In this document: in pieces, positions 1-57,076 of the stretch
Layout of the letters: each line of letters begins with the position of its first letter
Numbering within the stretch: position 1 is the first letter of the stretch
Origin: Lachnospiraceae bacterium
GTDB taxonomy: Bacteria; Bacillota; Clostridia; Lachnospirales; Lachnospiraceae
Length of the DNA: 57,076 bases
Direction: 5' to 3'
Assembly (NCBI GenBank): GCA_021205755.1
Contig: JAJPWX010000104.1
Coordinates: 1 to 57,076, forward strand
Made by a program: the position numbers and the translations under genes
Notes under the pieces: generated by a model
Databases searched by the model: none
What the model was told of the DNA's origin: nothing
The model's input: the letters and a program-made list of their open reading frames with translations, nothing else

Positions 1-356
1 CCAATCACGGACATATCGCCTTTTATGATATTGAAAGCTTCTGGCAACTCGTCGAGAGAAGTACTTCTCAGCCACTTACCGAACTTTGTCAGTCTTACTT
101 CGTCCGGCATTAGCTCCCCATTTTCATCCCGCTCATCAGTCATCGTCCTGAACTTATAAAGCCGAAAAATTTTCTCGTCCTTTCCGGGACGCTCCTGTGT
201 GAATAATACGGGGCTACCGAGCTTGATCCTCACCAGAATCGCTATAATTGCATACAGCCAGCAGAAGACAATTACGGCCGCCATTCCACAGCAAAAATCG
301 ATAGGCCGTTTGAAGAATCTTTCATATGGACCCTTTGGTTTATGCTTTGCTTCCAT
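1..356 (-). CDS. Bacterial sugar transferase (phosphoglycosyl transferase), N-terminal part, cut by window edge
   Basis: This is a membrane phosphoglycosyl transferase of the PglC/WbaP-type sugar transferase family. Such enzymes move a sugar-1-phosphate from a nucleotide sugar to undecaprenyl phosphate at the inner face of the membrane. About 118 codons are visible. A basic N-terminus is followed by one hydrophobic segment (about residues 22-42), then the family motif KFRTM and an LDELPE segment that carries the catalytic Asp-Glu pair. The frame stays open to base 1, so the C-terminus lies outside the window. The start is the ATG at 354-356. It lies 40 bp downstream of the aminotransferase gene on the same strand, which fits a shared glycan operon. 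Family confident; sugar substrate unknown. Confidence 0.9.
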   Translation of the reverse strand, partial: MEAKHKPKGPYERFFKRPIDFCCGMAAVIVFCWLYAIIAILVRIKLGSPVLFTQERPGKDEKIFRLYKFRTMTDERDENGELMPDEVRLTKFGKWLRSTSLDELPEAFNIIKGDMSVI

Positions 357-396
357 TTTCTTTACTCCCTACGATTACTTACTCCCCATGCTGAAA

Positions 397-1659
397 TCAT
401 TCAAAGCAACTCTTAACAATCTCAATAACCTTCTCCTGCTCTTCCACAGTCATCTTGTTATCCGACGGGAGACATAGTCCACGGTTAAAGATGTCAGCCC
501 CTACATCAGCCGGTTTTCCATCTCTCCCCAGCTTTCCGCCAGCAATGTATGCATTTGTTCTTCCGCGACCATCGCCCTCGCGTGTAACAAACCCATGATT
601 TCTGAAAATCGGCTGCATATGCATCGGCTTCCAAATCGGCCTGCCTTCGGCATTGCTCTTCGCCAGTGTTTCCAAAATTTCCGTCGGGCATGACTTTCCA
701 TGCTCTCCGATATAAAGAGCGTCCTGTTCCCCACGCACCTGCTTGCACATAGCATCCTCATCAATCAGCAGGCAGCTCAGCCAGAAGTTTGGCACAGAAT
801 TAATTTCATCATACGGATTCATCTTCACAGGCAGGTCTTTGAAACCTTCCTTGTACCGTTCATAAATTGCCGTCTTCTGTGCGATGTGCTCTTTCAAATG
901 TGGATACTGACCTCGGACAACACCGGCGATAACATTGCTCATCCGGTAGTTGTAGCCGATCTCCTCATGCTGATACCAGGGCGCGTCCTCGCGGCTCTGT
1001 GTAGACCATTTCTTCACTTTCTCATAAACAGCTTTGTCATCGGTCAGCAGACAGCCGCCGGCAGAACCTGTTATGATTTTATTTCCGTTGAAACTTGCAA
1101 TTCCCACGGTTCCAAACGAACCGGTCATCTTGCCTTTATATGTAGCACCGAGCGACTCCGCAGCGTCCTCAACTAATGCAGCGCCGTGGCGATCACAAAT
1201 TTCTTTAATCTCATCAATCTTTCCGGGCGTACCGTACAGATGAGCCACAACCACAACCTTTGCATCGGGATAAAGTTCAAAGGCTTTTTCAAGTGCCACA
1301 GGATCCATATTCCAAGTGTCATATTCTGTATCTATAAAAATCGGTGTGGCTCCAAGATATAGCAGAGGATTGACGGAAGCTGAAAACGTCTGAGAACTTG
1401 CCAATACATGCATCCCAGGCTTCACACCCGCAACCTTCATGGCAAGATGCAGCGCCGCCGTACCACAGGAGAGCGCCACAGCGTATTTGCAACCGACAGT
1501 CTCCGCGGTCAGACGTTCCACTTCGTTGATGTTTGCGCCAACAGTGGACATCCAGTTCGTGTCATACGCCTCCTTCATGTATTGAAATTCTTCCCCGTGC
1601 ATTGTCGGGGACGAGAGCCAGATTTTCTTTTCAAACGGTGTAAACTCCCTTTTGTTCAT
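397..1659 (-). CDS. DegT/DnrJ/EryC1/StrS-family PLP aminotransferase (nucleotide-sugar aminotransferase)
   Basis: This 420-residue PLP enzyme probably aminates a keto nucleotide sugar with glutamate as donor. The motif VEDAAESLGA (about residues 163-172) binds the cofactor, and FNGNKIITG places the Schiff-base lysine at Lys194. Length is normal for the family. It lies directly upstream of a PglC-like sugar transferase. Beyond the Fic gene is a 4,6-dehydratase that would make its 4-keto substrate, so the set resembles the PglF-PglE-PglC bacillosamine-type pathway. The acetyltransferase step is not in the window. Family membership is clear; the exact sugar is inferred from context only. Confidence 0.93.
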   Translation of the reverse strand: MNKREFTPFEKKIWLSSPTMHGEEFQYMKEAYDTNWMSTVGANINEVERLTAETVGCKYAVALSCGTAALHLAMKVAGVKPGMHVLASSQTFSASVNPLLYLGATPIFIDTEYDTWNMDPVALEKAFELYPDAKVVVVAHLYGTPGKIDEIKEICDRHGAALVEDAAESLGATYKGKMTGSFGTVGIASFNGNKIITGSAGGCLLTDDKAVYEKVKKWSTQSREDAPWYQHEEIGYNYRMSNVIAGVVRGQYPHLKEHIAQKTAIYERYKEGFKDLPVKMNPYDEINSVPNFWLSCLLIDEDAMCKQVRGEQDALYIGEHGKSCPTEILETLAKSNAEGRPIWKPMHMQPIFRNHGFVTREGDGRGRTNAYIAGGKLGRDGKPADVGADIFNRGLCLPSDNKMTVEEQEKVIEIVKSCFE

Positions 1660-1719
1660 CTTTTCTTTATCCTCCTCATGCTTATATGATCAAAATTGAA
1701 CCTTATAGTTTTAGCCCGC

Positions 1720-1860
1720 GAATTTGAAATCACTCACCCTATTCCGCCCTTCTTTTTTCAATTTAGCGTTCGAATTTGAAATTATACTTCCTTCTATATT
1801 TCAAGTTCGCTTGACTTTCTGAAATACATCATTTAAAATCAAGTTCATAATTTCAAATTC
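1720..1860. promoter_or_regulatory. Cluster of GAATTTGAAAT boxes upstream of the Fic gene
   Basis: The 11-mer GAATTTGAAAT occurs perfectly at 1720-1730 and 1772-1782 and in inverted orientation at 1850-1860. Two imperfect inverted copies lie between them (1798-1808 and 1836-1846, sharing TCAAGTTC). All lie in the 229-bp AT-rich gap between the divergent aminotransferase and Fic genes. The last copy ends 29 bp before the Fic start. Spaced boxes like these usually bind a regulator, and the Fic protein itself ends in a winged-helix-like segment. Function is inferred. Confidence 0.5.
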
Positions 1861-1888
1861 AAAAGTTCACAGAAAGGTTGGTTCCTCC

Positions 1889-3043
1889 ATGAATGATAGA
1901 ATCCGTGCTGGAAAATTTGTTTCAAACTTATCCGGAGATATGGCTTATCAGTCGTTTCTCCCCTCTTCTCTGCCTCCCGTTCCCCAGATAAACATCGACG
2001 ATGAAATGACGCAGCTTTTAATATCTGCTCACAGTCAGCTTGCTCTTCTGGATGGGCTTACCAGACGCATTCCGAATATGCAGCTTTTTGTGTCTATGTA
2101 TGTTCGGAAAGAGGCACTGCTCTCATCGCAGATTGAAGGCACACAGGCTACTCTGGATGATATTCTCGACCCTTTGTTAGACGAGAATGCAAATCGCGAT
2201 GTAGCTGATGTCGTCAATTACATTCGAGCGGTTGATTTTGCTGTGGAGCGGCTTCAGTCTCTGCCTCTTTGCAATCGGCTGATCCGTGAAACACATGCCG
2301 TATTAATGGAAAATGTCCGCGGGCAGGAGAAAAACCCTGGCGAATTTCGCTACTCCCAGAACTGGATTGGCGGGCAGGGCAGTACTTTAAGAAATGCTCG
2401 ATACATTCCGCCAAACCCTCAGGATATGATGGATGCCATGTCCGACCTTGAAAAGTTTATCAATGCAGAAGACACCCTAGATCATCTGATCCGTATCGCG
2501 CTGATTCATTACCAGTTTGAAACCATCCACCCTTTTTTAGATGGCAATGGGCGAATTGGTCGGTTGATTATCACTCTTTATCTGATGGAAAACAAAGTGC
2601 TTTCCTCACCCGCGCTTTATCTTTCCTGGTACCTCAAGCAGAATCGCATTGAGTACTACGACCGTATGTCTGAAGTCAGGCGAACAGGCGACTATGAGCA
2701 ATGGATAAAGTTCTTTCTCCGTGCGATTACTGCCTCCGCTGAAGATGCCATCCGAACGGTTGACCAATTGTCTATGCTCCATGACAGTAACCAGCAGCTG
2801 GTCACATCTTCCTTTGGCAGCCGCTCCAGGAAAAACGCCATGCAGCTTTTTTCTTATCTTGAACAAAACCCTATCATAGAGATTCAGAAAACAGCAGCTG
2901 CTCTTAACATGGCATACAATACGGCCGCCAGATATGTTACTGATTTCTGCAACATCGGTATTCTTCAGGAAAACGGAAAAGGAAGCAAAACGAAAGTGTT
3001 TTCTTATGAGCAATACCTGAATATTCTCCGTGAGGATATGTAA
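1889..3043 (+). CDS. Fic-domain protein (probable protein AMPylase) with C-terminal winged-helix-like region
   Basis: This 384-residue protein has the intact Fic catalytic motif HPFLDGNGRIGR (His214 to Arg225). The family normally transfers AMP, or another phosphate-containing group, to hydroxyl side chains of target proteins. An N-terminal segment SSQIEG (residues 79-84) matches the [S/T]xxxE[G/N] inhibitory-helix motif, so it is probably a self-inhibited class II Fic protein. The last 80 residues look like a helix-turn-helix domain (ALNMAYNTAARYVTDF), which could support autoregulation through the repeated boxes upstream. No separate antitoxin gene is adjacent. Start ATG 1889 has AGAAAGGTTGG upstream. 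Target unknown. Confidence 0.92.
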   Translation: MNDRIRAGKFVSNLSGDMAYQSFLPSSLPPVPQINIDDEMTQLLISAHSQLALLDGLTRRIPNMQLFVSMYVRKEALLSSQIEGTQATLDDILDPLLDENANRDVADVVNYIRAVDFAVERLQSLPLCNRLIRETHAVLMENVRGQEKNPGEFRYSQNWIGGQGSTLRNARYIPPNPQDMMDAMSDLEKFINAEDTLDHLIRIALIHYQFETIHPFLDGNGRIGRLIITLYLMENKVLSSPALYLSWYLKQNRIEYYDRMSEVRRTGDYEQWIKFFLRAITASAEDAIRTVDQLSMLHDSNQQLVTSSFGSRSRKNAMQLFSYLEQNPIIEIQKTAAALNMAYNTAARYVTDFCNIGILQENGKGSKTKVFSYEQYLNILREDM

Positions 3044-3053
3044 TATCCGGCCA

Positions 3054-5111
3054 TTACCCCTCCGGCTTCTCCCCCACCGGATGGAAGGTCGGCACGATTT
3101 TTTCAACCATCTCGACGATGTTCGGGCTGTTTTCGTAGCTAGCGTTGGCCAGTTCTTCGAGCTGCTGCAGGAATTCTTCTACTTCGAAGGGTATCGGCTT
3201 GCCGATGAAGATCAGCTTGTTGTCTGTCTTTTTGATTCCTTCTTCTGCCATCAGTTTTTCTTCGTAGAGCTTCTCTCCCGGGCGTAGGCCGGTGTAGACC
3301 ACTTTGATGTCCTCATCCGGTTTGTAGCCGGAGAGTTTGATCAGGTTTCTTGCCAGGGTGTCGATTTTGACTGGCTCTCCCATATCCAGGACGAAGATTT
3401 CACCGCCCCAGGCGTAAGTGCCTGCCTGGAGTACGAGGCTGACGGCTTCGGGTATGGTCATGAAGTAACGGGTGATCTGAGGGTGCGTTACGGTCACGGG
3501 GCCTCCGGCTTCGATTTGCTCCTTGAAACGGGGAATCACCGAACCATTGCTGCCGAGCACATTGCCGAAGCGAACCGCTACGAACTGTGTGCCGGTGCGT
3601 TCTTTGTTCTTTACGCTCTCGATGCGCAGCTTTCCGGATTCTTTCAAGCCCTCATCCGCCGTGGCAGCCGCGGCTTCTTCCCAGCCTGCTGCCTTGTGAT
3701 CATATGGGTCGCATGCTCTTTGCCCGTCGATCACTTTGTCTTTGTGCGCATGCACAAAGGGAAGCAGATCCCAACGGCCGCTTTTGCTGACGGCGTCCAT
3801 GCTCTGGATGACCATCTCGCAGAGGCGCTTGGAAGCACCCATGATGTTGGTCGGGTTCACGGCCTTATCGGTTGAGATCAGAACGAACCGCTGTGTACCA
3901 TGGATGAGCGCCGCGTAGGCTGTTTTGTAGGTGCCGATCACGTTGTTTTTGATGGCTTCGTTCGGACTGTATTCCATCAGCGGCACATGTTTGTGCGCGG
4001 CTGCGTGGAAGACGATGTCCGGATGATAGGTTTCGAAGACGGAATTGATCCTGCGGCTGTCCCGCACGGAGCCAATCAGTACGTTCAGCTTCAGGTTCGG
4101 GTATTTTTCACGCAGTTCGAGTTCGATAGCATAAGTGGTGTTTTCGTAAATGTCGAAAATCACCAGCCGCTCTGGCTCGTGTCCTGCAATCTGACGGCAG
4201 AGCTCGCTGCCGATGCTTCCGCCGCCGCCCGTGACCAGGATAGTTTTGCATTTTATGTACTGAAAGATGCCTTCCATATCGACTTTGATCGGCTCGCGGC
4301 CGAGCAGGTCTTCCACTGCCACGGATTTCAGGCGGCTGACGAGCACTTCGTCGTTCGTCAGCTGATAGATGCCGGGGAGGCTCTTTAACGCACAGCCGGT
4401 CTCTTTGCAGATGTTTAAAATATCCTTTTTGTCCCGCGCCGAGGCTGTGGGGATGCAAAAGTAAATCTCTTCAATGCCGTATTTCTGAACAAAATCCGGA
4501 ATCCCGTCTCTGCCGCCGACCACCGGTACGCCTTCCACGTAGCGTTCCCACTTGTTGGGGTTGTCGTCGATGATGCAGACGGGAATGCGGTTTGTCTTAT
4601 CCGACTGCTGCAGCTCACGCACTACAATTCTGCCAGCTGCGCCGCCGCCGATGAGCATGACCCTCTTCGCCGGAGATTCCTCCTGCGCCGGAGTCCTCTT
4701 TACAATCACCTGTGTGTAAAAGCGGTAGCTGAAACGGATTCCGACTACGAGAATCAGCTGGATGACTCCGCCCACAATATAATAAGAAAACGGCATTCTG
4801 CGGCAAAGCAGTGTGATCAGGATGCCATGCGCCACGGAAGCAATCACAGAGGAGCTTGCGTAGCGAAGCAGCTCGTTGAACCCGGCAAACCGCCAGATTC
4901 CCCGATACATACGCATGAACCAGAAAAACAGAATTGATGCGGCTATGTAAACCGGAATGAATTTGCCATACGCCTGTAAATATTTCGTATCGATAGTCGT
5001 GAATTTAAAATCAAACCGCAGCCATAAGCCCAAAAAATAAGAGAATGCGATCGCCAGCGCGTCGTAGAACATCAGACCGACTGCAATTACTTTCCAGTGT
5101 CGAATTTTCAT
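3054..5111 (-). CDS. Membrane nucleotide-sugar 4,6-dehydratase/epimerase (CapD/PglF/FlaA1 family) with an internal insertion
   Basis: This protein resembles the long membrane form of UDP-GlcNAc 4,6-dehydratase. From the preferred start (ATG 5109-5111, GGGAGG 4 nt upstream) it has about 685 residues. Four hydrophobic helices lie in the first 130 residues. A first Rossmann motif, LIGGGAAG, lies near residue 155, and a second, VTGGGGSIGSE, begins the catalytic SDR-like domain. The active-site region reads STDKAVNPTNIMGASKR, with Met at the Tyr position, as is usual for this subfamily. Oddly, about 65-70 charged, low-similarity residues (about 437-506) interrupt the domain between MVIQSMD and FVAVRFGNVLGS, which are normally close. 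Predicted to supply the 4-keto sugar to the DegT aminotransferase. Confidence 0.93.
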   Translation of the reverse strand: MKIRHWKVIAVGLMFYDALAIAFSYFLGLWLRFDFKFTTIDTKYLQAYGKFIPVYIAASILFFWFMRMYRGIWRFAGFNELLRYASSSVIASVAHGILITLLCRRMPFSYYIVGGVIQLILVVGIRFSYRFYTQVIVKRTPAQEESPAKRVMLIGGGAAGRIVVRELQQSDKTNRIPVCIIDDNPNKWERYVEGVPVVGGRDGIPDFVQKYGIEEIYFCIPTASARDKKDILNICKETGCALKSLPGIYQLTNDEVLVSRLKSVAVEDLLGREPIKVDMEGIFQYIKCKTILVTGGGGSIGSELCRQIAGHEPERLVIFDIYENTTYAIELELREKYPNLKLNVLIGSVRDSRRINSVFETYHPDIVFHAAAHKHVPLMEYSPNEAIKNNVIGTYKTAYAALIHGTQRFVLISTDKAVNPTNIMGASKRLCEMVIQSMDAVSKSGRWDLLPFVHAHKDKVIDGQRACDPYDHKAAGWEEAAAATADEGLKESGKLRIESVKNKERTGTQFVAVRFGNVLGSNGSVIPRFKEQIEAGGPVTVTHPQITRYFMTIPEAVSLVLQAGTYAWGGEIFVLDMGEPVKIDTLARNLIKLSGYKPDEDIKVVYTGLRPGEKLYEEKLMAEEGIKKTDNKLIFIGKPIPFEVEEFLQQLEELANASYENSPNIVEMVEKIVPTFHPVGEKPEG

Positions 5112-5129
5112 CCTGCCTCCCATAAAACC

Positions 5130-5155
5130 TTTGTAACGATTCTGATCGTTACAAA
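5130..5155. promoter_or_regulatory. 26-bp palindrome just upstream of the 4,6-dehydratase start
   Basis: Arms TTTGTAACGAT and ATCGTTACAAA are perfect complements separated by TCTG. The palindrome ends 19 bp before the preferred ATG. It could be an operator or a leader hairpin. If translation began at the far upstream ATG (5165), this would be coding sequence, but the repeat favours the downstream start. Confidence 0.5.
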
Positions 5156-5214
5156 TCTTTTTCATAACTCCCGTGATATGTGTTTTGATTTGTCGTGCTT
5201 TTTCTCAGCACTTT

Positions 5215-5331
5215 TTACTGCCATTGAATCTCCATCGCTTTCTCTTTTGTAAAATGGCGGTAATACCGTATCTTATCGACGGAAAACTCAATGGCATTAA
5301 GAAACGCTGAGCGCGGGCATGGCTTCGCCAT
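5215..5331 (-). CDS. Possible small protein of 38 residues, unknown
   Basis: A short frame sits between the helicase and dehydratase genes. Its ATG follows AGAGGAGGCGGT, a near-perfect ribosome binding site, with a 4-nt spacer. The predicted product starts MAKPCPRSAFLN, is basic, and contains a Tyr-Tyr and Phe-Thr-Lys-Glu-Lys segment. No membrane segment or known domain was recognised. It could be a real small protein or the 5' remnant of a lost gene. Only the ribosome binding site argues for it. Confidence 0.28.
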   Translation of the reverse strand: MAKPCPRSAFLNAIEFSVDKIRYYRHFTKEKAMEIQWQ

Positions 5332-5412
5332 ACCGCCTCCTCTTATCTTAGAACGCGGCTGCTGATGCGTTTATGACGACCGGTATGACTGCGGCGGCGA
5401 AGCGACGCGCGG

Positions 5413-7971
5413 TCAGTGTCCGGAGTCTTTTTGCGGATCCCAGACGAAGCCGATCTCGTCCAGGAGCTGGATTTTTTGCTGATTCATTTTTCCCGCACGC
5501 CTTGTCCTGCGCTGGTTTAAAACCCAGGTGTACAGGTTGGTGCCTCTTTTTCCGCGGTAATTTCTGGGTACGCCGGTCAGGCTCCCATGGCTCGCGGAAT
5601 ATTCTTTTGCATCCTGGTACATCTCTTTCCAGTGGGCGGAGGCCTTTCCCAGGCCATCGTCCGGAAGTTCGGATAACAGTTCCGCCTGTCTCGGGCTTAG
5701 CTTTCCTTCTGCCAGCGCCTTTCTCTGGGAAAGGAGCCATTTGCCGATCCAGACGCCGTCGGCCACGGTGTTTTGGGCGAGCGCCCGGCTGCCGTTTTCC
5801 CGGTACCAGTTTTTGACCAGCTCCAGCCGGTATTCCCAGGAATCGGCCTGCCAAACCATGCCGATCGCTTCCAGTTTTTTGATTCGGGCGGCGGAAAGCT
5901 TCTTCGCCAGGTAAGCCTGCCTCTGGTTGCTGATCCAGTACCCCAGATGAAACGCACCTTCTGTGTCATATCTTGCCGGGACAAGCAGGTCGCCGTGCAC
6001 AGCCGCATATTCCTTCGCTGCCTGGTAGCCTTTGTCCCATTTTGTTTCATTCACCCTTGTCCAGACCATGCCAATCTCATCGAGCCGGCGGATCTGCTCT
6101 CCGGTCAGCGTGGTTTCTTTTCCCGCCTCCGGAGAATTTTCCCCGTATTTTTTCCGTTCCTTTCGCATCCGGTGAAGCCAGCTGCCCAGCCGTATCCCGT
6201 CTGCGTTTACATAGGAGGCCGGAACATCCAGATCACCATGCTCCCGATAGTAGGCTGCGGCCGCTTCGTAATTCCGCTCCCAGAAATAATCATTTTTGCC
6301 CCAGATCATTCCGATGTCGTCCAGCATTTTTTTCCGTTTCCTCGTCAGGAACTTCTGCCGCGCACCGGCCTTTTCAGAAGCGCGAATGCTGCAAAGCCAT
6401 TCGCCAAGCCGTACCCCGTCCTCTGTCACATAATCCCATTTGACGTCGAGATCGCCCTGTTTCTCGTAATATGCCTTTGCAGCTGCATAATTTTTCTCCC
6501 AGGAGCGATCCAGGGAAGACTCCCAAACCATACCGATGGAATCCAGTTTCTGAATCTGCTCTTCACTCAGGCTGCTATGACCGATCCCTTTTCTGGCGCT
6601 CCTCTGAGTGGCAACCCACAGGCCGAGGGGATAACCCTCCGCTGTCACATAAGCCGCCGGCATCTCCAGATTTCCGTATTCCTCGTAATATGCTTTTGCC
6701 AGTTCAAACATCAATTCCCAGGAAGCCGATAAGGTCTCGTTCAGCTTGTGGAACAGTTCCCGGCAATCTTTCACCTCATCGATAATACGAAAATGCTCAT
6801 TTACAATGCACTCGCTCTCGCCCAGATCCCGATAATAAGAGGTGATCAACTGCATTTCTTCTTCCATCAGTCCAATGTTTTCCAGACATTCGACGTTATT
6901 GACAATATCAAAAATGACCGCATCCTTATTTTTGCTGGCGGAAAGCGCCCGGCCGATCTGCTGTTTATAAACAATTGGGGATACCGTTGGCCGCAGCAGG
7001 ATGACTCCGCTGATGCCTTCTATATGAATCCCCTCGTTTAAAGCATCAATGCAATATAGAAGCCGCAGATGGGAAAAATCTTCGTCTGCGCGGAAATCAT
7101 CAAACGCACGATCCGCGCCCGGGTCATTCGAATAAAGGGAATATATATGCGGATGCCTGTCCACCTTTTCAAACCATTCCAGATGCCCCATCATCTCGTC
7201 CATGTGTTCCTTGCTCGAGCAGAACACAATGTACTTTCCTGTCCGGTCTTTCATGTGTTTGTCAAAAATCACATCCAGACCCTCCGACATTTCCAGGGCA
7301 CGTTTGAGCTCTTCCAGATAGCGCTCACAGGTATCCCGGACGACCTTATTTTTCGTACTTCTGACACGCTGCTCCTGTTTCTCTAAACTCTGCTGCCAGG
7401 AATAAACCGAAAGCACATACTTTGGAGGATTCAAAATTCCCCGGACGATCGCCTCACTCAGGGTCATCTCCGAAGCAATGTTCCCATCTAAAAGCTCATC
7501 CGCCATATTCCTCTGATTATCCAGATAGCGGATGTTCGTCGCAGACAAACCAAGGATCGACGCATCCGGAAATGCCGCAAGCAGCTTCTGTACCCCCTGC
7601 CCCCACTGCTGGGCGCCGCAGCGGTGAAACTCATCCAGGATGATGTAGGACGGCGCAGCAAGCTCTGCCATCTCATCGTCACTCATCCGCATGAGCTTCG
7701 CGTACGTGCAGAATGTAATGTTGGCAGGAACGTCAACCAAACACGAAGCGTCTGACGCAGCCCTCAGATTTTCCAGCTGCGTTTTGAAAATGTATTCCGA
7801 TGGAGAAAGCCAGAGGATATGCTCATCCGGATGATCTGCGCAGAGCCGAAAACCGATGAAAGACTTCCCGGTTCCCGTCGGATGTACAATCGCCGCCTTG
7901 CCCGTCCGCCTCATCATGTCCACGGCAGCGTCATAAGCTGACTGATTGTGCGCATACAAATCAACCTTCAA
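5413..7971 (-). CDS. DEAD/DEAH-box helicase with six helicase-associated (HA) repeats
   Basis: This superfamily 2 helicase has about 852 residues. The N-terminus carries the Walker A motif HPTGTGKS and the Walker B box LDEFH, followed by a second RecA-like domain (YIVFCSSKEH, then the IGRALSASK region). The C-terminal half is six tandem units of about 65-70 residues of the helicase-associated type. They start with W...Y..AK.YY...GDL and end IGMVW, and such units are thought to bind nucleic acid. The start is probably TTG 7971: GGAGG lies 8 nt upstream, whereas the ATG at 8001 has no such signal. The leader carries a perfect 14-bp hairpin and TGACCAC boxes. Cellular role unknown; genome maintenance or defence are both possible. 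Confidence 0.9.
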   Translation of the reverse strand: MKVDLYAHNQSAYDAAVDMMRRTGKAAIVHPTGTGKSFIGFRLCADHPDEHILWLSPSEYIFKTQLENLRAASDASCLVDVPANITFCTYAKLMRMSDDEMAELAAPSYIILDEFHRCGAQQWGQGVQKLLAAFPDASILGLSATNIRYLDNQRNMADELLDGNIASEMTLSEAIVRGILNPPKYVLSVYSWQQSLEKQEQRVRSTKNKVVRDTCERYLEELKRALEMSEGLDVIFDKHMKDRTGKYIVFCSSKEHMDEMMGHLEWFEKVDRHPHIYSLYSNDPGADRAFDDFRADEDFSHLRLLYCIDALNEGIHIEGISGVILLRPTVSPIVYKQQIGRALSASKNKDAVIFDIVNNVECLENIGLMEEEMQLITSYYRDLGESECIVNEHFRIIDEVKDCRELFHKLNETLSASWELMFELAKAYYEEYGNLEMPAAYVTAEGYPLGLWVATQRSARKGIGHSSLSEEQIQKLDSIGMVWESSLDRSWEKNYAAAKAYYEKQGDLDVKWDYVTEDGVRLGEWLCSIRASEKAGARQKFLTRKRKKMLDDIGMIWGKNDYFWERNYEAAAAYYREHGDLDVPASYVNADGIRLGSWLHRMRKERKKYGENSPEAGKETTLTGEQIRRLDEIGMVWTRVNETKWDKGYQAAKEYAAVHGDLLVPARYDTEGAFHLGYWISNQRQAYLAKKLSAARIKKLEAIGMVWQADSWEYRLELVKNWYRENGSRALAQNTVADGVWIGKWLLSQRKALAEGKLSPRQAELLSELPDDGLGKASAHWKEMYQDAKEYSASHGSLTGVPRNYRGKRGTNLYTWVLNQRRTRRAGKMNQQKIQLLDEIGFVWDPQKDSGH

Positions 7972-8004
7972 AGCCCTCACCTCCCCGCTCCGGCATAACA
8001 TCAG

Positions 8005-8037
8005 GGTACTCCTTTAGTACAACACTAAAGGAGTACC
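8005..8037 (-). promoter_or_regulatory. Perfect 14-bp inverted repeat in the helicase leader
   Basis: GGTACTCCTTTAGT and its exact complement are separated by 5 nt. The repeat lies 34 bp upstream of the TTG start of the helicase gene. Read on the helicase strand, its loop is GTTGT. The inner 23 nt are identical to a hairpin inside the small-RNA candidate at 8473-8495. It could be a protein-binding hairpin, an operator, or a relic of a mobile sequence. Confidence 0.65.
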
Positions 8038-8088
8038 TGCCCGCGAAACCCTGATTTTGCTGGTTTTCTGCGCGAGGGTAATTATTTT

Positions 8089-8292
8089 TGACCACGAATC
8101 TGACTGCGCTGCCCGTTTTTTCAAATCATGCGTACGGACTTATATTCGTGGTCAAAACTTAAGAAGAAAATTACCGGAAAAAGCTATGTCCCACATACAG
8201 ATTGCAAATAATGGAGCTGCCAGCCTAAATGCGCACCAATATACAAAAAGTGGTCAAATTTTGACCACTTTTCTGACCACGAATCTGACCAC
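8089..8292. repeat. Cluster of TGACCAC boxes in the helicase upstream region
   Basis: TGACCACGAATCTGAC occurs at 8089-8104 and again at 8274-8289, where a further CAC follows. TTCGTGGTCA lies inverted at 8145-8154. A perfect 19-bp palindrome, GTGGTCAAATTTTGACCAC, lies at 8250-8268. All are in DNA without a convincing gene; an 81-codon frame at 8057-8302 spans them but has no support. This is consistent with repeated operator half-sites or an old repeat. Function unknown. Confidence 0.5.
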
Positions 8293-8395
8293 TGACAAAT
8301 AAAGTTCCTTTTATTATTATATGCATACGCAGTTATAAAATTTGCGCTAACTGAGTAAAAGAATAGTAAAAATCAGGTGATTTCCGCTGCATATC

Positions 8396-8424
8396 TTGAC
8401 AGACAAAGCAATGTGAGGTAAAAT
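8396..8424 (+). promoter_or_regulatory. Sigma-A-type promoter pointing into non-coding DNA
   Basis: TTGACA (8396-8401), a 17-nt spacer and TAAAAT (8419-8424) form a near-consensus promoter. Transcription would start near 8431. No protein gene follows on this strand before the terminators at 8540-8577 and 8639-8683, which suggests a non-coding transcript. Confidence 0.6.
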
Positions 8425-8430
8425 TCATGC

Positions 8431-8577
8431 GAGTTTAGGGATTAGACCATATTTATTCTAGATAAAAATGTCTCCTTTAGTGTTGTACTAAAGGATAACC
8501 CGGATACAGCTTTTCCCATCAAAACACATAACATTTCCGCCATTGCCAGACAATCCGGTAATGGATTTTTTGTTTTT
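8431..8577 (+). ncRNA. Candidate small RNA of about 145 nt
   Basis: The transcript is defined by a consensus promoter (8396-8424) and a U-tailed terminator (8540-8577). No frame longer than a few codons with a ribosome binding site is present. A central hairpin at 8473-8495 (arms TCCTTTAGT and ACTAAAGGA, loop GTTGT) is identical over 23 nt to the hairpin in the helicase leader, read on that gene's strand. This suggests a shared binding partner or a common origin. I do not recognise a known RNA family. Confidence 0.45.
8540..8577 (+). terminator. Rho-independent terminator of the small RNA candidate
   Basis: An 8-bp stem (CCATTGCC with GGTAATGG, one G-T pair) with a 9-nt loop is followed by ATTTTTTGTTTTT. 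Form and tail are typical of intrinsic terminators on the plus strand. Confidence 0.7.
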
Positions 8578-8632
8578 CCAATGACCACTACGTAAAAGCA
8601 GAGAAGCTGACTCATGTAGCTCTGTAAACAAC

Positions 8633-8683
8633 AAAAAAGAGACAACCGGTCAGTCGTCTTATGACATACTGTCCGGATGTCTC
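8633..8683 (-). terminator. Rho-independent terminator downstream of sipL
   Basis: On the minus strand, a 16-bp stem with two mismatches (starting GAGACATCCGG) is followed by six T residues. A smaller hairpin, CCGCGC-TTTA-GCGCGG, at 8710-8725 overlaps the sipL stop codon and may add to termination. Confidence 0.75.
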
Positions 8684-8716
8684 CCTTTCTAATAGTGGAA
8701 AACCAACCGCCGCGCT

Positions 8717-10351
8717 TTAGCGCGGGGGCGTTACCACTTTCATCAGGATCAGGCAGTCTCCTTTTTTGACTTCTTCGGAGGGCAGCCCGTTCATTTCGGC
8801 GATCTGCTGCGGTGTCTGAAGGTAGGCTTTTCCGATGTCCCAGAGGGTTTCGCCGTCCTGCACGATGTAACCGGTCAGTCCTGGAACAGCCTCGAGTTGC
8901 TCCGTTGTGTAGTCTTTCTCCTGAAGCGCATGGATGCAGCGCACGGTTCCGGAGCGCACGGCGAACAGGTTCAGGCCAATGGTGGCACGGACTTCAATTT
9001 CTTCGCTGTCTGACATGGTGGCGGAAAGCTGGTCGAGATTCGCAGTCAGTGTATAGCGGCAGTTTTCGTCAATCCCCTGTGCCTCGGCCACATGAGTGAA
9101 GGGAACGGTTCCCTCCAGTACGGCAAATGGCATGGTGTCGTCTGCGGAAATGTAGAGAATGGAGACTGGCAGTGCGCCCTCGATTTTAATACCAGTTCCT
9201 GCCTCCACCTTTGTCTGGTCGATCCGGACGATTCCGGCGCAGTGGCAGATCTGCAGGATGCGCGGCTTGGCACTCTGAATGCGGATTTTTCCCTGCGTCT
9301 TGCATTTGGATTCGTTTCGCACGACCAGGGTTTCACAGGTTTCTTCTTCTGTCACTGGTTCGAGATTTTTTTCCGGGGAAAAGACATCGGAGAGAATCTC
9401 GGCCGTATCTGTTCCATAAAGGCGAATGTTGAGTTCCAGTACGCCTTCCAGGTGGAAGGTACGGAGTTCTCCATCGATGTCCTCTTTGGCGGTCAGATCG
9501 GTTCCGGCAAGGGTGACCTCGATATCCGGCACAAAGCCCGGGGCGGCTCCGGCGCAGGAAAGCTCTCCCTCGACCGGGATCGTCTGCTCGATCCACTGCA
9601 GGCTTTCCTTTTCGTCCTGTGCGCGATAAAGAGCAAACAGAAACAGGCTGCCCTGCACGGTGAGTTTATCCGTCTCCAGGCGCGTCCGGCAGCCGCGGAA
9701 CTGCACGTTTTCCCACAGAATTTCCCGGATATCCGGCTTGTTGGACGGCAGCTGTATATCCTCCTTCAGGCGCAGAATGTCCTTGTTCTGCACCTCCAGC
9801 TGCAGATATTCCAGCTGCTGTTTTTTCTCACACAGCTGCAAAGTAGGTTTGCCCGTCTCTTCCTGGCGTACCTCCACTGCCGCTGACAGGTCGTAAATCT
9901 CTTCTACAGATGCGTCAAAGCTTACCAGTGCGCGGACAGCCAGCTTTCTGGAGTTAATCAGCGATACACTCAGATCTTCCGTCTCATGGCGAACCCGCGC
10001 GGTTTCCCCGGGCTCGAGCCCTTCCATCGCGAGAGTTTCGTCAAAGGGAAGCCTGGTATCCAGCCGATGAATCCGCCGTTCTTTCGTGTCATCCATGTAC
10101 AGGATGCTAACCTCCATGAAGCCGTCCAGATATAGTTTTCCCGCCTCTGCTCTTGTGTGCTCGAGCGTTATGTGTTCCCGGCTCTGAATGATCATTTCGA
10201 CATCTGGGCGCACATCCGGCACATTCAGGTCTTCGTCCAGTGTGATCTGAGTCGCGGCACGCTTTGTCTGATTGCACATGTGTATATTTTTCATTAATAA
10301 ATCCATAATTTGGGGATCCTTTCTTAAAAAATTCTTTCCCGCATCCAACAC
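8717..10351 (-). CDS. sipL: SipL-like spore coat morphogenesis protein (SPOCS/DUF3794 domains plus LysM)
   Basis: The 544-residue protein has repeated SPOCS-type beta-rich domains. The clearest signs are DLNVPDVRPDVEMII near the N-terminus, an internal copy around QLPSNKPDIREILW, and a third around CHCAGIVRI. A C-terminal LysM module starts at GYIVQDGETLWDIG. SipL of Clostridioides difficile has the same layout and length range; it binds SpoIVA through its LysM part to build the spore coat at the forespore surface. No signal peptide is present, as expected for a mother-cell protein. It follows a PrcB-domain lipoprotein gene with a 30-bp gap and ends at a strong terminator. Confidence 0.92.
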   Translation of the reverse strand: MLDAGKNFLRKDPQIMDLLMKNIHMCNQTKRAATQITLDEDLNVPDVRPDVEMIIQSREHITLEHTRAEAGKLYLDGFMEVSILYMDDTKERRIHRLDTRLPFDETLAMEGLEPGETARVRHETEDLSVSLINSRKLAVRALVSFDASVEEIYDLSAAVEVRQEETGKPTLQLCEKKQQLEYLQLEVQNKDILRLKEDIQLPSNKPDIREILWENVQFRGCRTRLETDKLTVQGSLFLFALYRAQDEKESLQWIEQTIPVEGELSCAGAAPGFVPDIEVTLAGTDLTAKEDIDGELRTFHLEGVLELNIRLYGTDTAEILSDVFSPEKNLEPVTEEETCETLVVRNESKCKTQGKIRIQSAKPRILQICHCAGIVRIDQTKVEAGTGIKIEGALPVSILYISADDTMPFAVLEGTVPFTHVAEAQGIDENCRYTLTANLDQLSATMSDSEEIEVRATIGLNLFAVRSGTVRCIHALQEKDYTTEQLEAVPGLTGYIVQDGETLWDIGKAYLQTPQQIAEMNGLPSEEVKKGDCLILMKVVTPPR

Positions 10352-10381
10352 GAAATCGCCCTTCTCCTTGCGTCTTCTCCA

Positions 10382-10840
10382 TCAGTCAATCACTACCTCT
10401 TTCTCCGTCAGAGCGATCTTTACCACGAGATACGGATACGAAGCTTCTTTCGAAAGCTCTTCCGTATCCTGCGGGCCGATCAGCCGGGTGTCAAACCACA
10501 GCGTTTCCTCATCCTCCGCACACTCTGCCACCGCAATGCTGTAGCCCCCGGTGGACTGCTTCCCGTAGCCCCGGATCAGGTACATTTCCTCTCCGTCCGT
10601 CCAGGTCAGGCGCATCTCGCTCTCTTTGTTTTCCTCAATGACTGCCAGAAGTTCCGCCGGCAATTCTTTGTCCGTCATGACAGAAAAATCTACCTCTGTC
10701 TTTTCCCCTTCCTCCGTCTTTCGGCAGCCCGCCAGCAAAACTGCGGCCAGGCAGCCAAACAAAAGGATTCGGCAAAGGTTCCGAACTGTTTGAAAAGCCC
10801 CTTGATGGTTCCTCCTTTCGCGCGCATGCTGTTCTCTCAT
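10382..10840 (-). CDS. Lipoprotein with PrcB-type C-terminal domain
   Basis: From the preferred ATG at 10838-10840 (GGAG 5 nt upstream) this is a 152-residue secreted lipoprotein. A hydrophobic signal segment ends in the lipobox LLAGC. The C-terminal half contains GYGKQSTGGYSIAV and YPYLVVKI, the two signatures of the PrcB_C protease-complex-associated domain. The longer reading frame to 10987 would add about 49 residues and is rejected, because it runs through the promoter region and would bury the signal peptide. A perfect inverted repeat, CAGACAAA with TTTGTCTG, lies upstream at 10884-10907. It sits just before sipL and may be co-transcribed. A role in spore or envelope proteolysis is possible but unproven. 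Confidence 0.8.
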   Translation of the reverse strand: MREQHARERRNHQGAFQTVRNLCRILLFGCLAAVLLAGCRKTEEGEKTEVDFSVMTDKELPAELLAVIEENKESEMRLTWTDGEEMYLIRGYGKQSTGGYSIAVAECAEDEETLWFDTRLIGPQDTEELSKEASYPYLVVKIALTEKEVVID

Positions 10841-10928
10841 CTCGACTCCGATGGTTACGCTTTCTACTATTTTTATGACGAACCAGACAAATTTATTCTT
10901 TTGTCTGAAAACGAGGGTCAATTTTTCA

Positions 10929-10957
10929 TTGCCATAGAGAAGAAATTTGGGTATAAT
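10929..10957 (+). promoter_or_regulatory. Promoter of malQ
   Basis: TTGCCA (10929-10934), a 17-nt spacer and TATAAT (10952-10957) form a strong sigma-A promoter. Predicted transcription starts near 10964. The malQ message would then carry a leader of about 200 nt, almost entirely filled by the structured repeat at 10974-11125. Confidence 0.7.
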
Positions 10958-10973
10958 GCTTTTATAATGTTCT

Positions 10974-11125
10974 GAACGGCAAGCCACAGACCGCCTGCAA
11001 GCAGGCTATATGCCGCTTACACGTCATATGTCTGAGGCTGATGGACGTTTCGCCCATCCCAAAATGAAAATACAGCCCTTAGCAGATAAACCTGCACGGA
11101 CTGTCTTTTCATTTTGTTGCTGTTC
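10974..11125 (+). repeat. Structured dispersed repeat, copy A (malQ leader)
   Basis: This is one of four related copies of an element of about 155 bp. Closing arms GAACGGCA and TGCTGTTC bound it. Inside are a stem GCCACAGAC with GTCTGAGGC holding two hairpins (CCTGC/GCAGG and ATATG/CATAT), a short GC hairpin, and a long arm of AAAATGAAAA with TTTTCATTTT. A few pairs are broken compared with the other copies (for example GATGGAC against GCCCATC). It lies between the predicted malQ start of transcription and the malQ ribosome binding site, in forward orientation. Confidence 0.85.
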
Positions 11126-11163
11126 AAAACTGTTTTACAAAAACTTACAGAGGAGATTTCACT

Positions 11164-12711
11164 ATGACTGCTTATACTGCCCCATTTTCAGTGGAACCGG
11201 TTGATAAGCCGAAGCGTGTTCGCTTAAGCGGCATCCTGGCTCATCCGACTTCTTTTCCGTCTCCCTACGGGATCGGAGATCTCGGACCGGGTGCTTATGA
11301 TTTTGTTGATTTTCTGGAGAAATCCGGCCAGCATCTTTGGCAGGTACTGCCGCTTGGCCCGACGGGCTACGGGGACTCGCCTTATCAGGGACCGTCGGCT
11401 TTTGCCGGACAGCCGCTTCTGATCAGCCCGGATCTGCTGATCAAACAGAATCTGCTGACAAAGGAAGACGTGGCAGATATGCCCGAATGGGATGAGAATA
11501 AGATTGATTACGGTCCGGCGATTACCTTTAAAAATATGCTTTTGAAAAAAGCCTGGACTTCTTTTTTACATACGCCGGACAAGACGATGATTGAGGATTT
11601 TGAGGCATTCTGCGAAGAACAGAAGAGCTGGCTGGATGATTATACGCTTTTCATGGCGTGTAAGGATGCGCAGAAGGGCATTTCCTGGCTGGAGTGGGAG
11701 CCGGAGTTCCGGGATCCTTCTGAGAAGCAGAAAAAGGCGCTGCGCGCCGAGTTTGCTGAGCAGATTCGCTATTATGCGTTTCTGCAGTTTCTGTTCCAGG
11801 AGCAGTGGGACGCGCTGCGCACCTACGCAAATGAGAAGGGAATCCAGATCATCGGCGATATTCCGATTTTTGTTTCGCCGGACAGCGCCGATGTGTGGAG
11901 CAATAAAAAGCTGTTCCAGCTGGACGAGAAAGGCTATCCGAGCAAGGTGGCGGGCGTTCCGCCTGACTATTTCAGCGCGACCGGTCAGCTCTGGGGAAAT
12001 CCGCTCTATGACTGGGATTACCACGAGGAGACCGGCTATAAATGGTGGATTAACCGTGTGCGCCGTCAGCTCTCGCTGACTGATTTTCTGCGCATCGACC
12101 ATTTCCGCGGATTTGAGGCTTACTGGGCGGTTCCGGCGGGCGAAGAGACTGCCATCAATGGCCAATGGGTGAAAGGTCCGTGTGAAAAGCTGTTCCGTGC
12201 GATTGAAAAAGAGCTCGGCGAGGATCTCCCGATCTGGGCGGAGGACCTCGGCATTATCACGCCTGAGGTCGAACATCTGCGGGATTCGCTTGGTTTCCCG
12301 GGTATGAAGGTACTGCAATTTGGCTTTGGCGACATGAATGACACGACCTACATTCCGTTTTATTACACGACGACGAACTGCATCTGCTACACCGGTACCC
12401 ATGACAATGACACGACCGTCGGCTGGTACCAGTCACAGCCGGACATCATCCAGGACCGAATCCGCCGTCTGGCAAACGCGGATGGCAACAATGTCGGCCA
12501 TGATTTTATCTGCTTTGCCATGGGCAGCATCGCGAAATACGCAATTTTTCCGTTCCAGGATGTGCTGCAGCTCGGAAGCGAGGCGCGCATGAATACCCCT
12601 GGCGTCGCGATGGCGAACTGGGCGTTCCGTTTCAAAAAGAGCGACCTGCATGACGGACTCGCAAAATGGCTGCTGGAAGTAACGAAGTTATACGGAAGAT
12701 ATCAGAATTAA
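11164..12711 (+). CDS. malQ: 4-alpha-glucanotransferase (amylomaltase, GH77)
   Basis: The 515-residue cytoplasmic enzyme rearranges alpha-1,4-glucans, releasing glucose and building longer maltodextrins. Family motifs are clear: LPLGPTGYGDSPYQ near the N-terminus, FLRIDHFRGFEAYW with the catalytic nucleophile Asp, IWAEDLG with the acid/base Glu, and YTGTHDNDT near the C-terminus. The start ATG 11164 has GAGGAG 8 nt upstream. A good promoter lies 200 nt upstream, and the structured repeat copy A occupies the leader, so translation or transcript stability could respond to that structure. plsC follows on the same strand after 88 bp. Confidence 0.97.
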   Translation: MTAYTAPFSVEPVDKPKRVRLSGILAHPTSFPSPYGIGDLGPGAYDFVDFLEKSGQHLWQVLPLGPTGYGDSPYQGPSAFAGQPLLISPDLLIKQNLLTKEDVADMPEWDENKIDYGPAITFKNMLLKKAWTSFLHTPDKTMIEDFEAFCEEQKSWLDDYTLFMACKDAQKGISWLEWEPEFRDPSEKQKKALRAEFAEQIRYYAFLQFLFQEQWDALRTYANEKGIQIIGDIPIFVSPDSADVWSNKKLFQLDEKGYPSKVAGVPPDYFSATGQLWGNPLYDWDYHEETGYKWWINRVRRQLSLTDFLRIDHFRGFEAYWAVPAGEETAINGQWVKGPCEKLFRAIEKELGEDLPIWAEDLGIITPEVEHLRDSLGFPGMKVLQFGFGDMNDTTYIPFYYTTTNCICYTGTHDNDTTVGWYQSQPDIIQDRIRRLANADGNNVGHDFICFAMGSIAKYAIFPFQDVLQLGSEARMNTPGVAMANWAFRFKKSDLHDGLAKWLLEVTKLYGRYQN

Positions 12712-12799
12712 AAACGCTGCAGCATAGTAAATTGACACGATTACTCAAAGATAAAATCTTTTTTTCGGAATCATTCAGAAAGAAAGAGGCGATACTTTT

Positions 12800-13540
12800 A
12801 TGATTCGTTTTGTCTTAATCATTGCGTTCGTAACCTGCTTTCTGATCGCATCCATTCCGATTTTTCTGGCGGAATGGCTGATCGGAAAGCGCTGGCCTTA
12901 TGCGCGGGAGATCAGCTCCCTGCGGATTGTCCAGTGGGCGCTGAAGGTGATTGCGTGGCTGGCCGGAACCCGGCTTACTGTGATCGGGGAGGAGCATGTG
13001 CCAAAGGACACACCTGTCCTGTACATCAGTAACCACCGCAGTTATTTTGATATTATCCTCACCTACGCGCGCTGCCCGCGGCCAACGGGCTATGTCGCGA
13101 AAAAGGAAATGCTGAAAATCCCGCTGCTCTCCCGCTGGATGAAGTTTCTGCACTGTCAGTTCCTTGACCGCAGCGATCTGCGCGCGGGGCTGAAGATGAT
13201 TCTCTCCTGTGTGGATCTCATAAAAAATGGCGTCTCCATTACCATCTTTCCGGAGGGAACGCGCGGCAAAGGCAGCAATGAATTGGAGATGCTGCCCTTC
13301 CATGAAGGTTCCTTTAAAGTCGCGACCAAATCCGGCTGCCCGATCATCCCGATCGCGATCAGCGGATCCTCCGCGATCTTCGAAGACCATAAGCCTTACG
13401 TGCGCCGCAGGGACGTGACGATCGAATACGGCGCGCCGATTTACCCCGCGCAGCTCTCCAAGGAAGACCAGAAGGCACTCGGAAAGTATACGCAGGGAGT
13501 CATTGAAGAGATGTTGCGGGGACAGCTGCAAAGTATTTAA
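12800..13540 (+). CDS. plsC: 1-acyl-sn-glycerol-3-phosphate acyltransferase
   Basis: The 246-residue membrane enzyme should acylate lysophosphatidic acid to phosphatidic acid. An N-terminal hydrophobic helix is followed by the HX4D catalytic motif in SNHRSYFD and by FPEGTRGKG, the substrate-binding motif. Length is normal. The start ATG 12800 has GAAAGAGG upstream. It ends convergently with the flavoprotein gene; a weak hairpin (13544-13570) with a T-rich tail lies between them. A second plsC-like gene lies at 53754-54470. Confidence 0.93.
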   Translation: MIRFVLIIAFVTCFLIASIPIFLAEWLIGKRWPYAREISSLRIVQWALKVIAWLAGTRLTVIGEEHVPKDTPVLYISNHRSYFDIILTYARCPRPTGYVAKKEMLKIPLLSRWMKFLHCQFLDRSDLRAGLKMILSCVDLIKNGVSITIFPEGTRGKGSNELEMLPFHEGSFKVATKSGCPIIPIAISGSSAIFEDHKPYVRRRDVTIEYGAPIYPAQLSKEDQKALGKYTQGVIEEMLRGQLQSI

Positions 13541-13577
13541 TTCGTAACTATGAAGGGACTGAACAGTTACTTTAATT

Positions 13578-16070
13578 CTATTTTACCGGTACAAATTTCG
13601 CCTGGTTCATAAGCGGATGCTCCAGGCGAATTGCTCCTGGGCGCGGGCAAACCATGACACAGGCGCCGCAATAATAGCATTCTCCCGGATACGTGACGGA
13701 CGGATGCTGTCCTTTTTCCGGTGACGGAAGCAAAACATCACATTGGCATACCTGGGCACAGCGACCGCATCCGATACATAATTTTTCGTCATATTTGATC
13801 GGATTGACGCTGCATGGCACAGGGGTTGCAGTGAGATCAGCCGGTATCGGCATGGATTCCCCTATGATCTGATTCCATGTCTTGCCGCCTGCGGCCATTT
13901 CGGAATCTTTCTGATTCAGCCCTTCCTGATTTCGTTTCTCCTGGTTTAACACTTCCTGGTCTAACTTTTTCTGGTCTGACTCTTCCTTCCGTTTTATATA
14001 ATCCTGATTGTGTTTCTCGTACTCTTCCTTCAGATTCCCAAAGAAATCCAACGGCACACTTCTGGTCTTTACGTTTCCGTTTTCCTGCCGTATGACAATA
14101 TGCCTGCGATCCTGCTCGGGATCCATTTCCGGATAATCACTGCGCACGAAATACAGCGGCGCGGAGCTGGAGTGCCGTGCCAGAGAGGCATGCAGGACGA
14201 TCTGAGCCACAGTAAGAATGTCGAGCACCTCATGCGTACGCATCAGTTCATGCGGATTGGATGCGGTAAGGCGCGGGACAATCTCGCGCTCCAGGCTTTC
14301 CAGCAGATCTAACCCTTCCAGAAGCAGAGCCTCGCATTTTGTTCCGCCGCAATAGTTCTGCATTGCCTTGGCAATCGCCATGTTGAGTTCTTTCCATCCG
14401 ATGCCGTTCTCACGCTCTACATACAATGGGGCATAAAGCCTCTTTTGTTCCGCCTCTATATCCCTCTGGCTGATTGGCGCAAGAGAAGTCCGCGCGGCAT
14501 AATCTGCGGCTTTTCGTCCCGCGTAATGTCCGGTCGCGCAGGCAAATCCCGCGCAGTCGGAGGCGTAAAGCTGATCGCCCGCCGCATAAATACCGTCAAT
14601 ATTGGTTTTCAAATCCCAGTCATGCATAACGCCGCCGGGCGCGCCAAAAAACTGCCGCTCCTGCTCCAGGAAATTTGCGGACTGCCAGCCGGTGCCATAG
14701 CTTTGCAGCATATGCTTCCTGGGATCAAAGCCTCTGTCCGTATAATTCTGATAGATCGGAATCTTTGTTTTCGCTTCTTCTCCGACCATCATACCCCAGA
14801 TCACCCGGCGTTCCGCATCCGGCATTTTACTCAAATCCGCATAAAACGGAAGCTGATAACCGCGCTTCATCAATTCCTCGAAATCCAGGGTTTCCGGGCC
14901 GCGATACTCGTATTTCGGATTGTCAATCACGCCTCCTTTGAGGAAGAATTTCTGTCCTTCTGCCGGATAATACCGCTCGGAAACGGTCTTTAATTCTTTT
15001 CCGTCGCGGTCTACATACGGAATTTCCACGCCGCGCGCATCCACCATTGTGGCGGCATACCAGGTATTATGGTTGTTTCCGGCGCCATAGGGCGGAAAGC
15101 TCCGGCCTGCGGCGGAAAACTCGGCGCGCACGGATTTTTCCATCATTGTAAATTCCATGCCGGCGCGCCATCCCATCGCATGGCCGCTGCCGATGCTCTG
15201 CATGGGACGGAATTCACACAAGCCCGTGCAGTCTGCGTCAAACAGCCAGACACGGGAAGGACGGGACATGGCGAGCACCGTTGCTTTTGCCCGGAAAATA
15301 TAGAATTTCCCCGTGTGCACATCCATCCCCATTGCGCCCGCGCCGCGCAAAGAACATGACTCACCTTTCCTGTCTGCACCATACAGCGAGTCCGATTCTA
15401 CCTTTGCATCTGCACCATGCAGCGAACCTGATTGCTCGTTCGCGTCTGCGCCATGCAGCGAATCCGATTCTTCGTTGACATCAGCTCCTGGAGTTTCAGC
15501 AAAATCCCGCGCAACCAGCAGCGCGGTCGCTTCCGTGCGATCCATGATACGCACGCCAAGCCGTTTCAGTTCCTTTACCAGAGCAGGCTTAAACGTCGAT
15601 CCCCAGACACGAAGGGTATACCTGTTCTTGTAATCATATGCAAACATCAGCTTCGTCTTCTCGTCCCGGAATTCGGCGCCCTCGAATTCTCCTTCTGTGT
15701 CGCGCACCTTTCCTCCATAGGACTCGATATCCAGCAGGCGGTCATACCCTTCCCTGCATTCGATGTAATGCCCGATTCCATTGCTGTACCAGTCCTGTTC
15801 GTTCACATATGCTTCAGCGATCTCCTCCGGCGTAACACCGGAGCATGGGTTCGTACAGGCCGATTCCCAATGATCAAATCCGGTCCCCGCGGAACCGCTT
15901 TTTTCGGTGGCGCCTTTTTCCACAAGCGTCACAGAAAGCCCCTTTTGGGCTGCCGCGATTGCCGCAAAGCAGCCGGAAAGACCGCCCCCAAGCACGAGAA
16001 CGTCGCTTGTAATCGTTTCCTCCTGACCAATTTCATTTGCGTAAGGCCATAAAGCTTCTTTCTTCTCCAT
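13578..16070 (-). CDS. FAD-dependent oxidoreductase fused to a 2x[4Fe-4S] ferredoxin domain
   Basis: The 830-residue flavoprotein belongs to the fumarate reductase/succinate dehydrogenase flavoprotein superfamily, and resembles AprA-like enzymes. The FAD-binding motif VLGGGLSGCFAA lies near residue 27. The C-terminus has two ferredoxin clusters, CIGCGRCAQVCQC and CYYCGACVMVCP, from about residue 767. Two low-complexity insertions stand out: a 12-residue repeat (GADxxxESxSLH-like, about residues 195-242) and a Lys/Gln/Glu-rich stretch just before the ferredoxin part. It is downstream of the peptide transporter genes on the same strand but separated by three hairpins, so co-transcription is uncertain. 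The substrate cannot be told from sequence; reduction or oxidation of a peptide-derived organic acid is a guess. Confidence 0.85.
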   Translation of the reverse strand: MEKKEALWPYANEIGQEETITSDVLVLGGGLSGCFAAIAAAQKGLSVTLVEKGATEKSGSAGTGFDHWESACTNPCSGVTPEEIAEAYVNEQDWYSNGIGHYIECREGYDRLLDIESYGGKVRDTEGEFEGAEFRDEKTKLMFAYDYKNRYTLRVWGSTFKPALVKELKRLGVRIMDRTEATALLVARDFAETPGADVNEESDSLHGADANEQSGSLHGADAKVESDSLYGADRKGESCSLRGAGAMGMDVHTGKFYIFRAKATVLAMSRPSRVWLFDADCTGLCEFRPMQSIGSGHAMGWRAGMEFTMMEKSVRAEFSAAGRSFPPYGAGNNHNTWYAATMVDARGVEIPYVDRDGKELKTVSERYYPAEGQKFFLKGGVIDNPKYEYRGPETLDFEELMKRGYQLPFYADLSKMPDAERRVIWGMMVGEEAKTKIPIYQNYTDRGFDPRKHMLQSYGTGWQSANFLEQERQFFGAPGGVMHDWDLKTNIDGIYAAGDQLYASDCAGFACATGHYAGRKAADYAARTSLAPISQRDIEAEQKRLYAPLYVERENGIGWKELNMAIAKAMQNYCGGTKCEALLLEGLDLLESLEREIVPRLTASNPHELMRTHEVLDILTVAQIVLHASLARHSSSAPLYFVRSDYPEMDPEQDRRHIVIRQENGNVKTRSVPLDFFGNLKEEYEKHNQDYIKRKEESDQKKLDQEVLNQEKRNQEGLNQKDSEMAAGGKTWNQIIGESMPIPADLTATPVPCSVNPIKYDEKLCIGCGRCAQVCQCDVLLPSPEKGQHPSVTYPGECYYCGACVMVCPRPGAIRLEHPLMNQAKFVPVK
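15344..15487 (-). repeat. In-frame 36-bp tandem repeat inside the flavoprotein gene
   Basis: Four tandem units of 36 bp encode 12-residue repeats starting Gly-Ala-Asp, with a Ser-x-Ser-Leu core. They keep the frame and lie between FAD-domain strands, where the family normally has a short loop. Unit number may vary between strains. Confidence 0.8.
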
Positions 16071-16144
16071 ATTTCTGTTTCCATTCCTTCTGTAAGTCTA
16101 TCTAAACTCTCACGCCCGCTTTTCGGACACTCCCGGGTAAAATA

Positions 16145-16195
16145 GAATCCCGCTTTGCGGGATTCTCGCGCTGTCGCGCGTCTGCGTACGCAGAC
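16145..16195 (-). terminator. Three adjacent hairpins between transporter ATPase and flavoprotein genes
   Basis: GAATCCCGC/GCGGGATTC (16145-16165), CGCG/CGCG (16167-16178) and the perfect palindrome GTCTGCGTACGCAGAC (16180-16195) stand in a row. On the minus strand the last one ends next to TATTTTACCC. They probably reduce read-through into the flavoprotein gene or protect the upstream message. A clear U-tract is missing. Confidence 0.5.
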
Positions 16196-16251
16196 AGTTT
16201 CCTCTAGCGCGGCATGTACATCCCCGGAGAGGTTTTCTATAGCAAATCAAT

Positions 16252-18360
16252 TCAGTTTCCCGCCAGACGGCACGCTGCAAAGTGCCCCGCGGAAACCTCG
16301 CGAAGCGGGATATCCGCCTGCGAACACTCTTTTGAGGCATACGGACAGCGGGCAGCGAAGCGGCACCCAGGCTTCGGATTCACCGGACTGGTCACCTCGC
16401 CCTGCAGCAGGGAGCGCTGTTTGTGGCAGGATTCCACACTCGGAATCGGAATCGCGGCCAGCAAAGCTTTCGTATACGGATGAATCGGATTCCGGAAGAT
16501 TTCTTTTGCCGGCGCACGCTCCACGCACTGCCCCAGGTACATCACCATAATCTCGTCTGAAATATGCCGCACAACAGAAAGGTCGTGCGTGATAAACAGA
16601 TACGTGAGTCCCATCTGCTCCTGTAAATCCATCAGAAGATTCAGAATCTGTGCCTGAATCGATACGTCAAGCGCGGATACCGGCTCGTCACAGATGACAA
16701 ATTCCGGATTTAGAATCAGCGCCCGCGCAATGCCGATGCGCTGCCGTCTGCCGCCGTCCAGTTCATGCGGGTAAGCCATCTCCAAGCGCTCGGCCAGTCC
16801 TACCGTTTTCATCATGGAAGACACACGCTCATCGACCTCGTCGCGGGAGCTGCAAAGCTTATTGACAAGCAACGGCTCCGCGATCAGCTGGCGCACATTC
16901 ATTCTTCCATTCAGGCTGGCGTACGGATCCTGAAAAATCATCTGAATCTTCGGGCGCAGCGCCTTTCTTTCTTTTTTCTGTAACCTGGTCAGATCGGTTC
17001 CCTGAAATATCATCTCTCCGCCCGTCGTCTCATCCAGACACAGCAGAGTACGCCCCAGCGTCGACTTTCCGCAGCCGGATTCCCCTACTACTCCCATCGT
17101 CTGTCCACGGAAAATATCGAAAGTGAGGTCATCCACTGCATGCAGCATACCGGCCGGCGTCTTAAAATATTTTTTCAGATTCCGTACCGAGAGGAGTTTT
17201 TCATGGTTGCCGCTACGCGCAGCGTCTTTTCCCGAACTGCTGGCTGACCCTTTTTCCGAACCCGCGGCAGAAGCCGAATCGCTGAAGATTTTCTTTTCTG
17301 CCTGATTTGCAATAGCTCCAGCCCTATGCGACGCATCTTTTGATGAACCCAATTTTTCGTTTGGAGGCGTTTCCATGTCTGGAACCGCTTCCTCCGTAAA
17401 CAGATGACAGCGAATCTGATGGCTGCCCTGTTCCCACACAGAAGGCTTTTTCGTCTTACAGCGCTCCGTGCAGTGCGCACAGCGCGGAGCAAACCAGCAC
17501 CCCTCCGGTTTTACGGTCGGATCCGGCATAAGTCCCTCGATCGGATGAAGTCTGAGACTGTCCTCCGTCAGACTCGGAATAGAGCCAAACAACCCTTCCG
17601 TGTAGGGATGATGCCGCCCTCCGCCGAAAATATCCTGCAGAGTTCCATACTCGATGAGTTCTCCGGCGTACATAATTCCCACTTTGTCGCAGGTTTCGGC
17701 TACCACACCAAGGTCATGTGTGATCATAATGACAGATGTGCCGTATTTTCTCTGCAGGTCACAGATCATCGCAAGAATCTGCGCCTGAATGGTCACGTCC
17801 AGAGCCGTCGTCGGCTCGTCCGCAATCAGCAAAGCCGGGTTACACACCAGCGCAATCGCGATCACCACACGCTGACGCATGCCCCCGGAAAACTGGTAGG
17901 GATAGTCCCCTGCACGTTCCCTCGGTATTCCTACCAGCTCCAGGGTTTCTTCCACCTTCTGATCAATCTCTTTTGGAGAAAGATTTTCTGTATTATGCAG
18001 CTCCAGTACTTCTCCGATCTGTTTCCCGATCGGTATTACCGGATTCAGTGCAGTCATTGGATCCTGGAAAATCATGGAAATACTGCTCCCACGCACCTTT
18101 TGCATTTCCTGTTCCGTGCAGGCTAACAGGTTCCGTCCCTCGAGTAAAACCTCACCAGACGTCACCTGCGCGGTGCGCTCCGGCAAAAGTCCCATGATGC
18201 CCAGAGCCGTCGTTGTTTTGCCCGCTCCGGTCTCTCCGACCAGACCGAGCGTTTCCCCTGCTTTCATTTCAAAATGAATTCCATTTACGGCATATACCGT
18301 TTCCAGATCTGTTTTATATTGGATGGAAAGATCTTTTATTTCCAAAACATTCTCGCTCAT
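16252..18360 (-). CDS. Peptide ABC transporter ATP-binding protein, two fused ATPase domains (DppD-DppF type)
   Basis: The 702-residue protein fuses the two ATPases that are usually separate in oligopeptide importers. Domain 1 has Walker A GETGAGKTT and signature FSGGMRQRV. Domain 2 has GESGCGKST and the variant signature LDGGRRQRIG. Each domain ends with the Cys-rich oligopeptide/dipeptide C-terminal segment (CWFAPRCAHC and CRFAARCPYAS). An acidic/Ser-rich linker joins them. The start is the ATG at 18358-18360 with GGAG upstream; the longer frame to 18393 adds 11 unsupported residues. It energises the two permeases encoded upstream. Substrate is presumably short peptides. Confidence 0.94.
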   Translation of the reverse strand: MSENVLEIKDLSIQYKTDLETVYAVNGIHFEMKAGETLGLVGETGAGKTTTALGIMGLLPERTAQVTSGEVLLEGRNLLACTEQEMQKVRGSSISMIFQDPMTALNPVIPIGKQIGEVLELHNTENLSPKEIDQKVEETLELVGIPRERAGDYPYQFSGGMRQRVVIAIALVCNPALLIADEPTTALDVTIQAQILAMICDLQRKYGTSVIMITHDLGVVAETCDKVGIMYAGELIEYGTLQDIFGGGRHHPYTEGLFGSIPSLTEDSLRLHPIEGLMPDPTVKPEGCWFAPRCAHCTERCKTKKPSVWEQGSHQIRCHLFTEEAVPDMETPPNEKLGSSKDASHRAGAIANQAEKKIFSDSASAAGSEKGSASSSGKDAARSGNHEKLLSVRNLKKYFKTPAGMLHAVDDLTFDIFRGQTMGVVGESGCGKSTLGRTLLCLDETTGGEMIFQGTDLTRLQKKERKALRPKIQMIFQDPYASLNGRMNVRQLIAEPLLVNKLCSSRDEVDERVSSMMKTVGLAERLEMAYPHELDGGRRQRIGIARALILNPEFVICDEPVSALDVSIQAQILNLLMDLQEQMGLTYLFITHDLSVVRHISDEIMVMYLGQCVERAPAKEIFRNPIHPYTKALLAAIPIPSVESCHKQRSLLQGEVTSPVNPKPGCRFAARCPYASKECSQADIPLREVSAGHFAACRLAGN

Positions 18361-18426
18361 TGCTCTCCGCCTTTCCTGTATTCTTTCTCTCAACCTTCCT
18401 GCAAGCGCCTGTCACTGCACGTTACA

Positions 18427-18511
18427 GGTCACACCACAGCCAAATCTACCTTATTTCAGCCACTACCGGTGTGACCAGTAGCCACTGCACCACAATAGGT
18501 AATAGTGGCTA
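18427..18511 (-). promoter_or_regulatory. Two hairpins between permease and ATPase genes
   Basis: GGTCACACC (18427-18435) pairs with GGTGTGACC (18468-18476), and TAGCCACT (18479-18486) pairs with AGTGGCTA (18504-18511). They fill the gap inside the transporter operon and may tune the message level of the ATPase relative to the permeases. Confidence 0.45.
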
Positions 18512-18534
18512 ATCTTCAAATACTCAGTCTGAAT

Positions 18535-19401
18535 TTAGTCCTTCAGCTTCGGATCCAGCGCATCGGTCAGCCCGTCTCCGACCAGGTTAAAGGAAAGAGA
18601 ACTCAATACAATAAAGATGCCTGGGAATATCAGCATATAAGGCGATGTGAAAATGTAAGTCTGCGCGGAAGAAAGCAGCGAGCCCCACTCCGGCGACGGC
18701 GGCTGAACGCCCATGCCAATATAGCTTAATCCGGCCGCGGAAAGAATCATTCCCGAAATCGACATCGTTGTGTTTACAATGATCGGTCCCATGGCGTTTG
18801 GCAGCACATAGCGGAAGATGATGCGGGCATTCGACGCTCCATAGGAACGCGCCACCTCAATGTAATCCTGTTCTGCGACCGTCAGCACGACCGATCGAAT
18901 CAGTCGGACATTGCCTGGAATACAGGAAACGGTAATTGCTATAATCAGGTTGCGCATACTGCTGCCCAGCGCGGCCACTACAGCCAATGACAGCAAAATC
19001 GGTGGAACACACATAAATACATCTACAATCCGGCAGATGATATTGTCCACCATGCCGCCAAAGTATCCGGCACTCGCTCCCAGGACTGCTCCAATTGCCA
19101 GGGCAATTAAGCTTGTACTGATGCCGATCGCCAGGGAATAGCGCGATCCGTGGATGACGCGCGCGAACAAATCCCGCCCCAGCTCATCCGTTCCAAACGG
19201 ATGCTTCAGAGAAGGCCATTGCAGGCGGTCTGCGCCGACCTGCTCGATGCATTTTGAGTAGGGTACGATCAGATCCGCGAAAATAGCGATTCCGACAATC
19301 AGGCAAAGAATGACCAGTCCGACGACTGCAGTTTTATTTTTTCGGTAGCGCCTCCAGAATTCGGCAATCTGCTCCCCTTTTCTTGATTTTTTCTTACTCA
19401 C
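18535..19401 (-). CDS. Peptide ABC transporter permease (DppC type)
   Basis: This inner-membrane permease has about 288 residues and six predicted helices. It has an N-terminal OppC-like segment (FWRRYRKNKTAVVGLVIL) and the conserved loop FGTDELGRDLFARVIHGSRYSL. The EAA-type coupling loop lies around VARSYGASNARIIFRYVLPNAMG. The best start is GTG 19401, with GGAGG 8 nt upstream; it overlaps the end of the DppB-type gene by 8 nt, a sign of translational coupling. The longer frame to 19416 begins inside that ribosome binding site. Confidence 0.93.
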   Translation of the reverse strand: MSKKKSRKGEQIAEFWRRYRKNKTAVVGLVILCLIVGIAIFADLIVPYSKCIEQVGADRLQWPSLKHPFGTDELGRDLFARVIHGSRYSLAIGISTSLIALAIGAVLGASAGYFGGMVDNIICRIVDVFMCVPPILLSLAVVAALGSSMRNLIIAITVSCIPGNVRLIRSVVLTVAEQDYIEVARSYGASNARIIFRYVLPNAMGPIIVNTTMSISGMILSAAGLSYIGMGVQPPSPEWGSLLSSAQTYIFTSPYMLIFPGIFIVLSSLSFNLVGDGLTDALDPKLKD

Positions 19402-20344
19402 GAGACTTGCCTCCATTCTGGTATTTTACCTTAATCCGCGGGTCAATAAAGGCATACAGCACATCCACCAGCAGAATAATCAGGCTGAACAGAAGTGCCA
19501 GAAATAGTGTGGAGCCCATCACGACCGGCACATCCTTTTGCCGGATCGCAGTCGTGATCAGGGTCCCCATGCCGGGCATCGCGAACACGGTCTCCGCAAT
19601 AATCGCACCGCCTAAGGACGCCCCAAAGCTCGTTCCAAGAGTCGTGACCACCGGCAGTAGCGCATTCCGCAGCGCATGTTTCCAGATGATGCGTCCCTGA
19701 GGCGCTCCCTTTGCTTTCGCCGTACGGATGTATTCCTGCCTTATCGTCTCCAGCATGGCCGAGCGGGTCAGGCGCAGCAGACTTGCCGCAGACGACAAAC
19801 CAACGGTCAAAGTTGGCAAAATGAAGTGTTTCAGACTTCCCGCCCCATAAGACGGCAGCCAGCCAAGCTTCAGGGAGAACAAAAGCATTAGCATCAGTCC
19901 CAGCCAGAATCCGGGAACTGACGCGAAAATCAGCGCGACCATTACGCAGGTGTGGTCGAGCACCGAGTACTGGCGTACCGCAGAGATAATGCCGAATGTA
20001 ATGCCGACAATGGAAGCGAGAGACAGGGAAAAAATGGTAAGAAGCAGCGTATTCGGGAAACGCGCGATAATATCATTGATCACCGGCTCTCTGCTCTGAT
20101 AAGAGGTGCCAAGGTCAAAATGAAAAATGATGTCCCCGATGTAGTTAAAGAAGCGCACCAGGAATGGTTTGTCATACCCAAATTCCGCATTCAGCGCGGC
20201 GATATCTTCCGGGTCGGCTGTAATTCCGAGAATAATCGTCCCCGGATCGCCCGGCGTCAGCGACAGAATTGTAAATACCAGAAATGCCACGCCAAACAAA
20301 ACCGGAATCATATATAAGAGCCGCTTTAAAACATATTTATACAT
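19394..20344 (-). CDS. Peptide ABC transporter permease (DppB type)
   Basis: The 316-residue permease begins MYKYVLKRLLYMIPVLFGV, the standard OppB/DppB start, with GGAGG 5 nt before the ATG. It has about six membrane helices, and the coupling loop reads RTAKAKGAPQGRIIWKHALRN. It pairs with the DppC-type protein encoded next to form the membrane channel of the importer. It lies 77 bp downstream of the solute-binding protein gene, with a stable hairpin in between. Confidence 0.95.
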   Translation of the reverse strand: MYKYVLKRLLYMIPVLFGVAFLVFTILSLTPGDPGTIILGITADPEDIAALNAEFGYDKPFLVRFFNYIGDIIFHFDLGTSYQSREPVINDIIARFPNTLLLTIFSLSLASIVGITFGIISAVRQYSVLDHTCVMVALIFASVPGFWLGLMLMLLFSLKLGWLPSYGAGSLKHFILPTLTVGLSSAASLLRLTRSAMLETIRQEYIRTAKAKGAPQGRIIWKHALRNALLPVVTTLGTSFGASLGGAIIAETVFAMPGMGTLITTAIRQKDVPVVMGSTLFLALLFSLIILLVDVLYAFIDPRIKVKYQNGGKSRE

Positions 20345-20380
20345 AGATGCCTCCTACTGTAATTTCCTTCTCTTACAGAA

Positions 20381-20408
20381 GAAGCCCCGCATAAAGACGC
20401 GGGGCTTC
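20381..20408 (-). terminator. Strong hairpin between binding-protein and permease genes
   Basis: GAAGCCCCGC and GCGGGGCTTC form a perfect 10-bp stem with an 8-nt loop, followed on the minus strand by TTCTGT. Such partial terminators or 3'-protecting hairpins commonly let the binding protein be made in excess over the permeases. Confidence 0.65.
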
Positions 20409-20421
20409 CGGTCAAATCATT

Positions 20422-21921
20422 CTACCAGGAGAAGTCATAGACAAAATAGTCTCCCTCAAACGCAAATTCTGGACAGGTCAGCTCCGAATTGTATGCGTAC
20501 ACGGTTAGTGGGTTGCAGATAACTGCGTAGATCGCTTCTTCCTGCGCCTTTGTGAAGATCTGGTTGAAGATCTCCGCGCGTGCGTCGGTATCCGTCTCTA
20601 CCTGTGCGTCCGCAAACAGCTGATCCATCTCTTCATCACTGTAGCGCGCATTGTTCGCAGTACCAATGTAATCGGTCGTAAACGCCATCTCCAGGCTCTG
20701 CGTATCGCCGTCCAGGGTCATTTCCAGAACCGTGATGTCATAAGAGCCGCTTGTCAGATCGGTCAGATAGGAGTTGAACTCCTGTACACTGATTTCCACA
20801 TTCAGGCCAACCGCCGCCAGATCACTCTGAATAACCGTCGCGAGGTTGGAGTATTTCTCTGCTACCAGCAAAGTGCCCAGATCATACGGCGTCTCAATGC
20901 CAGCCTCTTCCAACAGCTCGATGGCCTTATCCGGGTCATAGGTGTACTGCAGCTGATCCTCGGAATAGCCGAAGCGATCCTTCGAGCAGATATTCGAGTT
21001 TACTTCCGCTTCTCCGTCATAGCATACCGCTACGATATTTTCCCGGTTAAGCGCATAATTGATCGCCTGGCGAACCAGCACATTGTCAAACGGCTCTGTA
21101 TCCAGATTCATGCAGACATAGGAAAATCCGGATGTCGAAACCTCTTCAATATGGATGGAGCTGTTTGCTGCAAGCTGTGTCAGGATCGAAGAATCAATTT
21201 CCGCGAAATCAATCTCGCCTGTCTGCAGCGCGATCGCTGTCGTGGACTGATCCGGGATCACTTCATAGGTCAGTGTCTGAATGGCTGCCTCGCCCCTGTA
21301 ATAGCCATCGTAAGCTTCGAGCACGATATTGCTGCCTTTTGTTCTGCTGACGTATTTGTACGGGCCGCTGCCCACCGGGCTGCTGGCAAAATCTTCCGCA
21401 GAGCTCTCATAATAAGCCTCAGAAGCGATGTAAACCTGGCAAACGCCGAGCAGGAACGGGGAGTACGCGCTCTCCAGATGGCAGACAACCGTATAATCAT
21501 CCACAGCCTCTACGCTGGAAAGACCGGTTACCTTATCTCCCTGATAGTTGGAGTTCATATAAAGCTCCAGAGAAAACTTTACATCCGCAGCGGTCAGTGC
21601 CGTACCGTCATGGAAGGTCACGTCATCGCGCAGGTAAAAGGTGTAGTCCAGTCCGTCGTCGCTGATCGTGTAGGATTCCGCAATCCGCGGCTCCGGGTCA
21701 TGCTCTCCGTCCGGATTCATGTACAGCAGCGTATCATAGATCTGGTTGAGAATGCTGCTCTCTATGGTCGTGCTGAAATCGGATGCATGCAGAGTATCAA
21801 TGTCTGTATCGACCGCAATGGTCAGATCGGTATCTCCCGCTGCCGCGGAGACATTCAGTGTGCCGCCGACCATGGTGATCGCCATCGCAGCTGCGGCAAG
21901 TATCGCAGTAAATTTCTTCAT
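20422..21921 (-). CDS. Peptide ABC transporter solute-binding protein (family 5)
   Basis: The 499-residue extracellular binding protein captures peptides for the importer. The start ATG 21919-21921 follows AAAGGGAGG. The signal peptide runs MKKFTAILAAAAMAITMVGG and probably ends after NVSAAAG. Family 5 features include DTLLYMNPDGEHDPEPRIAESY and YTFYLRDDVTFHDGTALTAADV. There is no lipobox cysteine near the cleavage site, although binding proteins of Gram-positive transporters are usually lipoproteins. How it stays at the cell surface is therefore unclear. The longer frame to 22056 is unlikely to be translated. Confidence 0.94.
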   Translation of the reverse strand: MKKFTAILAAAAMAITMVGGTLNVSAAAGDTDLTIAVDTDIDTLHASDFSTTIESSILNQIYDTLLYMNPDGEHDPEPRIAESYTISDDGLDYTFYLRDDVTFHDGTALTAADVKFSLELYMNSNYQGDKVTGLSSVEAVDDYTVVCHLESAYSPFLLGVCQVYIASEAYYESSAEDFASSPVGSGPYKYVSRTKGSNIVLEAYDGYYRGEAAIQTLTYEVIPDQSTTAIALQTGEIDFAEIDSSILTQLAANSSIHIEEVSTSGFSYVCMNLDTEPFDNVLVRQAINYALNRENIVAVCYDGEAEVNSNICSKDRFGYSEDQLQYTYDPDKAIELLEEAGIETPYDLGTLLVAEKYSNLATVIQSDLAAVGLNVEISVQEFNSYLTDLTSGSYDITVLEMTLDGDTQSLEMAFTTDYIGTANNARYSDEEMDQLFADAQVETDTDARAEIFNQIFTKAQEEAIYAVICNPLTVYAYNSELTCPEFAFEGDYFVYDFSW

Positions 21922-22064
21922 GGATTTTTCCTCCCTTTGGGTGTGGCAATGTCCGACTTGCCATTTTTTACAAATCGGTAGTTTGTGAGTGACCGTTCCA
22001 AGCAACAGGCACCAATGGTGCGCAACGGATGAACCGCAGCCTGCTGTCCTGAGCATTTACATTT

Positions 22065-23081
22065 TTATGCAAATTGAAATGTCCGCCTTGAAAATGCGTT
22101 GATCAGATCGATTCCCGCCTCGATGTCTTTCTTTGACGCCACGGAGCTTGGTCCATGCGCATACCGCGTCACGACGACAATCCCGCCCGCGCGGACGCCA
22201 AATCCGGACAAATTCATGCTGGAAGCATCTGTGCCGCCCTGGTCAATGACTTCTCTCTGGTACGGGATCCCGCCTTCTTCACAGCATGCAAACATGACCT
22301 CGACCACATCCTCATCACAGACCACCGAAGGATCGCAGATCTTGATCCCGATCCCCGCGTCAAGTGCGTTGCTTCCTTCCAGATCACAGGGGTAATCGTG
22401 TGCCGGGGTGATATCTACCGCAACACCGATGTCCGGCGCAATCCGCGCCGCTGCTGTTTTCGAACCACGGCAGCCCAGCTCCTCCTGTACACAGAAAACA
22501 TAGTAGATATCATTCGGATAGGTTCCGTCGTTTTCTTTCAGAGCCTCCAGAAGCTGGTAGCAGCCGATCCGGTTATCCAGAGCCTTCGCGCAGATCCGGT
22601 CGTTTGCCAGCTCCTGATATTCACAGCTGTAGCAGCAGGGATCTCCCAGATTCACGTATTTTTTCGCGTCCTCCTTCGAAGTAGCACCGATATCAATGAA
22701 CAGCTTCCCTGTCTTGTTCTCCGCTTTCTCAATATCACTTACGCAGCTCACGACTCCGATCGTGCCATTTTTAAACTGTACCCGACTATGGTAAGCTGCC
22801 GCAGTCCAGTTCCATCCCATATTGCACACACGCAGGCGTCCGTCGTCCTCAATGGTCTTCACCATAAATCCGATCTCGTCCATATGCGCCGCATACATGA
22901 TCTTCTTCGACTGCGGGCCGCCCGTCCCCTTTTTCAATACAATCAGGTTCCCGATCGCGTCTGTCAACATTTCATCCGCGTAGGGAGCCGCCAGCTTCTC
23001 CAGATAGTGACGGACCTCTTTCTCATATCCCGCCACGCCCCACAACTCTGTCAGCTCCTTTAGAATTGCTTCCTCGCGCAT
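22065..23081 (-). CDS. M42-family metallo-aminopeptidase (glutamyl aminopeptidase/YsdC-like)
   Basis: The 338-residue cytoplasmic enzyme removes N-terminal residues from peptides using two metal ions. Key motifs are AAHMDEIGF (metal His-x-Asp), AKALDNRIG (bridging Asp) and QEELGCRGS (catalytic Glu-Glu), with the late GGTDASSMNLSG segment. M42 proteins form large dodecameric shells. It is the first gene of the peptide-transporter run, which suggests that it degrades the imported peptides. A good promoter (23129-23157) and a palindrome between promoter and gene point to control by the divergent GntR protein. Confidence 0.94.
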   Translation of the reverse strand: MREEAILKELTELWGVAGYEKEVRHYLEKLAAPYADEMLTDAIGNLIVLKKGTGGPQSKKIMYAAHMDEIGFMVKTIEDDGRLRVCNMGWNWTAAAYHSRVQFKNGTIGVVSCVSDIEKAENKTGKLFIDIGATSKEDAKKYVNLGDPCCYSCEYQELANDRICAKALDNRIGCYQLLEALKENDGTYPNDIYYVFCVQEELGCRGSKTAAARIAPDIGVAVDITPAHDYPCDLEGSNALDAGIGIKICDPSVVCDEDVVEVMFACCEEGGIPYQREVIDQGGTDASSMNLSGFGVRAGGIVVVTRYAHGPSSVASKKDIEAGIDLINAFSRRTFQFA

Positions 23082-23104
23082 AAAACAGCATCACCTCTCT
23101 TTGT

Positions 23105-23157
23105 CGCTTTAAAGCGTTAATTTTTGTAAGTTTAACACTTTTCGAATGATAATGCAA
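23105..23157 (-). promoter_or_regulatory. Promoter and likely operator of the peptide-utilisation operon
   Basis: On the minus strand, TTGCAT (23152-23157), a 17-nt spacer and TAAACT (23129-23134) form a promoter. The perfect palindrome CGCTTTAAAGCG (23105-23116) lies about 12 bp further on, at the expected start of transcription. That is a typical operator position for the divergent GntR-type repressor. Nothing clear was seen in the rest of the 320-bp gap (23158-23401). Confidence 0.55.
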
Positions 23158-23401
23158 TATATATTTTGCAAAATCGATTATAAAAAATTTACTTGCATTC
23201 CTGGCTTTTGTGCCTTATGATATGAACGGTTCGTCATTGTTCCGTATCTTATCATCCACGAAGGAAAAAACATTTCAGTTATGATTCGAATGAAAAAAAG
23301 GGAAGGATGCCACGGAACCAGTCACAAATACCTGTTTAAATCATTACATAGTCTCATATAAAGGATTTCATGTAAAAAAGAGAAAAGAAAGGATTTCGTC
23401 C

Positions 23402-24058
23402 ATGCCATTAAATAAAGCTACGCTTTCCGACCAGATATACGAGATTCTCCGTGCCGACATTCTTTCCCGGAAAATTGCCCCCGGAGCTAAACTGACCCTG
23501 AAAAACCTCAAGGAACAGTTTGAAGTCAGCTCCACGCCGATTCGCGAAGCGCTGACACGCTTGACGGATGACGGATTGGTTCGCTATTATTCGAATATCG
23601 GTGTGAACGTGATTGAACTGTCCCGGGAAGATCTGGAAGAGCTTTATCAGTTCATGGGCGACCTGGATCGCCTCGCGATTCTTTACAGCGCTGCTCACCC
23701 GGATCAGGCAGCCATCTGCCGGGAGCTGGAGGAAGCGGTTACGTATACTTCTGATTTAGATTCTGCTATGGAAGCTAATACGCAGAACTGGATTTATTAT
23801 TCGGATCGTTTTCATCTGATTTTCTATGATTACTGCGGGAATAGCCGCCTGAAAATGGCTGCGGAGAAGCTGCGCAGCCAGCTGACGATTTTTTCCAATA
23901 TTTATGAGACCGAGCCGGAGGCACAGTCTCATATTGCAGAACAGCATATGCAGATTTTTGAAGCTTACCGAAGTGGTGATTTTGCGCTGGCGGGCGACCG
24001 GATGAAAGAGCATCTGAACGATTCCATGCGGTATGCGATTGCGCATGCAATCGAGTAG
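23402..24058 (+). CDS. GntR-family transcriptional regulator (FCD/FadR subgroup)
   Basis: The 218-residue regulator has an N-terminal winged helix (SDQIYEILRADILSRKIAPGAKL, then SSTPIREALTRLTDDGLV). Its C-terminal all-helical FCD ligand domain has the usual His pattern (DRFHLIFYDYCGNSRL and SHIAEQHMQIFEAY). FCD proteins sense organic acids or amino-acid-like ligands. It is transcribed divergently from the M42/peptide-transport genes and is their most likely regulator. The start ATG 23402 follows GAAAGGATTTCGTCC. A terminator begins within its last codons. Confidence 0.93.
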   Translation: MPLNKATLSDQIYEILRADILSRKIAPGAKLTLKNLKEQFEVSSTPIREALTRLTDDGLVRYYSNIGVNVIELSREDLEELYQFMGDLDRLAILYSAAHPDQAAICRELEEAVTYTSDLDSAMEANTQNWIYYSDRFHLIFYDYCGNSRLKMAAEKLRSQLTIFSNIYETEPEAQSHIAEQHMQIFEAYRSGDFALAGDRMKEHLNDSMRYAIAHAIE

Positions 24059-24083
24059 GAGGCGGCCTTCTGTCTCCTACTCG
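24052..24083 (+). terminator. Terminator of the GntR gene
   Basis: CGAGTAGGAG and CTCCTACTCG form a perfect 10-bp stem with a 12-nt loop that contains the stop codon region. TATATATTTTTCTC follows shortly after. Confidence 0.65.
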
Positions 24084-24105
24084 CCTTATATATTTTTCTC
24101 TTAAT

Positions 24106-25401
24106 TTATCCCGGGAATGTCTCAATTGCGTACAAGGGCAGGTTTAGCAGCCAGTCCTGCCGCCGGTAGTCGGACATCGACGTCCGCACGGCCAGCTCTG
24201 GCTGATATTTTTCATAGTAAGCCCGCAGGCTTTTTGCCCGTAAGTTCTCTTCCGCCTTTACTTCAATCGGAATGATTGCCTCCCCAGTATCCGCTATGAA
24301 GTCTATCTCACAGGTACTGCGGTCATTGGTATAATAATAGAGATTCAGATCCTCAATTGTTTTCAGCTGCTGTAATACAAACTGTTCCGTCAAGGCTCCC
24401 TTAAATTCCACGAACAAATCGTTTCCATCCAGCAGCGTCGTCTGTCTGAGTCCAAGCATGCAGGAAAGCAAGCCCACATCCACCAGAAACAGTTTGAAAG
24501 CTTTCAGATCTTCATAGGCTTTGAGAGGCAGTCCGGGTGCATTTACCCGACTCACTTTGTGTACAAGTCCGCAGTCTGACAGCCACATAATCGCGGTCTC
24601 ATAGTCCTTCGCTCTCGCACCTTCGCGCAGAAGTCCATAGATAAACTTTCGATTCTCCTTCGCAAGCTGTGAAGGAATGCTGTTCCAGACCAGCCGGATG
24701 CGCGGAACAATCTCGTTTGGCGCGTGTTTGGAAAAATCCTGCTCATAATCCGAAAGTATCTGCTGCTGTATCTTCCGAACCTCATGAAAGTCCCGATTGT
24801 CGGCGAATCTCGCAACCACCTCCGGCATTCCCCCGACATAATAATACTGTTTCAGAATATCCGTATACACAGTTCGAAACGTCGTAATTAGACTATAATC
24901 CCGTTTTTCCAGAAGTTCTGCATACTGCTCTTTCCCGACTGCCATCAGAAATTCCCGAAAAGACAACGGCCAAAGGCGGAGGAAATCTACCTTACCTACC
25001 GGAAAGGACGTCCCCTCGTGCAGCGCAATCCCAAGAAGCGACCCGGCACATACTATCTGATATTCCGGCGCGTTTTCATAAAAATATTTCAGGCTGGTGA
25101 GTGCCTTTGGAACCTCCTGCACTTCATCGAAAATCAGCAGAGTTTTCCGCGGGTCAATCTTCTTCCCAATATAGATTTCCATCCCCATGATCAAGCGCTC
25201 AATATTCAGATCCGAGGAAAACAACTCCTCCATTTTGCTGTTGTGGTCAAAATTAATATAGGCCACATCTTCATACTCCTGTCGCCCAAATTCTTTCATA
25301 AGCCAGGTCTTTCCGACCTGTCTGGCACCTTCTATGATGAGAGGCTTGCGATATTTACTCTTTTTCCATTCTCTTAATTTTTCTATTGCAAAACGATACA
25401 T
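24106..25401 (-). CDS. AAA ATPase with DUF4143 C-terminal domain
   Basis: The 431-residue protein has an N-terminal AAA_14-type ATPase with Walker A GARQVGKTW and Walker B LLIFDEVQEVP. The C-terminal DUF4143 region ends in a restriction-endonuclease-like core (STCEIDFIAD, then IPIEVKAEE). Members are widespread, often strain-variable, and their biochemical role is not settled. The start ATG 25399-25401 follows GGCGGTGATGAG. It stands alone between the GntR gene and the sulfotransferase gene. A defence or mobile origin is possible from the family's distribution but not shown here. Confidence 0.88.
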   Translation of the reverse strand: MYRFAIEKLREWKKSKYRKPLIIEGARQVGKTWLMKEFGRQEYEDVAYINFDHNSKMEELFSSDLNIERLIMGMEIYIGKKIDPRKTLLIFDEVQEVPKALTSLKYFYENAPEYQIVCAGSLLGIALHEGTSFPVGKVDFLRLWPLSFREFLMAVGKEQYAELLEKRDYSLITTFRTVYTDILKQYYYVGGMPEVVARFADNRDFHEVRKIQQQILSDYEQDFSKHAPNEIVPRIRLVWNSIPSQLAKENRKFIYGLLREGARAKDYETAIMWLSDCGLVHKVSRVNAPGLPLKAYEDLKAFKLFLVDVGLLSCMLGLRQTTLLDGNDLFVEFKGALTEQFVLQQLKTIEDLNLYYYTNDRSTCEIDFIADTGEAIIPIEVKAEENLRAKSLRAYYEKYQPELAVRTSMSDYRRQDWLLNLPLYAIETFPG

Positions 25402-25514
25402 CTCATCACCGCCTCGTCTAATGATAAGTTTTCTGTTTTCCCTGTCAGTATATGCTTTTGCAGCAAAAATTACAATGTTTTTTTGTCGTTATTTACATTT
25501 TTTCCATAGGAAAA

Positions 25515-25538
25515 TTTGCGTGATAATATTCACGCAAA
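25515..25538. promoter_or_regulatory. Perfect 9-bp inverted repeat
   Basis: TTTGCGTGA and TCACGCAAA flank TAATAT. It lies between the sulfotransferase terminator and the DUF4143 gene start, so it could be an operator for the latter. Confidence 0.4.
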
Positions 25539-25540
25539 CA

Positions 25541-25562
25541 AAAAGGGGAGCTTTCGCTCCCC
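25541..25562 (-). terminator. Terminator of the arylsulfotransferase gene
   Basis: On the minus strand GGGGAGC-GAAA-GCTCCCC is followed by TTTTTGTTTG, a classic intrinsic terminator 33 bp after the stop codon. Confidence 0.85.
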
Positions 25563-25594
25563 CTCTGCTTCTTGTTTTCCAATCTGGTTCTTAT

Positions 25595-28500
25595 CTACGA
25601 AATCGTAAAGCTCCCCTCGATATTATACAGCTCGTCGTTATACATCACCTGTATCGTGTAGGTGTCCGCTTCCAGCTCGCCAAGCGGAATCGGAATCTCA
25701 TAGCGATAGCTGTCTACATCGCTCGACTGGGATTTGATATCCGTGATATCATAGACATAGGTGTGCTCTGTCCCGTTGAAAATGATCTGCGTATACATAT
25801 GGTCGCTGCCTTCCATATAGAGGACATCGCCGCGCAGGGTAAAGCTGACCGTATCGGTTGAGAGCGTTTCGTTATCCGTGATCCTCACGGCATCTTCCGC
25901 ATCCACCTCTACTGGCATCCGCAGCGTTCCGCGGATGTAGTTATCCGACAGTTCGAAGGCTCCGGCACAGTCGTTCAAGGAGAAGGACACCGAATAACCC
26001 CGGTAGAACCGGTGAGTAATCTTCCACGAATTCAGAATTTTCCCGCTCTCGTAATCAATCTCATAGATTTCCCCGCGGTTTGTCGTATTCAGGTAAGTGG
26101 ACAAATACGCATTTACGGAAAATACCCGATTTGCGTCGCTGTCATAAAACGCGTTGGAGGTAATGACGGAATAGGCGGTCTCATAGTTTTTCAAAAGCGT
26201 AACCGTCATCTCTTCCGCATTTACGGAATAAATCTTCACATAGGAAGCCTGTGTATAATCGTAGGTAGATACCTTCCTGTACGCAGAATAGTGATTATCA
26301 AACAGCATGATTTCCACCGTGTCCGGATTGCCGTCAAGATCTTCCTCCAGGGCATAGGCCGCGTGCTGCTGGTATTGCCACTGGAAATCCTCCGTGGCAG
26401 TCAGTACCTTATCCTCATAGCCGGTTCCCTCCCAGACCGTCGGGTCAGCCAGAATCCAGAGAATTTCATCGGTCGACCAGTCGATCCGGATAACCGAATG
26501 CAGGTTCCGGCAGCTAATCAGAATCGTATCGGTTTCCTCATCGTAGGATACTGTGTTGGTATGGCACCAGTCGTCGCGGTCAATATAATCGAGTCCCGCA
26601 AAAAGCTCGTTCAGATTGAGTGATTTAACGACCTCGCCGGTCTCGCGGTCAATCTCCTGAATCATGTTCTGCTCATAACCGTCGTTGGAATTCGTCAGGA
26701 TCAGGAAATTGCCGTCCGGCGTCATCTCCTGGATGTCGTGGTGGACGCCCTCCGGGAAATAATACACGTTGTAAACGCGTCCGAGGTAGTCCATCTCCCA
26801 GAACTCACAGGAGTTCGGCATGCTGGCATTTGGGTAAAGGACATTCTCCGCCTCGATCAGGAAATGTCCGTTTTCCAGCAAAAACAGCCCGTAGTATTCC
26901 CACTCAACCGTGCAGTACCAGCGAATCTCGCCGGTCTCGTCAAAGGCGTAGGCATACGGCGCGGAAAGTCCGGAAACCAGCATCAAACCCATGGAGGATT
27001 CGGTCGTATACGTATCGACTTCCACTTCACCCTGCAGGGAGGAAGGCAGCGCCTCCGTGGTGATGGTCACAGTCGTTGTCCCCGTCACATTCCCGTCCGC
27101 GTCCAGCAATTCCAGCACGACCTCGTTGTCATACGCAGCGTACAGCCCCAGCACCGGGATAATGTGCAGCGCAGCGGCATCGATCGTATCCGTAATATCC
27201 TGCTCTTCTGTCTTCCCCTTTACAGTCACGCGCACTTCGCAGGCATCATCTGTTACAAATGCCACCACCGCGGTCAGCGGCGTATTCTGATAGGGATTCA
27301 GAATCACCAGAGGATCGTCGAAGGTATAGCCGTTCGCCTCTACCTCCGCAACGATCGCGTCAGAGATGGCCTGCGTCTGCTCCGGCATGGTCAGCTCCGT
27401 CTCCATGTCCATCGCTGTTATGACAGTGGCTTCTTCCACATCCACAGATGCCTCCAGATCCGTCACTGTTCCATCCGTAGTGGTCTCCATTTCTGTAGCA
27501 GTTTCCACCTGGTCAGAGTCCGCAGCTTCTGTCTCCACGTTTTCAGACTCTGCGGGAACATCTTCTGTCTCCACAATGTCGAGCGTTGCGAAAGCATCAT
27601 CTGTCTCTGTCTCCGTCGTCTCGGCCGATACCACTGTATAGACGCGCCCGTCGACATCATATAGCGCCTCCTGCGCGCCCTCATCTTCCAGAGACTCTCT
27701 GGTATCTACATAGACATTCCAGTAGGTACCGGTCGCGTATAGAACACCCTCATTGTAAAGGTATATATAATACCGATGTCCAGCCGTCACCGAATCAGCT
27801 GTAATCCAAAGGCTGAACGATTCCTCACTTTCCGATGTCTGTGCAGATGATGCTTCGATTGCAAACCGGCAGATGTCGCCGGACTCATTGATCAGTACCA
27901 GAGACGCATCCTCCCCTGTTTCCTGCCAGGAGCCGGAGACGCAGACACGATCCGGCGTCTCAACAAGTTCTGAAAGTGTATAGCCTGCCGTCTCAGATAC
28001 TGCAGCCAGATATTCCGTTATATTTTCTTCGCCGTCCTCCCAGACCGCAAGGAAATCCGCCAGCGCAGCCGTCTCTCCATCTGCCGTCACCGTCAGTTCC
28101 TCTGCGTCTGCCTGCGCGACGCTGCCAAGGCTGCCGTACCAGACGGCTTTTTCTGTGACGCTGTACGTGTTTTCCTCCGTGTAAAGAGCCGCGCGCATGC
28201 TGCGGTAGGTCGAGGCCGGGATTGTCATCTCATAGAGCAGCTCATCCCCCACAACCAGATCGATGTAGGTACACAGCACACCTTGCGTGGACTGTGCCAC
28301 GGTGAGATCATAAGTCTCCAGCTCCGTGCTGTAGCTGTTGCTGCCAGAGGTAACCCAATAAGTATCCTCATCCAGGTAATCCGCGCCGGAAATATAGGAA
28401 GAATACCACTCTTTTCCACGATCTTCCCCGTAACTCCACACCTGTTCAATCGTCATGTTTTCTGTATCAATGTGATAACGGACTGCCCGTGAATAAACAT

Positions 28501-30301
28501 CGTCTCCCGTGGTTCCCTCGTCCTCTGCTCCCACCTTTGTCCGATGCGTGCCGTTATCAAAAAGCAGGATGTCGCCGTCTGGCAGGAAAGTCGCGTTATG
28601 CTGGGCATACTGCCACTCGAAATCCCCGTCCTCATCGACCGGCGTGAAAAACAAATCCTCTGAAACACTGGTAAACCCGCTCGGATCTCCCAGAATCCAT
28701 ACCAGCTCCTTCTCTGTCTTATTGACCGCCAGCACAGCGTCCAGATGGCGGCAGGAAAGCAGAATCGTATCCGTCTCCTCATCATAATCAATCGAATTGT
28801 TATGGCACCAGTCATCCTCGGTGGCGTTGACAGAGCCTCCGTCTCCCGGCTCAATCAGATCCGCAATATTCAACTCATAGACTACTTCCCCTGTCTCCCG
28901 GTCGATCTCCACAATCCGATCTTCTACCGACGAAAAGTCCTCGGTACAGGAGCACACCAGAAGGTTTCCGTTTGAGAGTTCCACAAAATCATGGTGCTCG
29001 CCGCCCGGGATCAGATAAATCGCATAAAACTTTCCGCAGAGGTCAAACTCCACCAGCCCGGTCGAGTAATAATACCCGCTGATCACCTCCGCCGTGGAAG
29101 CCATCATCCGTCCGTTCGAGAGGCGCTTCATCGAAAAAGCGGACACATACTCCTCATCCATATACCAGCGGATATCGCCCGCGTTGTCATAGGCTACTAC
29201 GCCGCTCGCACCCTCTGAAGCGCTCTGGATAAAAGCAAACGTCAGCTCATCCTCCGCCAGGATATCCAGCGCGGCCTCTTCACAGACCGTCACTTCCGCT
29301 TCCGTAAGGGAGGAGTCCAGCGCTTCCGTCGTAATTTCCAGAGTCGAGCTCGTCCCATCATCCAGCGTCAGCACCACCTCCGTCGTATCCCCCGCATAAA
29401 GCCCGTAGATCGGCAGGATATGCGTCGTCTCCGCTTCAAAAGTAGTCGTGATATTATTTTTCCCATCTTTTCCGCAGACCACGACTTCCACCCCCGTCTC
29501 TTCCGAGGTAGTAAAAATCACCATCGCAGTCAGCGGTGAATTCTGATACGGATTCACCACCACAAACGGAGCTTCAAAGGAATATCCGCTCTGCGCTTCC
29601 GCATACAGGGCGTCATCAATCGCCGCCTGCTCCTCGAGATAGTCCTCATAATCGATTTCCGTCCAGGAAATCTCGGCCGCAGATTCCATTTCCGTCTCAG
29701 GTTCCGCTTCCGTCGCAGATTCCGTACCTGCCTCAGTTTCAGCCTCTGTTTCGTTTTCCGTAGAGTCCACATCTGCCACCTGGATAGCCAGTTCTTCCTC
29801 CTCAAAGGAGCAGATCAATGTGAGGTTCTCCGCCGTCTCCAGAATTTCAAAACAAATCCATCCCTCATAACTGCCAAAATTCAAATCTGTCCCCGGCAGG
29901 CGCGACATATCATAATCGGAAATAAAGCTGTCATCTATGCGCGAATAACAATTTCCATCCCCATCTGTCAGGACAACGTTGTCCCAGGCAATGACCTCCG
30001 TGCTGTCCACCTTGACAAAGGAAAGCTTCAGCAGACAATACTCATATCCCTCCGCGGCGCTCTGCTCCAGATCCGTCGTCTCCACGCTGGAATATCCTAG
30101 CGAAACGCTCACCGTATTCAAAGATGATGTGCGTACAGAATCTTCCAGGCTTATCTGCCAGCCCGCCGCTTCATAAACCGCGCTGTCTGTCTCATCAGCC
30201 GCAAAGCTTCTGCTGTCAGAAAACATCGTACATAAGGCACAACTCAGTAAAAGCATGCTCAGCAAAATTGCAGGCAAATTCCTTTTCTTTGTCCATATCA
30301 T
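25595..30301 (-). CDS. Secreted tandem arylsulfate sulfotransferase (two ASST modules)
   Basis: This very large extracellular protein (about 1568 residues) contains two arylsulfate sulfotransferase modules. Such enzymes move sulfate between phenolic compounds without PAPS. The start ATG 30299-30301 has AAGGAGG 9 nt upstream, followed by a signal peptide ending near DSRSFA. After a beta-rich N-terminal domain comes module 1 (about residues 235-780), then acidic Thr/Glu-rich linkers, then module 2 (about 985-1568). Each module starts with an N-terminal domain marked VNPYQNSPLTA or LNPYQNTPLTA. Each then carries the conserved His motifs (GEHHDFVEL and GVHHDIQEM; DDWCHNNSIDYDEETD and DDWCHTNTVSYDEETD). 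Single-module homologues are about 600 residues. It may act on dietary or host phenols; this is inferred. Confidence 0.88.
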   Translation of the reverse strand: MIWTKKRNLPAILLSMLLLSCALCTMFSDSRSFAADETDSAVYEAAGWQISLEDSVRTSSLNTVSVSLGYSSVETTDLEQSAAEGYEYCLLKLSFVKVDSTEVIAWDNVVLTDGDGNCYSRIDDSFISDYDMSRLPGTDLNFGSYEGWICFEILETAENLTLICSFEEEELAIQVADVDSTENETEAETEAGTESATEAEPETEMESAAEISWTEIDYEDYLEEQAAIDDALYAEAQSGYSFEAPFVVVNPYQNSPLTAMVIFTTSEETGVEVVVCGKDGKNNITTTFEAETTHILPIYGLYAGDTTEVVLTLDDGTSSTLEITTEALDSSLTEAEVTVCEEAALDILAEDELTFAFIQSASEGASGVVAYDNAGDIRWYMDEEYVSAFSMKRLSNGRMMASTAEVISGYYYSTGLVEFDLCGKFYAIYLIPGGEHHDFVELSNGNLLVCSCTEDFSSVEDRIVEIDRETGEVVYELNIADLIEPGDGGSVNATEDDWCHNNSIDYDEETDTILLSCRHLDAVLAVNKTEKELVWILGDPSGFTSVSEDLFFTPVDEDGDFEWQYAQHNATFLPDGDILLFDNGTHRTKVGAEDEGTTGDDVYSRAVRYHIDTENMTIEQVWSYGEDRGKEWYSSYISGADYLDEDTYWVTSGSNSYSTELETYDLTVAQSTQGVLCTYIDLVVGDELLYEMTIPASTYRSMRAALYTEENTYSVTEKAVWYGSLGSVAQADAEELTVTADGETAALADFLAVWEDGEENITEYLAAVSETAGYTLSELVETPDRVCVSGSWQETGEDASLVLINESGDICRFAIEASSAQTSESEESFSLWITADSVTAGHRYYIYLYNEGVLYATGTYWNVYVDTRESLEDEGAQEALYDVDGRVYTVVSAETTETETDDAFATLDIVETEDVPAESENVETEAADSDQVETATEMETTTDGTVTDLEASVDVEEATVITAMDMETELTMPEQTQAISDAIVAEVEANGYTFDDPLVILNPYQNTPLTAVVAFVTDDACEVRVTVKGKTEEQDITDTIDAAALHIIPVLGLYAAYDNEVVLELLDADGNVTGTTTVTITTEALPSSLQGEVEVDTYTTESSMGLMLVSGLSAPYAYAFDETGEIRWYCTVEWEYYGLFLLENGHFLIEAENVLYPNASMPNSCEFWEMDYLGRVYNVYYFPEGVHHDIQEMTPDGNFLILTNSNDGYEQNMIQEIDRETGEVVKSLNLNELFAGLDYIDRDDWCHTNTVSYDEETDTILISCRNLHSVIRIDWSTDEILWILADPTVWEGTGYEDKVLTATEDFQWQYQQHAAYALEEDLDGNPDTVEIMLFDNHYSAYRKVSTYDYTQASYVKIYSVNAEEMTVTLLKNYETAYSVITSNAFYDSDANRVFSVNAYLSTYLNTTNRGEIYEIDYESGKILNSWKITHRFYRGYSVSFSLNDCAGAFELSDNYIRGTLRMPVEVDAEDAVRITDNETLSTDTVSFTLRGDVLYMEGSDHMYTQIIFNGTEHTYVYDITDIKSQSSDVDSYRYEIPIPLGELEADTYTIQVMYNDELYNIEGSFTIS

Positions 30302-30474
30302 ATCGGTCGTCCTCCTTCTGCTCATAGTATTCTTTTGCAAATCGTACCACAGAACGGCAGGGCTTTCAAGTTTGTTTTTTGTAAATGTGACAATTGTTAC
30401 TGAAATGAGTTGCAAGATAGGCATGTTTCATTTAACCTTTCGCATTTCAGCGTCGTGACGGATCGCAAAGCATT

Positions 30475-30513
30475 AGGCACCTGTCCATAACTCTGTTATG
30501 TGTACAGGTGCCT
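30475..30513. terminator. Stable hairpin between antitoxin and sulfotransferase genes
   Basis: AGGCACCTGT and ACAGGTGCCT form a 10-bp outer stem around an inner ATAAC/GTTAT stem. No U-tract follows on either strand, so its role as terminator is uncertain. Confidence 0.4.
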
Positions 30514-30524
30514 GCTTACTGGAG

Positions 30525-30761
30525 TCAATTTGCGAATACGGTTTGATGAGATAGTCGCTCGTTGGTGGATATGGCCTGTCTGTCTGCTTCATCAAGCTTT
30601 ATCTCTACATCATCAGTGAGAGCGGAATATTGTTCCAGACTTAGGACAACCATAGCACCGTAGCCGTTTTTGGTCAAATATACTGGCTGGCCTTTATTAA
30701 CCATGCTCTCTATTTCCGGAAATTTATTCCTTAGATCGGATACAGGACGAATCTGAATCAT
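30525..30761 (-). CDS. Phd/YefM-family antitoxin, apparently without its toxin
   Basis: The 78-residue protein starts MIQIRPVSDLRNKFPEIESM and continues QPVYLTKNGYGAMVVLSLEQY, the standard Phd/YefM DNA-binding fold. The start is the ATG at 30759-30761 with GGGAGG 7 nt upstream. The longer frame to 30776 begins inside the ribosome binding site. In type II systems the toxin gene normally follows immediately, but only a hairpin and the sulfotransferase gene follow here. No RelE/Doc-like frame was seen on either side. It may be a solitary antitoxin or a remnant. Confidence 0.88.
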   Translation of the reverse strand: MIQIRPVSDLRNKFPEIESMVNKGQPVYLTKNGYGAMVVLSLEQYSALTDDVEIKLDEADRQAISTNERLSHQTVFAN

Positions 30762-30882
30762 GATAATGCCTCCCATCTATTTTTATCTTAATTCTATCAG
30801 AATATTATCACAAAAGCAACAAAAAGATGAAAATGCGAAAGCATTCTTGACATTTAGTCTCGGAAGTAATGATATGTAATTA

Positions 30883-31962
30883 TCATAATGCCTCCCGCAT
30901 CACCCGCAGCACGTTCCCACTTTTTATCTTGTCCAGCTGCCTCTGGCTCAACCCCCGTCTGGATAGTTCTTCAAACAGAAGATACATCTGTGCAGGGCGT
31001 CCAATCTCAAAGCTTCCTTCAATGCCGTCGAAATCCGTGCCCAGACCGACGCAATCCTCACCGCCGACTTTTATAAAGTGCATCACATGATCGGCAAGAA
31101 GCTCTACGCGCGTCACCTGGTTGGTCAGATCCGGGCTCAGAAAATCCGGACTGAAATTCAGACCGCTGACCCCGCCTCTTTGGGCGAGCGCACGAATCAT
31201 CTCATCAGTCAGGTTCCTCTGATGCGGCGAGATGGCACGGCAATTGGAATGCGTGGCGACAAATGGCTTCTTTGCGAGTCTGGCCACATCCCAGAAACCA
31301 CCGTCGGAAAGATGGGAAACATCAATCAGAATGCCGATATCGTTCATAACCTCCACTGCTTCTTTTCCAAAGGAAGTCAGTCCGGTATTCATAACCGCCG
31401 GATCTTTGGAATTCGGAGAGCCGAAGCAGTTGGCATAATTCCATGTCAGGGCAATCGCGCAGACGCCCTCTTCTCTCAGGGCAATCAGGCGATCCATATT
31501 GCCATTGACCATCCGGCCGTCCTCGATGGTAAGTACTGCGGACATCTTTCCGGCACGGAAATTTTCCTCAATCTCACTGGCCGTTCGGGCCATCGCGATG
31601 ATATCCGAATGCTCCGTCACTTCCCGGCGCAGATTCTGCGTAAGAATTTTCCAGAGCATTTCCTCCATATTTGTACCATACGACGTAACGCTTTCTAAGG
31701 AACCAGCTGCTTTCACATCCGGCCTCGCCCAGAAAGCTTCCCGTATCAGCTCCTCCCGCGGTGGGAAAAAGACTGCGAAGAACTGACACTTCTGCCCTGC
31801 CTCCTGCATCTGCCGCAGGCTCTGCATTCCTTTCCCGTCATATAAAGTTTCTTTTTCGTATCGTACCGTGCGCAGCAGTGTATCACAGTGCATATCAATG
31901 TAAGCGCACGTCTGATCATTTATTTGATTGTTTAATATATTTTCTAATCCGTTCTCTTTCAT
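30883..31962 (-). CDS. Membrane dipeptidase (renal dipeptidase, M19 family)
   Basis: The 359-residue zinc peptidase cleaves dipeptides, including those with D-residues. The metal-binding motif DMHCDTL lies near residue 25. Later motifs are DVSHLSDGGFWDVA, THSNCRAISPHQRNLTDEMI, and LGTDFDGIEG near the C-terminus. The preferred start is the ATG at 31960-31962; the frame extends to 32100, but that extension overlaps the neighbouring hydrolase gene and lacks support. It lies 25 bp after the hydrolase gene on the same strand, so the two may be co-transcribed. Confidence 0.94.
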   Translation of the reverse strand: MKENGLENILNNQINDQTCAYIDMHCDTLLRTVRYEKETLYDGKGMQSLRQMQEAGQKCQFFAVFFPPREELIREAFWARPDVKAAGSLESVTSYGTNMEEMLWKILTQNLRREVTEHSDIIAMARTASEIEENFRAGKMSAVLTIEDGRMVNGNMDRLIALREEGVCAIALTWNYANCFGSPNSKDPAVMNTGLTSFGKEAVEVMNDIGILIDVSHLSDGGFWDVARLAKKPFVATHSNCRAISPHQRNLTDEMIRALAQRGGVSGLNFSPDFLSPDLTNQVTRVELLADHVMHFIKVGGEDCVGLGTDFDGIEGSFEIGRPAQMYLLFEELSRRGLSQRQLDKIKSGNVLRVMREAL

Positions 31963-31987
31963 CCATTTTTCATCCTTAGTTTCAGTT

Positions 31988-32965
31988 CTATGCAAAGCTT
32001 CTCTCCCGTATCCACTCCACGATGTCTTTCCACGCTTTTTCCTTATCTGTCTCATTGAGCAGCTCATGCCGGTCTCCCGGATAAAGAATACAAGAAACAT
32101 CGCGCATCCCGATCTCGCGAAACTGCTCTTCTACCCGATGCACGCCTTTGCCGGACGCTCCGACAGGATCCTCCGCTCCGGAGACAAACAGCACCGGCAG
32201 GTCGCGCGGCATGCGCCGCAGGTACTCCATCCGGTTGATCTTATACAGGGTCAGCATCAGTGTATAGTAGCCATTAAAGGTAAAGGAGAACCCGCACCTG
32301 GAATCTGCCAGATAGGCATCCACGTTTGCTTCATTCCGTGAAAGCCAGTCAGCGGATGTCCGGTTCGGTGCAAACTGTTTATTATAAATACCGGAAGTCA
32401 TCCACTCGAACAGGCGGCTGTGATGGTGCCAGCCAAACAGTTTTCCGCCGACCTGACAAAGCGCCAGAGCCAGCTTTATCTCTGGTTCCGCATGATAGCC
32501 GGTTCCACAGAGAATCGCTCCATCCACGCCGTTCCCATAGCAGCAGATGTACTGCCGTGTGAGGAACGAACCCATGCTGTGTCCCAGAATATAATAAGGT
32601 ACACCATCATATTTCTTTTTCATCAGACAGTAGACGTGGTGCATGTCGCACACCAGGGCACGGTTGCCATTTTTCTCGGCAAAAAAGCCGTATTCCGGCG
32701 AAGCGGCTGGCTGCGTCAGCCCATTGAAAGACGCCTTGCGCGGAGCCGGTGCTGCAGAGTCCCCGTGTCCGAGATGGTCATGCCCTGTCACGGCAAAGCC
32801 CTGTTCCGTCAGATATTCTGCAAACGCGCTGTAGCGGGCAATGTATTCCGACATTCCGTGGACAAGCTGTACGACTCCGCGCACTTCACCGTCCGGAATC
32901 CAGCGCATCCCATGAATCTGTTTTGAACCCTCACTGGATAGAAAATAAAAATGTTCTGTTCGCAT
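31988..32965 (-). CDS. Alpha/beta hydrolase (monoacylglycerol-lipase-like)
   Basis: The 325-residue cytoplasmic hydrolase has the nucleophile elbow GHSMGS and an oxyanion-side motif GHDHLGHGDSA. The acid and His are probably in FVSGAEDPVG and YPGDRHELLNE. The fold matches Hydrolase_4, in which many members cut monoacylglycerols or lysophospholipids. The start ATG 32963-32965 follows AAAGGAG. It lies 14 bp downstream of rsmA and upstream of the dipeptidase gene. Substrate unknown. Confidence 0.92.
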   Translation of the reverse strand: MRTEHFYFLSSEGSKQIHGMRWIPDGEVRGVVQLVHGMSEYIARYSAFAEYLTEQGFAVTGHDHLGHGDSAAPAPRKASFNGLTQPAASPEYGFFAEKNGNRALVCDMHHVYCLMKKKYDGVPYYILGHSMGSFLTRQYICCYGNGVDGAILCGTGYHAEPEIKLALALCQVGGKLFGWHHHSRLFEWMTSGIYNKQFAPNRTSADWLSRNEANVDAYLADSRCGFSFTFNGYYTLMLTLYKINRMEYLRRMPRDLPVLFVSGAEDPVGASGKGVHRVEEQFREIGMRDVSCILYPGDRHELLNETDKEKAWKDIVEWIRERSFA

Positions 32966-32979
32966 TCCGGCACTCCTTT

Positions 32980-33837
32980 CTACAAAAGCGCATCCGCCAG
33001 CGCCGCAAACTGCTCCAGCGTCAGCGTCTCTCCCCGCACGGTCTCGCTAAGCCCCACATTCCTGAGCGCCTCGAGAATCTGCTCTCTGGAATAATCCAGA
33101 TCGCCGGCATTTTTCAGCCCATTGACCAGCGTCTTCCTGCGCTGATTAAACGAGGCACGGATCAGGCGGAACATCAGCTTCTCATCCCGCACCGAAACCG
33201 CCGGCGCACTCCTGCGTGTCAGAACGATCACCGCACTGCCGACGCCCGGGCGCGGAATGAAACAATTCGGCGGTACATTTGCCGCCAGATATGGTTCAGC
33301 GTAATATTGCACTGCCAGCGAGAGCGCGCCATAATCCTTTGTTCCAGGACCGGCCTGCATCCGCAACGCCACCTCCTTCTGTACCATGACCGTGATGCTC
33401 TCCAGCGGCACATTGCTCTCTAAAAGTCCCATGACGATCGGCGTCGTAATATAATATGGAAGATTTCCGACGACCTTGATTGGCCGACCGCCGTTCTTTT
33501 CCCCTGCCAGTGCGGCAATGTCTACTTTCAGGATATCCTCGTTGATCACATGCACATTATCGTATGCGGAAAGTGTCTCCTCCAGAATCGGAATCAGATT
33601 CCGGTCGATTTCAACAGCAGTCACCTCACGCGCCGCTTCCGCCAGATATTGCGTCATGGTCCCGATTCCCGGACCAATCTCCAGCACAAAGTCGTCCTTC
33701 GTAATCTGCGCAGCAGCTATAATCTTGTCCAGCACGTGCGCATCAATCAGAAAATTCTGTCCGAACTTTTTCTGAAAATTAAAATGGTTTTTCTGTATAA
33801 TTTCAATGGTTTTCTGTGGATTTGAAAGCTTTTCCAT
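32980..33837 (-). CDS. rsmA: 16S rRNA dimethyladenosine transferase (KsgA)
   Basis: The 285-residue enzyme dimethylates two adjacent adenines near the 3' end of 16S rRNA during small-subunit maturation. Motifs are KKFGQNFLID at the N-terminus, EIGPGIGTMT for SAM binding, and VGNLPYYITTPIV for catalysis. The preferred start ATG 33835-33837 gives the normal family length, although its ribosome binding site is weak. The frame runs on to 33939, and another ATG at 33862-33864 is possible. tatD lies upstream, a common arrangement in Firmicutes, but a terminator separates the two here. Confidence 0.95.
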   Translation of the reverse strand: MEKLSNPQKTIEIIQKNHFNFQKKFGQNFLIDAHVLDKIIAAAQITKDDFVLEIGPGIGTMTQYLAEAAREVTAVEIDRNLIPILEETLSAYDNVHVINEDILKVDIAALAGEKNGGRPIKVVGNLPYYITTPIVMGLLESNVPLESITVMVQKEVALRMQAGPGTKDYGALSLAVQYYAEPYLAANVPPNCFIPRPGVGSAVIVLTRRSAPAVSVRDEKLMFRLIRASFNQRRKTLVNGLKNAGDLDYSREQILEALRNVGLSETVRGETLTLEQFAALADALL

Positions 33838-33986
33838 ATAAATAATCTGACGCCGGGCGCACATAAGAAGTGCCGCCACAGCACCTGCCCCACTCGCAGC
33901 ATTCTTCAGCGGACTGGTACGATCTGTCACAGAACGCACGCGAGGAGCATTTCCATAATCCTTTCGTAGAATAATTGTAAACAGTT

Positions 33987-34008
33987 CAAAAAAGCATCCG
34001 AATGCTTT
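33987..34008 (-). terminator. Terminator of tatD
   Basis: On the minus strand AAAGCAT and ATGCTTT close a tetraloop and run into six T residues. It lies 59 bp beyond the tatD stop codon and should separate tatD from rsmA. Confidence 0.7.
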
Positions 34009-34066
34009 CTGCTCCCTGCTATTCTAAATTAGCAATGATAATAAAAGTTCAGAGCAACTGCAAGAA

Positions 34067-34924
34067 TCATTCGTCCAGCCGATACACCCGCCGTGCGTTT
34101 GCGTATGTGGTTTCTTCCACTTCGCACACTTCCACTCCCTTTATCCCGGCGATGGTTTCAATCACCAGCGGCAGGTAGAGTGAAGAATTCCGTTTCCCGC
34201 GATGCGGCGCGGGCGCCAGGTAAGGACAGTCGGTCTCGACCACGATGTGATCCAGCGGAACCGCTGCCACGACCTCTTTCATTACGCGCGCATTCTTAAA
34301 GGTAACTACCCCGCCGACTCCGATGTAATATCCCAGCTTCACGTATTCCAGCGCCATCTGCGCGGACGAGGAGAAGCAGTGGATGATACCGCCTGTTGTC
34401 CCGGCGTGATGGGCTTTCATGATATCAAATGTATCCTGTGCTGCATCCCGGCTGTGGATATTGACCGGCAGATCGACTTCTTTCGCCATCTGCAGCTGAC
34501 GCACAAAACATGCTTTTTGCAGTTCATGACTTTCCTTGTCCCAATAGTAATCCAGCCCGATTTCTCCAACCGCCACGGTTTTCGGTCTGCGGCAGAAGTC
34601 ATATAAGCGGGCGAGTTTTTCTTCGTCAAAGTCGGCGCTATGCACAGCGTTACTCAATGTGGAGACGCCATCTGCAATCGGCGCCAAGTCCTGATATGCG
34701 TGAATTTCCTTAATCAATTCCCCGGCATAATCCGGATGGAGGCCGGCTGCCGCATAAACAAACGGATACTGCACCGCAAGGAGCTGGCTTTCCTCCACAT
34801 CCCGCCAGGAAGCACCCATATTTACAATACCAGTGATCCCGGCGGATTCCATACTGGTGAGCAGTTCATCCCGGTCTTCATCAAAAGCCTCATCATTGTA
34901 GTGCGCATGCGTATCAAAAATCAT
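34067..34924 (-). CDS. tatD: TatD-family metal-dependent nuclease
   Basis: The 285-residue enzyme starts MIFDTHAHYNDEAFDED, the standard metal-binding N-terminus. Further motifs are VAVGEIGLDYYWD, PVNIHSRDA, GIIHCFS and VETDCPYLAP, all diagnostic of TatD DNases. The start is the ATG at 34922-34924, with AAGGA 8 nt upstream; the frame extends to 35014 without support. The family acts on DNA ends and in RNA or DNA quality control. Confidence 0.95.
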   Translation of the reverse strand: MIFDTHAHYNDEAFDEDRDELLTSMESAGITGIVNMGASWRDVEESQLLAVQYPFVYAAAGLHPDYAGELIKEIHAYQDLAPIADGVSTLSNAVHSADFDEEKLARLYDFCRRPKTVAVGEIGLDYYWDKESHELQKACFVRQLQMAKEVDLPVNIHSRDAAQDTFDIMKAHHAGTTGGIIHCFSSSAQMALEYVKLGYYIGVGGVVTFKNARVMKEVVAAVPLDHIVVETDCPYLAPAPHRGKRNSSLYLPLVIETIAGIKGVEVCEVEETTYANARRVYRLDE

Positions 34925-35096
34925 CTGTCTCATCCTTGTTGTCTGCCCCAGACAACGTCCTTTCGTTTCCTTTCGTAGTTCCCTTATCATACAATTTCGC
35001 CGCTTATATTTCAAGAGTGCCTCAGAAAATATTTCTTTTTTCCATCCCTTTCGCTTTCAGAATATCTATGCTATAATATCTGGACAGATAAGTTTC

Positions 35097-35124
35097 GTGA
35101 CAAAACTTCAGATTTCGTTATAAT
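35097..35124 (+). promoter_or_regulatory. Promoter of the GGDEF sensor gene
   Basis: GTGACA (35097-35102), a 16-nt spacer and TATAAT (35119-35124) fit a sigma-A promoter about 60 bp before the start codon. A second TATAAT lies at 35072-35077 but lacks a good -35 box. Confidence 0.5.
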
Positions 35125-35190
35125 AGTACTCGGTAGCGAGCAATTGTTTTCATATATACCGAATCGGCAGAGCATTAGGGGGGGAGAAAA

Positions 35191-37533
35191 ATGTACTACC
35201 AGAAAGGAATTATCCCGGAAGGGAATTCCGGGGATAAGAAACTGACCGTTGGCGTACTCGTCAGCGGCATTCTTGATGATTTCACACAGCACATCTGCAA
35301 TGGCATTATGGCAGAAGCACAGGCAAAGGGCGTAGATACCATCTTTCTCCCAGGCAAATATCTGGATCGTGACCTGAAAGACAATCGCGAACTGATGTAC
35401 GAGTATCAGTATAGTACCGTTTTTTCCTATCTGGAAAAAGGTTGTGTGGATGCCCTGCTCATCGCCGCGGACTGCATCGGCTGTTTTACGATGCAGGATC
35501 GGATTCGCCGCCTGCTGCACCAGTATGACGGGATTCCGATTGTACTGATCGCAGCCAAAATGGAAGGTTACGCGGATGTGACCTTTGAAAATGAATCTGG
35601 GATCCGTGAGGGGCTGGAGTATCTGATTGATACCTGCGGTTTCACTCGAATCGGTATGATTGGCGGACATGAGAACAACACCGACGCGGTGGAGCGCCAC
35701 GAAATTTTCCGCCGTGTACTTGCAGAGCACGGGCTTGCTTTTCCATCGCACCGCTATGCAGAAGGAGACTTGTCTTCAAACAGTGAAGAAGTTTTTCGCG
35801 CCTTTCTGGATGAGAATCCGGATCTGGAAGCGGTCTTTTGTGTCAATGACGATACCGCACTCGGCCTGTACCAGGAGATGTATCGGCGCGGGCTTATGCC
35901 CGGACGGGATCTTTCCATTCTCGGATTTGACGACGCGCCAGCCGGGGCAAAGGCAGCTCCCCCGCTTTCCACAGTACTCGCCGACCCAAATCAGCTGGGT
36001 GAAGCGGCTCTGCGCGCCGTGCTGGATCTGTATTACGGACGCCCCATCCGAGACCGCTCTATTCCCACTCATTTTCTCCTGCGTGACTCCATCACACAGG
36101 GTAAAGAAGGAAGAAAAAGTGTTTTACAGATTCTGGATGGACTGGAATCCAATTTTCATGATATTTTTTATCATAATTATCACGCGGAAGTCCAGGTCGA
36201 GCTGGAGGATGTCAGACAATCCTATATCCGGCTGTTTGAATCTCTCGCCGCCTACTTTACGCGAAAGGAGGACAATTCCATTTCTTTCGCGGATGTAGGA
36301 TTTGCTCTCGATGATTTTCTGAGCCGGGATGTGGTCGGCATCGCTGATATGGATGGTCTGATGACAGGTTTTGAGCAGTTTTACCACGCGCTTCTGGAAT
36401 TTCAGACAGATAACGATTTCCGCTTTGAATTGCGAAACGCTTTTTCGACAATTTACCGGAAGATTATCCGCGCCATGAACCGGCACTCCGCCACTGTGCT
36501 GGAGCAGGAATATCAGATGAATTACGATATAAAGCTCTTCGTGCAGAATATTCTCCAGTTTGAGCACGGAACAGATGAGAGTTTCTGTTCCATTCTGGAG
36601 AACCTGGACTGGCTGCAAATCAAAAACGCCTGGCTCTATCTTCTCCCGACGCCTCTGGAGCATCTGTTTCTGGAGCCGTTCGACACACCGGAAGAGCTGG
36701 AGCTGAAAGCCGTTTTGCAGGATGGCGCTGTACGATCCGTGCCTCAGCCGGAACAGGCACAGACACTGCTTGAGGTATATCAGAATGCAAAGCCGGCTGA
36801 CAGAAAAAGCGCGCACGCACAGGTCATGCTCCCTCTTTTCTCTGGGAAAATCGTGTATGGCATCCTGATCTGCGACATGGCGCATTCCCTGTATGTCAAC
36901 GGAGAGTTTCTCATCAACCAGTTAAGTTCTGCCATCAAGATGATCACGCTTCTTACGGCCAACGAAAAAATTCAGGCACAATTGGAAGTAAACCTGGAAA
37001 CACTCAAGGACCATAATATCGAGCTGGACACGATCTCTAAATCCGACCCGCTCACCGGCATTCTGAACCTCCGCGGCTTCTACGCACTGGCAGAGGAGCG
37101 CTTCGATACCCTGCGGCAGGCAGGACGCCACCAGGTCGTCCTTTATATCGATATGAACAACCTCAAGATCGTCAATGACCGTTTCGGCCACAAGGAAGGA
37201 GATTCCTCCCTGCGGAAAATCGGCCAGGTACTAAAGGAGCTTGTAAGCGGCCGCGGCATCGCCGGACGCATCGGCGGGGATGAATTCACCTGTCTGATCG
37301 AGACACGCAAGGGAGACAGCGGCAAGGAGCTCATCGAGTCCCTCTATGAAAAATTTGACCGCTATAACCATAGCAGCGATAAGCCATATCTGGTGACCGT
37401 CTCCGCCGGAGCCTGTCCAATTGCACCGGAGGATGACATTTCGCTGAAGGAAGCGCTGATCCGTGCGGACCAGAAGCTTTACGAGGTGAAAAAAGAGCGG
37501 AAGTGGGAAGTAATAAAACATACGGAGGTGTAA
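35191..37533 (+). CDS. Cytosolic diguanylate cyclase with LacI-type ligand-binding sensor domain
   Basis: The 780-residue protein starts with a periplasmic-binding-protein fold of the LacI type (VGVLVSGILDDFTQHICNGIM, then FCVNDDTALGLYQEM and LSILGFDDAP). No signal peptide or membrane helix is present, so the sensor is inside the cell. A long helical middle part (about residues 320-590) leads to a C-terminal GGDEF domain: SDPLTGILNLRGFY, then YIDMNNLKIVNDRFGH, then the intact RIGGDEF active site. It should make cyclic-di-GMP in response to a small, perhaps sugar-like ligand. The start ATG 35191 follows GGGGGGAG. The next gene starts 2 bp after the stop, using a GGAGG inside this gene's end. 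Confidence 0.92.
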   Translation: MYYQKGIIPEGNSGDKKLTVGVLVSGILDDFTQHICNGIMAEAQAKGVDTIFLPGKYLDRDLKDNRELMYEYQYSTVFSYLEKGCVDALLIAADCIGCFTMQDRIRRLLHQYDGIPIVLIAAKMEGYADVTFENESGIREGLEYLIDTCGFTRIGMIGGHENNTDAVERHEIFRRVLAEHGLAFPSHRYAEGDLSSNSEEVFRAFLDENPDLEAVFCVNDDTALGLYQEMYRRGLMPGRDLSILGFDDAPAGAKAAPPLSTVLADPNQLGEAALRAVLDLYYGRPIRDRSIPTHFLLRDSITQGKEGRKSVLQILDGLESNFHDIFYHNYHAEVQVELEDVRQSYIRLFESLAAYFTRKEDNSISFADVGFALDDFLSRDVVGIADMDGLMTGFEQFYHALLEFQTDNDFRFELRNAFSTIYRKIIRAMNRHSATVLEQEYQMNYDIKLFVQNILQFEHGTDESFCSILENLDWLQIKNAWLYLLPTPLEHLFLEPFDTPEELELKAVLQDGAVRSVPQPEQAQTLLEVYQNAKPADRKSAHAQVMLPLFSGKIVYGILICDMAHSLYVNGEFLINQLSSAIKMITLLTANEKIQAQLEVNLETLKDHNIELDTISKSDPLTGILNLRGFYALAEERFDTLRQAGRHQVVLYIDMNNLKIVNDRFGHKEGDSSLRKIGQVLKELVSGRGIAGRIGGDEFTCLIETRKGDSGKELIESLYEKFDRYNHSSDKPYLVTVSAGACPIAPEDDISLKEALIRADQKLYEVKKERKWEVIKHTEV

Positions 37534-37534
37534 A

Positions 37535-39124
37535 ATGGGTGAATACTTAAATCCGGGAAATGAAGCATTTCAGTCAATCGTTAACGATATTTATATAGAT
37601 AAAACAGGATTGATTGCTTATATTAACAGCACAATTAACACCCCCCCGTAAGCTCACTCATTTTAGTCGTCCAAGACGCTTTGGAAAATCTTTTGCAGCC
37701 AAAATGTTATGTGCTTATTATGATAGAAGCTGCGATTCCCACGCTCTGTTTGCGAAATTAAAAATATCCAAAACAGACTCTTTCGAAACTTATATAAATA
37801 AATTTGATGTAATTTATCTGGATATGGTTCGGTTTGTGTCAAACTGCACGGATAAAAAAATATAGTAAAAGATATCCAAACTCGAATAATCCGTGAATTA
37901 AAAATAGAATTTCCAGAGATTAAAGATCTCGAGGAACCGGTTTTGCCATATGTACTCTCCGCAATTGTTGCAAAGACAAACAAAAAATTTATTTTCATTA
38001 TAGATGAGTGGGACGCTTTATTCCGTGAAGCAAAGGATGACTTCGGTCTACAGGAAGAATACGTTCAGCTTTTGAGAGGCATTTTCAAAGGTGGCCCGGA
38101 AACAGATAAAACAATCGCTGCCGCATATATGACAGGAATCCTTCCTATAAAAAAATATGGAACACAATCCGCTTTAACAGATTTTAAAGAATTCACTATG
38201 ACACGGCCGGCTAAGCTGGCGCAATATGTCGGTTTCACTGAATCGGAAGTAAAGAAGCTGTGTAAAAAATACCATATGGATTTTGAAAACATGAATGCAT
38301 GGTATGACGGTTACTCTTTTAATCGTATTCAACATATTTATAGCCCAAATTCCGTCATAAATGCTGTAACGAATGAAGAATTCGGAAATTACTGGACGGA
38401 TTCTGAATCCTATGATTCGCTTAAAAATTATATCAGCATGAACTATGACGGTCTTCGGGATGCCATTATTTCCATGCTCGGCGGTAAATCTGTAAGAATC
38501 CGAATCGGTACATTTCAAAATGATATTACATCATTTAAGAGCAAAGATGATGTGCTGACATTACTAATCCATCTGGGGTATCTGGGGTATGACGCGGCGG
38601 AGAAAAAAGTATTTATCCCAAATAAAGAGGTGGCGGAAGCTTTCGCAGATTCTGTGAGTGGTGATAAATGGGAAGATGTAGCGGAATTGCTCCAGAATTC
38701 AGAAGACCTGCTGGAAGCAACGATTCGCGGTGATTGCAGTGCGGTGGCAAATGCATTAGAAAAGGTACACGCATTAAATTCTTCTGTATTGCGATACAAT
38801 AATGAGGCTTCCCTGAGCAGTGCCATTATGATTGCATACTACACTGCCAGAAGGTTTTATAAAATTATTCCGGAATTACCTGATGGCAAAGGATTCGCAG
38901 ATCTTGCATTCTTGCCTGGAAAGGGTGTAAACAAACCTGCTATGATCATAGAATTAAAATATGATAAAGATGCAGACACAGCGATCAAACAAATTCACGA
39001 TAACCGTTACGGAGGAGATTTAAAAAAATATTTTGGAAACCTTTTGCTCGTTGGGATTAACTATGATAAAGACGCAACAGGAGAAAGCAGGAAAAAACAT
39101 TCCTGTGTAATTGAAAAAGTATAG
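37535..39124 (+). pseudogene. AAA-ATPase/PD-(D/E)XK protein interrupted by two homopolymer frameshifts
   Basis: Three segments together encode one protein of about 530 residues. The family is the predicted AAA-ATPase with a C-terminal PDDEXK_9 domain, often associated with mobile DNA. Segment 1 (from ATG 37535) reads MGEYLNPGNEAFQSIVND and stops just after a run of seven C at 37641-37647. Removing one C restores the Walker-like RPRRFGKS. Segment 2 stops after a run of seven A at 37854-37860. Adding one A restores the frame into KDIQTRIIREL and the rest, including IIDEWDALF and the nuclease core MIIELKYDKDAD. Both changes are single-base and in homopolymers. They may be real inactivation, phase variation, slippage-dependent expression or sequencing error. 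GGAGG precedes the ATG. Confidence 0.85.
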
Positions 39125-39142
39125 GTGACGATCATTCATAAC

Positions 39143-39168
39143 GGCATCCCGTATTTTTACGGGATGCC
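39143..39168. terminator. Bidirectional terminator between convergent genes
   Basis: GGCATCCCGTA and TACGGGATGCC form a perfect 11-bp stem with loop TTTT. It sits between the broken ATPase gene (plus) and the end of the ion-transport operon (minus). A T-rich tail follows on the plus strand. Confidence 0.75.
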
Positions 39169-39182
39169 ATTTCTCTCTTGTT

Positions 39183-41456
39183 TTACCACCACAGAATGTA
39201 TACCAGCGTCAGAGTAAAACCAATGATTACAAGCAGCAGTCCATAAGAAAGGCTCCGGGCTATGAGTGTATTGCTCTCCCGCCATACGTCATAGCGCAGC
39301 GCCAACTCACGCTGGTAGTCGACGGTACCGGGATTTTTGCGCCGCCAGGTGCGGTTTGCCAGTCTCTGAAAAGCATTCATCACTTTTCCTGCAGCATCGG
39401 TCAGCACCGTTCCGTGCGGACGCTCATGCGGCAGCGGGGAGTCTTTGTAGACACTCTTGCGCAGTCCCACCACGGAAAAATCGATCAGGCTGTCAAGCAG
39501 GCGCGCCGCAACATGTCCTACCGGAATCAGAAGCTTCACCAGCGTATCGGTCAGCACATCCAGCACGTGACAGATGGCGCCGAACACAAACGGCAGGAAC
39601 TGCAGCACAAGCGGACGGTAGATCAGGTTTTCCAGATCCAGCCAGGACGGCCATGCATTGATATATTCCCTTGTTGCCGCAGTACGCACCGAAGATGCTT
39701 TCTTTGCTTTTCCGCCTTTTGCACGTTTCGGAACCGCAGCCTGCTTTACCTCTTTCATCAGCAGCGTTCGAATGACAAACAAATACACAACCGCCCCGAT
39801 GCAGATCGAGATCATCGCCCCGGAGAGATTCTTCAGGCTGAAGTAGCTGACCACATGCCCGAATTCTTCGAGTCTCATAAAGCTCTGGCCAAGCTCTGCA
39901 GCTTTGTCCATGATCGCGTGCGGGAAAAGACCCCACACCAGAAGAACCAGTGCGCTGCCCGCCAGGGCGAAGGTACTCATCGGATTCATATAGTTCTTCT
40001 GCTCATCATAGTTTTTCTGCAACGTATCATCTGCATTTTTCTCAACAAAAATTGCTACAAAAAGCTTTGTCATATACGCCACAGTCAGACCGCCGGAGAA
40101 CAGGAAGAGATATTCCAGCGCGCGGAAAATCAGGCCGCCACCATACTCCAGAATACTCTCGTGGAGCAGCGTTTTGCTGATATAACCGCCAAAGAGCGGA
40201 ATACCGCCGATCGCCAATGCGCCAATCAGGAATATAACCTTAAGCAGCGGTTTTTTCCTGCCATAGCCGCGGATGACGTTCAGGTCAAGCGCATGCACAT
40301 TCATGTAAATCACACCGGCCGCCATGAATAACACCAGCTTAATCATGGAGTGATTCATCATGTGAAGCAGCGTTCCATGCACAGCCAGTGCATTCTCCTC
40401 CCCGAGCATACACTGCATTCCCACGCCGATCAGGATAAAACCGATCTGCGACATGGAGGAACAGGCGAGTGTCCGCTTGAGGTTAATCGAAAAGACTGCC
40501 AGCAGCGCGCCGCCGAACATGGTAATCGCGCCAATGATCAAAATCAGCGTCCCCCACTGCTTATCATGCAAAAACAGCCCGCAGGAAATCACCAGAATAC
40601 CGTAAATACCGGTTTTCGTCAGGATGCCGGACAGCAGTGCGGACGCCGGGGCCGGAGCCACCGGATGCGCTTTCGGCAGCCAGATATGCAGCGGGAAGGC
40701 GCCCGCCTTTGCCCCAAAACCAACCAGCATGCAGCAGCCCAGCGCGTACAGCACCGGCTTGTTTTCATACGCGGACGCGGCGGCAGACAACTCAGAAATC
40801 GTAAGCGTCCCCAGCTCATGATAAACGCCAAAAATCCCCATCAGCATGACCAGACCGCCCAGCACCGCCACAGCCAGGTACGTATCCGCCGCACGGAGCG
40901 CCGCATTATTTTCCTCATGTGCCACCCAAACATAGGAGGTAAAGGACATCATTTCAAAAAAGATAAACGTCGTGTACAGATCCGCAGAAAAGAACACACC
41001 CAATGTTGCACCTAATGTCAGTAAAAAGAATACATAAAAACGATCCGGGGAGGGTTCCTTTTCTTCATGAGCCGTTTCCGAAATCCCTACCTCATGGTTT
41101 CCAAAATACTGCGGACACAAAAGCGCCGTCATCATCCACATCAGTCCGGCAATAAGTCCATAAAGCAGCCGGAAGCCGTCCAGCGTAAAATGCAGTCCAA
41201 ACCCGCAGACGCCAGGGATCGTCAGAGACAAGACAGCACTCTCCTGCGCATCCTGCGCACTGCCGATAAACAGAACCAGCATCAGCAGAAATTCCGTAAC
41301 AGCCACAATATCCGCCACCAGTGCGCTGCCGGTCAGGAAGAAGCGGGCGTGCGTTCCGTTTTCATGCTTGATGCATCCGCGAAGCGCCCACGCCAGGAGG
41401 CCGCCGATCATCGGATAAAATACCAGCACAGCCAGTATACCATTCATATTCATCAT
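39183..41456 (-). CDS. NuoL/MrpA-type ion-translocating membrane subunit with long C-terminal extension
   Basis: The 757-residue polytopic protein is the fourth antiporter-like subunit of the operon. The helix-5 glutamate lies in FFEMMSFTSYVW, the helix-7 lysine in FGAKAGAFPLHIWLPKAHPVAPAPASALLSG, and a late lysine in GGYISKTLLHES. From about residue 575 a 180-residue extension begins with a Lys/Ala-rich loop. It continues with amphipathic segments and closes with one final helix (LLLVIIGFTLTLVYILWW). This recalls the lateral helix of NuoL, but the similarity is only architectural. It is the last gene of the operon. Confidence 0.9.
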   Translation of the reverse strand: MMNMNGILAVLVFYPMIGGLLAWALRGCIKHENGTHARFFLTGSALVADIVAVTEFLLMLVLFIGSAQDAQESAVLSLTIPGVCGFGLHFTLDGFRLLYGLIAGLMWMMTALLCPQYFGNHEVGISETAHEEKEPSPDRFYVFFLLTLGATLGVFFSADLYTTFIFFEMMSFTSYVWVAHEENNAALRAADTYLAVAVLGGLVMLMGIFGVYHELGTLTISELSAAASAYENKPVLYALGCCMLVGFGAKAGAFPLHIWLPKAHPVAPAPASALLSGILTKTGIYGILVISCGLFLHDKQWGTLILIIGAITMFGGALLAVFSINLKRTLACSSMSQIGFILIGVGMQCMLGEENALAVHGTLLHMMNHSMIKLVLFMAAGVIYMNVHALDLNVIRGYGRKKPLLKVIFLIGALAIGGIPLFGGYISKTLLHESILEYGGGLIFRALEYLFLFSGGLTVAYMTKLFVAIFVEKNADDTLQKNYDEQKNYMNPMSTFALAGSALVLLVWGLFPHAIMDKAAELGQSFMRLEEFGHVVSYFSLKNLSGAMISICIGAVVYLFVIRTLLMKEVKQAAVPKRAKGGKAKKASSVRTAATREYINAWPSWLDLENLIYRPLVLQFLPFVFGAICHVLDVLTDTLVKLLIPVGHVAARLLDSLIDFSVVGLRKSVYKDSPLPHERPHGTVLTDAAGKVMNAFQRLANRTWRRKNPGTVDYQRELALRYDVWRESNTLIARSLSYGLLLVIIGFTLTLVYILWW

Positions 41457-41470
41457 CGTCCTCCTCCTTC

Positions 41471-43042
41471 CTATTGAATCGCCGACGCGATCTGTGTAAA
41501 TGCGTCAATCAGCGGCTGCGGATGCAGGCCAATCACGAACATCGCCGCCACAAAAAGCACCAGCGGCAGAAGCATCATCCAGCCCGGATCTTTAACTTCG
41601 TCATACGGGACGATCTTATGCGCATCCGACACTTCCGCATTCCCAGCCTCTTCGGTTTGATTGGGATCATCTGACGCAAGGCTCTCGCAAGAGGGATTTT
41701 TCACTTCCCCTTCTGTTTTTGGGGACAGCACAAACGCCCGCACACTGATAGTCAGCATATAGATCGCGGTCAAGAGCGCGGAAATCATCAGCGCCGCCAC
41801 GCCAACAACCGCCAGCGGATGCGCACTGTCGAGCGCAGCTTTTACCAGATTCCATTTGCTGATAAAGCCTGCCAGCCCCGGCACACCCATCAGTGCCAGC
41901 CCTGAGATCGTAAAAATTCCAAAAACCTTCGGCATCTTTTTTCCAAGCCCGTCCAGCTGGTGGATGTATTCTCTGCCGCTCTGGCAAATCACCGCACCCG
42001 CGCAGAAGAAGGAACAGATCTTGATCACTGCATGGCAGATCATGTGGCAGAGCGCACCGACCAATCCCAGCGGCGTCATCAGCGCCGTGCCAAACAGGAT
42101 GTAGGAAAGATTGCTCACCGTCGACCAGGCCAGACGCCGTTTTAAATGCGTCTCTTTGAGCGCGCGGCTGCAGCCGTAGACAATCGTAAACACAATCGGA
42201 ATCAGCACTGCGGTCTGTGCCCAGGTGCCGCGCAGAAATTCGGTACCAAAGCTATAGTAAGTAATTCGCATGGTTGCAAACGCACCAGCCTTTACGACTG
42301 CCACGGCGTGAAGAAGCGCCGTAACCGGCGTCGGGGCAACACCCGCTTTTGGCAGCCAGCCGGAAAACGGCCACATAGCTGCCTTCACGCTAAATCCGAA
42401 GAAGCAAAATACATAGACCAGAAGCAGCAGGTTTGTCCGGCTGCCGATTTTGGTCAGATCCAGCACGCCGCCCGCTACAAAGTCCGCGGAGGTGCCGTAT
42501 ACCAGAATAAAAATCACGCCGATAAAAGCAAAGGCTGCGCCGCCAAGCGAATAATAAAGATAGGTTCGCCCAGCCAGAACCGCCTCCCGTGTCAGGGTGT
42601 GTATGACAAGCGGCAGCGTCACCAGCGTCAGCATTTCGTAAAAGCAGTACATCGTCACCAGATCCTCTGCCAGAGCGATCCCCATCGTAATCCCAAAGGT
42701 CATCGTATAAAACATGAAGAAAAATTTCTCGTGCTCTTCATGGCTCATATACTCAAACGCATAGAGTGTCGCCAGCGGCCAGAGGACAGAAATCAGAGCA
42801 GCGAAAACGGTGCCCAGACCGTCCAGGGAAAAGCTCAGCGACAGGTTACTCGTAAAACGAAACAGGACAAACGCTCCCTCCGGCCGGTTGAAAAGCACCG
42901 TCAGCGCCAGCAGAGAATTGACAAGTACCACGCCCTCCGTATAAATCATCATCTGTTTTCGGCTGCGAAACGGAAGCAGCGGAATCAATGCCCCGCCCAC
43001 AATCGGAAGCAGTACAAGAACTGCCAGAAAAAAGGCACGCAT
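41471..43042 (-). CDS. NuoM/MrpD-type ion-translocating membrane subunit
   Basis: The 523-residue antiporter-like protein has about 14 helices. Proton-path residues are in FYEMLTLVTLPLVIH (Glu), FSVKAAMWPFSGWLPKAGVAPTPVTALLHAV (Lys) and AGFISKWNLVKAAL (late Lys). The loop reads PKAGVAPTP, where its neighbours have the HPVAPAPASA form. An acidic linker of about 45 residues lies before the last two helices. It lies 14 bp upstream of the NuoL-like gene, in line with one transcript. Confidence 0.92.
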   Translation of the reverse strand: MRAFFLAVLVLLPIVGGALIPLLPFRSRKQMMIYTEGVVLVNSLLALTVLFNRPEGAFVLFRFTSNLSLSFSLDGLGTVFAALISVLWPLATLYAFEYMSHEEHEKFFFMFYTMTFGITMGIALAEDLVTMYCFYEMLTLVTLPLVIHTLTREAVLAGRTYLYYSLGGAAFAFIGVIFILVYGTSADFVAGGVLDLTKIGSRTNLLLLVYVFCFFGFSVKAAMWPFSGWLPKAGVAPTPVTALLHAVAVVKAGAFATMRITYYSFGTEFLRGTWAQTAVLIPIVFTIVYGCSRALKETHLKRRLAWSTVSNLSYILFGTALMTPLGLVGALCHMICHAVIKICSFFCAGAVICQSGREYIHQLDGLGKKMPKVFGIFTISGLALMGVPGLAGFISKWNLVKAALDSAHPLAVVGVAALMISALLTAIYMLTISVRAFVLSPKTEGEVKNPSCESLASDDPNQTEEAGNAEVSDAHKIVPYDEVKDPGWMMLLPLVLFVAAMFVIGLHPQPLIDAFTQIASAIQ

Positions 43043-43057
43043 CCAACCTCCTCCTCT

Positions 43058-44626
43058 CTACATCACTGCTGTGGCGATTTTGCTCACAAACTGAATCAGC
43101 GGATTTGGGAACACGCCCAGAAGAATCGACAGCGCCGCAAAAATAGCCAGCGGAATCAGCATCCCAAGAGGCGCCTCGGTGACACCTGAGAGCGGATCCG
43201 TCTCCGCCTGTGTCTGGACAGCATCCGTTTCCGGGGAGGCGGCATTTTCAGCAGCAATAGCAACATGGGCATTCGATTTTACCTTCGGGAAAAATCCATT
43301 GGTCACAATCGAGAGCAGATATCCCGCCGTCAGCAAAGCAGACAAAAGCAGCACTGCCGGTCCTGCCCAGCCAAAGACACCCACGTTTGCCTCCAGCGCT
43401 CCCTGCGCCAGATACCATTTGCTGATAAAGCCGCTTGCAGGCGGAATGCCTACCAGAGCAAGGGAAGCAAATGTAAAGCACCAGAGCGTCTTCGGCATTT
43501 TTTTGCCGATGCCCTCCAGCTGATCCACCTCTGAAAGCCCCGCCCGATAGATAAAGATTCCGGCGGTTAAAAACAGGGCGCATTTGATAAATGCGTGGAA
43601 GACCACATGCAGCAACGCGCCTTCCATACCGGTCGGAGAAAGGACAGACAACCCGAACAAAATATAGGACACCTGGCTGACCGTGGAATACGCCAGACGC
43701 TTTTTCACCACCTTTTCGCGGAACGCAAGCATTGAACCCATAAATACGGTAAGCAGTGACAGAGTCATCCACGCCGTCTGCACCCAGGTGCTGCGGATAA
43801 AGTCCGCACCCACAATATAAAATACCACCCGGACAATCGAAAGCACACCAGCCTTTGCGATGATACCGGAAAGAACCGCCGAAGCCGGAGCCGGAGCAAC
43901 CGGATGCGCGGTCGGCAGCCACGCGTGCAGCGGAAACATACCGGCTTTTGCGCCAAAACCGATCAGAGCTGCCATCACCGCCGCCAAGAGAATTCCCGTA
44001 TGCCCCTGTGCCAGTGCCAGGTTCAGAGTGCCTCCGGCTGTAAAGGTGATCGAGTCACAGTATTTATATAGGAAGAAAATCGCAAACAGGCCGAGGTACG
44101 CGCCGCACATAGAGTAAAACAAATATTTCAGCGCCGCCATGATTGACTCACGCGTACCACTGTGCAGCACCATCGGCATCGAAGTCAGCGTCATCAGCTC
44201 ATAAAACAGATACATCGTCACCAGATTACCGGAAAAGCAGAGCGCCACCAGCACTCCATAGACAATCAGATAAAACCCGAAGAACCGCCGCTCCTTTCCC
44301 TCATGCTCCATGTAGGTAAACGCGTAAAAGCACACCAGTACCCAGGCAATGCTGAACACTGTCACAAACAGACGGCTGACGTCGTCCACCTGGAAATAGA
44401 TCGGGATTCCCTCCATCAGTTCAAACCAGGTATAAGTATTATCCCCCGACCAGGCCGCCAGAAGCGCCAGTACCGCAGAAACAATCAGCACAGCCGCAGT
44501 CACTGTGTGCAAACGGGTCAGGCTTTCCTTGCTGCTATCTCCAACATCTTCCTGCTTTACAGGCAAAAGAAGCAATACGCCTGCGATAACCGGCAGAAAA
44601 ACCGGTATCAAAATCCAGATTCCCAT
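43058..44626 (-). CDS. NuoM/MrpD-type ion-translocating membrane subunit
   Basis: The 522-residue antiporter-like protein has key residues in FYELMTLTSMPMVLH (Glu), FGAKAGMFPLHAWLPTAHPVAPAPASAVLSGI (Lys) and SGFISKWYLAQGAL (late Lys). It resembles the 523-residue neighbour in length, start (PVFLPVIAGVLLLLP) and the acidic linker before the last helices, so the two probably arose by duplication. The structured repeat copy B lies directly upstream and separates this gene from the preceding subunit by 212 bp, the only large gap in the operon. Confidence 0.92.
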   Translation of the reverse strand: MGIWILIPVFLPVIAGVLLLLPVKQEDVGDSSKESLTRLHTVTAAVLIVSAVLALLAAWSGDNTYTWFELMEGIPIYFQVDDVSRLFVTVFSIAWVLVCFYAFTYMEHEGKERRFFGFYLIVYGVLVALCFSGNLVTMYLFYELMTLTSMPMVLHSGTRESIMAALKYLFYSMCGAYLGLFAIFFLYKYCDSITFTAGGTLNLALAQGHTGILLAAVMAALIGFGAKAGMFPLHAWLPTAHPVAPAPASAVLSGIIAKAGVLSIVRVVFYIVGADFIRSTWVQTAWMTLSLLTVFMGSMLAFREKVVKKRLAYSTVSQVSYILFGLSVLSPTGMEGALLHVVFHAFIKCALFLTAGIFIYRAGLSEVDQLEGIGKKMPKTLWCFTFASLALVGIPPASGFISKWYLAQGALEANVGVFGWAGPAVLLLSALLTAGYLLSIVTNGFFPKVKSNAHVAIAAENAASPETDAVQTQAETDPLSGVTEAPLGMLIPLAIFAALSILLGVFPNPLIQFVSKIATAVM

Positions 44627-44671
44627 AGTCTCCTCCTTATCCTTTTTCCTTTTGCTGCTCTTTCGTACGTA

Positions 44672-44832
44672 TCAGCGCAGCAGGCCACAGATCGCCTGCT
44701 ATGCAGGCTATATGCCGCCTTCAGCGTCATATGTCTGTGGCTCGCTGGGCGTTCCGCCCATCCCAAAAGGAAACCGCATCCCTTCGCAGATAAATCTGCG
44801 AGGTCTGCTCTTTCCTTTTGCTGCTGCGCTGA
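44672..44832 (+). repeat. Structured dispersed repeat, copy B (inside the ion-transport operon)
   Basis: Closing arms TCAGCGCAGCA and TGCTGCGCTGA form an 11-bp stem in which two base pairs differ from the other copies on both sides. The long arm is CAAAAGG with CCTTTTG, again changed on both sides. The sub-hairpins CCTGC/GCAGG and ATATG/CATAT are kept. The 15-mer TTTCCTTTTGCTGCT occurs both inside the element (44811-44825) and just outside it (44645-44659). The gene start of the downstream subunit is 45 bp away on the minus strand. Confidence 0.85.
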
Positions 44833-44837
44833 ACTGG

Positions 44838-46343
44838 TTATCCGAACATCTCTAATCCCTGGGTGAGCATGTTTACGATCGGCTCTGAAAAGAGTCCCAG
44901 TATCAGGTTCAGCACTACGAACAGCGCCAGCACTACCGCTTTCTGCGGCTGCTCTTTCACCGTAATCACCCGGCTGTCTGTTTCTATGTTCGCCCGGTGC
45001 GCCGGTGTGTAAATACGAATAACAGTCTTCATAAAATAAATCGCGTTCAGCAACGTACTCAGGGCCAGCGCAATCATTGCCGGAATCAGTTTGCCTGAGG
45101 TATCATAGGCCGCCGAGGCAAATAACACCTTTGAAATAAAGCCGGAAAACAACGGAATGCCGACCATCGAGAGCGAGCCGGCCGTAAAGGCGACTCCTGC
45201 GGCTTTATTGCGGTAGCCGGAGCCGGTGAGTGCAAAAAAGTCTGTGTCATGGTTTGAGACATCCATCAGGCCGGAGGCCGATACAAAAAGCATGGATTTT
45301 GTCGCCGCATGGCTCAGGATGTGGAACAGGCTGGCAATGATTCCCGCCGTCGTCCCCAGGCCAAAGCCCATATAGATGTAACCGATCTGCGCCACAGACG
45401 ACCAGGCGATCATCCGCCGGATGTTGCTTTCCCGGATCGCGCTCAGCGAACCGAAAATCATCCCCATGACGCCAAATACAAACAGTACATTAATTACCTT
45501 GCTCTCGCGGATCACATCGAACCCAATCACGCGGTAAAAAATCTTGACCACCAGGAAAATGTAGCCCTTGGATACCAGGGAAGATAAAATCGCTGAGGAC
45601 GACAGAGTGGAATAACCGTAAGCGTCCGGTACCCAGGAATGGAACGGAAACAGGGCGCTTTTGATCGCAAGTCCCACCGACATCAGTGTGATTGAGATCA
45701 GCAAAGGAATATGATACTCTCCTGTCTCCGCCAAAACCGCCACCTGCTCTTTGATATTGCTCATCAGCAGATGCCCGGTCAGATCGTACAGATAGCAGAT
45801 CCCCATCAGCAGAAGGCCGGACCCCAGAAGGCTCATAATCATATACCGTGTCGCCGCCTCAATCGCGCGGCCGTTCTGGCGGATCATGATCAGCCCGCAG
45901 GCGGAAATGGTGTTAATCTCGACAAAAACATAAGCAGTAAACAGGTCGTTCGTATAGATCAGGGCGAGCAAAGAAGAAAGCAGCAGCCCAATCATCACAT
46001 AATAAAGATTCTGCTTGGTCTCCTCGACCTCTTCCGCCAGTTCTTTGCGGCCACCGAGCATACACAGCAGCATGACCACGCAGAAAAACACTGCCATAAA
46101 CGCTTCCAGCACACCGACACGGATCTCATTGCCCCAGGGTGCGGAGAAATGGCCCATCTGATAAACATAGGCCTCGCCGGTCTGCAGGGTAAACAGAAGC
46201 ACCGCGACAGACATTACCAGAATCAGCGCAATCGATATCGTGTTCACCCATTTCGCTGCTTTGCTTTTTAACACAGAGCAGAGCGGCCCGGAAAACAGCG
46301 CCATGATAATGGTCAGGAAGGGAAAATTCTGAACGAATTCCAT
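44838..46343 (-). CDS. MrpD/NuoN-type ion-translocating membrane subunit
   Basis: The 501-residue antiporter-like protein follows mnhC, as MrpD does in Mrp operons. Key residues are in FVEINTISACGLIMI (Glu), VGLAIKSALFPFHSWVPDAYGYS (Lys), LVSKGYIFLVVKIFY and SGFISKVLFASAAY (late Lys). The start ATG 46341-46343 has GGAGG 7 nt upstream and overlaps the mnhC stop as TGATG; GTG 46346 is less likely. It is the closest of the four large subunits to MrpD by context. Confidence 0.92.
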   Translation of the reverse strand: MEFVQNFPFLTIIMALFSGPLCSVLKSKAAKWVNTISIALILVMSVAVLLFTLQTGEAYVYQMGHFSAPWGNEIRVGVLEAFMAVFFCVVMLLCMLGGRKELAEEVEETKQNLYYVMIGLLLSSLLALIYTNDLFTAYVFVEINTISACGLIMIRQNGRAIEAATRYMIMSLLGSGLLLMGICYLYDLTGHLLMSNIKEQVAVLAETGEYHIPLLISITLMSVGLAIKSALFPFHSWVPDAYGYSTLSSSAILSSLVSKGYIFLVVKIFYRVIGFDVIRESKVINVLFVFGVMGMIFGSLSAIRESNIRRMIAWSSVAQIGYIYMGFGLGTTAGIIASLFHILSHAATKSMLFVSASGLMDVSNHDTDFFALTGSGYRNKAAGVAFTAGSLSMVGIPLFSGFISKVLFASAAYDTSGKLIPAMIALALSTLLNAIYFMKTVIRIYTPAHRANIETDSRVITVKEQPQKAVVLALFVVLNLILGLFSEPIVNMLTQGLEMFG

Positions 46344-46720
46344 CACATACCCTCCTTTTTTATCTGCGTGGAAATCTCATCCAGGTTCAGTGTGTGATAC
46401 CTGCGGTACAGACGAATGGTCAGCGACAGCATCAGCGCGGATACCGACACAGAAACCACGATGCCCGTCAGCACCAGTCCACTCGGAATCGGGTTAATAT
46501 AAGCGTCCACGCTCTGCACTCCATCCGTCACGATCGGCGCCTTATGCCCCTCTATGTAGCCCTTCAGTGCAAGGAACAGATAGATCGCCGTATCCATGAT
46601 GTTCATGCCAATGATTTTTTTGATCAGGTTCGGCTGCAAAAGCAGGTTCGAAAACCCGATTACAAACAGAATCATCGCGACCGCTTCTTCATAATTATCC
46701 AGTAAGTTGGCAAAATTCAT
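46343..46720 (-). CDS. mnhC: Na+/H+ antiporter subunit C (NuoK-like)
   Basis: The 125-residue membrane protein has three helices, as is typical for MnhC/MrpC and NuoK. Family marks are FVIGFSNLLLQPNLIKKIIGMNIMDTA and DPIPSG-like INPIPSGLVLTGIVVSVSVSALMLSL. It is a core subunit of the Mrp antiporter membrane arm. It is tightly coupled to the downstream MrpD-like gene. Confidence 0.93.
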   Translation of the reverse strand: MNFANLLDNYEEAVAMILFVIGFSNLLLQPNLIKKIIGMNIMDTAIYLFLALKGYIEGHKAPIVTDGVQSVDAYINPIPSGLVLTGIVVSVSVSALMLSLTIRLYRRYHTLNLDEISTQIKKEGM

Positions 46721-46758
46721 CTTTATACCTCCTGAAACCGTAACCGGTCTCGCCCAAA

Positions 46759-47724
46759 TCAGTACCCGCCTTTTCGGAACATCACGTAGAACGTATACAT
46801 TGTCCCGGCCACCACAATGCCGACGCAGATATTCAGCACAAAAATCAGGCCGCTGCTTAAAATCGCCCCTGGCGTTCCCAGAGGAATCACGCTCTCGATC
46901 TCATTCGCTCCGGTGTAAAACGAGTAGCACTTTGACAAGGAATAGCAGGCCAGCGCGCAAAAGCTTGTGACCTTATACGTTTTCGCTGTAAAGAAGCGTT
47001 CTGTCTTCGCAAACCCAAACGCATTCACATACAGAATCAGGCCGGCGCCAATGATTGCGCCGCCGGAAAAGCCTCCGCCCGGTCCCAGATGTCCGCACAG
47101 GATTACGTAAATGCCGAAGATGAAAATCGGCGGCACCAGAATCTTCGCGACTGTCTGAAGAATGACGTCATTTTTCGGCTCATAGACGCGGTCGTTTGCG
47201 TGCTGTTCCTTTTTATCCTTATCCCGATCCAGACGCAGCAGAATCAGCACCGTCATAGTTGCGGTGAAAAGTACATGCGACTCACCCAGCGTATCAAACG
47301 CACGGTAGTCCAAAATCATGCCTGTCACGATATTCACCGCGCCGGTCTCCTGCAGGCCGCTCTCAATGTATCGCTCAGCGACTTCATTGTTCACCGGTCG
47401 GTCTTCCTCGCCCTCCGTCGGCAACCAGGAAACAGCAGTCAGCAGCGTAATCAGCAGAAAAACACAGAACAGCGCCGCGCAGATCCGGTAAAGAGAACGA
47501 AACGCAGTCACATCGCGGTTTCGTTTTGAATTGTATACCCAATTTGTCAGCCGGGTCTTTCTCTCCTGGTCAAACTGCTTTTTTTCTTCCTGGTCTTCCT
47601 CAAACGGCTTCTGTGCTTTCATCTCGACCGTATCGAGAAACGGATCCTTTGTCCCATCCAGCCACTGCTTCAGGCGAAACGACTTTGTCTTTCGATATTC
47701 ATCGTCTGGTAATTTTCTACTCAT
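46759..47724 (-). CDS. Fused MbhE-MnhB-like subunit of Mrp/Mbh complex
   Basis: The 321-residue membrane protein combines two units. After a charged N-terminal region of about 75 residues comes an MbhE-like part (a helix, then ETGAVNIVTGMILDYRAFDTLGE, then TMTVLILLRLD). An MnhB domain follows, marked by GHLGPGGGFSGGAIIGAGLILY and a final helix. This MbhE-MnhB order occurs in MrpA C-termini and membrane hydrogenase modules. The gene overlaps the DUF4040 gene by 8 nt. The hydrophilic N-terminal extension is unusual. Confidence 0.88.
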   Translation of the reverse strand: MSRKLPDDEYRKTKSFRLKQWLDGTKDPFLDTVEMKAQKPFEEDQEEKKQFDQERKTRLTNWVYNSKRNRDVTAFRSLYRICAALFCVFLLITLLTAVSWLPTEGEEDRPVNNEVAERYIESGLQETGAVNIVTGMILDYRAFDTLGESHVLFTATMTVLILLRLDRDKDKKEQHANDRVYEPKNDVILQTVAKILVPPIFIFGIYVILCGHLGPGGGFSGGAIIGAGLILYVNAFGFAKTERFFTAKTYKVTSFCALACYSLSKCYSFYTGANEIESVIPLGTPGAILSSGLIFVLNICVGIVVAGTMYTFYVMFRKGGY

Positions 47725-48040
47725 TCTCCTCGCCTCCCTTCGCTTCCTCTTCCTCTAACCTCTTAAGCTCTTCATCCTGGGAATCCTCTTCCCCCTTTTT
47801 CTCGTCCATAATCGCGCGTATTTTTTTCAGTGTCAGGAAAAACAAAATAGTGGTCACGCCTGCGCCGACTGCCGCCTCCGTGATCGCCAGATCCGGCGAC
47901 TCCAGCAGAATCCAGATAATTGACATCACCAGGCTGTAAGACATATAGATTAAAATAGAATTCAAAAGATTCTTCGAAAGACTGACGGAAATCGCGCAGA
48001 CAAGTAGGAATCCCAGCAAAATACATGTGAAAATCTGCAT
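47717..48040 (-). CDS. MbhD/DUF4040-type membrane subunit
   Basis: The 107-residue protein has three helices with the DUF4040 signature SPDLAITEAAVGAGVTTILFFLTLKKI. It corresponds to MbhD of membrane-bound hydrogenases and to the middle part of MrpA. An acidic tail of about 20 residues ends it. It is 3 bp from mnhG and overlaps the next gene, so it is a tightly packed operon member. Confidence 0.9.
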   Translation of the reverse strand: MQIFTCILLGFLLVCAISVSLSKNLLNSILIYMSYSLVMSIIWILLESPDLAITEAAVGAGVTTILFFLTLKKIRAIMDEKKGEEDSQDEELKRLEEEEAKGGEENE

Positions 48041-48043
48041 TCT

Positions 48044-48493
48044 TTACGCCTCCTGTCCCAAATTCTCTCTTGGTTCCTTCCTTGCAGAACCCTCCTGCGT
48101 CAACAACTCTTTTTCTTTCACACTACTGTTCGCTTTCCGCTCTTCCATTTCCTTTTCCAGTTCTGCCAGCGGAACCTCCCGGTAATGCTTCTCCTTTTCC
48201 GTATCCGTCGTCACCTCCAGACGCGCAATCAGGTGCGAGGAGGTCGGGGAAGAAAACCAGAGAAACGCCACCACCAGAAAGAGCTTCAGCGAGGTAAGGT
48301 TCAGCCCATTCATCACAATCAGGCCGACCAGGCAAAATCCAATGCCCAGCGTATCTCCCATCGCGGCCGCATGCATCCGGTTCAATACATAATGAAAGCG
48401 GTAAACGCCGATCATTTCCACGGTAAAAATCCCCAGACCAAGCAGAAGAAGTATCGCTCCGATCAGAAACTGCAGCCATTCAATTATCTCCAT
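48044..48493 (-). CDS. mnhG: Na+/H+ antiporter subunit G
   Basis: The preferred start is ATG 48491-48493, giving 149 residues. Three helices carry the MnhG marks GVYRFHYVLNRMHAAAMGDTLG and FLWFSSPTSSHLIAR. A charged tail of about 55 residues follows, longer than usual. The frame to 48565 would overlap mnhF by 86 nt and is rejected; the chosen start overlaps it by 14 nt. Confidence 0.92.
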   Translation of the reverse strand: MEIIEWLQFLIGAILLLLGLGIFTVEMIGVYRFHYVLNRMHAAAMGDTLGIGFCLVGLIVMNGLNLTSLKLFLVVAFLWFSSPTSSHLIARLEVTTDTEKEKHYREVPLAELEKEMEERKANSSVKEKELLTQEGSARKEPRENLGQEA

Positions 48494-48821
48494 TTTCCTG
48501 CTCCTTTCCGTCCGTCTGGTCTTTCCGCGCCAGATACACACCCATGTATACCTTTGTGAGTACAATCACCGCCAGAAAGCTGATCATGGCATAGATCAGG
48601 CAGATATCTACCAGATATCCTTCCTGCAGCATCAGCGCCAGAATCGCAATGATCACCATAACAATCGTGCCCATCATATTCACAGCGACCAGCCGATCCG
48701 CCACCCGCGGCCCGATAATCGCCCGGATCAGGCACAGCACCAGCAGGATCGCCAGAAAAATCAAAGCTGCCGTAAACAAAATCGTATAGGCCGATGCAAG
48801 GCCCGGTACGCCTTCTCCCAT
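48480..48821 (-). CDS. mnhF: Na+/H+ antiporter subunit F
   Basis: The 113-residue membrane protein has three helices and the MnhF segment CLIRAIIGPRVADRLVAVNMMGT followed by YLVDICLIYAMISFLAVIVLTK. Length is typical. It is 16 bp downstream of mnhE and overlaps mnhG. Confidence 0.94.
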   Translation of the reverse strand: MGEGVPGLASAYTILFTAALIFLAILLVLCLIRAIIGPRVADRLVAVNMMGTIVMVIIAILALMLQEGYLVDICLIYAMISFLAVIVLTKVYMGVYLARKDQTDGKEQENGDN

Positions 48822-48837
48822 AGTCTCGTCTCCTCTC

Positions 48838-49356
48838 TCAATCCTTCTCTATCCTGGCAATCATCTGCGCACACACGGAAGTATCCATCCCCTCGGCCAG
48901 ATCCTCGTCCAGGCAGTGAACCACATACTCCCCCTCCTCCAGTGATACAGTAATCGTTCCCGGAGTCAGTGTAATCGCATTTGCCAGAAACGCACGCCCA
49001 GTCGGTGTTTCCAGATCCGAATGAAAGCTGACCAGCACCGGCTCCAGTTCTTCCTCTTCTGACAAAATCATATGAATCACTGCCAGATTTGCTTTCACAA
49101 TCTCACAGATCAGCACATATACATAATGAATCATCTGCGGTACACGTTTATAGAGCCAGAGCTCCTTTTTGATACTGTGATCCAGAAACGCGCATGTAAA
49201 AGCAAAAATCGCGGCCGCAATCCCCAGGCCAAACAACACGCTTTCCAAAGTGACGGATCCAAAATAAATGATCCACAGTACAAAATACAAAACAAACACT
49301 GGTGCAAGCCCCCTTTTGATTGACAAAAACGAAGCAGCTGTTTCAAACAGCTGCAT
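48838..49356 (-). CDS. mnhE: Na+/H+ antiporter subunit E, start uncertain
   Basis: This is the first gene of the ion-transport operon. The protein has two N-terminal helices and the MnhE C-terminal signature SFHSDLETPTGRAFLANAITLTPGTITVSL. As drawn (ATG 49354-49356) it has 172 residues, but this ATG has no ribosome binding site and lies inside a hairpin. A GTG at 49297-49299, 9 nt after GGGGG, gives 153 residues and matches the family's usual N-terminus better. Together with mnhF, G, B and C it forms the Mrp core, which exchanges Na+ for H+ or couples to an unseen redox partner. Confidence 0.88.
   Translation of the reverse strand: MQLFETAASFLSIKRGLAPVFVLYFVLWIIYFGSVTLESVLFGLGIAAAIFAFTCAFLDHSIKKELWLYKRVPQMIHYVYVLICEIVKANLAVIHMILSEEEELEPVLVSFHSDLETPTGRAFLANAITLTPGTITVSLEEGEYVVHCLDEDLAEGMDTSVCAQMIARIEKD
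49334..49354 (-). promoter_or_regulatory. Terminator-like hairpin at the start of the ion-transport operon
   Basis: GCAGCTGTTT and AAACAGCTGC are perfect complements around one base. On the minus strand TTCGTTTTTG follows. It lies about 15 nt after the predicted start of transcription and covers the upstream mnhE ATG. It may be an attenuator, a 5' protective hairpin or a terminator for the MATE gene upstream. Confidence 0.5.
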
Positions 49357-49376
49357 GCTTATTTAAAATTTATGCT

Positions 49377-49405
49377 ATTTTAACTCTTTTTTTATTTTCA
49401 GTCCA
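49377..49405 (-). promoter_or_regulatory. Candidate promoter of the ion-transport operon
   Basis: On the minus strand TGGACT (49400-49405), a 17-nt spacer and TAAAAT (49377-49382) resemble a sigma-A promoter. The AT-rich gap fits a control region between the MATE gene and mnhE. Confidence 0.45.
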
Positions 49406-49505
49406 GTGTCATATTCACTTACATTGTATCTATTTTTTTCAGCTTTCTTGTCCAAATTTCAGCCATGCGCATCGCGCGCGGAAACGGGCAAAAAAGCGCA
49501 AAAAT

Positions 49506-50864
49506 CTATGTATTCTGCCCGACCAGTGAAATCGACATCCATTTCCCCTGGGCATACCGCCACATACAGGTCAGCGCCGTAATCAGCCAGGTCAGACCGG
49601 TCGTGTACCAGACGGCCCAATACCCGATGGAAGGGATTCTCGAGAGAATCAGAGAAAATCCCACGCGCCCGATCACTTCCACAATGCCGCTGATGAACGC
49701 AAAGGTCGAATCACCTGCCCCGTTCAGAAGATTCCGCGGCAGATGGATCATACCGAGCGGGAAATAAAACAGCGCTGTGATGCGAATCGCCCTGCCGCCG
49801 ATCGCGATAACGTTTCCGTCATCCACAAAAAGCCGGACAAACGAATTGCCAAAGAAATACATCATCAGCAGCATAAGCGCACTGAAAACCGCAACAATCA
49901 GTACACTGCTGCAGAAGCCTTTTTTCACCCGTTCTACTTTCCCCGCGCCAAGGTTCTGGCCGGTAAATGTCGCAAGCGCCGCTCCCAGCGAGTTAAACGG
50001 CTGCTGCACCAGCGACTCAATTCGGGAGGTCGCTGTGAAAGCCGCAATCACATCCTCCCCAAACTGGTTAATCACCGCCTGCAAAATCACACAGGAGAGC
50101 GCAATCAGAGAGCCCTGCGCACCAAAGGGAATGCCAAGACGCAGACACTTCCCAATGATCATGCGGTTTGGTCTGAAATCCTGCTTTGACAGTTTGAAAT
50201 ATGGATTCGTCCTCACTGCGTAGATGATACAGGCCACTGCCGAAAGCAGCTGCGCGCCAATCGTAGCAATCGCCACTCCGGCTACTCCCAGATGACACAC
50301 CAGTACCAGCACCAGGTCTCCAATCACATTCAGAACGCTGGCTACAATCAAAAAGATCAATGGTGTAGCAGAATCGCCCAGTGCACGCAGCATGGCGGCA
50401 ATCCCATTGTAAAGTCCGGTGAAAACCACACCTGCACAGGCAATCCGCAGATACAGCAGGGCATCCTCAAAAATAGCCTCTGGAGTCCCAAGAAGCTGTA
50501 GAATCGGCCTGGAAAAAGCCACCGACACAACGCTTACGATCAGACTCATACCAAGGATCGGATAAATCGAATTCCCGATGACGTTTTTTACCATTTTCTC
50601 ATCTTTATTACCAAAATACTGCGCGATCAGGACGCCCGTCCCGTTCGCAAAACCAGCGACCAGTGAAAAAAACATATAGAGCAAAGAGGAACACGCCCCG
50701 ACCGCCGCCAGCGCGTTTTTCCCTACATAATTACCCACTACAATGGAATCCACCATGTTATAAAACTGCTGAAAAAGGTTCCCGACCAGCATCGGCATCG
50801 CAAAAATCAGCAGCAGTGCTGTCTCATTTCCCACCGTCAGGTCTCTTATATGCTGCTTTTTCAT
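49506..50864 (-). CDS. MATE-family efflux transporter
   Basis: The 452-residue, 12-helix exporter of the multidrug and toxin extrusion type begins with FAMPMLVGNLFQQFYNMVDSIVVG, the family N-terminal signature. The matching second-half motif is FGAQGSLIALSCVILQAVINQFG. It should use an ion gradient to export small, often cationic compounds. The start ATG 50862-50864 follows AGGAGGG. It is upstream of the Mrp-like operon on the same strand, but a separate promoter appears to drive the latter. Confidence 0.94.
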   Translation of the reverse strand: MKKQHIRDLTVGNETALLLIFAMPMLVGNLFQQFYNMVDSIVVGNYVGKNALAAVGACSSLLYMFFSLVAGFANGTGVLIAQYFGNKDEKMVKNVIGNSIYPILGMSLIVSVVSVAFSRPILQLLGTPEAIFEDALLYLRIACAGVVFTGLYNGIAAMLRALGDSATPLIFLIVASVLNVIGDLVLVLVCHLGVAGVAIATIGAQLLSAVACIIYAVRTNPYFKLSKQDFRPNRMIIGKCLRLGIPFGAQGSLIALSCVILQAVINQFGEDVIAAFTATSRIESLVQQPFNSLGAALATFTGQNLGAGKVERVKKGFCSSVLIVAVFSALMLLMMYFFGNSFVRLFVDDGNVIAIGGRAIRITALFYFPLGMIHLPRNLLNGAGDSTFAFISGIVEVIGRVGFSLILSRIPSIGYWAVWYTTGLTWLITALTCMWRYAQGKWMSISLVGQNT

Positions 50865-51133
50865 ACTCTTCTGTGTCCCTCCTGAATCTATGAAAGTGAT
50901 TTGAAACTAACAATATTCTATTCAGGAAATGGAAAATGTCAAGGGGGAAATTTAAAATAATTCGTATATAAATATGTAAAAATCTCTGAACAATATTTTA
51001 AAACACATTTATTATTTTCTTGCTTTATTTTTGAATATATGTTACTATTTATCTATTGTTTATATTATGATTACATTCTTACCTGTTATTATTTTAAAAT
51101 TCTTTCTTGATTTTTTCTATTTTCATTCGCCCA
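50865..51133. other. AT-rich intergenic DNA, no feature recognised
   Basis: Between the divergent MATE and hicA genes the DNA is strongly AT-rich, with no frame carrying a ribosome binding site. The promoter of the MATE gene must lie here but was not clear. Confidence 0.5.
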
Positions 51134-51162
51134 TTGACACACGTATTTGCACGTGTTAAACT
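51134..51162 (+). promoter_or_regulatory. hicAB promoter with an operator in the spacer
   Basis: TTGACA (51134-51139), a 17-nt spacer and TAAACT (51157-51162) form the promoter. The perfect inverted repeat ACACGT-N6-ACGTGT (51139-51156) fills the spacer. HicB proteins with a ribbon-helix-helix tail repress their own operon, so this is a probable HicB operator. Confidence 0.7.
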
Positions 51163-51184
51163 CACTACATATGAAAGGGATTTC

Positions 51185-51367
51185 ATGAAAACATCAGAAT
51201 TAACAAAATTACTCAAAAATGGGGGTTGTTATATTGTGCGGCAGGGAAGTAACCATACCATCTGGTTTAGTCCGGTAACAAACATCCAATTTGCTGTTCC
51301 AAGGCATAAGGGAGAAATCAAAACAGGAACTGCAAACAATATTCTCAAAGACGCTGGTATTAAATAA
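51185..51367 (+). CDS. hicA: HicA-type mRNA interferase toxin
   Basis: The 60-residue toxin starts MKTSELTKLLKNGGCYIVRQGSNH in the usual HicA double-stranded-RNA-binding-like fold; the catalytic His is in GSNHTIW. It continues FAVPRHKGEIKTGTANNILKDAGI, the standard ending. The start is ATG 51185 with AAAGGGA upstream; the frame from 51107 runs through the promoter. hicB follows after 52 bp on the same strand. Confidence 0.95.
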   Translation: MKTSELTKLLKNGGCYIVRQGSNHTIWFSPVTNIQFAVPRHKGEIKTGTANNILKDAGIK

Positions 51368-51419
51368 TTTGCTTCTATAAATTTACAATATACTTTTTCT
51401 CTTGAAAGGGGGAAATACT

Positions 51420-51818
51420 TTGTCCAAATACGCTTATCCCGCTATTTTTACTCCAGAATCAGATGGCGGCTACTCAATCGTTTTTCCCGATCTGGAAGGC
51501 TGCTATACATGCGGCAATAATATGGCAGACGGACTCATGATGGCAGAGGATGTCCTGGCGCTTGTACTCTACGGTTATGAATCCGATGGCCGCGCAATTC
51601 CTGCCCCTTCATCCGCTTCTGCTTTTACGTTAAAAGAGAGAGAATTCGTAAACTATGTTGCCTGTGATACTCTGACATACCGTAAAATTCACAACAACAA
51701 AGCAGTCAAAAAGACTCTCACTATTCCGGAATGGCTGAATGAAGCTGCTTCTGAAGCTGGCATCAACTTTTCTCAAGTGCTTCAGGATGCATTAAAAACG
51801 CAGCTTCATCTCGTATAG
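51420..51818 (+). CDS. hicB: HicB-type antitoxin with ribbon-helix-helix domain
   Basis: The 132-residue antitoxin has an N-terminal HicB fold (YPAIFTPESDGGYSIVFPDLEGC). The C-terminal DNA-binding part, KKTLTIPEWLNEAASEAGINFSQVLQDAL, is of ribbon-helix-helix type. The start is probably TTG 51420, with GGGGG 7 nt upstream. It should neutralise HicA and repress the operon at the operator in the hicA promoter. Confidence 0.93.
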   Translation: MSKYAYPAIFTPESDGGYSIVFPDLEGCYTCGNNMADGLMMAEDVLALVLYGYESDGRAIPAPSSASAFTLKEREFVNYVACDTLTYRKIHNNKAVKKTLTIPEWLNEAASEAGINFSQVLQDALKTQLHLV

Positions 51819-51841
51819 CTTTTTCATGAGTGATGACAATC

Positions 51842-51875
51842 GACCGTCTGATATGCCAGAACATTTCAGACGGTC
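51842..51875. terminator. Hairpin between hicB and spoVAE
   Basis: GACCGTCTGA and TCAGACGGTC form a perfect 10-bp stem with a 14-nt loop between two converging genes. The U-tract is missing on both sides, so it is a probable but not typical terminator. Confidence 0.5.
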
Positions 51876-51897
51876 AGTCAATCATCTGTAGTAATCC

Positions 51898-52254
51898 TCA
51901 CTCCTTCATCTTCGGCTTAAAGATCCAGCTCGCGATGTAAGAAAAAATCAGCGCTGCACTGATGCCAACAGCGCTCGCTTTCAATCCGCCCGCAAACAAT
52001 CCCAGCAACCCTTTATCGTCCACTGACTCCTTCACGCCCTTCCAGAGTGTATTCCCAAATCCGAGCAAGGGCACGGACGCTCCAGCTCCGGCGAAATCAA
52101 TCAGCTTCTCATACCATCCCAAAGCACCTAATACAGCGCCCAGACACACCAAAATCACCATCACCCGGCCCGGCATCAGTTTTGTCTTCTCTAATAATAT
52201 CTGCACAAGGGCGCAGATCAGGCCGCCCACCAGAAATGCTTTTATATAATCCAT
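51898..52254 (-). CDS. spoVAE: Stage V sporulation protein AE
   Basis: The 118-residue membrane protein starts MDYIKAFLVGGLICALVQILLEKTKLMPGRVMV and carries PLLGFGNTLWKGVKESVDDKGLLGLFAGGL, the SpoVAE (AEB type) signature. It has about four helices. SpoVA proteins form the inner-membrane channel that moves dipicolinic acid into the developing spore and releases it at germination. It follows spoVAD after 75 bp. Confidence 0.94.
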   Translation of the reverse strand: MDYIKAFLVGGLICALVQILLEKTKLMPGRVMVILVCLGAVLGALGWYEKLIDFAGAGASVPLLGFGNTLWKGVKESVDDKGLLGLFAGGLKASAVGISAALIFSYIASWIFKPKMKE

Positions 52255-52314
52255 AGAACATTTTACCTCCTCTGCAAATCATTATGAGTGACTTTCCATT
52301 ACTATTTACGGCGA

Positions 52315-52335
52315 GCCTGACACTTGCTGTCAGGC
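52315..52335 (-). terminator. Hairpin at the end of spoVAD
   Basis: GCCTGACA and TGTCAGGC form an 8-bp stem over the spoVAD stop codon. It may limit read-through to spoVAE or protect the message end. Confidence 0.45.
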
Positions 52336-53442
52336 TGCGCCAGAACACGTTTCGTATATGTGATGACTCTCCAGCATTACCGCATGCGCGATCCCTGGCA
52401 CCGTCTGCCCCTCGTTAAAGCTTACCTTTGAGAGCAGCGCCCCAGTTGGCACAAACAATACCCGTTTCCACTCACCCGTCTCGAGTTTCGGCAGAATCAT
52501 AGCTGCAAGAACAACCGCTGAACAACCGCAGCCGCTCCCGCCTGCGTGGGTGTCCTGTTTTTCTTTGTCATAAATCTCAATTCCACAGTCCATGTGCTGT
52601 TTGCTTATGTCATATCCCTTTTCTTTCATCAGATCCAGCAGAATCCGCTGGCCGATCTCGCCCAGGTCGCCCGTGATGATCCGGTCATAATCCTCTGGCT
52701 GATAATTGAAATCCATCAGGTTCTGGTAAATCGTGTCCGCCGCCGCGGGCGCCATGCAGGCGCCCATATTCATATTGTCGCGCACCCCCATATCCACGAC
52801 CCGTCCCGGCGTCGCTCCGCGCACGATTATACAGCCTTCTATAAAGTCCTGCTCTTCGCGTTTTAAGTCATTATCTGAAGCGGAATCAGAGGCGTCTCTG
52901 CACCCGGCGGACAATACAAAGGCGCCGCTCCCGGTGACCGTCCAGGTAGCTGACAGGGGACGCTGGTTTCCATATCCCAGGGGAAAACGAAACTCCTTCT
53001 CGGCGCTGCCAAAGTGACTGGAGGTCACCGCCGCCGCATAGTCCGCATATCCACCAGCCACTGCCATCGCCGCAAGCGTTAGCGATTCCCCGCAGGTCGA
53101 ACACGCGCCGTACAGGCCAAAAAACGGGGTATCCGCATTTGCAGTTCCGCCTCCAAAAGAAGTGGCGATGATCTGCGCGAGCAAATCTCCTCCATATAGA
53201 TACCGAATCTGCCACGCTTCCAGATGCGCCTTTCCGATTGCCATCTGCAGCGCTTCCTTCTGCATCGTACTTTCTGCCTTTTCCCAGGTATCCTCACCAA
53301 ATTCCGCCTCATCCGCAACCAGGTCAAAATAGTCTCCGAGCGGTCCTTCTCCCTCTTTCGGCCCGACCACGGAAGCCGCGCCTACAATCTGCGGGGCGTT
53401 TTCAAATTCCATACTCCGGCTGCCCTTCATTTGATTGATCAT
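52330..53442 (-). CDS. spoVAD: Stage V sporulation protein AD
   Basis: The 370-residue thiolase-like protein binds dipicolinic acid for uptake into the spore. Marks include NAPQIVGAASVVGPKEGEGPL, ATSFGGGTANADTPFFGLYGACSTCGESL and GGSGCGCSAVV. The start is the ATG at 53440-53442 with GGAGG 8 nt upstream; the frame to 53571 runs into the structured repeat copy C. spoVAC, normally just upstream, is absent: a repeat, a terminator and a plsC gene are found instead. Confidence 0.95.
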   Translation of the reverse strand: MINQMKGSRSMEFENAPQIVGAASVVGPKEGEGPLGDYFDLVADEAEFGEDTWEKAESTMQKEALQMAIGKAHLEAWQIRYLYGGDLLAQIIATSFGGGTANADTPFFGLYGACSTCGESLTLAAMAVAGGYADYAAAVTSSHFGSAEKEFRFPLGYGNQRPLSATWTVTGSGAFVLSAGCRDASDSASDNDLKREEQDFIEGCIIVRGATPGRVVDMGVRDNMNMGACMAPAAADTIYQNLMDFNYQPEDYDRIITGDLGEIGQRILLDLMKEKGYDISKQHMDCGIEIYDKEKQDTHAGGSGCGCSAVVLAAMILPKLETGEWKRVLFVPTGALLSKVSFNEGQTVPGIAHAVMLESHHIYETCSGAA

Positions 53443-53471
53443 GTGCATTCCCTCCTGAACCTTTTTGCTTT

Positions 53472-53500
53472 TATTCTGCCCGGTTTGCGGAAAAATATTA
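53472..53500 (-). promoter_or_regulatory. Possible sigma-G promoter of spoVAD
   Basis: On the minus strand TAATA, a 17-nt spacer and CAGAATA resemble the sigma-G boxes GMATR and CATNMTA, each with one mismatch. The position about 30 bp before spoVAD and the forespore role of the gene support it. It would lie downstream of repeat copy C. Confidence 0.4.
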
Positions 53501-53512
53501 CTTTCGATGCTG

Positions 53513-53674
53513 TTTTGAACAGCAAGCCACAGACCACCTGCTTCGCAGGCTATATGCCGCTTACGCGTCATATGTCTGAGGCTTGATGGGCGTTTCGCCC
53601 ATCCCGAAATGAAAAGACAGTCCTTAGCAGGTAAACCTGCACAGACTGTTTTTTCATTTCGATGCTGTTCAAAA
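53513..53674 (+). repeat. Structured dispersed repeat, copy C (upstream of spoVAD)
   Basis: Closing arms TTTTGAACAGCA and TGCTGTTCAAAA form a perfect 12-bp stem. The long arm starts CGAAATG and ends CATTTCG, a paired change from copy A. Its tip is GCAGG/CCTGC, where copies B and D have GCAGA/TCTGC. A 13-mer, TTTCGATGCTGTT, occurs at both edges (53502-53514 and 53657-53669). Confidence 0.87.
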
Positions 53675-53684
53675 CTGTTACTAC

Positions 53685-53725
53685 AAAAAAAAAGCAGAAC
53701 CAGACATTTCTGAATGGTTCTGCTT
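53685..53725 (-). terminator. Terminator of the second plsC gene
   Basis: On the minus strand AAGCAGAACCA and TGGTTCTGCTT form an 11-bp stem followed by nine T residues. It lies between plsC and repeat copy C. Confidence 0.88.
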
Positions 53726-53753
53726 CTGTATCCGTTCGAATATTTGCGTATCT

Positions 53754-54470
53754 CTACGCCGCCTCACACTCCGCGATTTTTGCTTCAATCCGCTCTTTTA
53801 CCATCTCCGCGATCTGCACGGTCTTCATCCCCTTATATTCTTCATAAGGAATCGGGTCAAGAAAATGCGCCTGCACCGTCACGCGATCAATCGAACCGGT
53901 ATCCATCGCCTTATAAGAATCAATCAACGCTACCGGTACAATCGGGCACTGCGCCTTTGTCGCGCTTTTAAAGCTGCCGCCTTTAAAATCCAGCAGCTGG
54001 TTGCCATTACGGCTGCGCGTTCCCTCCGCAAAAACAATATATTTACCGCCCTTTTTCACGTCTTCCGCGACCTGAAGGACAACCTGCAGCCCCTGACGGG
54101 CGTCGGAACGATCCAGAGCAAGAGCACCCAGGCAGATAATAATCTGCTTCAGAACCGGAATTTTTACAAGCTCCTGTTTCAGAACCGCGGAAATCGGCGT
54201 CTCATGCAGCTTAATCAAAACCATAACATCAAATAACCCCTGATGATTCGGGTACAGGATATACCCTCCCTCTTTGGGCAGATTCTCGACTCCGGTCGAA
54301 ACTACGTCCACGCGGCCGCCTTTGATACCGCGCTCCGCGATCTCATGAACCACTGCATATCGCTGTTCTACCGTATAGCGTTCCGGATGCGCCGCCCTTG
54401 TCATCAGCTGAAAAAACACTCTGGGCACATGAATCAGGTTCATAAAAAACATCCAGATGATTCGTTTCAT
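53754..54470 (-). CDS. PlsC-type 1-acyl-glycerol-3-phosphate acyltransferase
   Basis: The 238-residue membrane acyltransferase has the catalytic NHQGLFD motif and the FAEGTRSRNG motif, with a basic hydrophobic N-terminus. It is probably a second lysophosphatidate acyltransferase; alternative acceptors are possible. The start ATG 54468-54470 follows AGGAGG. It ends at its own strong terminator. It is 74 bp downstream of a HAD phosphatase gene and may share a transcript with it. Confidence 0.92.
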   Translation of the reverse strand: MKRIIWMFFMNLIHVPRVFFQLMTRAAHPERYTVEQRYAVVHEIAERGIKGGRVDVVSTGVENLPKEGGYILYPNHQGLFDVMVLIKLHETPISAVLKQELVKIPVLKQIIICLGALALDRSDARQGLQVVLQVAEDVKKGGKYIVFAEGTRSRNGNQLLDFKGGSFKSATKAQCPIVPVALIDSYKAMDTGSIDRVTVQAHFLDPIPYEEYKGMKTVQIAEMVKERIEAKIAECEAA

Positions 54471-54544
54471 TGCAATATTTCCTCCTTATTTTCCAACCAA
54501 TTTCCACACCGAAATGAATCGTTTACTGTTCTGTACCTTCCCAG

Positions 54545-55186
54545 TTACCCAAACATTTCTTTTAGCTCAGGAAATGTCGAAATTTCCGCCTCCGCATGAT
54601 CCACAGTTCCAAAGCCATATTTTGCAAAGATCATCGGAATCCCAGCTTCCTTTGCCGCATCCGCATCCCCCTGCGTATCTCCGACGTAAACTGGTGATTG
54701 CAGGCCATTGCGCTCCATCAAAAGACGGATGTTGTCGCTTTTTCCTTTTCCGGTATTTCCATAACACTCGATATCCTTAATAAAAGGAGCAAGTCCGGTC
54801 TTTTCCAGAAACAGTTCAATATAGCCCTTCTGGCAGTTGCTCACAATAAAAAGCGGAAGTACACCGGAAAGCTCTCGGATGGTCTCCTCCACACCGGGAT
54901 AGCAAATCCGGCATTCGTCCTCCTCTAATACCTGATGCTCATAGACACAGCAGGCATCCATAATACGGCTCCGGTGCTCTACCGTCAGATCCGGCAGCAG
55001 ATGCGCTGCAATGACATCCATCGTCCTTCCAAAAAGTGCCTGCAGCATCTGGGGCGTCACCGTCCTCTCTGGGCAGCCATTTTCCTGCACCGCCCGCGTC
55101 CAGGCCTTTGCCACAAGCCCCGTAGAATTCCACAGAGTGCCGTCCACGTCCAGAATGATACCGTCTATTTGCTCTTTCCTTATCAT
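54545..55186 (-). CDS. HAD-superfamily hydrolase (phosphoglycolate-phosphatase-like)
   Basis: The 213-residue cytoplasmic phosphatase has the HAD motif I LDVDGTLWNS, motif II FIVSNCQKG, and motif III/IV in GKGKSDNIRLLM and VYVGDTQGDADAAKEAGIP. An alpha-helical cap lies between motifs I and II. Length and motifs fit phosphoglycolate phosphatase or related sugar-phosphate phosphatases. The start ATG is at 55184-55186. Substrate is not predictable. Confidence 0.92.
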   Translation of the reverse strand: MIRKEQIDGIILDVDGTLWNSTGLVAKAWTRAVQENGCPERTVTPQMLQALFGRTMDVIAAHLLPDLTVEHRSRIMDACCVYEHQVLEEDECRICYPGVEETIRELSGVLPLFIVSNCQKGYIELFLEKTGLAPFIKDIECYGNTGKGKSDNIRLLMERNGLQSPVYVGDTQGDADAAKEAGIPMIFAKYGFGTVDHAEAEISTFPELKEMFG

Positions 55187-55309
55187 TGTCTCTTTCTCCC
55201 CCCCTGACTTCCTGGAATGGAAGCCATTACCTTTTTCAAATTCCTCTTAAAAGCTTACCATAGTTTCCCCTCGTAAGTCAACGGAAAGATGAAATCGCGT
55301 TATTATACA

Positions 55310-55339
55310 TTGACAAACTTTCCTTCCCATAAGTAAAAT
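55310..55339 (+). promoter_or_regulatory. Promoter with a long leader before the response regulator
   Basis: TTGACA (55310-55315), an 18-nt spacer and TAAAAT (55334-55339) form a good sigma-A promoter. Transcription from here would give a leader of about 300 nt holding repeat copy D. The rest of the gap (55187-55309) shows nothing clear. Confidence 0.6.
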
Positions 55340-55468
55340 AGGAATAAACAAATACAGCACGAAAATACCCCAGTATCTTTCGAAAATCTTTTGATTTTCT
55401 TTGGATTTTGTTTTTTATTCCAACCATTTGTTCTTTTGTTTTCACTGTTAAGATATGTGTAACAGTTC

Positions 55469-55623
55469 AGAACAGCATCAAAATGAAAAGACAGACTGTG
55501 CAGATTTATCTGCTAAAGGCTGTATTTTCATTTTGAGATGGGCGGAACGCCCATCAGCCACAGACATATGACGCGTTAGCGGCATATAGCCTGCGTAGCA
55601 GGCGGTCTGTGGCCTGCTGTTCT
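55469..55623 (-). repeat. Structured dispersed repeat, copy D (response-regulator leader)
   Basis: This is the best-paired copy. Closing arms are AGAACAGCA and TGCTGTTCT. The long arm pairs 55479-55494 with 55520-55535. A GATGGGCG/CGCCCATC hairpin lies at 55537-55555. The stem GCCACAGAC/GTCTGTGGC (55557-55613) encloses hairpins at 55566-55587 and 55589-55603. It is in reverse orientation relative to copies A, B and C, and ends 22 nt before the response-regulator start codon. Confidence 0.87.
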
Positions 55624-55644
55624 CCCAGAAAGGAAGGCTTCCTA

Positions 55645-56391
55645 ATGAATTCTTACCAAAGTCCCGCTCCTCGCGAAGCGAATGGAAATGAGCGTTTCCA
55701 CATTCTTGTCGTCGAGGACGACCGGGAAATTCTCGACGGTATTGGCATCTACCTGAAAAATCAGGGCTATGTCGTCTTCAAAGCGCAAAATGGCCGGGAA
55801 GGGCTGCGCATCCTGGATGAGCAGGAAATCCATCTGGCCATCGTCGACATCATGATGCCGGTGATGGATGGAATCACGATGACCATGCGGCTGCGCGAAA
55901 CCTATGATTTTCCGGTCATCATGCTCTCCGCAAAATCGGAGGAAATCGACAAGGTGACCGGGCTGAACATCGGCGCGGATGACTATGTCACAAAGCCTTT
56001 CTCTCCGATGGAGCTGCTGGCCCGTGTCAACTCGCAGCTGCGGCGCTACGCGCGCTATCTGAAGCTGGCGCAAAGCGGAGAAAATTCCGATCACGTACTG
56101 GTCAACGGCGGTCTGGAGCTGAACACAGAAACAGTGGAGGTGCGGGTAGACGGCGAGCCTGTCGCGCTGACACCGATCGAGTTCAAAATTCTGGCCCTGC
56201 TGATGAAAAATCCCGGACGCGTCTTTCCGGCGGACGAGATTTATGAACGGGTCTGGAATGAACGGGCAATCGCAACGGAAACCATTATGGTACACATTCG
56301 AAACATTCGGACGAAAATCGAAGTCGATCCGAAAAATCCAAAATATTTAAAGGTGGTGTGGGGTGTTGGATACAAAATTGAAAAACAATAA
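55645..56391 (+). CDS. OmpR/PhoB-family response regulator
   Basis: The 248-residue regulator has an N-terminal receiver with the acidic pair in VVEDDREIL, the phosphate-accepting Asp in VDIMMPVMDG, and Thr/Lys signals in VIMLSAKSE and DDYVTKPFSP. The C-terminal winged helix contains LTPIEFKILALLMKNPG and ATETIMVHIRNIRTKIE. The start is the ATG at 55645 with GGAAGG 7 nt upstream; the frame from 55609 begins inside repeat copy D. Its kinase gene overlaps the 3' end by 29 bp. The signal is unknown. Confidence 0.95.
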   Translation: MNSYQSPAPREANGNERFHILVVEDDREILDGIGIYLKNQGYVVFKAQNGREGLRILDEQEIHLAIVDIMMPVMDGITMTMRLRETYDFPVIMLSAKSEEIDKVTGLNIGADDYVTKPFSPMELLARVNSQLRRYARYLKLAQSGENSDHVLVNGGLELNTETVEVRVDGEPVALTPIEFKILALLMKNPGRVFPADEIYERVWNERAIATETIMVHIRNIRTKIEVDPKNPKYLKVVWGVGYKIEKQ

Positions 56392-57076
56392 ATTTATAAT
56401 TTCCCATTGGAAGCCCTCTACCTGGGCCGCAATTCTCCTGCTACTGTGCAGTTTGGCCACAGTAGCCTGTTTTCCGTACGCCAGAGATCTGTGGCTCTAT
56501 GACTATGAAACCTATAGCTATAAAGAATACTGGAACGAACTGCGGGATACCATCGGTCTGGTTTATCTTCTCGCCCTGGCCGTTCTGGCGCTTTGTGCTT
56601 TCCTGCTCCCGGCCTTTCGCCGGCTGCGCAAATCCAGCCGGCTGGTTCAGCGATTCCCGGCAGAGCTTGCGGTCATTCTGATCCCGCTGTGCGTTTATCT
56701 GGAAGAGCTGGCTATTTCCATCTGTCACTATTATGCCTCTGATGAAGCATATTTTTATCTTATCTTTCTTTCGTTTCTCGCTTATATGCTGCTCTATAGT
56801 GTCTGGACACTCGCTGTCCTCTCGCTGCTGCAGATATTGGACATCGGATGCAAGGCATACTTTCTGGAGCATACCTTCCTGATCCGCAATGGGAGACGCT
56901 TTTTCTCTTTCCTCTCCCGCACAGCAAAACGGTTCGCTCAAGAAGTGACTGCCATCGACCTCGGTGAAACCTCTGACCGCTGGCTGCTGAAGGTTGCCGG
57001 AGCCAATTGGGGAATTCTTTTTATCGGCGCAATCTTCCTGTACTGTATCATCATCCATGACGAAGCTTATTACTAC
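56363..57076 (+). CDS. Membrane sensor histidine kinase, N-terminal part, cut by window edge
   Basis: A frame opens inside the response-regulator gene (GTG 56363 or TTG 56366, after AAAGGTGG) and stays open to the last base, 238 codons. It encodes about five hydrophobic helices (for example TWAAILLLLCSLATVA, VYLLALAVLALCAFLL, and FLAYMLLYSVWTLAVL). This suggests a multi-helix membrane sensor. The kinase core lies beyond the window. The call rests on the overlap with an OmpR-type regulator and on the membrane pattern, not on a visible kinase motif. Confidence 0.72.
   Translation, partial: MLDTKLKNNKFIISHWKPSTWAAILLLLCSLATVACFPYARDLWLYDYETYSYKEYWNELRDTIGLVYLLALAVLALCAFLLPAFRRLRKSSRLVQRFPAELAVILIPLCVYLEELAISICHYYASDEAYFYLIFLSFLAYMLLYSVWTLAVLSLLQILDIGCKAYFLEHTFLIRNGRRFFSFLSRTAKRFAQEVTAIDLGETSDRWLLKVAGANWGILFIGAIFLYCIIIHDEAYYY

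What the first reader, a model, noticed from the sequence alone, without database searches (positions are those of the whole stretch)
10974..55623. A four-copy structured repeat of about 155 bp with compensatory base changes
Copies lie at 10974-11125, 44672-44832, 53513-53674 and 55469-55623 (the last inverted). All can fold into the same multibranch shape: a closing stem, a long arm with a GCAG-type tip, a GC hairpin, and a stem holding two hairpins. Paired changes are visible. The closing stem is GAACAGCA/TGCTGTTC in C and D but GCGCAGCA/TGCTGCGC in B. The long arm is CAAAATG/CATTTTG in A, CGAAATG/CATTTCG in C and CAAAAGG/CCTTTTG in B. The tip is GCAGA/TCTGC in B and D but GCAGG/CCTGC in C, with A showing the mispaired intermediate. 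This argues for selection on the fold, or for copying of a functional palindrome. I do not recognise it as a known RNA or mobile element family.
Basis: seen in the sequence. Interest (0 to 1): 0.85.

Follow-up and report, generated by a model that had tools for sequence, protein, structure and literature searches.

The report
Family-wide folded mini-transposon (MITE)
The repeat is a small non-coding jumping DNA element, 176 bases when complete, found in many bacteria of one gut-dwelling family; it keeps one many-branched hairpin shape even where most stems have changed sequence, which makes it a natural test of how matching changes arise in hairpins.

Summary
The four copies and their paired changes are real. 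Better-kept copies elsewhere show a full unit of 176 bp with 19-bp imperfect inverted ends (GTAACNNTTCNGAACAGCA) and an 8-bp AT-rich target duplication. Two reciprocal empty sites between sister genomes prove insertion. It is a MITE. The own genome holds 46 model matches and 152 end matches. The fold reaches further than the sequence: 41 of 47 genus genomes and 26 of 299 sampled family genomes match, with 8-bp duplications in other genera. Covariation is strong (49 of 59 pairs). G-U pairs are rare (14 of 3143 inner cells, against 21 of 268 in tRNA stems), and young copies carry whole-pair switches (6 paired, 3 unpaired stem changes). This points to DNA palindromes, probably renewed by hairpin-templated copying, more than to selection on one RNA strand. 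A ~51-bp hairpin module sits at none to three fixed sites. GTAA ends with 8-bp duplications are the IS66 signature, but no transposase with these ends was found.

The parts
10963..11136 (+). Copy A, worn ends; 28 bp before the start of a 4-alpha-glucanotransferase gene (11164)
   Evidence: E 1.4e-47; gene by Pfam
44664..44840 (+). Copy B, worn ends; in the gap between two same-strand proton-antiporter subunit genes (43058-44626 and 44838-46346, both -)
   Evidence: E 2.9e-47; genes by Pfam
53506..53681 (+). Copy C, 176 bp, right end GTAAC intact, left end worn; between a SpoVAD gene and an acyltransferase gene (the SpoVAD reading frame as listed starts inside the copy; a later start is likely)
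   Evidence: E 8.2e-54; genes by Pfam
55459..55633 (-). Copy D, one exact end (55459-55477), other end worn; upstream of a response-regulator gene (the frame as listed starts at 55609, inside the copy; a later start is likely)
   Evidence: E 2.6e-52; gene by Pfam
53663..53681 (-). Inverted end (TIR) of copy C, one mismatch to GTAACNNTTCNGAACAGCA
53514..53673 (+). Closing stem of copy C: 53514-53524 pairs with 53663-53673
   Evidence: consensus fold, coordinates
53527..53581 (+). Forked stem of copy C (53527-53534 with 53574-53581) that holds two hairpins: 53536-53550 and 53552-53573
53587..53601 (+). GGGCG hairpin of copy C; site 2 of the ~51-bp module in longer relatives
53605..53661 (+). Long arm (53605-53623 with 53643-53661) and GCAG tip (53627-53631 with 53636-53640) of copy C

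Best explanation
The repeat is a miniature inverted-repeat transposable element (MITE). SHOWN: it has 19-bp imperfect inverted ends that begin GTAAC, duplicates 8 bp of AT-rich target, leaves clean empty sites in sister genomes, and occurs in tens of copies; its body is a nested set of palindromes (closing stem, forked stem with two hairpins, GC hairpin, long arm with tip) kept across genera. INFERRED: a DDE transposase acts in trans, most likely of the IS66 type (GTAA ends, 8-bp duplication). INFERRED: when the palindromes are single-stranded in replication they fold, and one arm is copied from the other (template switching); this switches both partners of a pair in one step, leaves loops free to vary, and lets hairpin modules and internal deletions arise in place. 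NOT SHOWN: what keeps the whole layout across genera; a need for the folded form, as DNA or in transcripts of either strand, is likely.
For: Ends: 152 matches, reversed control 0. Duplication: 76 elements, mean 5.34 of 8 against 3.08 (sd 0.14) shuffled, 29 of 76 at 7-8 against mean 1.1, maximum 6. Empty sites, reciprocal, 98% identity, no gaps. Same hallmarks in another genus: 6 of 9 G097 copies with 8/8 duplications. Covariation: 26 of 59 pairs on A1, 49 of 59 on A2, 47 of 59 on A3. G-U rare. Whole-pair switches in 23 young copies: 6 paired and 3 unpaired stem changes, random expectation 0.19 paired. Module gain or loss, deletions and one paired switch at the same insertion site in two genomes. 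IS66 signature from PMC11946415 (passages) and from two of ten IS66 loci of this genus.
Against: No transposase with these ends: IS66 is absent from the own genome and from the other copy-rich genomes G015, G019, G020, G021, and the 30 IS66 loci scanned carry no pair of MITE-like ends (several are cut at contig ends). Other DDE families were not searched. 28 of 76 elements match at 4 or fewer of 8 flank bases. Of the 30 divergent genus loci L260-L289, one main element showed a duplication of 7 or more (L276). Gene conversion between copies could spread paired variants. A-C exceeds G-U on the + strand in the genus (24 to 7, 32 to 14), a weak hint of tolerance for G-U on the - strand, reversed in other genera (23 to 32).
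Confidence: 0.72

Rival explanations
1. A functional structured RNA is carried by the mobile element, and selection on the RNA fold causes the compensatory changes.
For: Layout and pairing conserved across genera at 56-78% identity to L011; folds far better than shuffles.
Against: G-U in 14 of 3143 inner cells in the genus, against 21 of 268 in tRNA stems; 32 of 1285 in other genera. Both strands fold about equally well. No Rfam match. Copies lie on both strands. No expression data were available.
Confidence: 0.15
2. The folded form is needed for transposition or host tolerance, so selection on single-stranded DNA, or on transcripts of both strands, keeps the pairs.
For: Watson-Crick pairing on both strands and long-range conservation of the layout.
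Against: Whole-pair switches in nearly identical copies: the body of L019 differs from L011 only by one A-T to T-A switch. Forms of 109-115 bp sit between 7/8 duplications, though they may be deletions in place.
Confidence: 0.3
3. REP-like palindromes moved by a Y1 (IS200/RAYT-type) transposase.
For: Two Y1 transposase genes in the own genome.
Against: Fixed 8-bp target duplication and long inverted ends, which Y1 elements do not make (recalled knowledge).
Confidence: 0.02
4. The paired changes are spread by gene conversion between the many copies, so each variant arose once and looks recurrent.
For: Tens of copies per genome; the paired variant in L027 also occurs in other copies.
Against: Conversion spreads but does not create a paired change; the L019 switch occurs in one of the 62 aligned copies.
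Confidence: 0.15

Closest known systems
Bacterial MITEs derived from DDE insertion sequences
   Same: Short, inverted ends, fixed target duplication, tens of copies, empty sites.
   Different: The body keeps one multibranch fold across genera and gains hairpin modules; no autonomous partner was found. That MITE bodies are usually short-lived is recalled, from no call.
IS66-family insertion sequences
   Same: GTAA ends and 8-bp duplications: literature passages (PMC11946415) and two elements of this genus, L252 2304-5077 and L259 149-2978.
   Different: The rest of the end differs (GTAAACG... against GTAACNRTTCAG...), and the MITE has no transposase.
bcr1-bcr3 repeats of Bacillus cereus
   Same: Intergenic, mobile, MITE-like, high copy, often within transcripts (passages of PMC6542083 and PMC3446304). 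That bcr1 is about 155 bp and folds is recalled.
   Different: bcr mobility is linked to a TTTAT motif in the B. cereus group; here GTAAC ends, 8-bp duplications, Lachnospiraceae.
Template-switch mutations in RNA hairpins (PMC8794818)
   Same: Paired changes in one event, loop changes and new hairpins by insertion (passages).
   Different: That study is on RNA genes; here the substrate is a mobile DNA palindrome.
BOX elements and attC sites (recalled, no call)
   Same: BOX: modular hairpin repeat; attC: conserved by shape more than by sequence.
   Different: Neither is known to combine GTAAC ends and an 8-bp duplication; no direct comparison was run.

Membership tests
MITE | Terminal inverted repeats | tested here: met
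   152 end matches against 0 in the reversed control; 46 facing pairs of 38-366 bp in the loci fetched by then
MITE | Target duplication of fixed length | tested here: met
   8 bp, 76 elements
MITE | Insertion shown by empty sites | tested here: met
   two reciprocal sites
MITE | No own transposase; moved by an autonomous partner with the same ends | tested here: inconclusive
   unit of 176 bp; no partner among IS66 loci; the listing was cut and other DDE families were not searched
IS66-derived element | Ends begin GTAA and target duplication is 8 bp | tested here: met
IS66-derived element | End sequence shared with an IS66 element | tested here: not met
   no pair of such ends in 30 IS66 loci; two intact IS66 have other ends
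Known structured RNA (Rfam 15) | Match at gathering score | tested here: not met
   0 in the window; none over the element in L012 at E up to 5
Selected RNA fold on one strand | G-U tolerated, A-C not, on the working strand | tested here: not met
   G-U 7 and A-C 24; 14 and 32; 32 and 23 in other genera
REP/RAYT palindromes | Y1 transposition without target duplication | tested here: not met
   8-bp duplication; the Y1 property is recalled
bcr1-type repeats | TTTAT motif at the ends | tested here: not met
   ends are GTAAC with variable 8-bp flanks; motif from PMC6542083 passages

The most novel reading that the evidence does not exclude
A structure-dependent class of MITE spread through the Lachnospiraceae: the multibranch palindrome itself, as extruded single-stranded DNA or as RNA of either strand, is needed for mobility or for tolerance by the host, so it is conserved like an attC site, by shape and not by sequence; and the element grows by nesting hairpin modules into its own hairpins.
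Probability: 0.3. Interest if true: 0.82.

Novelty: new variant of a known kind. Interest (0 to 1): 0.62.

Why it matters
Compensatory changes are commonly read as proof of a selected RNA. Here they sit in a mobile DNA palindrome, as whole-pair switches with few G-U intermediates, so covariation alone would mis-call it as an RNA gene. The family offers many dispersed copies, orthologous pairs and empty sites in which template switching, gene conversion and selection can be told apart. A MITE body conserved in shape across some 25 genera suggests an unknown role of the fold in transposition or host tolerance.

Tried and rejected
IS66 partner: PF03050 absent from the own genome, present in 21 of 47 genus genomes; the 30 loci fetched show no pair of MITE-like ends (single sites with 3-5 mismatches only, several loci cut at contig ends), a wider end search gave nothing convincing, and a comparison to find element borders was not usable. 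Two of ten larger IS66 regions gave intact elements with other ends. Long end pairs: L214 (1284 bp), L127 and L176 enclose host genes, by the ORF lists. The listing of exact ends in eight genomes shows no facing pair of 0.7-3.5 kb, but it was cut: G019 in part, G020 and G021 not at all.

Readings of mine that later calls changed: the G243 end match looked like chance, but the model found a full-length copy on another contig of that genome; restriction to the genus, suggested by the end pattern (2 of 348), does not hold for the fold (26 of 299). Whether short forms transpose as such is open: two are deletions in place (L071 against L132, L076 against L162). Plasmids, phages (one copy, blastn) and viral contigs (one exact core pattern): no match.

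Literature (open-licence PubMed Central): searches for MITE with IS66, MITE with Lachnospiraceae, MITE with Firmicutes and compensatory, and nonautonomous cruciform repeat families listed no paper that by title or abstract start treats this element. Only passages of PMC8794818, PMC6542083, PMC11946415, PMC3281130 and PMC3446304 were seen.
Full report
WHAT IS THERE. The four copies were read directly and placed by a covariance model at 10963-11136, 44664-44840, 53506-53681 (+) and 55459-55633 (-). A search of the own genome (4.02 Mb, 136 contigs) with copy A gave 51 full or partial places. Better-kept copies show a longer repeat: GTAACTATTCAGAACAGCA ... TGCTGTTCTGAACTGTTAC, 176 bp. The end pattern GTAACNNTTCNGAACAGCA occurs 152 times (76 per strand, up to 2 mismatches), its reversed control 0 times; only the first part of the places was listed, and those were fetched.

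MOBILITY. 76 elements with facing ends (up to 3 mismatches each, 38-340 bp, no nested ends, deduplicated by flank; 37 from the own genome, 39 from named MAGs, none of them a window copy) agree in their flanks only in the frame of an 8-bp duplication: mean 5.34 of 8 against 3.08 (sd 0.14) after shuffling, 29 of 76 at 7 or 8 against a shuffle mean of 1.1 and maximum of 6; 28 of 76 match at 4 or fewer. Two empty sites are exact: the element at L161 7077-7252 (AAAATAAA on both sides) is absent from L182, and the one at L182 4444-4619 (AAATTCGA) is absent from L161, 98% identity, no gaps. Two other candidate sites were less clean. Five copies are identical over 176 bp: two in the own genome, two in MAG C.8_1, one in MAG U.2_6.

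SPREAD. The end pattern with up to one mismatch matches 22 of 47 genus genomes; exact, 2 of 348 family genomes. Model R1, built from 62 copies, matches 41 of 47 genus genomes at E up to 0.001, 46 places in the own one, and 26 of 299 family genomes in 25 of 298 genera, the own one included, at E up to 1e-5, with at most nine candidates scored per genome. In g52 (G097), 6 of 9 fetched copies have 8/8 duplications, one 7/8, one 1/8, and one lies at a contig end; in g57 (G102), 3 of 5 fetched have 7 or 8; in G246, 2 of 7 fetched have 7/8 in a 203-bp frame; in G188, none of 3 showed an end pair. Of 30 divergent loci of the own genus (L260-L289), one main element (L276) showed 7/8. No match in viral contigs, plasmids or phages.

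FOLD. One intact copy folds with z -11.8 as RNA on one strand and -11.0 on the other. A G097 copy, 78% identical to L011, gives the same layout, z -14.2 as DNA. On A1 (MAFFT, 62 rows, 59 distinct) 98.2% of cells pair and 26 of 59 pairs change on both sides; slid partners pair in 34-41%. On A2 (70 rows, genus) 94.2% and 49 of 59; two-sided cells 428 against 43-81 slid. On A3 (38 rows, mostly other genera) 91.2% and 47 of 59; 364 against 40-76. A2 and A3 were fitted to the model and lean towards it. The outer part of one inner hairpin is not kept outside close relatives.

RNA OR DNA. On the working strand of a selected RNA, G-U should be tolerated and A-C not. A1 inner stems: Watson-Crick 2931, G-U 7, A-C 24, other 11. 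A2 inner stems, three unconserved pairs left out: 3046, 14, 32, 51. Other genera: 1121, 32, 23, 109. Stems of 12 tRNAs from the fetched loci: 247 Watson-Crick, 21 G-U. The excess of A-C within the genus would read as G-U on the - strand; it is small and reverses in other genera. Among 40 of 62 rows (those with 1-8 body differences to the nearest neighbour) loops changed 102 times in 49 columns, stems 20 times singly and 10 times as whole pairs in 48 pairs. In 23 of 62 rows chosen for intact ends, the stem changes are 6 paired and 3 unpaired; random placement gives 0.19 paired, and none of 200,000 draws reached 6. Orthologous copies L027 and L137 differ by an A-T/T-A switch in the long arm, among other changes. 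This fits hairpin-templated copying as proposed for RNA genes (PMC8794818, passages); gene conversion can spread such variants, and selection on DNA or on both strands is not excluded.

MODULES AND DELETIONS. In the named MAGs the lengths of end-bounded elements cluster at 174-176, 226-229, 276-279 and 328 bp, with 51, 64 and 216 as exceptions (45 pairs), because a ~51-bp hairpin module sits at none to three fixed places. At one insertion site one genome has the module and another lacks it (L027/L137, L116/L131), or one has 279 or 176 bp where the other has 49 or 57 (L071/L132, L076/L162). The module's core pattern occurs 40 times in the own genome (up to 1 mismatch; control 4); whether it also stands outside the element was not checked place by place.

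PARTNER. GTAA ends with 8-bp duplications are the IS66 signature (PMC11946415, passages), and two intact IS66 elements of this genus show it, with other end sequences. No IS66 gene is in the own genome. Only PF03050 and PF01797 were searched, so the partner stays unknown.

VERDICT. A MITE: well supported. Fold conserved by shape: well supported. Single-step paired change: likely. Partner and role of the fold: open.

Noticed in passing
L099:877-1011, L144:141-314, L214:2188-2321, L183:1087-1136: A second MITE family with the same kind of ends and 8-bp duplications (6-8 of 8) but an unrelated palindromic body, one copy (L144) with an extra hairpin nested in a stem-loop.
   Followed up: partly
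window 21988-22060 (-): A worn end-like sequence GTAAATGCTCAGGACAGCAGGC... in the gap before a solute-binding-protein-like gene, perhaps a decayed short form.
   Followed up: no
L101:1052, L127:2885: A solo end lies directly before a ribosome-binding-site-like stretch and start codon, with matching flanks in two genomes.
   Followed up: no
L291:1501-1676 (G243:C18): A full-length copy in a genome of another genus, 95.6% identical over 135 bp to a copy in the own group: recent transfer or contamination of the assembly.
   Followed up: partly
A1 columns 40-42 (copy C 53542-53544): The loop triplet of the first inner hairpin varies greatly among otherwise near-identical copies.
   Followed up: partly
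G015 contigs C13, C36, C46, C111, C124, C148, C178; G000:C101 end: Contigs begin or end within about 60 bp of an element end, so copies break assemblies and copy numbers are lower bounds.
   Followed up: no
L179:3514-3689 against L185: Orthologous copies differ only by multi-base changes at two facing places at the base of one stem, as a template switch might leave.
   Followed up: no
L024, L025, L026 (upstream of the copies): An extra copy of the right arm lies just before the element, with the same local sequence variant as the element's own arm.
   Followed up: no
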